A stretch of 64,000 nucleotides of DNA from Eutreptiella sp. 'Long Island Sound 2002' (taxonomy: Eukaryota; Euglenozoa; Euglenophyceae; Eutreptiales; Eutreptiaceae): assembly GCA_964036045.1 (NCBI GenBank), contig OZ038380.1, positions 186,508,298 to 186,572,297 on the forward strand, given 5' to 3'. Below the pieces are notes generated by a model. That model was not told the DNA's origin and did not search any database. It saw only the letters and a program-made list of their open reading frames with translations. Positions 1-64,000 of the stretch are shown here, one piece after another. The first letter of the stretch is position 1, and each line of letters starts with the position of its first letter. The position numbers were made by a program, and so were the translations under genes.

Positions 1-3000
1 GTGCAAGCATTGCAGGCTAATCTTTGAAGAAAAAGCCACGGTCTCATTCAAAGATTAATGGTGTTTGGATCATTGGCAATGAGAAAAAATCAAAGGGGAT
101 GGTCGCGTTGTGCTGCTACCACCCAACAGTATGTGCTCCACAAGAAATGTGGGTGGGGAGGTGGGAGAGCATGCACATAGTCAAGTGCAAGCATTTCACG
201 CTAATCTTTTAAGAAAAAGCCATGGTCTCATTCAAAGATTGATGGTGTTTGGATCATGGGCAAATAGAAAAAATCAAAGGAGATGGCCGCGTTGTGCTGC
301 TACCACCCAACAGTATGTGCTCCACAACAAATGTGGGTGGAGAAGCATTTCACGCTAATCTTTGAAGAAAAAGCCATGGTCTCATTCAAAGATGATGGTG
401 TTTGGATCATGGGCAATTAGAAAACCCAAAGGGGATGGTCGCGTTGTGCTGCTACCACCCAACAGTATGTGCTCCACAACAATTGTGAGTGGGGAGGTGG
501 GAGGGCATGCACATAGGCAAGTACAAAGCATTTTAGGCTACTCTTTGAAGAAAAAGCCATGGTCTCATTCACAGATTGATGGTGTTTGGATCATTGGCAA
601 TGAGAAAAAATCAAAGGGGATGGTCGCGTTGCGTTGCTACCACCCAACAGTATGTGCTTCACAAGAAATGTCGGTGGGGAGGTGGGAGAGCATGCACATA
701 GTCCAGTGCAAGCATTTCAGGCTAATCTTTGAAGAAAAAGCCATGGTCTCATTCAAAGATTGATGGTGTTTGGATCATTGGCAATTAGAAGATATCAAAA
801 GGGGATGGCCGCGTTGTGCTGCTACCACCCAACAGTATGTGCTTCACAAGAAATGTGGGTGCGGAGGTGGGAGAGCATGCACATAGTCAAGTGCAAGCAT
901 CTCAGGCTAATCTTTGAAGAAAAAGCCATGGTCTCATTCAAAGATTGATGGTGTTTGGATCATTGGCAATTAGAAAAAATCAAAGGGGATGGTCGCGTTG
1001 TGCTGCTACCACCCAACAGTATGTGCTCCACAAGAAATGTCGATGGGGAGGTGGGAGAGCATGCACATAGTCAAGTGCAAGCATTTCATTCTAATCTTTG
1101 AAGAAAAAGCCATGGTCTCATTCAAAGATTGATGGTGTTTGGATCATGGGCAATTAGAAAAAATCAGAGGGGATGGCCGCGTGGTGCTGCTACCACCCAA
1201 CAGTATGTGCTCCACAACAATTGTGGGTGGGAAGGTGGGAGGGCATGCACATAGGCAAGTACAAAGCATTCTAGGCTAATCTTTGAAGAAAAAGCCATGG
1301 TCTCATTCACAGATTGATGGTGTTTGGATCATTAACAATTAGAAAAAATCAAGGGGATTGTCGCGTTGTGCTGCTACCACCCAACAGTATGTGCTTCACA
1401 AGAAATGCGGGTGGGGAGGTGGGAGAGCATGCACATAGTCAAGTCCAAGCATTTCAGGCTAATCTCTGAAGAAAAAGCCATGGTCTCATTCAAAGATTGA
1501 TGGTGTTTGGATTATTGGCAATTAGAAAACATCAAAGGGGATGGCCGCGTTGTGCTGCTACCACCCAACAGTATGTGCTTCACAAGAAATGTGGGTGGGC
1601 AGGTGGGAGAGCATGCACATAGTCAAGTGCAAGCATTTCAGGCTAATCTTTGAAGAAAAAGCCATGGTCTCATTCAAAGATTGATGGTGTTTGGATCATT
1701 GGCAATTAGAAAAAATCAAATGGGATGGCCGCGTTGTGTTGCTACCACCCAACAGTATGTGCTTCACAAGAAATGTGGGTGGGGAGGTGGGAGAGCATGC
1801 ACATAGGCGAGTGCAAGCATTTCAGGCTAATCTTTGAAGAAAAAGCCATGGTCTCATTCAAAGATTAATGGTGTTTGGATCATTGGCAATGACAAAAAAT
1901 CAAAGGGGATGGTCGCGTTGTGCTGCTACCACCCAACAGTATGTGCTTCACAAGAAATGTGTGTGGGGAGGTGGGAGAGCATGCGCATAGTCAATTGCAA
2001 GCATTTCAGGCTAATCTTTGAAGAAAAAGCCATGGTCTCATTCAAAGATTAAGGGTGTTTGGATCATTGGCAATGAGAAAAAATCAAAGGGGACGGTCAT
2101 TGTGCTGTTACCACCCAACAGTATGTGCTCCACAAGAAATGTGGGTGGGGAGGTGGGAGAGCATGCACATAGTCAAGTGCAAGCATTTCACGCTAATCTT
2201 TGAAGAAAAAGCCATGGTCTCATTCAAAGATTGATGGTGTTTGGATCATGGGCAATTAGACAAAATCAAAGGGGATGGCCGCGTTGTGCTGCTACCACCC
2301 AACAGTATGTGCTCCACAAGAAATGTGGGTGGGGAAGCATTTCAGGCTAATCTTTGAAGAAAAAGCCATGGTCACATTCAAAGATTGATGGTGTTTGGAT
2401 CATGGGCAATTAGAAAAAATCAAAGGGGATGGTCGCGTTGTGCTGCTACCACCCAACAGTATGTGCTCCACAACAATTGTGGGTGGGGAGGTGGGAGGGC
2501 ATGCACATAGGCAAGTACAAAGCATTTTAGGCTACTCTTTGAAGAAAAAGCCATGGTCTCATTCACAGATTGATGGTGTTGGGATCATTGGCAAATAGAA
2601 AAAATCAAAGGGGATGGTCGTGTTGTGCTGCTACCACCCAACAGTATGTGCTCCACAACAATTGTGGGTGGGGAGGTGGGAGAGCATGCACATAGTCAAG
2701 TGCAAGCATTTGAGGCTAATCTTTGAAGAAAAAGCCATGGTCTCATTCAAAGATTGATGGTGTTTCGATCATTGGCAATGAGAAATTATCAAAGGGGACG
2801 GCTGCGTTGTGCTGCTACCACCCAGCAGTATGTGCTCCACAACAATTGTGGGTGGGGAAGTGGGAGGGCATGCACATAGTCAAGTACAAAGCATTTTAGG
2901 CTAATCTTTGAAGAAAAAGCCATGGTCTCATTCACAGATTGATGGTGTTTGGATCATGGACAATTAGAAAAAATCAAAGGGGATGGTCGTGTTGTGCTGC

Positions 3001-6000
3001 TACCACCCAACAGTATGTGCTTCACAAGAAATGTGGGTGGGGAGGTGGGAGAGCATGCACATAGTTAAGTGCAAGCATTTCAGGCTAATCTTTGAAGAAA
3101 AAGCCATGGTCTCATTCAAAGATTGATGGTGTTTGGATTATTGGCAATTAGAAGAAATCAAAGGGGATGGCCGCGTTGTGCTGCTACCACCCAACAGTAT
3201 GTGCTTCACAAGAAATGTGGGTGGGGAGGTGGGAGAGCATGCACATAGTCAAGTGCAAGCATTTCAGGCTAATCTTTGAAGAAAAAGCCATGGTCTCATT
3301 CAAAGATTGATGGTGTTTGGATCATTGGCAATTAGAAAAAATCAAAGGGGATGGCCGCGTTGTGTTGCTACCACCCAACAGTATGTGCTTCACAAGAAAT
3401 GTGGGTGGGGAGGTGGGAGAGCATGCACATGGGCGAGTGCAAGCATTTCAGGCTAATCTTTGAAGAAAACCCCATGGTCTCATTCAAAGATTAATGGTGT
3501 TTGGATCATTGGCAATGAGAAAAAATCAAAGGGGATGGTCGCGTTGTGCTGCTACCACCCAACAGTATGTGCTCCACAAGAAATGTGGGTGGGGAGGTGG
3601 GAGGCATGCACATAGTCAAGTGCAAGCATTTCAGGCTAATCTTTGAAGAAAAAGCCATGGTCTCATTCAAAGATTGATGGTGTTTGGATCATTGGCAATT
3701 AGAAAAAATCAAAGGGGATGGCCGCGTTGTGCTGCTACCACCCAACAGTATGTGCTCCACGAAAAATGTGGGTGGGGAGGTGGGAGAGCATGCACATAGT
3801 CAAGTGCAAGCATTTCAGGCTAATCTTTGAAGAAAAGGCCATGGTCTCATTCAAAGATTGATGGTGTTCGGATCATGGGCAATTAGAAAAATCCAAAGGG
3901 GATGGCCGCGTTGTGCTGCTACCACCCAACAGTATGTGCTTCACAAGAAATGTGGGTGGGGAGGTGGGAGACCATGCGCATAGTCAAGTGCAAGCATTTC
4001 ACGCTAATCTTTGAAGAAGAAGCCATGGTCTCATTCAAAGATTGATGGTGTTTGGATCATTGGTAATGAGAAAAAATCAAAGGGGATGGTCGTTGTGCTG
4101 TTACCACCCAACAGTATGTGCTCCACAAGAAATGTGGGTGGGGAGGTGGGAGAGCATGCACATAGTCAAGTGCAAGCATTTCACGCTAATCTTTGAAGAA
4201 AAAGCCATGGTCTCATTCAAACATTGATGGTGTTTGGATCATGTGCAATTAGAAAAAATCAAAGGGGATGGCCGCGTTGTGCTGCTACCACCCAACAGTA
4301 TGTGCTCCACAAGAAATGTGGGTGGGGAAGCATTTCAGGCTAATCTTTGAAGAAAAAGCCATGGTCTCATTCAAAGATTGATGGTGTTTGGATCATGGGC
4401 AATTAGAAAAAATCAAAGGGGATGGTCGCGTTGTGCTGCTACCACCCAACAGTATGTGCTCCACAACAATTGTGGGTGGGAAGGTGGGAGGGCATGCACA
4501 TAGGCAAGTACAAAGCATTATAGGCTACTCTTTGAAGAAAAGGCCATGGTCTCATTCACAGATTGATGGTGTTTGGATCATTGGCAATTAGAAAAAATCA
4601 AAGGGGATGGCCGCGTTGTGCTGCAACCACCCAACAGTATGTGCTTCACAAGAAATGTGGCTGGGGAGGTGGGAGAGCATGCACATAGTCAAGTGCAAGC
4701 ATTTCAGGCTAATCTTTGAAGAAAAAGACATGGTCTCATTTAAAGATTAATGGTGTTTGGATCATTGGCAATTAGAAAAAATCAAAGGGGATGGCCGCGT
4801 TGTGCTGCTACCACCCAACAGTATGTGCCCCACAAGAAATTTGGGTGGGGAGGTGGGAGAGCATGCACATAGTCAAGTGCAAGGATTTCAGGCTAATCTT
4901 TGAAGAAAAAGCCATGGTCTCATTCAAAGATTAATGGTGTTTGGATCATGGGCAATTACAAAAAATCAAAGGGGATGGCCGCGTTGTGCTGATACCATTC
5001 AACAGTATGTGCTCCACACGAAATGTGGGTGGGGAAGCATTTCAGGCTAATCTTTGAAGAAAAAGCCATGGTCTCATTCAAAGATTGATGGTGTTGGGAT
5101 CATGGGCAATTAGAAAAAATCAAAGGGGATGGCCGCGTTGTGCTGCTACCACCCAACAGTATGTGCTCCACAACAATTGTGGGTGGGGAGGTGGGAGGGC
5201 ATGCACATAGGCAAGTACAAAGCATTTTAGGCTAGTCTTTGAAGAAAAAGCCATGGTCTCATTCACAGATTGATGGTGTTTGGATCATTGGCAATTAGAA
5301 AAAATCAACGGGGATGGTCGCGTTGTGCTGCTACCACCCAACAGTATGTGCTTCACAAGAAATGTGGGTGGGGAGGTGGGAGAGCATGCGCAAAGTCAAG
5401 TGCAAGCATTTCAGGCTAATCTTTGAAGAAAAAGCCATGGTCTCATTCAAAGATTGATGGTGTTTGGATCATTGGCAATTAGAGAAAAACAAAGGGGATG
5501 GCCGCGTTGTGCTGCTACCACCCAACAGTATGTGCTTCACAAGAAATGTGGTTGGGGAGGTGGGAGAGCATGCACATAGTCAAGTCCAAGCATTTCAGGC
5601 TAATCTTTGAAGAAAAAGCCATGGTCTCATTCACAGATTGATGGTGTTTGGATCATTGGCAATTAGAAAAAATCAAAGGGGATGGCCGCGTTGTGCTGCT
5701 ACCACCCAACCTTATGTGCTTCACAAGAAATGTGGATGGGGAGGTGGGAGAGCATGCACATAGGCGAGTGCAAGCATTTCAGGCTAATCTTTGAAGAAAA
5801 AGCCATGGTCTCATTCAAAGATTGATGGTGTTTGGATCATTGGCAATGAGAAAAAATCAAAGGGGATGGTCCCGTTGTGCTGCTACCACCCAACAGTATG
5901 TGCTCCACAAGAAATGTGGGTGGGGAGGTGGGAGAGCATGCACATAGTCAAGTGCAAGCATTTCACGCTAATCTTTGAAGAAAAAGCCATGGTCTCATTC

Positions 6001-9000
6001 AAAGATTGATGGTGTTTGGATCATGGGCAATTAGAAAATATCAAAGGGGATGGTCGCGTTGTCCTGCTACCACCCAACAGTATGTGCTCCACAACAATTG
6101 TGGGTGGGGAGGTGGGAGGGCATGCACATAGGCAAGTACAAAGCATTTTAGGCTACTCTTTGAAGAAAAAGCCATGGTCTCATTCACAGATTGATGGTGT
6201 TTGGATCATTGGCAATGAGAAAAAATCAGAGGGGATGGGTGCGTTGCGTTGCTACCACCCAACAGTATGTGCTTCACAAGAAATGTGGGTGGGGAGGTGG
6301 GAGAACATGCACATAGTCCAGTGCAAGCATTTCAGGCTAATCTTTGAAGAAAAAGCCATGGTCTCATTCAAAGATTGATGGTGTTTGGATCATTGGCAAT
6401 TAGAAAAAATCAAAGGGGATGGCCGCGTTGTGCTGCTACCACCCAACAGTATGTGCTCCACAAGAAATGTGGGTGGGGAAGCATTTCACGCTAATCTTTG
6501 GAGAAAAAGCCATGGTCTCATTCAAAGATTGATGGTGTTTGGATCATGGGCAATTAGAAAATATCAAAGGGGATGGTCGCGTTGTGCTGCTACCACCCAA
6601 CAGTATGTGCTCCACAACAATTGTGGGTGCGGAGGTGGGAGGGCATGCACATAGGCAAGTACAAAGCATTTTAGGCTACTCTTTGAAGAAAAAGCCATGG
6701 TCTCATTCACAGATTGATGGTGTTTGGATCATTGGCAATGAGAAAAAATCAAAGGGGATGGCCGCGTTGTGCTGCTACCACCCAACAGTATGTGCTTCAC
6801 AAGAAATGTGGGTGGGGAGGTGGGAGAGCATGCACATAGTCCAGTGCAAGCATTTCAGGCTAATCTTTGAAGAAAAAGCCATGGTCTCATTCAAAGATTG
6901 ATGGTGTTTGGATCGTTGGCAATTAGAAAAAATGAAAGGGGATGGCCGTGTTGTGCTGCTACCACCCAACAGTATGTGCTTCACAAGAAATGTGGGTGGG
7001 GAGGTGGGAGAGCATGCACATAGTCAAGTGCAAGCATCTCAGGCTAATCTTTGAAGAAAAAGCCATGGTCTCATTCAAAGATTGATGGTGTTTGGATCGT
7101 TGGCAATTAGAAAAAATCAAAAGGGATGGCCGCGTTGTGCTGCTACCACCCAACAGTATGTGCTTCACAGGAAATGTGGGTGGGGAGGTGGGAGAGCATG
7201 CACGTAGTCAAGTGCAAGCATTTTAGGCTAATCTTTGAAGAAAACGCCATGGTCTCATTCAAAGATTAATGGTGTTTGGATCGTTGGCAATGAGAAAAAA
7301 TCAAAGGGGATGGTCGTGTTGTGCTGCTACCACCCAACAGTATGTGCTCCACAAGAAATGTGGGTGGGGAGGTGGAAGAGCATGCACATAGTCAAGTGCA
7401 AGCATTTCATTCTAATCTTTGAAGAAAAAGCCATGGTCTCATTCAAAGATTGATGGTGTTTGGATCATGGGCAATTAGAAAAAATCAGAGGGGATGGCCA
7501 CGTTGTGCTGCTACCACCCAACAGTATGTGCTCCACAACAATTGTGGGTGGGGAGCCGGGAGAGCATGCACATAGTCAGGTACAAAGCATTTTAGGCTAA
7601 TCTTTGAAGAAAAAGCCATGGTCTCATTCACAGATTGATGGTGTTTGGATCATTGGCAATTAGAAAAAAATCAAAGGGGATGGTCGCGTTGTGCTGCTAC
7701 CACCCAACAGTATGTGCTTCACAAGAAATGTGGGCGGGGAGGTGGGAGAGCATGCACATAGTCAAGTGCAGGCATTTCAGGCTAATCTTTGAAGAAAAAG
7801 CCATGGTCTCATTCAAAGATTGATGGTGTTTGGATTATTGGCAATTAGAAAAAATCAAAGGGGATGGCCGCGTTGTGCTGCTACCACCCAACAGTATGTG
7901 CTTCACAAGAAATGTGGGTGGGGAGGTGGGAGAGCATGCACATAGGCGAGTGCAAGCATTTTAGGCTAATCTTTGAAGAAAAAGCCATGGTCTCATTCAA
8001 AGATTCATGGTGTTTTGATCATTGGCAATGAGAAAAAATCAAAGGGGATGGCCGCGTTGTGCTGCTACCACCCAACAGTATGTGCTCCACAAGAAATGTG
8101 GGTGGGGAGGTGGGAGAGCATGCACATAGTCAAGTCCAAGCATTTCAGGCTAATCTTTGAAGAAAAAGCCATGGTCTCATTCAAAGATTGATGGTGTTTG
8201 GATCATTGGCAATTAGAAAAAATCAAAGGGGATGGCCGCGTTGTGCTGCTACCACCCAACAGTATGTGCTCCACAACAATTGTGGGTGGGGAGGTGGGAG
8301 AGCATGCGCATAGTCAAGTGCAAGCATTTCAGGCTAATCTTTGAAGAAAAGGCCATGGTCTCATTCAAAGATTAATGGTGTTTGGATCATTGGCAATGAG
8401 AAAAAATCAAAGGGGATGGTCGTTGTGCTGCTACCACCCAACAGTATGTGCTCCACAAGAAATGTGGGTGGGGAGGTGGGAGAGCATGCACATAGTCAAG
8501 TGCAAGCATTTCACGCTAATCTTTGAAGAAAAAGCCATGATCTGATTCAAAGATTGATGGTGTTTGGATCATGGGCAGTTAGAAAAAATCAAAGGGGATG
8601 GCCGCGTTGTGCTGCTACCACCCAACAGTATGTGCTCCACAAGAAATGTGGGTGGGGAAGCATTTCAGGCTAATCTTTGAAGAAAAAGCCATGGTCTCAT
8701 TCAAAGATTGATGGTGTTTGGATCATGGGCAATTAGAAAAAATCAAAGGGGATGGTCGCGTTGTGCTGCTACCACCCAACAGTATGTGCTCCACAACAAT
8801 TGTGGGTGGGGAGGTGGGAGGGCATGCACATAGGCAAGTACAAAGCATTTTAGGCTACTCTTTGAAGAAAAAGGCATGGTCTCATTCACAGATTGATGGT
8901 GTTTGGATCATTGGCAAATAGAAAAAATCAAAGGGGATGGTCGCGTTGTGCTGCTACCACCCAACACTATGTGCTCCACAAGAAATGTGGGTGGGGAGGT

Positions 9001-10062
9001 GGGAGAGCATGCACATAGTCAAGTGCAAGCATTTGAGGCTAATCTTTGAAGAAAAAGCCATGGTCTCATTCAAAGATTGATGGTGTTTGGATCATTGGCA
9101 ATTAGAAACAATCAAAGGGGATGGCCGCGTTGTGCTGCTACCACCCAACAGTATGTGCTCCACAAGAAATGTGGGTGGGGAGGTGGGAGAGCATGCACAT
9201 AGTCAAGTGCAAGCATTTCAGGCTAATCTTTGAAGAAAAAGCCATGGTCTCATTCAAAGATTGATGGTGTTTGGATCATTGGCAATTAGAAAAAATCAAA
9301 GGGGATGGCCGCGTTGTGCTGCAACCACCCAACAGTATGTGCTTCACAAGAACTGTGGGTGGGGAGGTGGGAGGGCATGCACATAGTCAAGTGCAAGCAT
9401 TTCAGGCTAATCTTTGAAGAAAAAGCCATGGTCTCATTCACAGATTGATGGTGTTTGGATCATGGGCAGTTAGAAAAAATCAAAGGGGATGGTCGCGTTG
9501 TGCTGCTACCACCCAACAAACAGTATGTGCTCCACAAGAACTGTGGGTGGGGAGGTGGGAGGGCATGCACATAGTCAAGTACAAAGCATTTCAGGCTAAT
9601 CTTTGAAGAAAAAGCCATGGTCTCATTCAAAGATTGATGGTGTTTGGATCATTGGCAATTAGAAAAAATCAAAGGGGATGGTCGCGTTGTGCTGCTACCA
9701 CCCAACAGTGTGTGCTCAACAAGAAATGTGGGTGGGGAGGTGGGAGGGCATGCACATAGGCAAGTACAAAGCGTTTCAGGCTAATCTTTGAAGAAAAAGC
9801 CATAATCTTGTTCAAAGATTGATGGTGTTTGGATCATTGGCAATTAGAAAAAATCAAAGGGGATGGTCGCGTTGTGCTGCTACCACCCAACAGTATGTGC
9901 TCCAGAGGTGGGAGGGCATGCACATAGTCAAGTGCAAAGCATTTCAGGCTACTCTTTGAAGAAAAAGCCATGATCTGATTCAAAGATTGATGGTGTTTGG
10001 ATCATGGGCAATTAGAAAAAATCAAAGGGGATGGTCACATTGTGCTGCTACCACCCAACAGT
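1..10062. repeat. Satellite array, 184-bp monomer with higher-order structure
   Basis: About 55 head-to-tail copies of a 184-bp monomer; the phrase AAGCCATGGTCTCATTCA recurs every 184 bp (for example 1,849 then 2,033). Copies differ by a few percent. A shortened monomer, lacking about 45 bp after GTGGGTGGGGA, recurs near 325, 2,330, 4,325, 5,030, 6,475 and 8,655. It is usually followed by a variant with ACAAAGCATTTTAGGCTACTC, giving a higher-order period of about 2.0-2.2 kb. The array runs off the left edge and stops abruptly at GTATGTGCTC (about 10,065). The many 60-130-residue reading frames are repeat artefacts with no family similarity. Monomer length is in the nucleosomal range, so a centromeric or heterochromatic satellite is possible but unproven. 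Confidence 0.95.
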
Positions 10063-12010
10063 ATGTGCTCTTTGCAACATTGTTTTCAACTGTAGTGACG
10101 CCTTTGTTTGTCTGTCTTTGTTGGGTAAGCTTCGGGAGGCGTCTCCTTCTTGCCCATCAAATTGCGAAAAATTTTCCGGAGGTCTCTCCGCACCTCAGTG
10201 TGCGAAGGCAGTGGTTTGTTGAATATGCCTGTGAGTTGATGGGGTGGGGCCACACACAAGGGCCAACAGGCTGCACATGGGGTGTGATGAATGGCCGTTG
10301 CCGATCTTTGGTTAGATGCACCGGGAATTTACCTCCGTGGTGCCGGATGGTTTGGGGTGGTGTGGGGCAGGAGAAAGGTGTGGTTGCCCTCTGTTTTTTC
10401 CAAAACATGTCGACAATCGCACAATGAACCCGCACGCAACGAACAGCCAGTGGCACGCTGAACCAGCAGCCAATATGCAGCACAGCAGGAAGGTGGCAAC
10501 AAGCAGCTTTGTCAGCTGCACCATGGGCACCAGCAAACATCGCCCAGCCCGCCCACCACAAGCGGCGGTGGCGGCCACACAAGCCCAGCAAGCGCCGCGC
10601 GCCTGCAGCATTGAGCAAGCAGCAGCCAAATGCAGAGTGTTCAGACGCCGTTTCATGCACACGCCTCTTACTGAGACCTGCCACGTGTTGTTTCTCTTCC
10701 CCATTTGCTCACATCCTTCTACTTGTTTTCCGATGTAAACAAGCGGCACGCAGCAGCGGGCAGTCGGCAGCATGTAGCTCTGTAATAGCAAGCAACAAGA
10801 CTCGGCGAGTAGCAGCCATGTGGAGGTAAACACAGAGCAACGAGGGGTGGGCTGGGCGCTGAACACTTATTCACGTCCAGTGCGGACGACTGTGCACAAT
10901 TATTCTCTCTCCTCAGGGGATATCAAGATTGCAGAAAAGGAGCTGGGGACACTGGCTCGGCGTCTGTACTCCTCCGACGTGGATGTTGCCCATGCAGCAG
11001 TCCTGTATGCCCTCGATGACACAGCCGCTGCTGAGGATGCCTGGCAGGCAGCCTGCTAGCTGCCAGGGGCCGAATGTATACGATACCAAGAAGGGGACAG
11101 GGGGTGGTTGCTAAAATATAGGCAGTGGACACCAGGCATGGCGGATGCAATTGAGAAGTTTGTGAAACTACAGTGAACGACGCAATTACTGACAGCGTGA
11201 TACCCGCTGTTGAACGGGTGTGGCAAACAAAGCGCCCGAGAAATCCTCACAACCTTTGGGGTCAACAAGCCCCTGCTGGCATTCCAGTGCATATGATTGA
11301 TTCGATTGCTTGTCTACTTGCGTCGCCGCGCCGCTGAATGCATGCAATTCGATGGAGCGCGGCTTCAAGCTAGTTCCACATGTGCAGGCCCCGTGCCCCA
11401 TGTCATGCGGACCACCTGTGTTTTTTTTATGCAGCGATTTGAGGGAACAGTGGCTTCAGGGTTCCAACATCCGCTCAGGATCCCAGATCCCACCCACACC
11501 TCGAGGGATGTAGGAGGTGGGGGAGGAATTTGCTACAATGCATGCACAATACTTTTGCAAACCGATCGCAAGGCCAGACTGAAGGTCCACAGCAATGTTT
11601 TCAGAGAGCAGTCCAGATCCAAGAGGAAAAATGCAGTCGAAGCAAAGTGCATACACAAGACGTGAAACCTGCCTGCACAAAAGGACTACATCTGAAGCTG
11701 GCCTTTGCACTTCCAGCCCTGCCCCCGTTCTCTGCCCCACATCCTGCTTTCAAATCTGTCGTTGATTTGGGAGGTCCCCTTCGCTTCCGCGTACGGGGGT
11801 GGTGTCAGAGGGTGGTTGCGTACCCAGGATCTGCAGCTTTGGTGGGTTAAAGCGGGCTGAGTGGCTTGCGTGTACTTTTCAGACAATTTCACGCGACCCT
11901 GGGCGTTGTGAAATCAATATGCGGCCATCTGAACTGGATTGCGCCCCATGTGCATGCTTCCAGTCCTGTGCGCCTCAGCATACCGCTGAGATACTGTCAT
12001 TCTCATATTT
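10063..12010. other. Unassigned region between two satellites
   Basis: Mixed-composition DNA with overlapping reading frames up to 184 residues on both strands. None has a recognisable domain or coding-like consistency. The only stretch that looks like coding exon is at 10,917-11,059 and is listed separately. Confidence 0.5.
10917..11059 (+). CDS. Possible last exon of an unrecognised gene
   Basis: A pyrimidine-rich stretch ending CTCTCTCCTCAG at 10,916 is a good 3' splice-site match. It is followed by an open segment encoding a charged, alanine-rich peptide (starting DIKIAEKELGTLARRLYS) that ends at a TAG at 11,057-11,059. The segment looks like amphipathic helix, but I recognise no family and found no upstream exon. 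It may be chance. Confidence 0.2.
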
Positions 12011-13637
12011 TTAGCCCAAATCAGTGTTTTCTGGGTCCGGGTGGTCAGTTCGGCCCCCCAAATACCCTATTTTGAGGATGCTGGACCCAAAAAAAGATGT
12101 TTTGCAAGCCATTGAAGCCATTTAACAAGTGTTTCAGGGCCGCCACCACGAAAAAACACCATTCTTCGCGGAAAAATGGCCAAAAAAATGCCAATTTTGG
12201 GCCCAAATCAGGGTTTTCTGGATCTGGGTGGTCAACTCGTGCCCCTGCTACCCTATTTTGAGGGTGCTGAACTCAAAAGAAAATGTGTTCCATGCCATTG
12301 CAGCCATTGCACACGTGTTTCAGGGGCGCCACCACCAAAAAAAAACATTTTTCGCCGGAAAATGGCCAAAAAATGCCAATTTTTAGCCCAAATCAGGGTT
12401 TTCTGGATCTGGGTGGTCAACTCGTGCCCCTGCTACCCTATTTTGAGGGTGCTGAACCCAAAAGAAAATGTGTTCCATGCCATTGCAGCCATTGCACACG
12501 TGTTTCAGGGGCGCCACCACCAAAAAAAAACATTTTTCGCCGGAAAATGGCCAAAAAATGCCAATTTTTAGCCCAAATCAGGGTTTTCTGGGTCCGGCTG
12601 GTCAGTCGGTCCCCCCCCTACCCTATTTTGAGGGTGCTGGACTCAGAAAAAGATGTGCTGCATGCCATTGAAGCCATTGAACAAGTGTTTCAGGGCCGCC
12701 ACCACCAAAAAAATACCATTTTTCGCCCGAAAATGGCAAAAAAAATGCCATTTTTTTAGCCCAAATCAGTGTTTTCTGGGTCCGGGTGGTCAGTTGGTCC
12801 CCCCTATGCCCTATTTTGAGGGTACTGGACCCAAAAGAAGATGTTTTGCAAGCCATTGAAGCCATTTGACAAGTGTTTCAGGGCCGCCACCACGAAACAA
12901 CACCATTTTTCGCGGGAAAATGGTAAAAAAAATGCCAATTTTGGGCCCAAATCAGGGTTTTCTGGGTCTGGGTGGCCAACTCGTGCCCCTGCTACCCTAT
13001 TTTGAGGGTGCTGAGCTCAAAGAAGATGTGTTGCATGCCATTGAAGCCACTGCACACGTGTTTCAGGGGCGCCACCACCAAAAAAAACATTGTTCGCCGG
13101 AAAATGGCAAAAAAATGCCAATTTTTAGCCCAAATCAGGGTTTTCTGGGTGCGGCTGGTCAGTTGGTCCCCCCCCTACCCTATTTTGAGGGTGCTGGACT
13201 CAGAAAAAGATGCGCTGCGTGCCATTGAAGCCATGGAACAAGTGTTTCAGGGCCGCCACCACCAAAAGAAATACCATTTTTCACCCAAAAATGGCCAAAA
13301 AATGCCATTTTTTAGCCCAAATCAGTATTTTCTGGGTCCGGGTGGTCAGTTTGTGCCCCCCTTTGCCTATTTTAAGGGTGCTGGACTTAAAAAAAATGTT
13401 TTGCATGCCAACACAGCCATTTAATAAGTGTTTCAGAGCCGCCGCCACCAAAAAAACACCATTTTTCACCCAAAAATGGCCAAAAAATGCCAATTTTTAG
13501 CCCAAGTCATTTTTTTCTGGGTCCGGGTGGTTAGTTGGTGCCCCCCCCTGCTTATTTTTGAGGTTGCTGGACTCAAAAAAAGATGTGTTGCATACCATTG
13601 AAGCCATTTAACAAGTGTTTCAGGGCCGCCACCACCA
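12011..13637. repeat. Satellite array, about 185-bp monomer, nine copies
   Basis: The phrase CCCAAATCAGGGTTTTCTGG recurs near 12,016, 12,202, 12,388, 12,573, 12,760, 12,947, 13,130, 13,317 and (diverged) 13,502, a period of about 185 bp. Each unit also has a TTTCAGGGCCGCCACCACC block and A-rich runs. Period close to that of the 1-10,062 satellite but unrelated sequence. Reading frames in it are artefacts. It abuts the 21-bp minisatellite directly. Confidence 0.9.
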
Positions 13638-14485
13638 AGGAGGGAGTTGAAATTGAGTAGGAGGGCGTTGAAGTTGACTAGGAGGGAGTTCAATTGAGTA
13701 GGAGGGGGTTCAAATTGAGTAGGAAGGAGTTGAAATTGACCAAGAGGGATTTCAAATTGAGTAGGATGGAGTTTATTTTAATTTGGAGGAAGTTCAAATA
13801 GAGCATACGGGAGTCAAAGCTGAGTAGGAGGGAGTTGAAATTGACGAGAAGGGAGTTGAAATTGAGTAGGAGGGATTTAAAATTGAGGGAGTTGATTTTC
13901 ATTTGGAGAGAGTTCAAATTGAGAGGGAGGAAGTGAAAATTGAGTACGAGAGAGTTGAAATTGGATAGGAGGGAGTTGAAATTGAGTAGGACGGCCATGT
14001 TTTTTATTTAGAGCGAGTTGAAATTGAGTCCGAGAGAGTTGAAATTGAGTAGGAGAGTGTTGATTTTCATTTGGGTAGAGTTGAAATTGAGTAGGAGGGA
14101 GTTGAAATTGCCTGAGAGTGAGTTGAAACTGACTTGGAAGGAGGTAAAGTTGAGTAGGAGGGAGTTGATTTTCATTTGGACACAGTTCAAATTGAGCAGA
14201 AGGTAGTGAAACCTGAGTAAGAAGGAGTTGAGAGAGATGTAATTGAGTAGGAGGAAGTTGAAACGGATTGGGAGAGGGTTGATTTTCATTTGGGTAGAGT
14301 CAAACTTGAGAAGGAGGGAGTTGCAGTTGACTAAGAAGGAGTCAAAATTGAGTAGGAGAGAGTTGATTTTCATTCGGAGGGAGATCAAATTGAGCATGAG
14401 GGAGTGAACCTTGAGTAGGAGGGAGTTGAAATTGAGTAGGAGGGAGTTGAATTTCATTTGTAGACAGTCAAAATTGAGTTGGGAG
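13638..14485. repeat. 21-bp minisatellite, G-rich on + strand
   Basis: About 40 degenerate copies of GGAGGGAGTTGAAATTGAGTA, interspersed with a variant containing GTTGATTTTCATTTGGA. It belongs to the same family as the subterminal arrays of the giant transposon (16,380-18,096 and 53,579-53,923) but lies outside the element and differs by ATT versus AAT in the core. It may be a relic of another copy. Confidence 0.85.
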
Positions 14486-15339
14486 GAGCAGCGTTTCCAA
14501 CACCCAATTGTTGGAGAAGAAAACCTCTGTAGCAGGCCAGCGGAGCACTGCATGCACAGGCACAAAAGCGAGTCACACTGATTTCGCTGTAGGACCTTTC
14601 ATAGTGCCTACAAACAAATGAAATGTATTTTCAAGTATAAGAACATACAAAGCATTCATGCATCGATCCACAATCTGAGTTTTTCGACATTTACATCTGC
14701 GTGCACGCGCTAAGCGCTTCAGGCGCGCATGTGACTGCCGCACACCCCTCCTTGGTACCGCTTTTTAGAAATGTTGACAAAAAACGCCGGAATCGAAACG
14801 GGGAATGGGGTTTTTTCAGCCCACGGCGCACATGCGCATATGCGCACATACCCTACCATTTTTTTTCTCCAACAACCTCTGCTGTTGGTTCTTTATATCT
14901 TGTTGTCTTGGTTGAGGAGAAGAAGGCCGTGCGTTTGGGTTAAGGGTAGAGGCGACCTGTGCCCCCACGTAGAGAAAAACTCTAGGGGACCTAAGGCCAC
15001 GTGAACACATGGGTGCACCCACCCCCATGAGACAACAGGGAGCCCAGGGTATAGGGTAGGCCGCGCGGAGGAGCCACACACAGGCACACATGTGTATTTG
15101 CGGTGCTGTTGTTGTCGGAAAATACAGCATTGGTTTTCGGAAACACACACACAACAAAATGGAAGGCTTTCTTTGATGTTGTTCAGAAGCTAGACGAGAG
15201 AGAGGCGAATCAAAAATGCAAAGATTTGGAGGGAGAAGTGCTAGAAAAAAAAGACGCATATGTTCGCTGTATTAAAAATGTATTTTAGACAAGAAAAAGG
15301 GCTTGAAGAAAAATGGAAATGGATGGTTTTCATGAAGCA
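14486..15339. other. No gene recognised
   Basis: Low-complexity-poor sequence with short frames on both strands. One lysine/glutamate-rich frame at 15,103-15,288 has no family match and no splice or start support. Confidence 0.5.
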
Positions 15340-15895
15340 TGAATAAAAGCATGTCGTTTACTCTTTACAACACTTTGCAATACCATTCATACAAGGTGAC
15401 ATACATACTCTCCATTTGCGGAATCTCTGTCTTTCTCTCCAATCCGATCATATTCCAGAAAGGTTATAGAAACACGCTGTTGGAAGAGGAAAAAAGGCAT
15501 GTTCCTTAGTCCTTACAGCCCTCTGCATTACCATTCATGCTAGGGGACACATTTACCCCCTATTTGGTGAAATTCCTTTCTTTTTTCTCAATCCGATAAT
15601 ATTCACACGGTTGGGCAAGGAACAAAGGCATGATCTTTACCTCTTACATCGCTCGACAATAGCATTTATGCAACATGACATACGTAGTATCCATTTGATT
15701 GAATTCTTTCCTGCTTTCTCATCCGATCGTATCTCATAGAGTGTAAAAAACAAATAGTGAAGGAGGAACAAAGGCATGTTCTTTACTGCATAGAGCATTC
15801 TGCAATAGCTTGCATGTGACGTACATACTTTCCATTTGATTTTGTTCTTGTTTTTTTCTGCAATCTAATCTTACTCCATAAAGTAAATACACACT
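15340..15895. repeat. Degenerate tandem repeat, about 143 bp, four copies
   Basis: A motif like AAAGGCATGTTCTTTAC followed by GCAATA, CATACT..CCATTTG and a T/C-rich stretch occurs at about 15,345, 15,489, 15,632 and 15,775, spaced 143-144 bp. Copies are strongly diverged, so the array is old. Confidence 0.6.
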
Positions 15896-16147
15896 GTTGG
15901 AGGTCATGGTTCAAGCATTACCTGAAATATTGCAAGGAGCGACTACGACAGGTAAAAGAAATTAGTGAGCTGCTGCAAATCCCACAAAATCAAGCATTTC
16001 ACTGATTTTAATTGCAGCAGCGAGCAGTTTCACAGTGGTCGCGCACAGTTGCGGCGCCAGATGCTCAGCGCGCGGCTCGTATCTGACCGATCTGCTCAGC
16101 CGATCTGACCGATCTGCTTAAGAGGTCATATCTGCTTAACCATCCCC

Positions 16148-16156
16148 ATCGCGGGG
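16148..16156. repeat. Left target-site duplication of the giant MULE
   Basis: ATCGCGGGG directly abuts the left inverted repeat and recurs exactly at 56,777-56,785 after the right end. Nine bp is the classic Mutator-like target duplication length. Confidence 0.85.
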
Positions 16157-16223
16157 CGGTGACGGTATGCAGACTGCGGCCCTAGCAGACTGCGAAAGAC
16201 TGCGCACGAACAGGCGACACGCG
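16157..16223 (+). repeat. Left terminal inverted repeat of the giant MULE
   Basis: 67 bp, identical to the reverse complement of 56,703-56,769. It begins CGGTGACGG and contains three direct AGACTGCG motifs, a possible transposase-binding arrangement. Similarity continues imperfectly inward for about 35 bp (GAAAAAAC..GCAACTGA on both sides). Confidence 0.93.
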
Positions 16224-16379
16224 CATTTACGACAACCGAAAAAACGACTGCAACTGATCTACTGCAACTGATCTTCTGCTAAAAGGCGACAAGCATGTTT
16301 TGAACCGTTCCGCAGCCCAAATTTATAAAATAATTGCATTATTTTATCGCCAGATAAGGGAACGATACCTTACTGGTAA

Positions 16380-18096
16380 ATCCACTCCCTCCTACTCATT
16401 TTCAACTCCCTCCTACTCATTTTCAACTCCCCCCTGCTCATTTTCAACTCCCTCCTACTCATTTTCAACTCCCTCCTACTCATCTTCAACTCCCCCCTGC
16501 TCATTTTCAACTCCCTCCAAGTCAAAATACACTCCCTCCTACTCATTTTAAACCCCCCCCTGCTCATTTTCAACTCCCTCCAAGTGAAAATCCACTCCCT
16601 CCTACTCATTTTCAACTCCCCCCTGCTCATTTTCAACTCCCTCCTACTCATTTTCAACTCCCTCCTACTCATTTTCAACTCCCCCCTGCTCATTTTCAAC
16701 TCCCTCCAAGTCAAAATCCACTCCCTCCTACTCATTTTCAACTCCCCCCTGCTCATTTTCAACTCCCTCCAAGTGAAGATCCACTCCCTCCTACTCATTT
16801 TCAACTCCCCCCTGCTCATTTTCAACTCCCTCCAAGTCAAAATCCACTCCCTCCTACTCATTTTCAGCTCCCTCCTACTCATTTTCAACTCCCCCCTGCT
16901 CATTTTCAACTCCCTCCAAGTGAAAATCCACTCCCTCCTACTCATTTTCAACTCCCTCCTACTCATTTTCAACTCCCCCCTGCTCATTTTCAACTCCCTC
17001 CTACTCATTTTCAACTCCCTCCTACTCATCTTCAACTCCCCCCTGCTCATTTTCAACTCCCTCCAAGTGAAAATCCACTCCCTCCTACTCATTTTCAACT
17101 CCCTCCTACTCATTTTCAACTCCCCCCTGCTCATTTTCAACTCCCTCCTACTCATTTTCAACTCCCTCCTACTCATCTTCAACTCCCCCCTGCTCATTTT
17201 CAACTCCCTCCAAGTCAAAATACACTCCCTCCTACTCATTTTAAACCCCCCCCTGCTCATTTTCAACTCCCTCCAAGTGAAAATCCACTCCCTCCTACTC
17301 ATTTTCAACTCCCTGCTGCTCATTTTCAACTCCCCCCTGCTCATTTTCAACTCCCTCCAAGTCAAAATCCACTCCCTCCTACTCATTTTCAACTCCCCCC
17401 TGCTCATTTTCAACTCCCTCCAAGTGAAGATCCACTCCCTCCTACTCATTTTCAACTCCCCCCTGCTCATTTTCAACTCCCTCCAAGTCAAAATCCACTC
17501 CCTCCTACTCATTTTCAACTCCCTCCTACTCATTTTCAACTCCCCCCTGCTCATTTTCAACTCCCTCCAAGTGAAAATCCACTCCCTCCTACTCATTTTC
17601 AACTCCCTCCTACTCATTTTCAACTCCCCCCTGCTCATTTTCAACTCCCTCCAAGTCAAAATCCACTCCCTCCTACTCATTTTCAACTCCCCCCTGCTCA
17701 TTTTCAACTCCCTCCAAGTGAAAATACACTCCCTCCTACTCATTTTCAACTCCCTGCTGCTCATTTTCAACTCCCCCCTGCTCATTTTCAACCCCCTCCA
17801 AGTGAAATCCCACTCCCCCCTGCTCATTTTCAACTCCCTCCTGCTCATTTTCAACTCCCTCCAAGTGAAAATCCACTCCCTCCTACTCATTCTCAACTCC
17901 CTGCTGCTCATTTTCAACTCCCCCCTGCTCATTTTCAACCCCCTCCAAGTGAAAATCCACTCCCTCCTACTCATTTTCAACTCCCTGCTGCTCATTTTCA
18001 ACTCCCTCCAAGTGAAAGTCCACTCCCCCCTGCTCATTTTCAACTCCCTCCAAGTGAAAATCCACTCCCTCCTACTCATTTTCAACTCCCTCCTAC
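16380..18096. repeat. Left subterminal 21-bp minisatellite, C-rich on + strand
   Basis: About 82 copies of a 21-bp unit (CTACTCATTTTCAACTCCCTC and variants with CTGCTC, CCCCC or AAGTGAAAATCCACTC). Because 21 is a multiple of three, long open frames run through both strands (680 residues on +, 594 on -) made only of 7-residue repeats. They are artefacts. Higher-order blocks of several units are duplicated within the array. The reverse complement of this unit occurs at the right side of the transposon (53,579-53,923 and 56,446-56,522). Confidence 0.93.
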
Positions 18097-18401
18097 TCAC
18101 ACACAAGTGTCCCCCCACCGATCCAACCATCGACTTGCACACTATTGTTGTCACTGGAAATTCCTTCCCTCACCTGCCCTTGCACACTTGGCACGAAGAA
18201 AGCATTGTTCCATCTTTTTTTGTGCAATGTGCAAAAGAATGTGTAAAACAATGTGCAAGAGATGTGCTTCCCGATGATGAAAGTAGTATACATTGTGGAG
18301 CCGTAGCTCAAAACTGGGGGCCATGGAGGCATAACCCAACCTTACACAGGCGAACCGTGAAGGCATGGAACATAAACTCAGACTTGAAATTTCAAATGTC
18401 C
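18097..18401. other. 3' flank of the transposase gene
   Basis: No gene seen. It is unique sequence between the 21-bp array and the transposase stop codon, expected to hold the 3' untranslated region of the minus-strand transposase gene. Confidence 0.5.
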
Positions 18402-20993
18402 TTAGTTCTTCGACACTTGAGCCCGCCACTCCCAAAGCTGCTTACACTGATGCAACTCAGCTGGCGAAAGTTGTTCCCCACATGCAGCCCGAGCATACGA
18501 CTGAGCCAAGCGAGTATCAACCTGCTCAGCCGAGTCAACCATATTGTGAATGTGTGCATGCAATTGATCATTATACGCGGCCTGCTGCGCACTCAGGCCC
18601 CCAGGAGCCTGATTCACGGTGGTTAGCGCATCTGAAAGCTCAAGGGCAGCATTTAGCTCTTCCTTCAGCGGCGGACCGCTACCCCTACCCTGACCCCTAC
18701 CTCTTCCCTTTGTAGCACCCTTTGGACCATCCCCTCGCTTAGCGGCCTTCCTGACAGTTGGCTGCACGGTTCGCTTGGCGGCCACCGGCGGGGGAACAGG
18801 TCGTGGTGCTTGTGCACCTGCCACATGGACCTGTGTGGAGGAGGCTCGCAAGTCCACAAATTGGTTCAGTAGCCTCTCCTCTTCTTCGAGAAAGGCCCCT
18901 GCATCCTGTCCCTGGTCGGAAAGATGAGTTGCCACTCGATCCACATTATTTATATATTGACGCATCCGGGACTGCAGGTTCCCAAGGGAGCGGACAATCT
19001 GCTCGCGTTTGCTTCTGGCTGGCAAATCAGCCCACGAGGAGATGTCGGTCACTATAATGTCATCGTCTGTAGCATGGATTGCCACGGGTACCTGCACTGT
19101 GGGTAGGGGGAGGCGTTGGCTGCTGCATTTGGCACTGACAAGGACCTGAGTTGCAGTCTGAAATTGTTTTAAAATAAAAATTGGATTGAACAACCCAAGA
19201 TGGAAGCCGACTGAAGATGACCGATGATGCAAAACAGCAAAATAGTGACGACATGGATGCCCGACTCGGACAGCAAGTCCACAACTACACCAAAACTTCG
19301 TATAGGCACCATCCTCAGCCAATGGCTGGAACAGACAAACATAATGTGGACAGTTCATGTAACGCGAAGTGCAGCTGGATTCACTTCGCTTTACCTCATA
19401 AACTATATTTTTGCCTTGGATTTGGTGCACACGATTGGAGATCGCACAGAATCTCGGTAGGTCTACCAACTCCGTCTCAAGTGAATCGTGACACTGTCGA
19501 TCATAGTTCCATAAGGGTGCCGCCCTGTTAGCAACTATATATTGGGCCTCCCTGGACATGTCATACTCATACACGAGGTACGCAGTTGAAGCATTCATCT
19601 GCTGGAGCATTCCATCAAACGCCCAGCTTGTCACCTCGCCTGAAACGAACTTGACATAGAATGGGAAGGTCTGGTTAGCTATTTGGTGATTGGCGTGCCG
19701 CTGATTCACCATTTCAGTATATTCAAGTTTATAGCCCTCCTTGGAGAGCAAGTGCAAAACAGATAAAAAAATGTGGTAGTAACCTTTTCTTGTGGTTAGG
19801 TGGCGCTTTATGCGGCAATTCAAAGACTCAGCCCTCTGTGTGGACTTGCAGCCGAAGGTAAAAACTTCTACCTGCCATGCAACACACCAAGGGTCAAGAC
19901 GATGTAGGGGGGATCTGACTCCAAGGTAGTCCTTGACAGTTTTCCAGCGGGGGTCCTCCAGAATTTTGCGCCAGAGAATATCAGCAGCGTCCTTATCTGG
20001 GCACTCCTGAACCTGTCGGATGGCGCTCTCAAGAGCAGTGAAATCGTGTTGCTCGAGGGAGTTTCGGCAGTTTTCGGTAAGATTTTTGTAAATGTGAAAA
20101 AGGCAGAGGAAGTGAGCAGTTCGGTCCGGGGGGAAAACCCTGTGAACGGACCCCAAGACGGCGTATGCAGCATCACTGAACAAAACGCGGGGTGCACAAC
20201 CGGTTGCCTTTATCCACTCCTGCCAGAGCCACTCATAATCCTCTGCATTTTCACTGCTTGGCATGCAGCCCTGAGCCAGGAGAAGGGTTTGGCCATGTTC
20301 GTTGATACCGCAAAACAGGGCTAATGCCTCGCCGTACCGATTCGATTTGTACGTGTTGTCTTCAAAAATGACTTGTGCATATTTTCTGGCGTTTTTTACT
20401 TGCTCTGGCGTCATAAAAAACCATCTTCGTACAACACCAGTGACTGGGTCAGGGGCTTCATGATTGAAATACCAGGCAGGATCTGCCTGTTTGAGCATTT
20501 TCAGGTGGTTAATCAAACGTGCAAGATCATTTGGGCCCATCTTGCGTTCGATGGACTTGAAAAAATTTCTGATGTGCTGGGTTGAAAACCCTTTGATCGC
20601 TGGGTACGCGTCCTCGCTATATTTCTTCCTCAAATTTATAAGAATTTGCTCCGGCATTTCACGGTGCTCATACGCCCGCTCAATGTCGTGCCAGAGCTCA
20701 TCAGGGAGGGACGATTTGTCCAGTGGGGGGGCCTCCTCCTCGTCAGGCCACCAATGGTCAGAGTGGTCCCAATTACACTCGGTTAGCGTCCACAGGCCCG
20801 TGCCAGCATCATGGGTTAGCGTTGCACCATATGGACACAAATCAGACTTCGTGAGAGGCCGGGGATGCTTTTCTGGGCGTGCTCTACTGGTCTCCTTTAG
20901 GGGCCCGTGTTGTTTTAGGCGTCCCCAAATGCGACAACCAATACGTGCCCAATTACTCCCCCCTGCAGACTTGCTGGTAACGCTGTTATGTAT
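18402..20993 (-). CDS. MULE transposase, 3' part (FAR1 zinc domain remainder, DDE core, SWIM finger)
   Basis: The open frame continues to a TAA at 18,402. Residue numbers here count from a fortuitous Met at 21,020 inside the LTR insert. Visible in order: C62...C82...H86-x2-H89, the second half of a FAR1/WRKY-GCM-like zinc domain; the MULE catalytic core with D221 (in EDNTYKSNRYG), D283 (in LFSDAAYA), a C/H pair (CLFHIYKNL, H309) and E398 (QRAESLN); a SWIM zinc finger C578-x-C580...C590-x-H592 (FWCSCGLAVRVGHPCRHYF); then an Arg/Gly-rich basic tail and a helical C-terminus. All three acidic residues are present. By family knowledge this enzyme binds the terminal repeats and catalyses cut-and-paste transposition in the nucleus. 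Its true 5' part is at 23,664-24,621, separated by an LTR-element insertion. Removing that insertion restores one frame. Confidence 0.9.
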   Translation of the reverse strand: MHNSVTSKSAGGSNWARIGCRIWGRLKQHGPLKETSRARPEKHPRPLTKSDLCPYGATLTHDAGTGLWTLTECNWDHSDHWWPDEEEAPPLDKSSLPDELWHDIERAYEHREMPEQILINLRKKYSEDAYPAIKGFSTQHIRNFFKSIERKMGPNDLARLINHLKMLKQADPAWYFNHEAPDPVTGVVRRWFFMTPEQVKNARKYAQVIFEDNTYKSNRYGEALALFCGINEHGQTLLLAQGCMPSSENAEDYEWLWQEWIKATGCAPRVLFSDAAYAVLGSVHRVFPPDRTAHFLCLFHIYKNLTENCRNSLEQHDFTALESAIRQVQECPDKDAADILWRKILEDPRWKTVKDYLGVRSPLHRLDPWCVAWQVEVFTFGCKSTQRAESLNCRIKRHLTTRKGYYHIFLSVLHLLSKEGYKLEYTEMVNQRHANHQIANQTFPFYVKFVSGEVTSWAFDGMLQQMNASTAYLVYEYDMSREAQYIVANRAAPLWNYDRQCHDSLETELVDLPRFCAISNRVHQIQGKNIVYEVKRSESSCTSRYMNCPHYVCLFQPLAEDGAYTKFWCSCGLAVRVGHPCRHYFAVLHHRSSSVGFHLGLFNPIFILKQFQTATQVLVSAKCSSQRLPLPTVQVPVAIHATDDDIIVTDISSWADLPARSKREQIVRSLGNLQSRMRQYINNVDRVATHLSDQGQDAGAFLEEEERLLNQFVDLRASSTQVHVAGAQAPRPVPPPVAAKRTVQPTVRKAAKRGDGPKGATKGRGRGQGRGSGPPLKEELNAALELSDALTTVNQAPGGLSAQQAAYNDQLHAHIHNMVDSAEQVDTRLAQSYARAACGEQLSPAELHQCKQLWEWRAQVSKN

Positions 20994-21894
20994 TGAAGCG
21001 GTATGGGGTGCTTCACCCATACCCGCTGCCCAGCCTGTGGCGCTCTTCGCCAGGCCAGATCAGGAATTTTCCTGTTGATGCTACGGCATCTTGATTTCTG
21101 TGGGATTTCTGTAAAATACCCCAGAAATCGTCATTTTACGTCTTTTCTGGACTGGCGACGACAGTCGTCGCCTGCGCGACGCAGCTCCAGAACGAGAATT
21201 TAACTCTCGATTTCTAAAGATTTTAGGCAATTTTATTATTGTTTTATCGTTTTTAGGAATAAAAGATTATAGCGTGACCTTTTTCGCGGCGTTCCGCGAA
21301 GGTCCATTTTTGCGAAAAGTGGCGCGTTCACGCATTTTTCAAAAAATGCTGAGGCGATTCCAGGAATCGCTCAGACGCCTATGGCGTAGCCCAACAGTGG
21401 GCCTTTTCATATGTAGGTTGAATTGGCACAGAAACGCGTCGCGTCGCTTACGCTACGCGTTGGGGGGAGACGCGCAAAATGAGTGTTTTTGACTCAAAAA
21501 TCATTTTATTTCATTGTTTTTCGCCCAAAAACCACTGGTTGGCCCAGTTTGGGCAGGATCTCAGTGGAGATCCTGATGGCGACGCCTCGTAGCCGTCAGA
21601 TTTTCTGATGGCGGCGACGCCGTCGCCTTCATTTCGTCTTCTTTTTTATGCTATTTTATAGTATAGAATTGTTACTTGTACATATTACTTGTCTACATAT
21701 TTTCTTTGTCTACATATACCTTCATCTCCTTGCCCAGGACGCCAGATTGTGCCATGGCCGAGGCAAGGATCACAGAATCCTTTGGACAATCGTGAATGCA
21801 AGTGGAAGACCCCGCCTTCATGGGTTTGGGGGTTTGAGGTGTGCATGCCGAAGGGAAGCTTCGAGGTCGCCCCCTCCCCCCCAAATATCCTTCA
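20994..21894 (+). repeat. Left LTR of the small retroelement
   Basis: 901 bp, repeated at 22,763-23,663. It contains palindromes such as GGCGACGACAGTCGTCGCC and a region rich in GCGACG. It supplies a fortuitous Met and ten codons to the downstream half of the broken transposase frame. Confidence 0.93.
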
Positions 21895-22762
21895 AAAGGA
21901 TTCTGCCGACGCCAAGGCCACCAAGGGCGTGTGACGGCCTGCGGACGGCGACGACGCCCAGACTGCAGGAGTACGCGGATCGCTGATCGCTGTTCGCTGG
22001 GAAACTGCAGGAGCTAAGGTCAAGGGCATCAACGCGATGAAGGACTCCGACGATGGATAAGACCATGGCTTCCCCATGGACCCTATGGAGCCCCCAAGTC
22101 CAGCTCGACGCAGCTGGGCGACGACCACAGCGACGACGACGACGTCTGCGAAGTGCACAAGAAGGCGCGTTAATTCGTCGCCTTGGGTTACCCTAAATAG
22201 GCGTGGGGCGCCTTGGGTAGGAAATGACCCTAAATCCCCCAAATTAGGTGCGTTAATTCGTCACCTTGGGTTGGGAATCGACCCTAAACTGGCACGGGTT
22301 GCCTTGGGCAGGAAATGGCCCTAAATTCAGGCTCGGTGGAAGGCCTTGCCTTGGGTTTGACCCTAAATAATTTTTTCCGAATTCTCCGAATTTATTGAAT
22401 TATTGATTTCCATGCCCATGGAGAAAAAGGGCCCATATGTGCGCCTAAGCGCCATCAGTCAGGGCGGAAGGCCCTGCAGCGCCCCTGGTTTGGTAACCAG
22501 AGGCTGAAAGGAGTGCCAGGGACCAGTGTTGTCGCCTGAGGGGCAATTGCCCTATGAATATTTCAAGATCAAAAAAAAAAAAATAAAAAAAAAAAATTTT
22601 TTTTACATGTGTGTGGTGCTTCCCCCCATGTAAATTACTCACGAAGCCCCCCCCCCCCACTGTTCTGATGAATCAGTATTGAAACCAGGACACTGCAGGG
22701 GTCAGAGCGCCTCCTTGGCCTTGCCTTCCTTTGGATATAGGCAAGGCTTCTAAGGAGGGGGG
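21895..22762 (+). other. Interior of the small retroelement, non-coding
   Basis: No gag or pol domain. It contains several CCTTGGG..ACCCTAAAT repeats (22,180-22,370), an A-run/T-run block near 22,568-22,605 and a C-run near 22,650, ending in the polypurine tract. Confidence 0.75.
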
Positions 22763-23663
22763 TGAAGCGGTATGGGGTGCTTCACCCATACCCGCTGCCC
22801 AGCCTGTGGCGCTCTTCGCCAGGCCAGATCAGGAATTTTCCTGTTGATGCTACGGCATCTTGATTTCTGTGGGATTTCTGTAAAATACCCCAGAAATCGT
22901 CATTTTACGTCTTTTCTGGACTGGCGACGACAGTCGTCGCCTGCACGACGCAGCTCCAGAACGAGAATTTAACTCTCGATTTCTAAAGATTTTAGGCAAT
23001 TTTATTATTGTTTTATCGTTTTTAGGAATAAAAGATTATAGCGTGACCTTTTTCGCGGCGTTCCGCGAAGGTCCATTTTTGCGAAAAGTGGCGCGTTCAC
23101 GCATTTTTCAAAAAATGCTGAGGCGATTCCAGGAATCGCTCAGACGCCTATGGCGTAGCCCAACAGTGGGCCTTTTCATATGTAGGTTGAATTGGCACAG
23201 AAACGCGTCGCGTCGCTTACGCTACGCGTTGGGGGGAGACGCGCAAAATGAGTGTTTTTGACTCAAAAATCATTTTATTTCATTGTTTTTCGCCCAAAAA
23301 CCACTGGTTGGCCCAGTTTGGGCAGGATCTCAGTGGAGATCCTGATGGCGACGCCTCGTAGCCGTCAGATTTCCTGATGGCGGCGACGCCGTCGCCTTCA
23401 TTTCGTCTTCTTTTTTATGCTATTTTATAGTATAGAATTGTTACTTGTACATATTACTTGTCTACATATTTTCTTTGTCTACATATACCTTCATCTCCTT
23501 GCCCAGGACGCCAGATTGTGTCATGGCCGAGGCAAGGATCACAGAATCCTTTGGACAATCGTGAATGCAAGTGGAAGACTTCGCCTTCATGGGTTTGGGG
23601 GTTTGAGGTGTGCATGCCGAAGGGAAGCTTCGAGGTCGCCCCCTCCCCCCCAAATATCCTTCA
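22763..23663 (+). repeat. Right LTR of the small retroelement
   Basis: Copy of 20,994-21,894 with about five substitutions (for example GCACGACG for GCGCGACG), preceded by the polypurine tract and followed by the GTAT target duplication. Confidence 0.93.
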
Positions 23664-24621
23664 GTATTGCCAACTCCCCCCGAATCTTATTCAGGTATGC
23701 AACAGCTTCGGTGTGGGACCGGAAGGTGCAGCCAACCTCGTCTCCACGTCGGGGGGAGTGCTCGGAGGGACAATGGGCTTCGCGTTTCACGCGTTTGCGG
23801 GGGGGGATGTCGGGATGAGGTTTAGGATCAGAACGTGGTGACTGGGCGGCACTAAACTCATGCTTAATTAAGGGGGCCGGATCCGTAGATTCCGTGGGTC
23901 CCGAGTCAGATGCCGGGGTTGGAGATAGGATGGCAGGGGGGTTTCTTACGGGGGCAGGTCTGGATGACACTGCCACTTCCGCGGGTTCCGTTTTGTCGTT
24001 GTCCAACATTGATGAAGAAACAGATCTCAAGGTCGCACAAAATGGATCGTCATATACACCCTCAAAAAGCAAGGTCATCTGGGCGGGGGTAGGGTGGCCC
24101 ATGGACGCGTGGAGGGACCGAAAGTTGGTTCGAAGGAAGTCTGCGGTTTGATCCTGCAGCGGGATGCAGTTCCATGCAACACCACCGCAGAGACGAAACA
24201 GGACAAGAACCCGTTCGTTACGGACCCAGTCACCGGTTCTGCTTGAAACTCTACAAATTCGCTGATCATGAACGGGCTCACCAGTGATGATCCTCACCAG
24301 ATCTGAGATGGCAGCCTCACTGATATCCTTAGGCACACACAGAACGAGGGTTCTGTCGGGGAGTGCCACGAAAATGGGGATCTCCTTCCTTGCACATGGT
24401 CCGTTGTGGAGTAGTTGACACGGTGAGCGTCTTCGCCGCCGTTGGTGGTGTCTACGATGCCTCCGATGGAGAAGGGAGAGAACAACAGCGGCAGAAACGA
24501 GACCACAAAGGACTATGGTCAGCCCCACAAGGCTCCAGCCGACATCGCAGATTGCGCAGAGCAAAAGCATTAAGATGGACATGTCTACAACGAGAGATGA
24601 ACGTGAGAGGCTAATCCCCAT
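23664..24621 (-). CDS. MULE transposase, 5' part: ubiquitin-like domain, NLS linker, start of FAR1 domain
   Basis: Minus-strand frame from Met at 24,621. Residues 80-147 (nt 24,384-24,181) align along the length of ubiquitin: IPIFVALPDRTLVLCV parallels the first beta hairpin, the stretch ending GEPVHDQRI parallels the helix and following turn, and VLVLFRLCGG parallels the C-terminal strand and Gly-Gly tail. A Ser/Pro-rich linker with a basic motif PPRKRVKREAH (likely NLS) follows, then TFRSHTEAVAYLNKI, the opening of a FAR1-type DNA-binding domain. The frame then hits the LTR insert; across the insertion site (one target copy removed) it joins the 18,402-20,993 frame exactly in phase, giving about 1,180 residues. 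The first 50 residues are hydrophobic and may be spurious: a strong 3' splice site (CTCTCGTTGTAG) just inside suggests the real start may be spliced. Confidence 0.78.
24181..24384 (-). other. Ubiquitin-like domain with C-terminal Gly-Gly within the transposase ORF
   Basis: Listed separately because of its importance. The pattern P-I-F-V-x-L...T-L-x-L-x-V...D-Q-R...L-V-L-F-R-L-C-G-G follows ubiquitin residues 2-76 with a shortened 46-65 region. The codons for the two glycines are at 24,186-24,181. Ub-like proteases of the Ulp class cut after such Gly-Gly tails, and the same transposon encodes an Ulp1-type protease. Confidence 0.72.
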
Positions 24622-24640
24622 TATTGATTCACAAAGGTCC

Positions 24641-26090
24641 TCTGATGCACGAACTTGATAGGCTACCCCCTGACTATTGGTTTACCAAGGGCCTCTGATG
24701 CACGAACTTGATAGGCTACCCCCTGACTGTTCATTTACTGGGGGCCTCTGATGCACGAACTTGATAGGCCACCCCCTGACTATTGATTTACCAGGGCCTC
24801 TGATGCACGAACTTGATAGGCTACCCTCTGACTATTGATTTACCACGGGCCTCTGATGCACGAACTTGATAGGCCACGCCCTGATTATTGATTTACCGGG
24901 GGCCTCTGATGCACAAATTTGATAGGCTACCCCCTGATTATGGAGTCAACAAGGGCCTCTGATGCACGAACTTGATAGGCTACCCCCTGACTATTGATCT
25001 ACATGGGGCCTCTGATGCACGAACTTGATAGGCTACCCCCTGATTATTGATTTTCCAGGGGCCTCTGATGCACGAACTTGATAGGCCACCCCCTGACTAT
25101 TGATTTACCAGGGGCCTCTGATGCACGAACTTGATAGGCTACCCCCTGACTGTTCATTTACTGGGGGCCTCTGATGCACGAACTTGATAGGCCACCCCCT
25201 GACTATTCACTTACCAGGGGCCTCTGATGCACGAACTTGATAGGCTACCCCCTGACTGTTCATTTACTGGGGGCCTCCGATGCACGAACTTGATAGGCCA
25301 CCCCCTGACTATTCACTTACCAAGGGCCTCTGATGCACGAACTTGATAGGCTACCCCCTGACTGTTCATTTACTGGGGGCCTCTGATGCATGAACTTGAT
25401 AGGCCACCCCCTGACTATTGATTTACCAGGGCCTCTGATGCACGAACTTGATAGGCTACCCTCTGACTATTGATTTACCACGGGCCTCTGATGCACGAAC
25501 TTGATAGGCCACCCCCTGATTATTGATTTACCGGGGGCCTCTGATGCACGAACTTGATAGGCTACCCCCTGGTTATGGAGTCAACAAGGGCCTCTGATGC
25601 ACGAACTTGATAGGCTACCCCCTGACTATTGATCTACATGGGGCCTCTGATGCACGAACTTGATAGGCTACCCCCTGATTTTTGATTTTCCAGGGGCCTC
25701 TGATGCACGAACTTGATAGGCCACCCCCTGACCATTGATTTACCAGGGGCCTCTGATGCACAAACTTGATAGGCTACCCCCTGACTGTTCATTTACCGGG
25801 GACCTCTGATGCACGAACTTGATAGGCCACCCCCTGATTATTGATTTTCCAGGGGCCTCTGATGCACGAACCTGATAGGCTACCCCCTGACTATTGATTT
25901 ACCGGGGGCCTCTGATGCACGAACTTGATAGGCTACCCCCTGATTATTGATTTACCGGGGGCCTCTGATGCACGAACTTGATAGGCTACCCCCTGATTAT
26001 TGAGTCAACAAGGGCCTCTGATGCACGAACTTGATAGGCTACCCCCTGACTATTGATTCACCCAGGGCCTCTGATGTACGAACTTGATAG
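24641..26090. repeat. 53-bp satellite array (left copy)
   Basis: About 27 head-to-tail 53-bp units of the form CTCTGATGCACGAACTTGAT + AGGCYACCCCCTGAYTATTGA + TTTACCAGGGGC. Unit variants (TTCATTTACTGGG; TGGAGTCAACAAG) recur about every 12 units, suggesting blockwise amplification. The same satellite occurs in opposite orientation at 48,840-50,890, at a similar distance from the other transposon end. Confidence 0.95.
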
Positions 26091-26124
26091 GTTACCGTCT
26101 GACTCATGTATGGCAAGACGTTGC

Positions 26125-26430
26125 CCTCCCCAGCCTTGAAGGATGCGGGGTGATGAGGGGGGGTGGAGGGGGAGGTGAGGGCTGAGCTGGGGGGGAGGGG
26201 AGGGAGAGGAGGGGGGAGGGTTAGGGGGCTTGGGGGGATTGGAGGGGGAATCGGGGGGGGCCCGGGATGGGAGGAGGGTGCGGGGGGGGGGGCGGGGGAG
26301 GAGGATGTTGGAAAAGCTGGAGGGGCGTAGGGGGGAGAGGGGTGGGGGGGCTTGGGGGGGTTGGAGGGGAGGTTTGGGAGGGCCCGGGGGGGGGGCGTAG
26401 GGGGGAGTAAAGCGGTAAAAGGGGGGAACA
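26125..26430. repeat. G-rich polypurine tract
   Basis: About 300 bp almost free of C and poor in T on the + strand, with many G runs of 5-10, so potential G-quadruplex or triplex DNA. The proline-rich minus-strand frames across it are composition artefacts. Confidence 0.85.
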
Positions 26431-29400
26431 CTGGGGCGTCTGATGTACGACGGGCATCAACTCAATTTGTGATTGAATCATGAATCATTCACAGGCCCGC
26501 GCACGACAGGCAAGGGAACGAAACAAATCAATAGCAGAAAGATTGAGCAAGTAAAATGTGCGAATCCAGTACATCATTTTCAAGGATCCACTAGCATTTG
26601 TTCACACATGGGTTAAACGGGAGAAACATATGGGGAGTCAGAATCAGGCTGATGACGACAACGCTAACTGACACTTATAAGCACGTGGGGGTAAACCATA
26701 AAAACTGGCCGGTAACCTGGAAACAAAACTCGCTGGCTGGGATTCGGCCCAGAGGGTGCCGTAGCTTGGTTATCGCCCCCCTGTAGGGGGACCCTCTGGC
26801 ACTCGAGGTTCCCGGGGTGTGACCACACAGGATCCGCACATCTGTGGCGTCACGTACCTTCCCCTAGCCTCGGTAGCTGCCTTACCTGCACTAATTGGCC
26901 AGCGCCGTTTCCCAGGTCCCTTCTGACCTGTTTTTAAGGTCAGGAACAAGGTTCACGCCCACTTACAACGTGGGTTGGGTCTGTATAATTCTCTTGAACC
27001 CATTTGGGTTCAAAATTCGAGTTCCCTTAACCGCACCCACGCAACTAAGAAGCAAACGACGCAAACGCACTGTAGCTGTGGTGTCTTTGTAGCCTGTATC
27101 AGCCATTACTCTCAAGGTTGGACAAAGGAAAAGGGTTCGGTCTGGTCAAACCAGTCAAATCAGACGAAATGGGGTAGATCTGAATAATACTCTTGAGGCT
27201 AAAAAAGGGCGTGTTGTAACAACACCTGCGGTAACAGAAACCAGTACGTGTACCTGCAATCTGTGTCACCTGGTGAAACCAGATGGAAAGTAAGCAATGG
27301 GATCCGGTCAAGATCAGGTCAAATGAGACGAAATAGGGTGCCCTTTGGCTCCAAAAAATGAACAAACACCCCAATAGCGCCAAAGAGAAAGTCACAGGGC
27401 TAGACAAGCGCGTATCAGGTAGGAGGTCAGTAGGAGGTCAAACAGAAGCGTAGACAACAACAACCATGCAAATACAACATGCATGTGTAGCGTAGAAGAA
27501 GAAACATTCGATAGACTGCAGACAATACAATAGACACCCCTGCAACAATAGTCAGTATCAGCAGTCAACTACAACAGAACATACACAGAGCACCATACTG
27601 TATGGTAACATGTGCAGTGGCATTTCAGTTGCCAGGTGCTGTGTTGCTGTCCTGACTGGTATTTGTATCTGCATGTAAAAGAGTATGTACTGGTACGTCA
27701 GCATGGTAAATGATACTGGGTACATACAATACCAAAGTAAACAATAACCAAAACAACACAACCAAAACTGCAGATGAATAGACACTCAGACAAAAAAAAA
27801 TAAGATCTGTCAAAAAAAATTCAATCTCCATGTAGCACTCGGCTGACACCGTTGCTGTCCTGTTCTGCCGGGGGGGGGGGGTAGTGATCAGTTACCACAG
27901 CGTCACGTCTGACGTGTCCACCTGCCCCTATCTACAGGAGCTGCTCTATAATAATATGGTAATCTGTTCTGGCTGGGAACACCCCAAGCCGGCGTTCACA
28001 AGCCAAAAAACTATACAGCAACACAGCGTCAGCAACAGGGAAAGGCAGCCACCTTTCCAGCAAAAACTGGACGCAACAGCGCCAACAACAAGTAAAAGCC
28101 AAACTCATTCACAGCTCAGCATGCAAGCATCCAGCAAGCAACATCATGCAATCACCACAAGCAAGACAATCAGGCCCTACATCAGAGCCACTGGCACAAA
28201 CATTCAAGTCAAGATCCAATACAAGCAATCAAATCAAACCAATCCTTCAGGTAACAAATGACAAGCTCAAGTAAATCAATGATGGGAGGGTACAAGGAAA
28301 AAAAACTTCAGCTCCTGTATGAAATCAGGGCTGCATTATTGATAGTAGACGGACCGCAAAACACGCAGGGCCCGTCTGCAAGCAAGCATGCAAGCAATTC
28401 ATCAGCATCTCACATCAAATCAGTGATTCAACCTTAAACACGAAGTAAAAATAAAATCAGACAAGACAAAACAGATAAACAAACAGCCAACCAAAATCGC
28501 TGACAAAAGTATCCTACCCTCCAGCCTGCACTCTACTACCCTGCAGAACCTTGTAAAGGTTTAAGATTTTGATGCTTCCTCGTTTGGTTCTCCGCCTCAG
28601 AGACTCCGTCCGCAGGTTCTCCCTCGATGCTCAAAACAGGCGAAATTCACCGGTTCCGATCGGCAGCGGACGCTGTTCACGCATTCAGGCGACAGGTGCC
28701 AAGAGAAGGGCTGAGGCATTCACAGAGTAGCAATGCCTTTAACAGTACTGCTCTCTGTGGCACCAACAAAAAGTAACACACCACAAAGCGATCAGAAAAA
28801 TTAATACTAATAATCGCAACAGTCGAAATTCTCTGGAACACCCAACATTTAGCTGCAGCTTGTATATCTCCTCCGGCTTGTCGGTGGGCCGTTCTTGTCG
28901 TCAAGGCTTTGACGGGCGAACTCAGCGGCGATAACTTCAGCGGCGCCAAGGTTGTTGATCATCGTGTAGCCTCTTTGCAACACTGACCAGTGCCGCTAAT
29001 GACGGCGGCCACAACACTGCTCATGGTGGTGATGGCGGCGCTGTTGTTTGCCGCTGCGCGCAGCGCTGGAGGTTCGCTACGGCGCCGTTGTGGATGGAAT
29101 CTTAACGGCGACCATGGGCAGCATCGATCCTGCGAAACAAACCTATTGTGACAGCGTTCACAGCCGCTTCGTCGCTGGCTTCCAAAGCAGTTCCTCCGTG
29201 GCGGTGTCATCAGCTCCATCTGCGGGAATCAAAGCACTGATAACGCATCGCTCAACGGCATCGCTGGCGGTCAGACGACATAACATGTTGATGCCGTTGT
29301 TCCGGATTGGGCTGGCAGCTGTCAATAGGTCCAGAGCTCGACAGAGTTCTTCGGCAGCTTCGGCGATGCACTTGACCTTGGAGATGGAAATGTCGTACAG

Positions 29401-30108
29401 CTTTTAGATTGTAATAAGTTTTGTGAAAACTTATCGGTGTCTATCTCTGATTCCCATTGATCCCCAAGGCATGCAGCAAATCAATCAACTCCAAACATTG
29501 ATCACTGCCAAGTGATCTAAAAGCATGCCTGTTTGAAAAATAAATACAGCATGCCGAAAAATGAATTCAAGCACTCAGATCTACAATAAAAACAATAATA
29601 AAAAATAGTTAAATGAGAAAATGATGCGCTGTAGAAAACAGTTACTTCAGTTGCATAATGGCAACTCTCTGCGCAGGCGATCATTGTGCCAGAATAATAC
29701 AAATACTATTTGACATGATATCTACTACTGATTGACTCTCTAATCATTTGTTATCTAACAATTTCATTGATGTCAGATTTCTGGGGGTGCACTCCCCCAC
29801 CGAGAGTTCAAATATATGTGATTCTGAGGGGGTCCCTGCAGTCCCATTACATTCACCGCGCAGAGAAAGGAACAGAATGCAATGGAGCCTGGCCTTTCAA
29901 TATTATATCTGGGTCCGGGAACCGGTATCAAGGGTAAAATTTGCCAAGCAAACAGCAGTCTGCTGACCCCCCCGCCGTAGAAGAAAATCGCGGAGCCTGC
30001 AATGCGTAGGTTCAGATCTCAGTCTTGGTCCGGCGATGCGCTCTGCCACTACACACGCCATCATCTCACTGCCGAAACCACTTCACAATGCAAGCACTAG
30101 AAAAACTT
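26431..30108. other. Internal MULE region without recognised genes
   Basis: 3.7 kb between the transposase gene's upstream satellite and the end of the SET-containing gene. It holds a strong hairpin at 26,749-26,799, imperfect duplications around 27,130-27,330 (GTCAAATSAGACGAAATRGGG) and a GC-rich stretch at 28,880-29,260 with opposed short frames. None has recognisable domains. It should contain the transposase promoter and the 3' end of the Ulp/SET gene. Confidence 0.5.
26749..26799. other. Nested inverted repeat (hairpin)
   Basis: Outer stem CCAGAGGGT (26,749-26,757) with ACCCTCTGG (26,791-26,799); inner stem CCCCCT (26,777-26,782) with AGGGGG (26,785-26,790); an 18-nt one-sided bulge separates them. 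Function unknown. Confidence 0.55.
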
Positions 30109-32657
30109 CTAGCGCTTCCAACTAGGGTTACCGGAACCCTCGCGCGAGCCCCCCCACTGATCCTCCAACCCAATGGCGGTCTCATCGGGGAGATAGACCA
30201 CCCATGCAACTTGGGTGGTTCCCCCCTTTTCGGTTGCCCGCTCCACCTGCCGAAAGTTCCTACCCCCTGCAAGCCGCTTCTGATTGACGTTCGGGACCCA
30301 GAAGGCTTCAAAACTGCTGAGTCGGCCCTTGGAGTCGGGCCGACAGAAGGTGAAAGGGGGGGTGCACTGGTCGGAGTCGACCAGAGCGAGGGGGAGATAG
30401 GGGACGGCCTTTTCTGGTGGCAGGAGCCACTGCGTGGGATTGCCCTTGCTGAGCATCTCCTCCACCTCAGCCTTCGCCTTCCGAACGGGGACAGACCTCT
30501 TCATCTGCCATTTCCCCCCCCAAACAACAAACTTGGACAGAGTTGTCCAACAAAAACTTGGATCCCGAACGTCAAACTGCTGCCTCAAACCTGCTCCCTG
30601 CACCGGCAACGACCCCCTACGAATGAACTCTTTAAATAAATTTGCCGTTGCAAACGCGCAACGGTACGGACCCCCATCGACACGAGCCCTCTTTGCCTTG
30701 GGCTCGTCAGGCTCAACGCCGCAGGGGGGGCTGACGGTCGAGCTCTTTCCCCAATGCTCGATCCGCGACTGCAGATCAGGCATCTTAGCCAGCGCCCTGT
30801 CCACCACCACCTGACAGATCCGCCTGATCCTCGGCGAATCCAAGCCTCCAGCTTCCCAGACCAGCAGAAAACAGCTGGACTTGCCCCTCGAATCCTTGCT
30901 GCACTCGGCAATGACGGAGATGCAGTGGCCCATCCCTCCCCCAGTCCCTCCACCGCCGTCGACGAGCTTAATGGCATGTCCATTAACCCTGCAAAGGACA
31001 TGCCCATACACCCTGTCCTTCACCCTCTCGTACACGGACTTGTCCTGGGTCTTGATCGTTTTTTTGCCAGGCGGAGCTACCAGGTGCTCCGCCCGCCACT
31101 CAGCCCAATCCAGCGTCGCCCCCCACCGGCTGTCGACACCCATAGCCCTCTCTGCCCGGACAAAACATGTCTTCGGGCGGATACCATGCCCTGCAGCTTG
31201 GTATTCCGCATCATACCCCCTGAGGTCGATTCCGACCTGCAGCCACTGACCCGTCTGGCCGTACACGTCCTTCCTATTCTGCACCGAAATCACCTCCCAC
31301 TTACCACCCACAAACACCATTTCTACGACACCCCCAGGAGCAGCCCCCTCGAACTCGTAACAAAACCAGGGAGGGTAAACGCCTGCAAGTTGCGACCCAG
31401 CCGTGATGAAGTCGCCCCCCAAAGAATTCTGGTCAGCCCAGACCGTGGTCAACGGCCTGACGAACCTCCCCTTCCGCCAGTCCATCTTGAAACAACAGGT
31501 CCGGCTTTCAACCTGTGTCAAGTGCCCCCCGATCTCGGACCACAGCAGACGCACCCTGTCCCCCTTCCTGACAATAAACTGCCCCCCATCAACATGGGTC
31601 ACGGTGGCCTGGCTGGCGTAGGTCACCTTCGAAGAAAAATACTGGCGACCCACCAGGGACCCGTCATCAGCATACAGTTGCCCTGCAGGCAGGGCAGAGG
31701 CGCTGGGAAGAATGTTCTGGGTGGTTAGAACTGGCTGGTTGGAACCTTCTGCAGCAGGTTCATCAGGGTCAGCAGCATCAGCAGGTGGAGGCGAAGGGGG
31801 CAACGGGTAATTTACGCCATAGAACATGGCCAGCTCGGTACCCGCCTTCACCTCCCGCCGGGTCCAAACCCTGGGGGTACCGTCATCCAGGTGGATGATC
31901 ACGTCGCAATCCTCCAGGCGAGGGCGAGCGTTCATACGGCTAAAAATATTCCCCTATTTACCCCCGTCCACCCAAACCCCCCTCCCAGTCTTTGAATCTG
32001 CCCCCCCGCCCTTGAAGCACAAAACCTTATCCCCCCTACCCGTCAGGCAATCCGGTGCCGTCCCTTCAATCCTTTCCCCCTTGTACTCCCCCAGGCAGGT
32101 GTCCGCCGCAATATGCACCTTCGTTTTCACCCCCCGGCCTTCCCCAATCGTGGACTCCACGATCTGGGGGTGCTTCCCCATAACAAAATGCGGCCGCTCC
32201 ACCACCGCCCGTTGCCCCTCCTCCTCCCCCGCCCCCGTGTCCGTGGCTCGGCGTTTTTGACCCCTCGTTGTTACCCCCTCCGGTTGCTTGGCCTCCGCCG
32301 CCCCCGTGTCCCTCTGTCGGCGTTTCGTTGTGCTTCGGCTCCTCGTTGTGACACCCTCCGGTTGCTTGGCAACCCCCCCGCCCCCCGCTTCTGCCCCCTT
32401 CCGCCCACCCTCCGCCTCCGCAGTCTCGGTGTCCTTCTCCTTCCCCTTCTCCTCCTCCATTTTCTTTGCCTCCTCCTCCTCCTCCTCCTCCTCCATCAAC
32501 ACGTCGGTCGGGGTTGGGCTGACCACCGGCGACTGGGGCCCGGGGCTGGGCGAGCCTTCTCCAAGAAGCTGGCGTTCAGGACTTGGGCTTGGGCTTCCCT
32601 CCTTCTCATAAGCCCACTTCTCCGCGGGCTCCTCTCCCCTTTCCCTCTTGCCGAGAA
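30109..32657 (-). CDS. SET-domain exon(s) of the J/Ulp1/SET gene, with an in-frame TAG
   Basis: The exon starts after a strong 3' splice site (TGTTTGTATTCAG) at 32,657, in the phase required by the upstream exon ending at 48,614. It encodes a Ser/Pro- and Glu-rich region with basic KRRQR and KRR motifs, then a SET domain: IVESTIGEGRGVKTKVHIAA and LGEYKGE form the N-terminal SET strands, and GNIFSRMNARP then TPRVWTRREVKAGTELAMFYG form the N-containing motif and the C-terminal Y motif. One TAG (31,954-31,956) interrupts between GVWVDGGK and GNIFSRM while the frame stays open on both sides. After SET come about 560 residues of an unrecognised conserved-looking region (WSEIGGHLTQVESRTCCFKM, PPWFCYEFEG), ending at a stop at 30,109. 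By family the SET domain would methylate protein lysines. The TAG makes it a broken gene, a readthrough site or a sequencing error. Confidence 0.72.
31954..31956 (-). other. In-frame TAG inside the SET domain
   Basis: Codon order is GGT AAA TAG GGG AAT ATT. Motifs on both sides belong to one SET domain, and no phase-compatible splice pair removes the codon. A GT..AG pair of 22 nt spans it but would shift the frame into a TGA. Confidence 0.8.
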
Positions 32658-32740
32658 CTGAATACAAACAGCAAGGATCAGAGTTAAATTCTCAAGAAGC
32701 ACAGCAGCAGAAGAAAACACTTACGCATGCAATTACATAC
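32658..32740 (-). other. Remaining native intron of the J/Ulp1/SET gene (3' portion)
   Basis: Between the SET exon's 3' splice site and the retrotransposon insertion. Without the insertion the intron would be about 85 bp and start GTATGTAA, a strong donor. Confidence 0.7.
32737..32740. repeat. Left 4-bp target duplication (ATAC) of the gypsy-type element
   Basis: Matches 48,610-48,613. On the minus strand it is GTAT, the first four bases of the interrupted intron. Confidence 0.85.
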
Positions 32741-35686
32741 TGAAGCGGTACCCAGAACCCCATGGCCAGGTTACGGCATACAACCGGTCTCCGGTCCACT
32801 AACCCCATGCACGGCGTGTTCCGTGCCGTGAAGCCCCGCATCGGCAACCGATGCACCGCCAGCGGAGATTTGTGTATCAGAATATCAGGAATCAACAGGG
32901 TTTTATTTTCATATTGTTTCCGTCAATTTTTACGCTTCCGTTCCGATACTCACTATTTTGACTGCTGGCGGTTGGTTCGCGACTTTACCGTAACCGCCAG
33001 TTTAACTGTTTATAATGGAAATTTTAACGCTATCCGTCACGAAGGCTCCAAAGTCGCCAGGAACTGCATGGATGCTTCCGCAATTTTCATAATTAATACT
33101 CGCAACCTTAATCCGAATTTTTCAGGATGTCGAAATCGGATTTTGGACTTCGACATCCCCGCACTTGATTTGACCTCTTTCGAGTGGACCTACGTGCTTC
33201 CGTATGCACGAATCAACTTCCCTTTTATCCTGCCCTCCATTTGTCTTAAAGATATGGGCAAAACAAAGTTGATTCGTGAGGCCACTTGTGAAGGTCATAT
33301 CTCGTGCCGCTTGCGAGTATTGACGATAAGGAAACGTGGGATGTATTCACAATACTCCCGACGTAATTTAGGAAGCATTATATGCCTTGCGTTTCCACAC
33401 GTGCGCGCTAGTGTAATGGATCATGGTCAAGAGGGTAGAGTTTGCGTTATAACTCTTTGGCCATGACATTGCGTGTGTTAAGATAACTTTCGAGTGTAGC
33501 GCGCAAGTGTTGGTGTTGCATAGGAACTCTCCTTGAGTTCCTATGAGCGATTGACACAAAGTTACGCCCTTGGAGGGGCATGACATATCGTGGTGGGAGC
33601 CACCTTTTTAGGCAATATGGAGTATGTGCCTTGTGTTGTGTTGCGTGCCCATTTGGCGGGTCCATTACTCCAAGCCAAGCCCGCCAATGGACCTCATATT
33701 GTGCAAGCCCCTTCTCCATACTCCCTACGGTCAATTGCAAGCCTAACCTTCGTGAAGGGAAGCTTGTGTGGTGAACCCGAAGCGATGCGTTGGGAGCAAG
33801 GTGTGTATTTTGGAATTTTCCATATTTTCATGTGCCCACTTGGGAAGCAGCGCTCGTAACCTTTCAAGGCGCCCCAAGTGGAGCACATATGTGGGATCGA
33901 AGGTCATTGGTGTCAAGTCATGGTGTTTAGAAGGATTAAGTGATTGCACGATCCAAGCCAAAGATATTATAATATAATTGTGCACCTTTCAATGCACTTT
34001 TGTGTGTCTTTGTGCCAATTTTGCCGTTTTTGGCCCGTCATGATGTCAAGTGGCTACCTTGTATTTCAACGTTGCGCTCAATTGACATCATGACCCAAGT
34101 ATGATCTGAGGGTACGTACTTCGGTGCCCAACATATCTTGGACCCGGCGAATAACTCCTCTTAGGCTTGGCATACCGTGGCCGCCATGTTGGCGATTTGG
34201 GACTATCCCAAATCATGGGCTCACTTGGCGACCCTGCCATTCCCAATATTGGAGGAGTTGGGCGACGCCCAAAAGATATGTTGGACCAACATGACTTGAT
34301 ACCAATCCTATGGCACACTCCGGTCCGAGTCGGGCATGTGCCTCATTTGCCCCAACCATGAGTGTGCGCATTTTTGGCCATTTTGAGCATTTTTCCACTT
34401 TTGCTGCCCGCCGTGCACTATGTTCTAACCCTCGTGCACGCCGGACGCATGGACCAATGGACCATATATGACATGGGTGTTATGGGTAATGGTCCCCATG
34501 GTCCATGCACCACGTGGGCGAAGCGGAGCCGCCTTCGTCAAGGCGCTAGGCCAAATTGAGTATGGGCAATTTTGCCATTTTTGCATTTGTGGACCCAATC
34601 GGGATCGTCACCACGCCGAGTGGCATGGAGATCTTTGGGAGCCAAGGGCATGGGAGTCTCCGTTGGACTCCCGGTGGATTGCGTATGGAGTGACGGATCC
34701 GATCTCCAAGCCGGCGTGGAGATATGCTATTGGGAGCACACCGAATTTTGGCTCATTTCAAGCAGCCAAAATGACCCAATTTTGGGACCCCAATTTCCCC
34801 CTTCCGTGTGGTCAATTGGCGGCCCCATTTCTCTAAGCCCATAGGGAGCCCGGACCTAAATCCAAGTTGTACACTCAGATATAAGTCCTAGGTCCTGCCT
34901 CCTACCCTGTGAGCCATTGGCCTCACCTTGGCCGAGCAAGCCGCGCGTGGGAATGACGCCAATTTTGGTGATTTTGGCATCATGACCCCACTTGACTCAT
35001 CCGTGTTGCCCTGATGCCGGGACCTCAAAGGGAACCAGGTTGGGTGAGGGCTCCAGGGAGTTCGTACTCGAAGGGCATAGGGTCGGTTGCCTCGTCCCTA
35101 CCTCTGGCTGGTCCGGATGAGGGGTCAATTTTGGGGATTTTTGAGTTAATTTCAGTTTGGGCTGAAACAGCCCATTTTCAGCTACCAACTCCTGGGTGAT
35201 AATGGCGGGGCCATATCTCTGGCTCAGAGAGGAGTTGGGACCTGCCGTTAAGGGAGCATAGGGAGCCACTGTCGGTTGGCCTTGGAGCACATTGGTTTCC
35301 AGGAACTCGCCTGTGGCTGTGCGGGACACCTCTCCCATTGGCAGGGTTTCAGGGTCCGGACTGAGCAGGGCATGGGTTGTGTTTGAGCCCCCGCCCCTGC
35401 CAGCCACTGAGAGGGTCGGACCTGGGATTGGGATATGAGTTGGGACTGAGTGTCTATTGTCCCTTGATGCCCTTACCCCAGTCCAGTCTTAACCCCATGT
35501 GTACATATCCTGATGTGTTGCTGTACATACTTTCGTTCCCTCTTTGCAGAGTGGCAAGGATTCTGAAACGCTTTGTCACATGACACAGGCGTATTGATGC
35601 CCTTGTGAGCGTAGTGCCTTGCCTGCCTGCTCACCTGTGCGTGTCACCGCAGCGTCCCGTGGCCGGCCCCCCACGGGAACGCGTCA
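32741..35686 (+). repeat. Left LTR of the gypsy-type element
   Basis: 2,946 bp, same length as the right LTR. Includes a 234-codon open frame (32,762-33,466) and several short palindromes (GGGCGACGCCC, TTGGACCAA). Unusually long for an LTR. Confidence 0.95.
32762..33466 (+). CDS. Open frame inside the LTR, unknown
   Basis: 234 codons from an ATG 21 nt inside the LTR; the copy in the right LTR (45,685-46,389) keeps the frame with one amino-acid difference (L to F). The product is cysteine- and arginine-containing with no domain I recognise. Frame conservation is weakly informative because the LTRs are nearly identical. It could be chance in U3. Confidence 0.2.
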   Translation: MARLRHTTGLRSTNPMHGVFRAVKPRIGNRCTASGDLCIRISGINRVLFSYCFRQFLRFRSDTHYFDCWRLVRDFTVTASLTVYNGNFNAIRHEGSKVARNCMDASAIFIINTRNLNPNFSGCRNRILDFDIPALDLTSFEWTYVLPYARINFPFILPSICLKDMGKTKLIREATCEGHISCRLRVLTIRKRGMYSQYSRRNLGSIICLAFPHVRASVMDHGQEGRVCVITLWP

Positions 35687-36137
35687 AAAGCGTTTCACCG
35701 CCGCGGGGTTACCCAACCCTCGCGTGCCACTCGGGGCCACCAACCCCGAGCAGCGCGTCGCAGCAGCGCGGCGCAGCTCGCAGCTCGCAGCGCAGCGCAG
35801 CGTCTCGCAGCGCAGCGCAGCAGCTCGCAGCGCCACTCAGCGACAGCGCCGAGTTCGTCAAGGAGCCCGCAGCGCCGTCCAGAGCATCGTCCTGACCGCG
35901 CAGCGCCCGCGAAAGAGGTGCACAGACCAGGACTCCTGCATCAGCCCCATCGGCCGACCCGGAGTCCCAACGGCCGACCAGCAAGGCCGCGTCAACCACC
36001 TCCACAACCACCGGCTGACCAGCACCAGCCGCACTTCCAATCCAGTGCTGCAGCACCCTCCTCAACAACCACAACCAGTTCGTTGAGTTGAACGAGTGCA
36101 CATCGAGGGCTTCAAGATCATCTACGCCCCCGCTGCC
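35687..36137 (+). other. Retrotransposon leader between left LTR and gag
   Basis: Starts AAAGCGTTTCACC. It includes a run of CGCAGCGCAG/CTCGCAGCG repeats (35,765-35,835) likely to fold strongly and a frame leading into gag from a GTG at 36,096. No clear tRNA-complementary primer site was seen. Confidence 0.6.
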
Positions 36138-39100
36138 ATGGTGAATTGGCAGGAAGCGGGCAGGACGTGGCCGCGGCCCCACCCCCATGCAGCACGCCTG
36201 CTGCGTGGGTTGGTTTGGGACCAGCACTACCGCCACAGCAACCCCCAGTGCGAAGGCGGCATGCCCAGGAGCTTCGAGCTCCGCACGGACATCGCCCCCG
36301 ACCGCCTGCAGGCCGTGGAGGACTGGCTGCGGGCGGAAGGGTACGAGTACCGCCACCAGCAGAGGCGCTGGAGGACGTGGACCCGGCCGGACAGGCCCGG
36401 CGAGGGGCTGCGCCCCGACGGGATTGAGGAGGACGAGGACCCCAACGCCTACCCGTCGGGCGCCTCGATCAACGTCTCCCTGTGGGACGTGATCGAGAAG
36501 AAGTTCCCGGAACCGGGGAGCGAGCGCAGGCTGCAGGGCAGCAGCAGCGCGTCTCCGGCGACGGAGAAACGGTCCGCCGGGGACAGGAAGCGGGACCGGA
36601 GGTGGCGGGAGTACCAGGAGTCCCTGGCCGCCGAAGCCGCCCAAGGCGCCAAGGGCGGAACCCCAGCCCCCAGTCCCCAACGGCCCAATGGTGGACACCA
36701 CCCCGGCTCCACCACCCTTGGCGACTACATCCAAGTCGCCAAGCAGACCCAGGCCAAGCCCCGTTCGCTGCTCCTGAAGGCCCGGCAGGCCTCAGCAGGC
36801 CCCAGCAGCGACATCGAGTCGGCCCACCGCGGGAGGACGCCGGCCGACCAGGCCAGCTCCAGCAGCAGGGTCGCTCCCGAAAGGGACGTGGCGCGCGCCT
36901 GTGAGCGCGCCTGTGGGGTGCCCTGCAACCGTCGGGTTGCCCGGCAACGGGCCCGGCAGTACAGCGCTGCCGTGGAGGGCGCCACCGGCATCGCCCAGGA
37001 GGAGGCTGCGCAGTGGGCGCATGGCATGGCCATCCACGCCCAGACCATGGCGGCCATTGCGGCCGGACTCACGGCCGCAGCCGCCCACGGGGCAGCGACC
37101 GCCTGGGTCAACGGTGAGTTGGCGGCAGCCGACGAGGAAGCCCGCCTGACGCAGGAGGCCATTGCCTGCAAGGAGGCCGAGGTGAAGGCGCTGGAAGAGG
37201 CGCTTGCCCAAGGGAGGGCAAAGAAGGAGGCGGAGGAAAGGGCCCACGCCGAAGCGACGGCTAAAGCCCAGGAGGACGCCGCCAAGAAGAAAGCCATCGA
37301 GGCCGCGCGACGGAAGGTCGCTGAGGAGAAGGCCAAGACGGAGGCGGAGCTGGCGGCATTGGAGGCGCAGAAGGCGCAGCTGCTGCAGGCCCGGGAAGCC
37401 GAGGCGGCTCGTGCTCGGGAAGAAGCCGAAGCGCGAGCTGCCGCAGCCACCGCCGCCGCAATGGAGGAGGCAGAGGCCAAACTCCGCCACGAGACTCCCC
37501 CGGGAGGATCGCGAGTGGAGACCCTTCGAAGGCTTTTCGAAGGGGACACCTCCTCCAGGATGAAGCTGGATGAGGCGGACACGGGCAGCAGTGGGAGCGG
37601 TGGCACCACCGCCCGTCGACGGAGGAAGGGCAAAGGGAAGACCCCCGAGAGGCCGCGGAGGCCAGCGGGTGGGCACCCCCACGACAGTGACCCCTTCTTC
37701 ACCGCCAGTGACGGGGATGAACGAGGCCGTCGACATCGCCAAGTGGTGGCTTGGACGGGCAAAGGTGGCGGAGACGTCCCCATGGAAGGTGAGGATGAGG
37801 ATCCCCCTCCTCCCTACCGGAGCTCCGAGTCCTCCGTGACCGAGACGCCCAGGTGGGGCGACATGGACGAGGATGACGACATGGAGTTCGGCATCACGAG
37901 GAAGCGCCCCTCCTCGGACCCACCGAGGCGACCCGGCGGAGACCCACCGGGACCCCCTGGCGGAGGACCATCAGGACCCCCTGGAGGACGCCCACCAAGT
38001 GGACCCCCTGGAGGCGGACCACCGGGCGGGGGAGGACCCCCTGGACCGGGCGGACCCGGCGGAGGCCCTCCTGGAGGACCCCCTGGGGACCCCGACGACC
38101 CACCAGGGAACGGCGACCCGGATACCACCTGGCGGTGGATTGTCTACCTCCGCAGGAGGGTCTTTGCCCTCGAGTGCGAGGTAGACACGGGCAAGGTCGA
38201 GATGGCTCGCATCTCCGGGGTCGCCGCGCGCGCGCAGAAGGACCTGGCCATCGCCAGGGCCGAGACCAAGTCGCTGACCAACGTCGTCAGCGGCCTGCAG
38301 GAGAGGCTGGATGCGCTGGAAGCCCGTGGGAGGGTCGGCAGCGACCACCCACCCCTGGAGTCTGGCTCGTCGGACGACGGCTGGGGACCCGGACCAGGTC
38401 CAGGCAGACCCCATGCCCCCGGCGGAGCCCCCAGGAGTCGCCCCAGCGCCAGTGCCCCCTCTCTCACCGCCCCCTCTCACCACAGCGCGGGCCGCCGCAA
38501 CGAGCGCGTGCCGCCCGGCAGTGGCAGTGAGGAATGGCGCGATGAGTGGCTCAGCGCGGACTACCACAACCGCCGTGCTCCACCGCGGACGCCTGTACGC
38601 CCCCGACGCCCGCCACCTGCCCCGGTGCCAATCCCCAGGGCTGGAGGACGTTATGGTGGACTCAGGGATGAAGGCCCCAGAGGAGACGTGGAGTGGGATG
38701 TCGGCGAAGGTGAGGACCTGGACCTGGACCTGGACCTGGAGGAGTTCGACATCAGCCCGCCGCGTGGTGTACGACGGGAGGCCGCTGAACGCAGCCGCCG
38801 GCGCCGTGATGAGGATGCGTACATGGATGCAGTACGGCGTGAACATTTTGGTTCAGCGTACGTGGAGGAACCGCGGCGTAGCCACAGAGACTCCATGGAG
38901 GAGATGGACGTGGCGGCTGTGGGAGTCCGTGGGCGAGGCCGATGGGAACCTCGGTCGACCTCGCGGCCGGCGTTCATGGTCTCTAAGGCCGCGGACGCCG
39001 CCGTGTGGGAAGACTTGAAGGACATCAAGCCCCCCATGTACGATGGCAACCCCCTCAACCTCGACCGCTTCTTGGAGAAGCTGGACGATTGGGGGCTGAC

Positions 39101-40469
39101 CGTCACTGAAGACCTGCCTCCCGCTGATGCGGAGAAGTATGTCTTCAAACGGTTCAGGTACCGCCTGCCGGAAGTGCTCGGCGAGCTATACTTCGTGGCG
39201 ACCAAGGAGGGGAAAATCAAGACCCTCAAGGACGCCAAGAAGTGGCTCAACGAGCAGGAGCGGGTGGACGCTCCGCAGGTGGCTGCCAAGCGCTGGAAGT
39301 CCATCAAGCTTGAGCATGATGGACGGGAGATCCGCCTACGGGACTGGCGTGACTTCCGAGGGAAATACACCCTCTTCCGCCGCAATGTGGAGGATTGGAA
39401 CGAGGGTGACGAGCAGGCTCGCCTGCTCTCCATGCTGCCGGAAGCATGGATCAAGAGGGTCACCAAGGAGGAATCCAAGAGGGCCAAGTCCAACCACACG
39501 GTCAAGATGATGCTCCCCAAGGAGTATCATACGAACGTTGTGTCTTGGGCGAAGAAGAACGTGGCCCGGGATGTCAAACGGCACTCCCTGCGGAACGCTC
39601 TTCTCATCACCGTCTCGGGCGATCGCGAGAAGACCGCGATCTGGCGCCTTGACGATTGTGAGTTGAGCGGCCAGACCATCCGTCTGCAGCCCCTCCCGGC
39701 GCGGATGAGCTGCGACGAGATCCTGGAGTGGGTTGGCGAGGAAGTACTCAAGGAGTACCGAAACCTCCACCACACCCGCGGGTTGAGGCCCGGCGACCGC
39801 GACGTCAACTACGTTGGCGAGGGACCTGGCGGGGAAGACGCCATGGACCCAGCGGGAGCCGGCGGCGATGAGACTCTCGTCGACGATGACGACGACGATG
39901 AGCCCGCCGAAGTGGCCGTCTGTGCCTTCGTGGCCAGGAACCTGAGCGCGGGGAGCAAGCCGGGAAACTGGAAGCCCCTGCAGCAGGGTTGGAGGAAGCA
40001 GGAGAAGAGGGACCCTCGCCGCATTGGCCACCCTCCGCTGTCCTTTGGGGAGTTCATACGAGCTCACCCGCAGGGCTGTTTCGTGTGTTATGGGAGGAAG
40101 AAAGGCTTCAACCATGACCACCGAACATGCCCCGTCCACAAGGCCGACACGGAGGCTTACAAGAAGGCGCACGGGTCGAAGAAGCGTGCGCCCGCGGGTA
40201 TCCGGGAAGCCAAGATGGAGGTGGACAAGGACGAGCTGGCCAAGCTGATGTCGTCGGTGGGAACCGAGTTGGCCAAGGAGATCCAGGAGATCAAGCGGAA
40301 CTGGGTCCCCAGGTCGGACAACAAGAACAAGGAGAACAACCAGAATGACCAGAACAAGGACAAGGACAAGAACAAGGGTAAAGGAGGAGGTAAAGGGGGA
40401 AGGAAGAAGGGCGTCAACGACGTTGAGGCCGAGGAGAACACCCCCTCTTCCACAACCGACGCCCCCTAG
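36138..40469 (+). CDS. Gag polyprotein of the gypsy-type element
   Basis: Start chosen at the ATG in GCCGCTGCCATGG (36,138), a good context; the frame is open a little upstream. 1,443 residues. The N-terminal third has an Ala/Glu/Lys-rich coiled coil (about 37,130-37,480) with EAEARAAAATAAAMEEAE; then a Gly/Pro-rich stretch of GGPPG repeats (37,920-38,110); an Arg/Pro-rich linker; a capsid-like gag region beginning DLKDIKPPMYDGNPLNLDRF with an LPEAW motif (about 39,010-39,450); and a zinc-knuckle-like CFVCYGRKKGFNHDHRTCPVH (40,078-40,140) with wider spacing than canonical CCHC. The Lys/Asn-rich tail ends at TAG (40,467). Gag forms the cytoplasmic particle and packages RNA. Confidence 0.85.
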   Translation: MVNWQEAGRTWPRPHPHAARLLRGLVWDQHYRHSNPQCEGGMPRSFELRTDIAPDRLQAVEDWLRAEGYEYRHQQRRWRTWTRPDRPGEGLRPDGIEEDEDPNAYPSGASINVSLWDVIEKKFPEPGSERRLQGSSSASPATEKRSAGDRKRDRRWREYQESLAAEAAQGAKGGTPAPSPQRPNGGHHPGSTTLGDYIQVAKQTQAKPRSLLLKARQASAGPSSDIESAHRGRTPADQASSSSRVAPERDVARACERACGVPCNRRVARQRARQYSAAVEGATGIAQEEAAQWAHGMAIHAQTMAAIAAGLTAAAAHGAATAWVNGELAAADEEARLTQEAIACKEAEVKALEEALAQGRAKKEAEERAHAEATAKAQEDAAKKKAIEAARRKVAEEKAKTEAELAALEAQKAQLLQAREAEAARAREEAEARAAAATAAAMEEAEAKLRHETPPGGSRVETLRRLFEGDTSSRMKLDEADTGSSGSGGTTARRRRKGKGKTPERPRRPAGGHPHDSDPFFTASDGDERGRRHRQVVAWTGKGGGDVPMEGEDEDPPPPYRSSESSVTETPRWGDMDEDDDMEFGITRKRPSSDPPRRPGGDPPGPPGGGPSGPPGGRPPSGPPGGGPPGGGGPPGPGGPGGGPPGGPPGDPDDPPGNGDPDTTWRWIVYLRRRVFALECEVDTGKVEMARISGVAARAQKDLAIARAETKSLTNVVSGLQERLDALEARGRVGSDHPPLESGSSDDGWGPGPGPGRPHAPGGAPRSRPSASAPSLTAPSHHSAGRRNERVPPGSGSEEWRDEWLSADYHNRRAPPRTPVRPRRPPPAPVPIPRAGGRYGGLRDEGPRGDVEWDVGEGEDLDLDLDLEEFDISPPRGVRREAAERSRRRRDEDAYMDAVRREHFGSAYVEEPRRSHRDSMEEMDVAAVGVRGRGRWEPRSTSRPAFMVSKAADAAVWEDLKDIKPPMYDGNPLNLDRFLEKLDDWGLTVTEDLPPADAEKYVFKRFRYRLPEVLGELYFVATKEGKIKTLKDAKKWLNEQERVDAPQVAAKRWKSIKLEHDGREIRLRDWRDFRGKYTLFRRNVEDWNEGDEQARLLSMLPEAWIKRVTKEESKRAKSNHTVKMMLPKEYHTNVVSWAKKNVARDVKRHSLRNALLITVSGDREKTAIWRLDDCELSGQTIRLQPLPARMSCDEILEWVGEEVLKEYRNLHHTRGLRPGDRDVNYVGEGPGGEDAMDPAGAGGDETLVDDDDDDEPAEVAVCAFVARNLSAGSKPGNWKPLQQGWRKQEKRDPRRIGHPPLSFGEFIRAHPQGCFVCYGRKKGFNHDHRTCPVHKADTEAYKKAHGSKKRAPAGIREAKMEVDKDELAKLMSSVGTELAKEIQEIKRNWVPRSDNKNKENNQNDQNKDKDKNKGKGGGKGGRKKGVNDVEAEENTPSSTTDAP
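40467..40469 (+). promoter_or_regulatory. In-frame TAG between gag and pol (candidate readthrough site)
   Basis: CCC TAG CGG: the frame continues without another stop for 1,355 codons into pol. A 3' CGG is a favourable context in known leaky stops. A GC-rich hairpin lies about 100 nt downstream (40,568-40,605). Gag-pol by stop readthrough is known in some retroelements. Confidence 0.55.
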
Positions 40470-43400
40470 CGGAGCCCCTGCAGCCAAGGGCCCCAGCTAG
40501 GGCGGTCGCAGGATGGTGACGTGGGAAGCGCCGATCCATCCCAGTCGGGAGTCGATAAGCACAAGGGGACTGCCGCGGGCGGAAGGCCCGGTCCGGCGCC
40601 CAGTCGCGGAGGCGGGGTGAGGGCAAGTGAAGGCACGAACCCTTGCACCCGTCCGTCCTTCGCGACCAAGAACGTGTTTGATGTACTACAGGATCTATCC
40701 GAGAGTATCGGAGGATCACCCGGACCGCAGCTGGATGCTGCAGATGGGCAGCCTGAGCCCATTGTCCACGACCTGCACCAGTCGCTTGTGGAGCTTCTGG
40801 AACGGCCGGAGATCCTGAGTTTGCACGCCGTGCGCCGTGTCGGTCGCGAGCGGCAGTTGCATCTCAAGGTCCGTGCCTTATGCGGGGAAGTGGAAAAGGT
40901 TTTCGACGTGTTGGTCGACACAGGAGCTCAAGTCAGCTTGGTCAAGGCTGGCTTGCTTCCGCCAGAGTGTCTTACCGACAGTCGGAAACCTGTCAGGCTG
41001 AAGGTGGCGAACGGCCAGTACATGGTGGGAGGCACGAAGGAAGCGGCCATTGGGCTGCAGTTCGTGAACCACCGTGAGCTGAGCCGCCCAGACCTCGGCA
41101 AGGAAATCCTCCTGCACGGTAGCTTCTACGAGGCCGAGATGGACTGGGACATGATCGTCGGGTACGACTTCATGATGGAGACGGACTCCGGCGTCCTCCC
41201 GGCCCAGGCCTCCATGACCCTGTACCAGGACGACCAACTCTCGTGGCTCTCGTCACCTGAGCACCATGTGGAATGCCGATGGATCCACCCCGAACGCAAT
41301 CAGCTCGAAGTGGCCGCGCTGGACACTGAGCCCACTGGGCCAGCAAACCAGGAGTACGGCGTAAGGCCCGAAGTGGCGAACCGAGTGGTCGCGGACCTGG
41401 GAGCTTCGGATCTGGCCCTGGATGCGTTCTCTTCAGGAACCTCCGCCCATCTGCGGGTGTGTGAGACGTACTGGAGCGCACAGGACTCTGCGTGGAAGAA
41501 GCACTGGGGTCCGCATCAGGGATTGATGTGGATCCATTGCCCCCGTTGGGACATTCCAAGAGCGATAGCGAAGATTCGCAAGGACCGCTCCAAGGCAGTG
41601 CTGGTTGTTCCTATGGGATGCACCGAGGAGGAAAGTACCCGACATTGGGTAGCCTCATTGACCAACATGACCTTGAACAAGGTCGTCCTACCGGCTGGAG
41701 AGAGTGTCTATCAGGACGCTAAGGGACAGCCCATGCCACCCCAGAGATGGCCAACTGAATTCCACTATGTGGATGGGGGCCTTGATCAGGCCGACACCAC
41801 GGACTCCGTGTGTGTCAACCGTATCATAGCAGAGCCTTGGAGGCAATGCTTTGCGGTTCCCCCTGTTGACATCGAGGAATCGGACTCCGAAGACCCCCTC
41901 ACTGAAGAGGAGTGGAATCTGGTTCAGGGGTATATGGATCGGCCCTTTCACGACTGGGGAAACCAGCGTGAGGGCAAAGGCCAGGACAAAGCCTGGTGGG
42001 AAGTGGACTCAATCGTCTCCGGTTCCTATGACGGGAATACCTTCGTGCAGAGGGTGCTGGATCACATGTCCAGCCAAGACGAGCCGCCTGGCGGTAACCC
42101 ACCCACCTACGGCGATCTGTTCCGAGGCAAGACCAGGGATGGCCCTTTGGGCCACCTGGGAAGACCGCCTGAGCTGAAAGCGAGCGGGGTCGCTACCCCT
42201 CAAGTAAGCTCCGTGGTTCAAGTGCCCGGAAAAGCCAAGGCGGAGTCCGATGACTGCCCCAAGATCCAGGCATTGAGGGCCAGGCTGAAACAGAAGTATG
42301 GTGATACCTTCTTCAGCGGTAAGCCTGTGTTCCCCCCACCGGTGCGTGGACCGTATGGCGAGGCCAAGATACGACTGAAGCAGGACCCCCGTGTGTATCG
42401 TCACCGGGAGTTTGCCCTGAGGGGCGAGAGGAAAGAGGCCATGGAGAAGATCCTCCGTGACTTCATCCAGAGAGGCTGGCTCGAGCCGTGCCACTCCGAA
42501 TGGGCCTCTCCTTGCTTCGTCGTCCCCAAGAAGGTTGCCGGTGAGTGGCGGCTCGTGGTCGACTACCGCGGCCTGAACGCCCAAACGCAGCACGACAGCT
42601 ATACGCTGCCCCTCATTGAGGACATGCTGCAAAAGCAACACCGGCAGAGGATCTTCACGGTGATTGACCTGAAACATGGTTATCATCAGATGCCTCTCGC
42701 CGAAGAGTCCCGTGCCTGCACAGCCATGAGCACTCCACTTGGACCTCTCCAGTGGAAGGTGATGCCCATGGGCGTCACCAACGGCAATGCGGCTTTTCAG
42801 CGGATGCTGGAGAACCTGCTTGAGCCGGTGCGCGACTGTGCGGACCCCTTCGTGGACGACGTGATCATCGCGTCCGGGGACCCCAGCATGAGCTACGAGG
42901 AGCTCCTGGAGGCACACGAGAGGGACGTCACTCGGGTGCTGGACCTTCTGGTTCGGCACAAGCTCACGGGCAGCAGTGACAAGGCCACCATTGCGGTAAG
43001 CGAGGTGGTCTTCGCTGGCCACGTAGTCGGAAACGGGCAGCGAAAGCCCATACCCGGCAAGGTGGCGGCGATTGAGCACTGGGAAAAGCCCAAAACGGTC
43101 TCTGAGCTACGGGCGTATCTGGGGTTCTGCAATTACTACTCGGGGTATATCAAAATGTATGCCGAGTATGCAGCCCCCATGACGACCATGCTCAAGGGCA
43201 ACCGAGAGGAGACCAAGAAGGGGTCCAAGAAGGCTTTGGTCTGGACTGAAGAGTCTGACCGTGCCTTTGAGGGGATGAAGCAGGCGCTGCTATCCGCAGT
43301 GGGTCTGCACCTCGTGGATCCCGACCGAGGGTTCGTCCTGCGCACCGACGCTTCCGACTACGCCATTGGCGCTGTGTTGGAGCAAGTGCTTGACGATGGG

Positions 43401-44537
43401 AGGCACGTGCCCGTGGCCTTCTGGAGCCGAGTCCTGGCGGAAGGCCAGAGACGGACGTGGACGCCCCGTGAAAAGGAGGCGTATGCCATCGTCATGGCTC
43501 TCAGGAAATGGGCTGGGTACATAGCCCTCCATCCCGTCACCGTCTGCACCGACCATCAGAGTCTGCAGTCGTGGCACAAGGAGCACGTGGACACCCCCTC
43601 AGGTCCCGCCTCCCGACGGGCAAGATGGCACGAGACCTTGGCCAAGTTCGACCTTACGGTTGTTTACATTCCTGGAAAGGATAACACCGTGGCGGACTGT
43701 CTCAGTAGGTGGGCCTATCCCGCCAGCAAGGGCATGCAGGATATCTCTGCCCATGGCGATGAGGCTGAGACCGCTGAAGCCAAGAAGATCATTGAAATGG
43801 AGCGCCTGATGGAGGAGGAGGATGTTAAATGCTTCGTCGTCATGGCCGCAGATGCCCCCCTCGCTTGGAGGGTGAGCAGAACGGTCAGTGTACTCGCCCC
43901 TGTGGGTGCCGCGGGCGGAAGGCCCGGTCCGGCACCCCCTGTGGGAACTGAGTCCGACAAGCACCTCTTCCCGGAGTCTTGCCTCCAGGACGACTGGACC
44001 GACGATTACGCCAAGTCTGAGGCCTTTGCGGCCGAGTATAGGGCTGTGACCGACCCTGACGACGGGCAGAAGTGGCCAAAGGGGCTGACCGAGGAAGATG
44101 GCAAGCTCTACCGGAATGGTAAGCTGCTAGTCCCGGAGTCCCGGGTGCTCGAGCTGTGTGAAGCTTGGCACCACCACATGCTGCACCCAGGGGTCAAGAA
44201 GCAAGCTCTTGACATGCAGCGTCGGTTCGAGATCGACCATATCGTTCTCTACACCGCCATCAAGAAGGTCAGGAAGGGTTGCTCGGTCTGTCAGGCCTGC
44301 AATCCCGACAACCGGAACGTCAAGGGGGAACCCCAATGGACCCCGGTTCCTGACCAGCCCATGGAAAGCGTGGCCATGGACGTCTTCTCCATGCCCGAGG
44401 TGCACATTGGCCCATACGACGTTGCGCAACGGATGCCGCTGTCATCGGCATTGCGATTTTTGAGTGTGTGGTCTGGTTCCATGGCATTTGCGGAATCCAG
44501 GCCAGTCGACGTGTGTCTCGAGACTATATATGCCTGA
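40470..44537 (+). CDS. Pol polyprotein (PR-RT-RNase H-truncated integrase)
   Basis: Same frame as gag after one TAG; no ATG near the 5' end, so readthrough fits. Aspartic protease DTGAQVSLV near 40,915; reverse transcriptase from about 42,330 with SPCFVVPKK, LVVDYRGLN and the catalytic FVDDVII (42,849); RNase H with LRTDASDYAIG, the E of REKEAY and CTDHQSL (43,335-43,570); integrase zinc motif HHHMLHPG...CSVCQAC (44,172-44,300); and the first part of the integrase core with MDVFSMPEV. After YDVAQRMPLSSA the reading no longer resembles integrase and ends at TGA (44,535), so the second D and the E of the catalytic triad are missing. FVDD instead of YxDD is a common variant. The element probably depends on integrase in trans. 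Confidence 0.92.
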   Translation, partial: RSPCSQGPQLGRSQDGDVGSADPSQSGVDKHKGTAAGGRPGPAPSRGGGVRASEGTNPCTRPSFATKNVFDVLQDLSESIGGSPGPQLDAADGQPEPIVHDLHQSLVELLERPEILSLHAVRRVGRERQLHLKVRALCGEVEKVFDVLVDTGAQVSLVKAGLLPPECLTDSRKPVRLKVANGQYMVGGTKEAAIGLQFVNHRELSRPDLGKEILLHGSFYEAEMDWDMIVGYDFMMETDSGVLPAQASMTLYQDDQLSWLSSPEHHVECRWIHPERNQLEVAALDTEPTGPANQEYGVRPEVANRVVADLGASDLALDAFSSGTSAHLRVCETYWSAQDSAWKKHWGPHQGLMWIHCPRWDIPRAIAKIRKDRSKAVLVVPMGCTEEESTRHWVASLTNMTLNKVVLPAGESVYQDAKGQPMPPQRWPTEFHYVDGGLDQADTTDSVCVNRIIAEPWRQCFAVPPVDIEESDSEDPLTEEEWNLVQGYMDRPFHDWGNQREGKGQDKAWWEVDSIVSGSYDGNTFVQRVLDHMSSQDEPPGGNPPTYGDLFRGKTRDGPLGHLGRPPELKASGVATPQVSSVVQVPGKAKAESDDCPKIQALRARLKQKYGDTFFSGKPVFPPPVRGPYGEAKIRLKQDPRVYRHREFALRGERKEAMEKILRDFIQRGWLEPCHSEWASPCFVVPKKVAGEWRLVVDYRGLNAQTQHDSYTLPLIEDMLQKQHRQRIFTVIDLKHGYHQMPLAEESRACTAMSTPLGPLQWKVMPMGVTNGNAAFQRMLENLLEPVRDCADPFVDDVIIASGDPSMSYEELLEAHERDVTRVLDLLVRHKLTGSSDKATIAVSEVVFAGHVVGNGQRKPIPGKVAAIEHWEKPKTVSELRAYLGFCNYYSGYIKMYAEYAAPMTTMLKGNREETKKGSKKALVWTEESDRAFEGMKQALLSAVGLHLVDPDRGFVLRTDASDYAIGAVLEQVLDDGRHVPVAFWSRVLAEGQRRTWTPREKEAYAIVMALRKWAGYIALHPVTVCTDHQSLQSWHKEHVDTPSGPASRRARWHETLAKFDLTVVYIPGKDNTVADCLSRWAYPASKGMQDISAHGDEAETAEAKKIIEMERLMEEEDVKCFVVMAADAPLAWRVSRTVSVLAPVGAAGGRPGPAPPVGTESDKHLFPESCLQDDWTDDYAKSEAFAAEYRAVTDPDDGQKWPKGLTEEDGKLYRNGKLLVPESRVLELCEAWHHHMLHPGVKKQALDMQRRFEIDHIVLYTAIKKVRKGCSVCQACNPDNRNVKGEPQWTPVPDQPMESVAMDVFSMPEVHIGPYDVAQRMPLSSALRFLSVWSGSMAFAESRPVDVCLETIYA

Positions 44538-45663
44538 ACTCAGGCGTTATCCTGTCCATCCTCCTGCATTTGCCTTATCCTGACCGTGGCGTGGTTTGGC
44601 ACTCTGTTCTGAGTGTGTTTACACGCCTATTTACCCAAGTTGTTGCTTGTTTTTCTGCCCTCCAGGATATGTGCATCTGTATGTTAAGTGTCATCAGCCC
44701 ATCGCTGAGGAATGGACTGTTTTTCACCACGAATCGGGATACAGAGGCGCCTTGAGTCGCCGTGTACATATCCTTACAGCCTGGTCCAGCCTGGACCAGT
44801 ACTTGATTACAGATTCTACTGTTTGAGTGCCCGTGATACCGTGTTGCCCTATTCGCTGTGATGTGTGGAGATCCTGATGGCGCCAGGCGGGAAGCCCAGT
44901 TGCCTGACTACACTCCCAGCGGTCCGCCACTGTCAGTCCCAGTGTGAGCCTACCGATTCGCAGACGCACTTGCATTCGGATGGCGGCCTCCGGTGCTCCT
45001 GACCTCGGTCAGTCTGCCTGGGAAACTGGTGGTTTGAGGAGTCGACGCCTCCGCCCACACTGCATGAGGACTCCCTCATGTATGGCCACGCTTCGTGGCA
45101 GTAGGGCGAGGGAAAAGACGGCCTTGATGCCCGATCCCTTCAGGAGGAGTTCCCTTACGATTTGGGGTTCGTAAGGAGTTCGACTATGGCACTCTGGACT
45201 CGCGTCGTATGGATATGGACATGGTGCGCCCGAGGAAGGACCCGTGGGGACTCTCCCCAGTCGGCGGGCCTTGGGAAGCTTTGGGTAGCCTGATGGATCT
45301 TTGTGGTCGCTCTCGACTTGTGGGGCCACCTCGGCCGTCGTGTGACGCCTATGTTGGCCGTGTATGCCACTGCCACTGTGGTGGTGACCGTAGCAGCCGG
45401 CACCCGGTGCGCCTTGTATGGGTTAACGGGTCCTTTGGATGCCGAACAATCGCCGCCAGGACCCGGGACTTGATACTTGATACTATACATGTGCTACAAG
45501 CTGTTACAGCAGCATACCTATCCCACTGTGGGATACCTATCTTACTGTGACATACTGAGGTGAGGATGTGACACACCCCCCCCCTTCAGGAAGTGGTCCT
45601 GGGTACCCGCTGCCATGCGTGGGTGTTATCGAGCCCCCCCAGGGTTTGCTCTAAGGAGGGGGG
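44538..45663 (+). other. Retrotransposon 3' non-coding region and polypurine tract
   Basis: 1.1 kb after the premature pol end, with no integrase remnants in any frame I read. It ends in AAGGAGGGGGG (45,653-45,663), the plus-strand primer immediately before the right LTR. Confidence 0.7.
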
Positions 45664-48609
45664 TGAAGCGGTACCCAGAACCCCATGGCCAGGTTACGGC
45701 ATACAACCGGTCTCCGGTCCACTAACCCCATGCACGGCGTGTTCCGTGCCGTGAAGCCCCGCATCGGCAACCGATGCACCGCCAGCGGAGATTTGTGTAT
45801 CAGAATATCAGGAATCAACAGGGTTTTATTTTCATATTGTTTCCGTCAATTTTTACGCTTCCGTTCCGATACTCACTATTTTGACTGCTGGCGGTTGGTT
45901 CGCGACTTTACCGTAACCGCCAGTTTAACTGTTTATAATGGAAATTTTAACGCTATCCGTCACGAAGGCTCCAAAGTCGCCAGGAACTGCATGGATGCTT
46001 CCGCAATTTTCATAATTAATACTCGCAACCTTAATCCGAATTTTTCAGGATGTCGAAATCGGATTTTCGACTTCGACATCCCCGCACTTGATTTGACCTC
46101 TTTCGAGTGGACCTACGTGCTTCCGTATGCACGAATCAACTTCCCTTTTATCCTGCCCTCCATTTGTCTTAAAGATATGGGCAAAACAAAGTTGATTCGT
46201 GAGGCCACTTGTGAAGGTCATATCTCGTGCCGCTTGCGAGTATTGACGATAAGGAAACGTGGGATGTATTCACAATACTCCCGACGTAATTTAGGAAGCA
46301 TTATATGCCTTGCGTTTCCACACGTGCGCGCTAGTGTAATGGATCATGGTCAAGAGGGTAGAGTTTGCGTTATAACTCTTTGGCCATGACATTGCGTGTG
46401 TTAAGATAACTTTCGAGTGTAGCGCGCAAGTGTTGGTGTTGCATAGGAACTCTCCTTGAGTTCCTATGAGCGATTGACACAAAGTTACGCCCTTGGAGGG
46501 GCATGACATATCGTGGTGGGAGCCACCTTTTTAGGCAATATGGAGTATGTGCCTTGTGTTGTGTTGCGTGCCCATTTGGCGGGTCCATTACTCCAAGCCA
46601 AGCCCGCCAATGGACCTCATATTGTGCAAGCCCCTTCTCCATACTCCCTACGGTCAATTGCAAGCCTAACCTTCGTGAAGGGAAGCTTGTGTGGTGAACC
46701 CGAAGCGATGCGTTGGGAGCAAGGTGTGTATTTTGGAATTTTCCATATTTTCATGTGCCCACTTGGGAAGCAGCGCTCGTAACCTTTCAAGGCGCCCCAA
46801 GTGGAGCACATATGTGGGATCGAAGGTCATTGGTGTCAAGTCATGGTGTTTAGAAGGATTAAGTGATTGCACGATCCAAGCCAAAGATATTATAATATAA
46901 TTGTGCACCTTTCAATGCACTTTTGTGTGTCTTTGTGCCAATTTTGCCGTTTTTGGCCCGTCATGATGTCAAGTGGCGACCTTGTATTTCAACGTTGCGC
47001 TCAATTGACATCATGACCCAAGTATGACCTGAGGGTACGTACTTCGGTGCCAAACATATCTTGGACCCGGCGAATAACTCCTCTTAGGCTTGGCATACCG
47101 TGGCCGCCATGTTGGCGATTTGGGACTATCCCAAATCATGGGCTCACTTGGCGACCCTGCCATTCCCAATATTGGAGGAGTTGGGCGACGCCCAAAAGAT
47201 ATGTTGGACCAACATGACTTGATACCAATCCTATGGCACACTCCGGTCCGAGTCGGGCATGTGCCTCATTTGCCCCAACCATGAGTGTGCGCATTTTTGG
47301 CCATTTTGAGCATTTTTCCACTTTTGCTGCCCGCCGTGCACTATGTTCTAACCCTCGTGCACGCCGGACGCATGGACCAATGGACCATATATGACATGGG
47401 TGTTATGGGTAATGGTCCCCATGGTCCATGCACCACGTGGGCGAAGCGGAGCCGCCTTCGTCAAGGCGCTAGGCCAAATTGAGTATGGGCAATTTTGCCA
47501 TTTTTGCATTTGTGGACCCAATCGGGATCGTCACCACGCCGAGTGGCATGGAGATCTTTGAGAGCCAAGGGCATGGGAGTCTCCGTTGGACTCCCGGTGG
47601 ATCGCGTATGGAGTGACGGATCCGATCTCCAAGCCGGCGTGGAGATATGCTATTGGGAGCACACCGAATTTTGGCTCATTTCAAGCAGCCAAAATGACCC
47701 AATTTTGGGACCCCAATTTCCCCCTTCCGTGTGGTCAATTGGCGGCCCCATTTCTCTAAGCCCATAGGGAGCCCGGACCTAAATCCAAGTTGTACACTCA
47801 GATATAAGTCCTAGGTCCTGCCTCCTACCCTGTGAGCCATTGGCCTCACCTTGGCCGAGCGAGCCGCGCGTGGGAATGACGCCAATTTTGGTGATTTTGG
47901 CATCATGACCCCACTTGACTCATCTGTGTTGCCCTGATGCCGGGACCTCAAAGGGAACCAGGTTGGGTGAGGGCTCCAGGGAGTTCGTACTCGAAGGGCA
48001 TAGGGTCAGTTGCCTCGTCCCTACCTCTGGCTGGTCCGGACGAGGGGTCAATTTTGGGGATTTTTGAGTTAATTTCAGTTTGGGCTGAAACAGCCCATTT
48101 TCAGCTACCAACTCCTGGGTGATAATGGCGGGGCCATATCTCTGGCTCAGAGAGGAGTTGGGACCTGCCGTTAAGGGAGCATAGGGAGCCACTGTCGGTT
48201 GGCCTTGGAGCCCATTGGTTCCCAGGAACTCGCCTGTGGCTGTGCGGGACACCTCTCCCATTGGCAGGGTTTCAGGGTCCGGACTGAGCAGGGCATGGGT
48301 TGTGTTTGAGCCCCCGCCCCTGCCAGCCACTGAGAGGGTCGGACCTGGGATTGGGATATGAGTTGGGACTGAGTGTCTATTGTCCCTTGATGCCCTTACC
48401 CCAGTCCAGTCTTAACCCCATGTGTACATATCCTGATGTGTTGCTGTACATACTTTCGTTCCCTCTTTGCAGAGTGGCAAGGATTCTGAAACGCTTTGTC
48501 ACATGACACAGGCGTATTGATGCCCTTGTGAGCGTAGTGCCTTGCCTGCCTGCTCACCTGTGCGTGTCACCGCAGCGTCCCGTGGCCGGCCCCCCACGGG
48601 AACGCGTCA
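45664..48609 (+). repeat. Right LTR of the gypsy-type element
   Basis: 2,946 bp, about 99.6% identical to the left LTR; differences include GACCTG for GATCTG near 47,027 and GGAGCCCATTGGTTCCC near 48,212. Confidence 0.95.
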
Positions 48610-48613
48610 ATAC

Positions 48614-48790
48614 CAAGGGCTCTCACATCCCCTCGGTGCAGGTCCCAGGACGCCTTCCTCTTCTTCTCCCGCTGCGGCTTCTCCCTGTGCACCGCCGTCC
48701 TCAACCAATCCTCCCCCTCGTCCAACTCCCACCCGGCCAGCAGCTCGGCCGCCACCTCCTTCGTCGTCTCCGACACTGGACTCGCAGGAC
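48614..48790 (-). CDS. J/Ulp1/SET gene, exon before the SET exon
   Basis: 177 nt. 3' splice site CTGCACCTATAG ends at 48,791; 5' splice site after 48,614. Phase 1 at both ends. Encodes PASPVSETTKEVAAELLAGW..., an acidic then Lys/Arg-rich segment. The original donor G|GTATGTAA is now G|GTATTGAC because the gypsy-type element inserted with GTAT as its target duplication. Confidence 0.65.
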
Positions 48791-48899
48791 CTATAGGTGC
48801 AGGCATATGGTTTCGTTTATGAGGGTCTTTGTGAATCAGTAATTAGGGGGTAGCCTATCAAGGTTGATCATCAGTGGTGTTGTGCAATCAGTGGCAGAC

Positions 48900-48980
48900 C
48901 TGCTTCTGCCCCTTCACCCTCCGCTTCTGCTCCTTCTTCGCCCTCCTCCGCTGCTTCCTCCACTTCGGCTTCAGCTGCAC
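48900..48980 (-). CDS. J/Ulp1/SET gene, short acidic exon
   Basis: 81 nt between 3' splice site CTCTGATCCAG and 5' splice site G|GTCTGC, phase 1 at both ends. Encodes AAEAEVEEAAEEGEEGAEAE-like sequence, continuing the Glu/Ala-rich linker. Confidence 0.6.
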
Positions 48981-49259
48981 CTGGATCAGAGGATGTGCGT
49001 TCTAATGCAAGGACCAGCCTAGCAATGTCGTGCATCAGGGGCGGTAAATCAATAGTCAGGGGGTAGCCTATCAAGTTCGTGCATCAGAGGCCCCCTGCAT
49101 CAGAAGTGCCTTTGGAACTGTTGATGTGTTGACCAGGATCGCGGTGGTGGTAATGGGTGGTGACTGTGGGACTCGTCAGATGGCGGGTGCGAGAGGGGCT
49201 AAGATGGGTCGGGGTGTGTTGATTGGGCAATGGCCTGTGCCGCCCGAGGGGTGAAGCAC

Positions 49260-49427
49260 CTGCAGCGGCTTTCTTCTCCGCCTCCAGCTTGGCTGCCTCG
49301 TCTGCAGCGGCTTTCTTCTCGGCCTCCAGCTTGGCTGCCTCGTCTGCAGCGGCTTTGTTCTCGGCCTCCAGCTTGGCTGCCTTGTCTGCAGCGGCTTTCT
49401 TCTCGGCCTCCAGCTTGGTTGCCTTGT
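49260..49427 (-). CDS. J/Ulp1/SET gene, coiled-coil repeat exon (4 units)
   Basis: 168 nt, exactly four 42-bp units encoding the 14-residue repeat KLEAEKKAAADEAA. 3' splice site CTCGTGCTGCAG, donor G|GTGCTT, phase 1 both ends. Nearly identical to the exon at 50,104-50,313, within a duplicated module (49,097-49,600 versus 49,941-50,486). Confidence 0.65.
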
Positions 49428-50103
49428 CTGCAGCACGAGGAACAGATGGATGGGGCAGGGGGTTGCATGGGTGATGGCACAGCAAGCGGAGGAGGAGGGC
49501 GGACGGGGGTCCGGGAGTATACGACGCAGAGGGTAAACCAATAGTCAGGGGGTAGCCTATCAAGTTCGTGCATCAGAGGCCCTGGGTAAACCAATAGTCA
49601 GGGGGTGGCCTATCAAGCTCGTGCATCAGAGGCCCCCGGTAAATCAATAGTTACGGGCAGGCCTATCAAGTTCGTGCATCAGAGGCCCTGGGTAAACCAA
49701 TAGTCAGGGGGTAGCCTATCAAGTTCGTGCATCAGAGGCCCCTGGCAAATCAATAGTCAGGGGGTAGCCTATCAAGTTCGTGCATCAGAGGCCCCTGGCA
49801 AATCAATAGTCAGGGGGTAGCATATCAAGTTCGTGCATCAGAGGCCGCTGGCAAATCAATAGTCAGGGGGTAGCCTATCAAGTTCGTGCATCACAGGCCC
49901 CCGGTAAGTCAATAGTCAGGGGGTAGCCTATCAAGTTCGTGCATCAGAAGTGCCTTTGGAACTGTTGATGTGTTGACCAGGATCGCGGTGGTGGTAATGG
50001 GTGGTGACTGTGGGACTCGTCAGATGGCGGGTGCGAGAGGGGCTAAGATGGGTCGGGGTGTGTTGATTGGGCAATGGCCTGTGCCGCCAGAGGGGTGAAG
50101 CAC

Positions 50104-50313
50104 CTGCAGCGGCTTTCTTCTCCGCCTCCAGCTTGGCTCCCTCGTCTGCAGCGGCTTTGTCCTCGGCCTCCAGCTTGGCTGCCTCGTCTGCAGCGGCTTT
50201 GTTCTCGGCCTCCAGCTTGGCTGCCTCGTCTGCAGCGGCTTTCTTCTCGGCCTCCAGCTTGGCTGCCTTGTCTGCAGCGGCTTTCTTCTCGGCCTCCAGC
50301 TTGGCTGCCTTGT
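50104..50313 (-). CDS. J/Ulp1/SET gene, coiled-coil repeat exon (5 units)
   Basis: 210 nt, five 42-bp units of KLEAEKKAAADEAA type; same splice signals and phase as the downstream copy. Predicted charged helix that could be a rigid spacer or dimerisation segment between the protease and SET parts. Confidence 0.65.
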
Positions 50314-50937
50314 CTGCAGCACGAGGAACAGATGGATGGGACAGGGGGTTGCATGGGTGATGGCACAGCAAGCGGAGGAGGAGGGCGGACGGGGGTCCGG
50401 GAGTATACGACGCAGAGGGTAAACCAATAGTCAGGGGGTAGCCTATCAAGTTCGTGCATCAGAGGCCCTTGGTAAATCAATAGTCAGGGGGTAGCCTATC
50501 AAGTTCGTGCATCAGAGGCCCCCGGTAAATCAATAGTCACGGGGTGGCCTATCAAGTTCGTGCATCAGAGGCCCTGGGTAAACCAATAGTCAGGGGGTGG
50601 CCTATCAAGTTCGTGCATCAGAGGCCCCCGGTAAATCAATAGTTACGGGCAGGCCTATCAAGTTCGTGCATCAGAGGCCCTGGGTAAACCAATAGTCAGG
50701 GGGTAGCCTATCAAGTTCGTGCATCAGAGGCCCGTGGCAAATCAATAGTCAGGGGGTAGCCTATCAAGTTCGTGCATCAGAGGCCCCTTGCAAATCAATA
50801 GTCAGGGGGTAGCCTATCAAGTTCGTGCATCAGAGGCCGCTGGCAAATCAATAGTCAGGGGGTAGCCTATCAAGTTCGTGCATCAGAGGCGTAGTAATGT
50901 AGTGTCACAATGTAGTGTCGTGCATTTCCTGGCAAAC

Positions 50938-51135
50938 CTGCAGGGAGTTCTTGTGGCGATTCCTGCTCCGTCTCTTCTCCTCTTGCTTCCTCTCCGGCTG
51001 GTGCTGGTGCTCCTTCTGCCGCTTCTCCTCCCGCTTCTTCCGCAGCGGCGACTTCCTCCGCTGCTCCTCCTTCCGCTGCCTCCACACCTTCCACGTTGCC
51101 TGCTTCCGGCTCTCTTGGCTCCTCCGTCTTTGGCA
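50938..51135 (-). CDS. J/Ulp1/SET gene, Glu/Ala-rich exon
   Basis: 198 nt encoding PKTEEPREPEAGNVEGVEAA... and similar acidic sequence. Preceded by CGCCTACAG (an alternative CCAG lies slightly upstream in the same phase), followed by GCAG|GTTTGC. Phase 1 both ends; the intron to the protease exon is about 73 nt. Confidence 0.65.
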
Positions 51136-51208
51136 CTGTAGGCGACGATGGGAGGACTGCTGCTGGCATGCATCGCCGAGACGCTCGCCCAACAGTGATA
51201 TATCATAC

Positions 51209-52421
51209 CTTCCTCTTCTGCCATCTTCACTTGTTCCTCACGACGGGCAGGCATTGTGGATACTGAAGAAGGGGTTCTAGAATCCGGGAAGAGCGCACGA
51301 TCGGGAACTACATCCGTATGCAGCAGACGTACTCTTCTGTGCCAATTACGTAAAATATTCCTACGGTCTAAGTCGCTTAGTTCTAGCGATAGAGGTGACA
51401 AATCAACCTCGCTACCGCCTAAAACAAGGGAAACGACCCACTCTGCACCACAGCACGCAAACACTGCACACGACCAACCATCTGGCTGATGTACACAGTG
51501 AAATTTCTTAAGGTTCGGGTCGGTAGAGAATGGCCATGGCTGGTGCTGGTTATGCACCTGCCAATGCCGCTTAAGAAGGTCCCACAGAACGGTTCCGCGC
51601 TGTTGCCGTTGGGCAGAATCCGGACACAGAGAATCCAGAATCCACACTTCAGGGGACGAGAGCAGATGAAGAAAAACTGCCACCCACCAGTGCCCCTGCT
51701 CGCCACAGACCAAAATAAACCAATCGAGGGCAAAGAGGTTTTCCTTCTGTGGCAAGCACTTTTTCCGCCAAAGGGTAACAGGCCAGACCCTTCGCTGGAG
51801 GCCGAGTTTCCGATGGAGGAGCAAATTCATGAGTTGCACTCGAATTTCAATCAAATTATCTCCGATCCAACGATCACCCCCCAATTGTTCCGTTATTTCA
51901 CGGTTTGTCAACAAAATGCCTAGGACTTTGATGCCATCTACCCCAGATGCAGGGCCCTCGGCAGGAGATGGGGTGTCGTCGGCATCAATATATTCCGGGT
52001 GAGGAGGTGAGGAGGTTGAAGTTGGCTCAGGGCTAATGGGTCCGTGCAGCGCACTGGTGCCGGGGTTAGCAGCTTGCATGGGCTCCGGAGATTCCACGTC
52101 GGCCATTGATGGCCACCAAACGTGTTCACGCGGCCAAAGAGCAGGGTCATCCCCTAAATCTTCCCCCCGTGGTGCAACGAGGCCGTTCAATTGAGCCTCG
52201 TACAGCCGTCGGCTATCCCCACAAAGGATGTCTTTCGCCCCATTGATTCTCTGAATGACACCGATGTCAAACCTCTGAGCCCACAGCACCAGTTTCCGAT
52301 ACCGTTTTTTAACGACGGCCTCATCGGCCCCACGCGGCAGACCTAGCAGTTCATGAGCCCACGGACGGCTCATGTCAAGCTGCTCCAAAACGGGCTGGCG
52401 GGCATCGTGGGTATCCTCTCA
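51209..52421 (-). CDS. J-like domain plus Ulp1-type (C48) cysteine protease exon
   Basis: Open frame ending at donor GAAG|GTATGA (51,209). Numbering from codon 52,388: residues 8-68 resemble a J domain (HELLGLPRGADEAVVKKRYR, INGAKDIL, RRLYEAQL) but lack the HPD motif, so Hsp70 stimulation is doubtful. After a Pro/Ser-rich linker comes an Ulp1-like peptidase at about 160-345: W174-I-G-D (substrate-groove motif), H233 in GHWWVAVF, D252 in VWILDSL, Q301 and C307 in QPDGWSCAVFACC, giving the full catalytic set. By family it hydrolyses after the Gly-Gly of ubiquitin-like proteins. A same-frame TGA separates it from the upstream frame; a 54-nt GT-AG intron (GTGAGAGG...ACATGAG) could remove it in phase. 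Confidence 0.82.
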
Positions 52422-53246
52422 CCCTACTTGTGCCTGCACTCGGGCCCAAAGATCGGCCTTGTTTCGCAAGGAGAGGAAAGAGATTGCTGTCTGGGTGAGC
52501 TCGCCCCGCTCTTCGGCCTCCTGGAGGAAAAAATCCTGCACCTTTTTTCGAAAAGGAGAGTCCCCTAAGGATGCGACCCACGTTTCCAATTTTTGGATAC
52601 AGTCACGGAGTTCCATTTTCTCCGTGCACTTGTGGATCTGTCTCTTTACCTCATCCCAATCTTGGGACAGATCTATATCACCAATACTAGACGGCCCCGA
52701 TGAAGCCGTCGAAGATTGAGAAGGTTGTGAGGTTTGTTGGCTTGACGTAGGCGTCAAAGTAAGAGGGGTAGAAGGGGTGGGGAGCTCTGGTGAAGAGGAC
52801 GTTTGGGAGGTGAACTCGCCTAGATCCGGCATGTCCAGATTTGGGGGTGTTTGCGAAATCCCTTCGTCTTCCGCGTCGTCCAACATCACCTCTGCTTCTG
52901 GGTCAGGTATGGCCTCGGCTGCAACCGGTTGGTCTGACGGCTGGGATGGGTTAGGCTTCAGGTCAGGCTTTGGGTCAGGCTTCGCGCTTTGGGACTCAGG
53001 TTTGGGTGTGGAGATGGGCGCAGAGGTTAGTACTTGGTGCCCACCCTCGGGCGTGAGTGTTTGTACCTCGGCTTGCGAGGCAAAGGAAACGCTCCGCTTC
53101 TTATGCTTTTGTGGGCCAGGCACGCTCCCCATTAAATCCATCAGCGATGGCCCTTCCGCTGCCATGGCTGCAGCATATGCCGTTGCCTTGGCCTTCTTTT
53201 CATCGGAGATTGGTGTCTTCGGTGGCATTCTAGAAGTGCACGTCAT
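52422..53246 (-). CDS. N-terminal frame of the J/Ulp1/SET gene (or separate upstream ORF)
   Basis: 274 residues from Met at 53,246 (a second Met, MPPKTPISDEKK, at 53,228 is equally plausible). Lys/Ala-rich start, a long Pro/Ser/Thr-rich region, then a helical segment DLSQDWDEVKRQIHKCTEKM...RKKVQDFFLQEAEERGELT. No recognised domain. It ends in TGA in the same frame as the J/Ulp1 frame 11 codons on, so it is either the first exon of that gene or a separate short protein. Confidence 0.55.
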
Positions 53247-53382
53247 GATCCAGGCGATTGGGGTTGAAAGCCGGTGCGTGCATCACAACTGAGGGCTTGG
53301 GTTGTCACACACGGAACGCGTAACGTGTCAACCTGTACCAACTCCCTTCAAGCGGAAGTCCACACCCTCCTTCTCAATATGT

Positions 53383-53383
<1 letters not shown>

Positions 53384-53416
<33 letters not shown>

Positions 53417-53436
53417 GTATGTATGTATGTATACAG

Positions 53437-53472
<36 letters not shown>

Positions 53473-53486
53473 CTGTATGTATCTAT

Positions 53487-53541
<55 letters not shown>

Positions 53542-53578
53542 TGTACATACATGTATTTGTATATATATGTATATATTT
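53384..53578. repeat. Mixed AC/GT and TA microsatellites
   Basis: ACACAC, GTGTGT and (TA)n tracts, with GTAT tetranucleotide runs. The frames through them are artefacts. Confidence 0.9.
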
Positions 53579-53652
53579 CACTTGGAGGGAGTAAATATTC
53601 AGTAGGAGGGAGTGGATTTTCACTCGGAGGGAGTATACATACATACATATAC

Positions 53653-53715
<63 letters not shown>

Positions 53716-53923
53716 TACATAGATGTACCTACATGTATTTGTATATAGGGAGTAGAAATTGAGTAGGAGGGAGTGGATATTCGCTTGGAGGGAGCGGATT
53801 TTCACTCGGAGGGAGTGGAAACTGAGCAGGAGGGAGGTGAAATTGAGTAGGAAGGAGTGGATATTCACTTGGAGGGAGTTGAAATTGAGGGGAAGGGAGT
53901 GTATTTTCACTTGGAGGGAGTAT
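53579..53923. repeat. Right subterminal 21-bp minisatellite, G-rich on + strand
   Basis: Units such as GGAGGGAGTGGATTTTCACTC and GGAGGGAGTTGAAATTGAG at 53,579-53,635 and 53,748-53,923, split by a TA tract. Reverse complement of the 16,380-18,096 family. A further short block lies at 56,446-56,522. Confidence 0.85.
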
Positions 53924-56445
<2,522 letters not shown>

Positions 56446-56522
56446 ACTTGGAGGGAGTAGAAATTGAGTAGAAGGGAGTGGATATTCACTTGGAGGGAGT
56501 TGAAATTGAGGGGGAGGGAGTC
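56446..56522. repeat. Terminal block of the right 21-bp minisatellite
   Basis: Three to four units (CTTGGAGGGAGTAGAAATTG and similar) about 180 bp inside the right inverted repeat, mirroring the left side, where the array starts about 155 bp inside. Confidence 0.85.
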
Positions 56523-56702
56523 GATTTGCGCACAGCGCTAAACGCGTTCAAAACAGCGAAGCAAAGGGCAACGCTCGCCAATCACACATCTGTCAGTAAT
56601 TAATAATAAGGGACAGAGTGATCAGAAGGTGAAATTCGAACTAATTAGAACAACAACATAAAATTCATACCTTTCTGTCAGTTGCGGTGGTTTTTTCAGT
56701 TA

Positions 56703-56769
56703 CGCGTGTCGCCTGTTCGTGCGCAGTCTTTCGCAGTCTGCTAGGGCCGCAGTCTGCATACCGTCACCG
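56703..56769 (-). repeat. Right terminal inverted repeat of the giant MULE
   Basis: 67 bp, exact reverse complement of 16,157-16,223. Followed by GTCACCG (56,770-56,776), a second copy of the terminal heptamer, then the 9-bp target duplication. Confidence 0.93.
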
Positions 56770-56776
56770 GTCACCG

Positions 56777-56785
56777 ATCGCGGGG
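56777..56785. repeat. Right target-site duplication of the giant MULE
   Basis: ATCGCGGGG, identical to 16,148-16,156. Confidence 0.85.
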
Positions 56786-58972
56786 GGTAGACTGAAATGG
56801 CGCGTGCGCCTTTGCTGAGACGCCTGTTCTTCACAGAATTGCACTTGGACCTCAACGTCCTGATAAATTTGCATTGTGGGCCCTCATTGATGTCATCCCT
56901 AAGTCAATATCAAATCCTGAGGCGTCAGGTGGGGTGTGGCACCACATGACTTTTCTCATTGAGACACCATAGACAACTTGTCCCAAAAATGGCTTTAAAA
57001 AGGCCCTGAATGTGCGCAATTTGTGTCCTGCAGCCCCAAAACCAAGAACGGGCCGTATCTTGGGCTACGTGGCTCATATCAGAAACCCCCCTACACATTT
57101 TGACCTTTTTTCCCTTACTAAAGTTTTGGTGGCCGGGCCCGTGGTGGGGGGGTCCCCCCCATTCCCCCCCCCCACCTCAGACGTGCGGCCACTGTTGACG
57201 GTTTTATGAGTCGACGCGCACGCGCCTTTTGAGTGTGGTATGCGGGGAGAATAGGGGCTGAGAACTTTGGGGGGGGCATCCCCATTCTTAAGTCCGGCCG
57301 AGCAATTGTCGGGAACCAAAGAAAAGGAGCTTTTTGGCCGGAACTTTGCTCTTTTTAACTGCGCGCTTGCTTATTTCTAAGACGCCGAACCCATGCATCA
57401 GCTCAGTTTGTTTTTACTCAGTCAATCGACGCCGTCCGTTGGTCACGGCTGCAACAATTAACAATTTGCCACTGTTGTTGGTTATTGGCCCTTATTGCTG
57501 TGCTAGTGCTATGAGTTTACGGCCTGTTTTGACTTCTCTCGGAAAAAGTCGTTTATTCGGACACGAACATACTTTTTCCGTAGCTCTAACTATGTTGAAG
57601 TCTTTGTCTGGTGCAAGTGTGCTTTGCTGCGCGGGTACATGGGTGCCGCAAGGTGTATCCGGCCGCCGACTTGGGTTGGAGGGAGGGAAGGACGGTAGGT
57701 GGGGTGGGGGGTCCGGCCATTCCTATTCTTAGCCCAAAACTCTCGATTTTGTCACCTATCCTCTCCCCCATTCCAACTCATGATTAATTTTATTGTAATT
57801 CCAATTCGATTAAATTTAATTGAATCTTTAAATCCCAACTACCTTAGATTTGAATTCCTTTACAACCCCTGATGTGTCCCACAAACGCAATGTCAACGTG
57901 ACAAACTTGACTCATTGACTGCACCAAATAGCGACGTCAACGCACCCGAAACCGATTCTCCTAGCTGTGCATGTGCACCTTTAATGCTACACGTGATGTC
58001 ACGCTCCACAACCTGGGAAAATGTTACCATGTTGATTTATTCTTCCTCTATTGTTAGGCGATCACGTGCCATTGCTTGCATTTGCCGTGCCGGGCTCGGG
58101 AGGATTGCAACTAGCAGTGAACTCACTCACTCGTCATTGCATCCTCAATGTTGCTTTGATTGCACTACTGTCGCGCATCGCTCCTTGCCATCGAGGGCAA
58201 ATTCAATGAGTTTCCATTGCACCTCCGGAAACCCCTAACTTGATGTGTCCAAACAAGAGACAAAGTTGTTCCTTTGCCGCCTATGTAGCTCATAAGAAAT
58301 CCCGTTGATATATTGACACAATGACTCAATCCTACAACATCATTGAACCTGTGGATGTTCCCTACCCTATGGGCGCTCCCGTACGCCACACCGCCGCCAT
58401 TCCACCGGCACCGCTCGACATTATATTCATGTTGTCCCCCTTGTTGTCCCGGCCTACCCCAATACTGTACACTAAATTCCCAAAGGGCGTTTTGGGGAAC
58501 TTAGTAAATATTCCAGACACGTTATGTACATTAGCCGCGGAAGACATGTTGTCGCCCAACTTTCCCACAAGCGCATCTGAAGGTTTAAATGTGATTAAGT
58601 GGTACTTTGCAACGGAACATGGTTCCATGTGATGACTTCACTGCTTTTTTCACTTGCTTGGCCTCTAAAAAGGATACACCCACTTGAGCTTATGTCAAGA
58701 CTGAAATGTTATGACTTGATTCCTTTATGCCGGCACCTTATGCTTGTAGTTTGTGTACCACTTTCGAGCTGCACCATGAGTGGCGATGATGAGTCAAGCT
58801 AAATCTGATACCTTACGAGCATGGTGGTAGCGCTAGGCATATTACTGCCAGGTCATAACGAGAGTGATATGCATGGTTGATAGCGTATTGTAACACAGCA
58901 CGAGTGCACCAAAGGTGGTACATCTGCGCCTCCGAGAGTACGACACTCTATGTTCTTTTTCAAGGATCATTC
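56786..58972. other. Right flank, no gene recognised
   Basis: Frames at 57,334-57,732 (+) and 58,321-58,632 (+, with a mirrored - frame) have no recognisable domain or splice context. It contains the inverted partner of the 55,388 repeat near 57,028. Confidence 0.5.
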
Positions 58973-59894
58973 ATGGTTGCAAGACGGTTCCTCCTCAATG
59001 CCTTTCTGTGGTATACTGTAGCGATAGCAGATTATGAGCATGATTGGTTGGTTAGTCCCATCCATGAGACCGCGGCTGTGACGGTCCTACCCAACGGATT
59101 CAGAATCGGCAATTCCCTGATCTCCCGCAAGTTCCAAACCGTGACGAATGGCAGTGTCACTTGTTTTGGCACCACGGACTTCACTCTCAATGCCACCACA
59201 TCCCGAGGTGGTCTGCAGCCCATGCTCAGGTCCATCAAACCAGAAGCGCAAGTCGTATTGGACGGCACCATGTACCCCGTGGGCGGTCTCTACTCACCTT
59301 CCACATACCTGGCGTTCCTCGATCCCTCAGTGTTGATGCTACGCTGCCGACCGGACGCTTTCGTGTTCGTGGGCCACAAGGTGACGCGCCCTCAGGCCCC
59401 ATTTCCGTGGACCCCGGGAACACGACATTCCCCTCTCAATGCCAAGTGGCCCCCTAAAGGCGTGCAGCTGAGCCTCATCTTCCGCGTCGGGGGGGCTGCG
59501 CCCCCCAGCCACAAGGCGGTGGAGGTGGCGGTACACTACGCGCTGTACGACGGCATCCCGCTGCTCGCGAAGTGGTTGTATGTCGGGATCGCCCCAAGCG
59601 CTGTCACCGCGGAGCCCTACGACGTGGTTCTCAATGGTGTGACTGTGGAGTTACTGGGGGTCAACACGGTGTTTGGTGCGTACACGGGGTCGGGGGGGGC
59701 TCTGCCTCCGGGCATGGCTGCGGGGGCAGGAGGGGCATCCCGGGCCCCGCGGCTACAGGCACGACTGGACCAGCCCCATGGCGCGCGGTGTGAGTTTGTG
59801 AGCGACTTCGACCACTCTTCTGAGGTCAACGGCACGTTGCATGACCAGGGTGCCGTCGAGCCCACGCTGCAGTGCGCCTACACCACCGGACCGG
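58973..59894 (+). CDS. Secreted glycoside-hydrolase-like protein, exon 1
   Basis: Start chosen at ATG 58,973 because it opens a signal-peptide-like stretch (MVARRFLLNAFLWYTVAIA). It encodes a beta-rich N-terminal domain (VLPNGFRIGNSLISRKFQT, GGLQPMLRSIKPEAQVVLDG, VEVAVHYALYDGIPLLAKWL) as in the N-terminal parts of clan GH-D alpha-galactosidase-like enzymes. Proposed donor after 59,894 (CCGG|GTGTCC) joins in phase to 61,645, giving TGPDFVSFRVLEL. The exact donor is uncertain; frames beyond it (to 60,016) do not continue the family. The protein is probably secreted or vacuolar and acts on a glycan I cannot specify. Confidence 0.65.
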
Positions 59895-61644
59895 GTGTCC
59901 ACGTCCGGTCCTCCCGCTGTGCCCAGGTCCTCTTGCCCGTCCCTCAGCGAAGTAGATCCGGAATCAGTCCAAACGCCATGTGCTCACCTTCCCTGCAGCA
60001 CGGTAGCTGTAGGTAACTCCAGGTAGCGGGGAGTAGCACACAGTGGTAGTCGGTCAGTGGTCGGTCAGTCAGTTTAGTTAGTTTGTTGGATGCGGGCCCA
60101 GGGCATCGTGCCTGCCGTCAGGACCGCTTTGCTACGGGAAGTAGATTTCGGTGGTCCTACCGGCTTCGAACATGAAGGATTGTCATACCCGCGTCGGTTG
60201 CTTCGAAATAACCCCCATTCGCTGACGGTCAACCGCCAACTTCCGACAGTTGACGGCTGTTGTCAGTTGTCTCAGGGTATTCTTTGATAAAATGGCGTTT
60301 TTGTACGCCCAATTCTTAGCATTGAAGTTTTCTTTGGCGCGGGGGATCTTGCATGTCAGCTGCCGTAGGACACTGGACAGCGAAAAGAAGGTCCTCAGAT
60401 TTGAGGCCACAGGGAAGGCAGAGGCAAGAAGCGAGATGAGAGTGAGTTGCCCGGGCGATCTCCAGCGTAACCTTGCCTTTGAACCCTCGCAGACACTGTC
60501 GCAGACACCCGGGCACCAGGACGGTGCGTTCCTGCGACAACCCCACCCGGGGCTCAAACCCCAGACCTCTGGTACAGGCGTATGTGGTATGGGGCTCTCC
60601 GGACCGAATCCAGGAAGTCTTTCCTCGCCGTAATGCAGGTGCATCGCATGCCAGGTACCGGCAGCCCCAGGCTCCGTTTTTCTCAGCCCAGCTTTAGGGA
60701 TCCTTGTTTCTTCACACTACGTGGATGTGGGTGGAATGCTTGTAGGTGCCGCATTGGGGATGGAGGTCTGTGGGAACGGAGGATCAGCAATCCCTGCCAC
60801 CAATTGCCACCAACCGCCAACACAGTCCCATTAAATTGTGTACACGTGATGTGTGAATAATTGTCATGGGATTGCTTCTCATGTGGCATGCACTGTTGGT
60901 TGAGCCAGACATAATGTGACCCGTAACTAGTACCTGAGAAGTACCCGGGAGTACCCGGGAGAACCCGAGGCCCTGAAGGCAGACAGTCTGTCTGCACACT
61001 GGACTGCGAAAGTCTGGCATTTCAAGATTTGGGGAGACAGCCAAAGCACATTTCAACCTGGGCGCGTCGTGAATTGGTTTCTGCCCCCAGTGGCTGCCAG
61101 TGTCAGCCGAACACGCCAGACATGGGCTCAAGGTTCTGTGTGTGAGTGTCCGTGTTCCCCTCCAACGTGCCCTAAAAAAGCAGCACACACAGGGACCCAA
61201 GGTGGGTTTTAACGCAAAGCAGGGTTTCCGTTCCGTCGGTGGGTCTTAAGACATGCAATATACACAAGACAATCCAACTGGCAATAAAACATGGATCTCC
61301 GTCCAATACTGCCACCTTTGCAGTAGACAGGTTAAAAGCCACAATGCAAAGAAATCGCCCATCATACTCCAAATCTCCGGCACTGGTACGGGCGCAGACG
61401 GTTAACTGCCACCCGCCGTCGACTGGCAGCCAGTCTGAAGACGAATACCGAAGGCAGTTTGTTATTCCCTTACTCTTTCTCTCCCTGGGAAGCCCCCCCC
61501 CCCGCCCAAACCCAAACCGCAGTGCACTTCTTGACCCCGGCGCACGAGATGCCCAGGGCAATCCCCATTGTACGGCCCCCTGCGCCATTCCTCAGGGCCT
61601 GCCCAGTGGCACTGATCGCTGCCGCAGCGGCGTGTCCCTCGCAG

Positions 61645-61916
61645 ACTTCGTGTCTTTCCGGGTCTTGGAGCTCGCTCTGGACAGTGCTGACCTGGAGCGG
61701 CAGTCGCTGGGCCGGCACCGCGTCACGCAGCTGCTGGCCCCCCACACGACGGAGAACCCGATCTTCTTTCATGCAACGGACGTGAGCGAGTCCGGCTTCC
61801 GCAAGGCCGTCGACCAGATGGCGGAGGTTGGCTTTGAGATGCTCATCTTCTCGTTCGGGAGCGGATTCGCGCTTGAGACCACCAATGCGACGTACATCGC
61901 GCAGATCAACAGGGAT
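61645..61916 (+). CDS. Secreted glycoside-hydrolase-like protein, exon 2
   Basis: 3' splice site GCGTGTCCCTCGCAG ends at 61,644. Encodes FVSFRVLELALDSADLERQ, TTENPIFFHATDVSESGFRK and VGFEMLIFSFGSGF, the start of the TIM-barrel region. The exon appears to end at AACAGGGAT|GCATTG, a GC-type donor, since this alone joins smoothly (INRD-VEYARSKG) to exon 3. Confidence 0.68.
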
Positions 61917-62113
61917 GCATTGGATCGGGAAGGGACCTCATAGGCGGCCCCAGAAGCGGTTAGACAAGCGGTTGGAGGGGGTTGCCAAAGCGGTTGGAGG
62001 CGGTTGCTGTCGGTTACAAATGCCGGCACTTGGCGACAAGGAGACAGTGGCTGGGCGTAGGCTGGGCGCCCTGGAGGGGTGGTACCTCCCGGCTTTCCAA
62101 TTCATCCATGCAG

Positions 62114-62568
62114 GTGGAGTACGCCCGCAGCAAAGGCATTGAGGTGGGCGGGTATGACCTCATTGTGCTCGATAGGGGACACGGAGGGTACGGGGGAAAC
62201 GTCGGAGACCAGTGGGACACGGTGGCCCCGGACGGAAGCCTGAAGCCGGACGCCTGCCTCGCCTCCGGTTGGTTCGACAAGCTGCACGAGCTTGCGCATG
62301 GCTTCATTGCGGCCACGGGGCTGTCGATGCTGGAGACGGACGGGCCATACGGAGGCGGGGGCTGCGCGTCCCGCAACCACCGCTACCACTTCGGCGCCGA
62401 GGACGCAGTATTCATGCAGAACCGAAAGCAGGGCGAGTTCTTCACGGAGTTGCGGAGGGCTGGCGTGTTCGTCAATCAACCGGACGACTACTTCTTCCAA
62501 GGTGGCTCCAAATCCGCCATGGGGTACGATGAGAACCAGTTTTCACTGCCGCGCTGGCGGGACCTCAG
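62114..62568 (+). CDS. Secreted glycoside-hydrolase-like protein, exon 3
   Basis: Starts after CCATGCAG at 62,113. Encodes EYARSKGIEVGGYDLIVLDR, LETDGPYGGGGCASRNHRYH and the SLPRWRDL motif. The ETDGP aspartate sits where a catalytic acid is expected in this clan. It ends at a strong donor CTCAG|GTGATT in phase 2, so further exons should follow, but none was recognised before the window ends. Confidence 0.72.
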
Positions 62569-64000
62569 GTGATTCGTGGTTGTGCCTTGCCTGTGGGGGT
62601 CCTGGCGGGATTTGGCAGCACCAATAAATGTCCTCCTGGAAAGCAGACTTCTCTGACGACTGGCAATGGTTTGCAAATTCGGAGTCTCTTTCTCCTGCAC
62701 GCTTTTTCGTCGTTTGTTGCAGGCATTCGGGGGTATGGCGCTTGAATTTTGGGGATTTCAAGGGTGGCGAAATTTTCCCACGCCCTGCTGTAGCCCCGTC
62801 CGTATCGCTGAGGGCAGGACCAGAAGAGAAACCAACAAGAGTGACATGCGAATGACAACATGAAAAAAATATTCATATCAATGTGCCACATGATAATCCC
62901 CGATTACGGACCTATTGTACGCGAATCCATCGTCGAAATAGACCATCCAACTGCCATTGTCTTCCGTTTTAACCTTGCCACTCCACCAGCCGTCGGTAAA
63001 TTCGACATGAAGCGTTTGGCCGTGAGAGAAGGGTTTCGGAAAAGGTCGACAACCGAAACAACCGAAACAGCAGCAATTTCGGGGCTTTGGCGCCGCAGTG
63101 CCATGTATCGCGCAGGACGTGGCGCTTTGCCCCAAACCGCGGGTACTGCCATCTAATACACCGCACGCAGTGCCATTCCGTTTCGGTGCTGCGCGTCGAC
63201 ACACTGTACGGCACTGCGAGCAGTTCGTTGCATGCCGCTGTGTGCAGTGCGCCTTATCGCAGCGCGTGCGGTGTGCCCCCCCCCCCCACGTGGTCTGCCA
63301 TGTGTCGCGTGCAGCGTAGTGCATAGATGTCACTGCATGCAGTAAATTGCATTGCACTGCACTAGGGGAATGGCAATATTTGCAGTGTCTTGCGTTGTGG
63401 GGTGGGGGGCCTCCTCCCTATTTCCTCTTCCCCATCCCTGTTTCTCCCTCCTGCCCCCCCCGCCCCCCTATTCTACGCCCCCCCCCCCCTCCGTTTCATC
63501 CAAGTGCCCATCAATGGGCTAGATCTTTACTTCGCACGCCCGTCGCAGCGAAGGGCAACGCTATGGACATGTGCGAGCACGGGGCATAGAGGCAGAGAGC
63601 GGCGAGGGAGGGGGTATCAGGGGGCACAACGGGGGGGGGGGGGTGATGGGTGGTCATCCGTGGGCGCCTGTGCCGCCCCTCTTCTGGGCCTTCAGAGCAG
63701 TGCACACCTCCGGCGCAGGCCCCGTGCAGGTCCTGCCCAGACCCAAGGGGTCCTGAGGCACTCGTCTGCGGAGGGTGCCACCCGCTGGGGCGCCAGCCTC
63801 TTTCCCATTGCGTCCCTACGGGTGGTGCTGGCATTCCCTGCTGCGTGGCCGGCACTGTGGTGGCAGAGCTGGCGGCGGAGACGGGGGGGGGGAGGCTACA
63901 GGGCGATGCCCGTTTGATAGGCACGTGATGCCCGGGCCATCCATCCGCCATTTGGCCATCATGCAGGCCGTGACAGCTTTTGTGGCGGCACGAGAGCAGC
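62569..64000. other. Downstream flank of the glycoside-hydrolase gene
   Basis: C- and G-run-rich sequence (63,270-63,290; 63,445-63,490; 63,628-63,645) with GTGC/GCAGTGC-rich stretches. No family-consistent continuation of the glycoside-hydrolase gene was found. See the separate entry for a minus-strand segment. Confidence 0.5.
62890..63030 (-). CDS. Possible Tudor/Agenet-like coding fragment
   Basis: The minus strand encodes HVEFTDGWWSGKVKTEDNG then SWMVYFDDGFAYNRS, a G-W-W-x-G-x-V...W-x-V-x-F-D-D-G pattern typical of Tudor/Agenet-like beta barrels that read modified histones or peptides. No start or flanking exons were identified, so it may be a relic. Confidence 0.3.

What the first reader, a model, noticed from the sequence alone, without database searches (positions are those of the whole stretch)
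18402..53246. Transposon-encoded ubiquitin-like domain (Gly-Gly) fused to the transposase, plus an Ulp-type protease in the same element
The transposase frame begins with a domain following ubiquitin through to VLVLFRLCGG (24,384-24,181). The second gene encodes an Ulp1/C48 peptidase with H, D, Q and C in place. C48 enzymes cut after Gly-Gly of ubiquitin-like proteins. The pair suggests that the transposase is made as a Ub-like precursor, cleaved by its own protease, and that the freed modifier may be conjugated. Plant MULEs with captured ULP-like sequences are known (Kaonashi group). I know of no described Ub-like/transposase fusion with a partner protease, so the novelty is inference.
Basis: partly seen in the sequence, partly recalled or inferred. 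Interest (0 to 1): 0.95.

Follow-up and report, generated by a model that had tools for sequence, protein, structure and literature searches.

The report
Three-gene Mutator transposon, ubiquitin-like extension
A large Mutator-type jumping gene of a 2.3-Gb eukaryote carries a transposase with an extra front part that ends like ubiquitin, plus a ubiquitin-protease-like gene and a SET-like gene; that the protease cuts the transposase at that point is possible but not shown.

Summary
The window holds one copy of a MULE DNA transposon (16157-56776, minus strand; 67-bp TIRs; 9-bp target duplication), broken by a Gypsy element and by a short LTR element inside the transposase gene. Copies in the same genome show the plan: Ulp1/C48-like gene, SET-like gene, transposase, on one strand, 16-18 kb. 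The transposase frame (1,201 aa) does begin with the noticed domain, and most copies read end it in RLRGG (window: RLCGG). C48-like gene and transposase lie together far above chance (24 of 51 within 50 kb; 0.2 expected). So 'same element' is confirmed. 'Ubiquitin-like' is only suggestive: with the domain alone as query, PDB hits are nearly all ubiquitin-like domains (E 0.03-0.4) and the tail is identical, but Pfam finds nothing, a home-made ubiquitin profile scores it no better than an L23 profile, and low-confidence models look like ribosomal protein L23. Gly-Gly is kept in nearly all copies read, but copies drift neutrally, so this shows no selection. New here: three SUMO-acceptor consensus sites behind the domain, a second possible substrate for the protease. 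Verdict: a new variant of ULP-carrying MULEs; processing at Gly-Gly is untested.

The parts
16157..56776 (-). whole MULE element of the window, with nested insertions
   Evidence: TIRs and target duplication; colinear with full copies
56703..56769 (-). 5' terminal inverted repeat, 67 bp (7 further bases CGGTGAC, a doubled end, at 56770-56776)
16157..16223 (+). 3' terminal inverted repeat, 67 bp
16148..16156 (.). 9-bp target site duplication (CCCCGCGAT on the minus strand)
   Evidence: 9-bp duplications also in copies c9 and c16
56777..56785 (.). 9-bp target site duplication, other side
50883..53282 (-). Ulp1/C48-like gene with a weak J-domain-like stretch; first Met 53246; in-frame TGA at 52419-52421 in this copy; 819 aa open in copies c15 and c10a
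   Evidence: PDB 1euv (yeast Ulp1) E 0.011; DnaJ E 0.0086, under its cut-off
51690..51692 (-). putative catalytic His
   Evidence: aligned with Ulp1
51633..51635 (-). putative catalytic Asp
51486..51488 (-). putative oxyanion Gln
51468..51470 (-). putative catalytic Cys
48615..48806 (-). probable first exon of the SET-like gene (starts MPAPIGPASP); in copy c15 followed by a GT...AG intron in phase with the SET-like frame; here the Gypsy element sits at its end
30109..32691 (-). main frame of the SET-like gene; one in-frame stop at 31954-31956 here, 862 aa open in c6, c15 and c10a
   Evidence: PF00856 E 6.5e-4, 20.5 bits against a cut-off of 22.4
24385..24621 (-). stretch from the first Met (residue 21) to the domain; hydrophobic if translated, but pyrimidine-rich, so it may be non-coding
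   Evidence: Kyte-Doolittle maximum 2.5 at residues 50-68
24181..24384 (-). ubiquitin-like-looking domain, residues 100-167 of the transposase frame
24181..24195 (-). RLCGG here, RLRGG in most copies read
23785..23994 (-). part of the linker with SUMO-acceptor consensus lysines (residues 230, 273, 299); the first motif is lost in this copy (NDKTE)
20994..23663 (.). short LTR-type insertion splitting the transposase frame, about 1-kb direct repeats, target duplication ATAC; not part of the MULE
18402..20993 (-). rest of the transposase, with the MULE domain at about 20369-20082
32741..48610 (+). nested Gypsy element, repeats 32741-35687 and 45664-48610 (99.6% alike); not part of the MULE

Best explanation
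It is a three-gene, TIR-bearing MULE. Its Ulp1-like protease most likely acts on ubiquitin-family groups carried by the element's own transposase: by cutting after RLRGG, which frees the transposase from its N-terminal extension, and/or by removing SUMO from the three psi-K-x-E sites just behind it. Shown: one element, gene order, one open frame, RLRGG in most copies read, clustered SUMO consensus sites, Ulp1-type residues. Inferred: that the domain folds like ubiquitin, that either reaction occurs, and that the element's protease rather than a host enzyme does it.
For: Element with TIRs and 9-bp duplications; three frames open in c15 and c10a, two of the four copies whose frames were listed; C48-like gene within 50 kb of 24 of 51 transposases, 22 of them upstream on the same strand, random mean 0.2, maximum 3 in 200 placements; RLRGG; PDB hits to ubiquitin-like domains; yeast Ulp1 as best PDB hit of the protease domain; three psi-K-x-E among the five lysines of linker 168-310, shuffle mean 0.05, P of 3 or more 5e-5; none in the fetched pieces of another MULE family of this genome (4 of 4).
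Against: No Pfam ubiquitin or C48 hit; a genome search with PF02902 scored all 55 candidates and none of its 46 matches lies within 20 kb of the 90 listed copies of this gene. With the full-length protein Ulp1 is only second in PDB (E 0.089, behind an unrelated lectin, 0.066), and a profile of its relatives finds nothing there. Models of the domain look like L23. No purifying selection seen on the domain. The SUMO motif was looked for after the fact. The stretch between the first Met and the domain may not be translated, in which case the start of the protein is unknown.
Confidence: 0.42

Rival explanations
1. The ubiquitin likeness is chance. The domain is another small alpha/beta fold (the models look like ribosomal protein L23) serving as an ordinary N-terminal extension, and the protease has other targets.
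For: AlphaFold models match ribosomal chains, several named L23; ubiquitin and L23 profiles score alike (169 and 167 of 20,000 shuffles reach the score); without RLRGG, L23 scores above ubiquitin (50 and 44); no Pfam ubiquitin hit; the domain would be about 8 residues shorter than ubiquitin (68 against 76).
Confidence: 0.3
2. Like VANC/Kaonashi proteins of plant VANDAL MULEs, the protease and the SET-like protein act on host chromatin or silencing factors, not on the transposase.
For: Some VANDAL MULEs carry a Ulp1 domain in the anti-silencing gene VANC (PMC13317346, passages read); SET is listed for 14 oomycete MULEs (table in PMC6446971, passages read); here both kinds sit in one element.
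Against: No sequence link to VANC was tested; it does not explain RLRGG or the SUMO-site cluster in the transposase.
Confidence: 0.2
3. Host deubiquitinases, not the element's protease, cut behind RLRGG, as they do in ubiquitin-ribosomal protein fusions.
For: The tail equals ubiquitin's; the best PDB hit is such a fusion protein (9bh5); tandem host ubiquitin genes exist.
Against: Would leave the linked protease unexplained.
Confidence: 0.15

Closest known systems
ULP1-carrying Mutator-like elements (Kaonashi/KIU in VANDALs; melon, rice, grapevine, maize, hydra, lancelet), from PMC2836005, PMC13317346 and PMC6117577 (passages read)
   Same: MULE transposase and a Ulp1-type protease gene in one element; Kaonashi is one of three genes in its MULE (PMC13317346)
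   Different: Kaonashi MULEs are called non-TIR there, although the table in PMC6446971 lists TIRs of 46-174 bp for VANDAL. This element has an N-terminal ubiquitin-like-looking extension on the transposase and a SET-like gene; no ubiquitin-like part of a MULE is mentioned in the passages read.
Ginger1 transposons with a C-terminal Ulp1 or OTU domain (PMC2836005, passages read)
   Same: a transposase linked to a ubiquitin-family protease; its authors propose that the pathway serves transposition
   Different: other transposase superfamily; the protease is a domain of the transposase; no ubiquitin-like substrate domain mentioned in the passages read
MULE-Phytophthora_1 elements with SET (table in PMC6446971, passages read)
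   Same: MULE with SET
   Different: no protease or ubiquitin-like domain mentioned there (0 occurrences of ubiquitin, Ulp1, C48 and protease in its main text)
Ubiquitin-ribosomal protein fusions (PDB 9bh5, UBL-1-eS31)
   Same: N-terminal ubiquitin-like domain ahead of another protein; best PDB sequence match
   Different: host gene; here the domain is shorter, diverged and has up to 79 residues in front of it

Membership tests
Mutator-like elements (MULE) | MULE transposase domain PF10551 over its cut-off | tested here: met
   63.3 bits against 27.6
Mutator-like elements (MULE) | terminal inverted repeats with 8-11 bp target duplication | tested here: met
   67-bp TIRs and 9 bp in the window, c9 and c16; 8-11 bp is from PMC6446971 (passage)
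Mutator-like elements (MULE) | SWIM-type zinc finger behind the catalytic domain (many MULE groups, not all) | tested here: inconclusive
   CSCGLAVRVGHPCRH is present; Pfam SWIM only E 1.6
Ubiquitin-like proteins | beta-grasp fold | tested here: inconclusive
   predicted order strand-strand-helix-strand-strand suits it, but the low-confidence models match L23-like chains
Ubiquitin-like proteins | significant sequence match to the family | tested here: not met
   no PF00240 hit listed at E up to 10; PDB E 0.028 to 0.42; hence not filed as a member
Ubiquitin-like proteins | C-terminal Gly-Gly | tested here: met
   RLRGG in P0001; G67 65 of 69 and G68 69 of 69 of the copies read that hold the domain
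Peptidase C48 (Ulp1) | His-Asp-Gln-Cys in the order and setting of Ulp1 | tested here: met
   aligned with yeast Ulp1 1euv, E 0.011
Peptidase C48 (Ulp1) | match to the Pfam C48 model | tested here: not met
   hence called C48-like, not filed as a member
Peptidase C48 (Ulp1) | cleavage behind Gly-Gly of a ubiquitin-like protein | not testable with these tools
   needs an assay
SET domain proteins | SET model over its cut-off | tested here: inconclusive
   20.5 bits against 22.4, E 6.5e-4; all 14 PDB hits at E up to 10 are named as methyltransferases, SET proteins or LegAS4-type proteins, best E 0.034; the usual NHS motif (recalled) is not seen
Kaonashi/VANDAL MULEs | lack of TIRs (as said in PMC13317346) | tested here: inconclusive
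   this element has 67-bp TIRs, but PMC6446971 lists TIRs for VANDAL, so the feature does not define the group
Kaonashi/VANDAL MULEs | VANC-type anti-silencing gene | not tested
   no VANC sequence was compared

The most novel reading that the evidence does not exclude
The transposase is made as a membrane-anchored, inactive precursor: hydrophobic segment, ubiquitin-like domain ending in RLRGG, then a linker with SUMO sites and a basic NLS-like run (RKRVKR), then the DNA-binding and DDE parts. The element's own Ulp1-like protease cuts behind RLRGG and strips SUMO, releasing an active nuclear transposase: a self-contained precursor-and-protease switch in a DNA transposon. (Lowered from 0.12 to 0.08 on checking: one search shows that this element has introns, so the pyrimidine-rich hydrophobic stretch may not be translated.)
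Probability: 0.08. Interest if true: 0.9.

Novelty: new variant of a known kind. Interest (0 to 1): 0.57.

Why it matters
Ulp1 proteases have been known in MULEs for years; a 2026 review still calls their function there unknown (PMC13317346, passage). An element that carries such a gene together with a candidate cut site (RLRGG on its transposase) and a cluster of SUMO-acceptor consensus sites makes the question testable with two proteins. If cleavage occurs, it would be a new way to control a transposase; if only SUMO is removed, it would explain why such proteases are kept.

Tried and rejected
Rejected: that the window shows two unrelated genes; 15.9 of the 26.2 kb between them is a nested Gypsy element. 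Rejected: that Gly-Gly conservation among copies proves function; changes look neutral, and the catalytic-core control has no power either. Subfamily comparison: 45 fixed differences, dN/dS 0.27 in the core (3 N, 3 S), 0.71 in the domain (4 N, 2 S), too few to decide. Protein searches found only relatives of 82% identity or more; viral contigs none. The PF00240 search of the own genome listed strong ubiquitin matches, not this domain (103; 150 of 659 candidates scored). The four pieces fetched from other top MULE hits turned out to be one family without the extension. A profile of the C48-like relatives against PDB: no hit. L23-like chains led both fold searches; no ubiquitin was among the 50 rows shown of each. 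The full window frame as PDB query gave two unrelated hits. A ThiS profile gave no signal. The species was not identified. Paper searches for a ubiquitin-like domain fused to a transposase or retroelement, or for such MULEs: 23, 39, 57, 58, 96, 111, 115, 122; none seen in the listings.
Full report
1. The element. The window is part of a 190-Mb contig of a 2.28-Gb eukaryote genome of unnamed species. A search with the transposase frame 18402-21059 scored 51 of 3,836 candidate places; all 51 are near copies. Around seven of these I fetched neighbouring DNA and compared it with the window and with each other. The copies end in 67-bp inverted repeats beginning CGGTGACGGTATGCAGACTGCGG; c9, c16 and the window copy are each flanked by a perfect 9-bp duplication (the other four were not tested for it). 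The window copy spans 16157-56776 on the minus strand.

2. The genes. Of the four copies whose frames I listed, c15 and c10a have three long frames open on one strand: a C48-like gene (819 aa), a SET-like gene (862 aa) and the transposase (1,201 aa); in c6 the first is frame-shifted, in c9 it is cut short. Of the remaining three, c10b and c16 lack the SET-like gene and part of the C48-like gene, and c22 has the transposase alone within the stretch fetched. The window copy is dead: a Gypsy element lies at 32741-48610, a 2,670-bp LTR-type element at 20994-23663, and stops interrupt the C48-like and SET-like frames. The PDB search with the C48-like domain gives yeast Ulp1 first (E 0.011), then unrelated beta-galactosidases (E 0.14), with His, Asp, Gln and Cys aligned; with the full-length protein Ulp1 comes second (E 0.089) behind an unrelated lectin. 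Pfam C48 does not recognise the gene: one search scored all 55 candidates and lists 46 matches, none within 20 kb of the 90 listed copies. The SET-like frame has 20.5 bits against a cut-off of 22.4. It has no Met before residue 290, but in c15 an upstream exon starting MPAPIGPASP is followed by a GT...AG intron that joins it in phase to the SET-like frame; the same exon stands at 48806 in the window, and the Gypsy element sits at its end. So the element has introns.

3. One element, one strand. With 90 scored C48-like places (of 14,386 candidates), 24 of the 51 transposases have one within 50 kb, 23 on the same strand and 22 upstream on the same strand; random placement gives 0.2 on average and at most 3 in 200 trials. 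In L006 an internal deletion joins both genes. Both lists are cut off, so the count is a lower bound.

4. The domain. Residues 100-167 of the common frame read EIPIFVALPDRTLVLCVPKDISEAAISDLVRIITGVPVHDQRICRVSRRTGDWVRNERVLVLFRLRGG. The window differs at three places (GEP, SRT, RLCGG); two of the common residues are nearer to ubiquitin (GIP, RLRGG). Of the 51 copies, 49 hold the domain (L006 and L054 do not); G68 is kept in 49 of 49, G67 in 47, R66 in 47. A short query scored 150 of 208 candidates with the domain, down to 87% identity. With 20 of these 150, taken from the lower-scoring ones, added to the 49, G68 is kept in 69 of 69, G67 in 65, R66 in 65.

6. Selection. Among 69 copies the domain and 15 following codons show 117 amino-acid and 42 silent distinct changes against 114.2 and 44.8 expected from the observed spectrum; changes shared by three or more copies are 17 to 2, which is not what constraint would give. 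In the older copies the domain has 16 to 8 shared changes; the catalytic-core control, for which 16 of 20 pieces aligned, has 7 to 4 and no clear constraint either, so the test has little power here. Gly-Gly conservation therefore says nothing for or against function.

7. What stands around the domain. Upstream, the first Met (residue 21) is followed by a stretch that would be hydrophobic (Kyte-Doolittle 2.5 at 50-68) and then Arg-rich; the Mets are at 21, 34, 38 and then 194, behind the domain. So a product that includes the domain would include the hydrophobic part, unless splicing removes it; since introns exist in this element and the stretch is pyrimidine-rich, I leave this open. Downstream, the linker 168-310 has three psi-K-x-E SUMO-acceptor motifs on its five lysines (shuffle mean 0.05, P 5e-5; the whole protein has 4, P 0.006). 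Older copies L092-L095 keep 3, 3, 3 and 2 (those of L093 in two frames); the window copy has lost the first. The fetched N-terminal pieces of another MULE family of this genome have neither the extension nor such motifs (4 of 4, one family). The motif was looked for late and because of the Ulp1-like gene.

8. Mechanism. I think it most likely (0.42) that the protease acts on ubiquitin-family groups of the element's own transposase, by a cut behind RLRGG, by removal of SUMO from the linker, or both. Rivals are chance likeness (0.3), host chromatin as the target, as for VANC/Kaonashi (0.2), and processing by host deubiquitinases (0.15).

9. Known or new. Ulp1 in MULEs and Ginger, and SET in oomycete MULEs, are in print (PMC2836005, PMC13317346, PMC6117577, PMC6446971; passages read). 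Searches for a ubiquitin-like domain fused to a transposase found none in their listings; most subscription papers are not in that library. The element is a new variant of a known kind; the self-processing reading would be new but is unproven.

Noticed in passing
30109-32691 and 48615-48806 (-); c15: SET-like gene in the same MULE, with a probable first exon and a short GT-AG intron; best PDB hits are Legionella LegAS4-type and SET proteins (E 0.03-0.04 for the best two).
   Followed up: partly
52284-52355 (-): Weak DnaJ-like stretch (PF00226 E 0.0086, under cut-off) ahead of the protease domain in the C48-like gene, apparently without the usual HPD motif (recalled).
   Followed up: no
49170-49450 and 50100-50320 (-): Two similar stretches between the C48-like and SET-like genes that encode repeats of KAAADEAAKLEAE type in one frame; possible further exons or decayed gene pieces.
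   Followed up: no
20994-23663: Short LTR-type element with about 1-kb direct repeats and target duplication ATAC inside the transposase gene; no frame of 300 aa or more was listed inside it apart from the transposase pieces.
   Followed up: partly
24600-26200 and 50500-50880: 53-bp tandem repeats (GCATCAGAGGCCC...) between the genes of the element, and 21-bp repeats behind the transposase (16358-18270) that are open in several frames.
   Followed up: no
own genome: Other frames with a true Pfam C48 match, several of 1,182 aa (C1:84247907, C11:30342262, C571, C528), look like another repeated family with a Ulp1 domain.
   Followed up: no
1-10070 and 12007-13638: Tandem arrays with a period of about 184 bp, about 84-95% alike in the rows shown.
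   Followed up: no
own genome C15:29319398-29378821: Long arrays of tandem ubiquitin matches, probably polyubiquitin genes.
   Followed up: no
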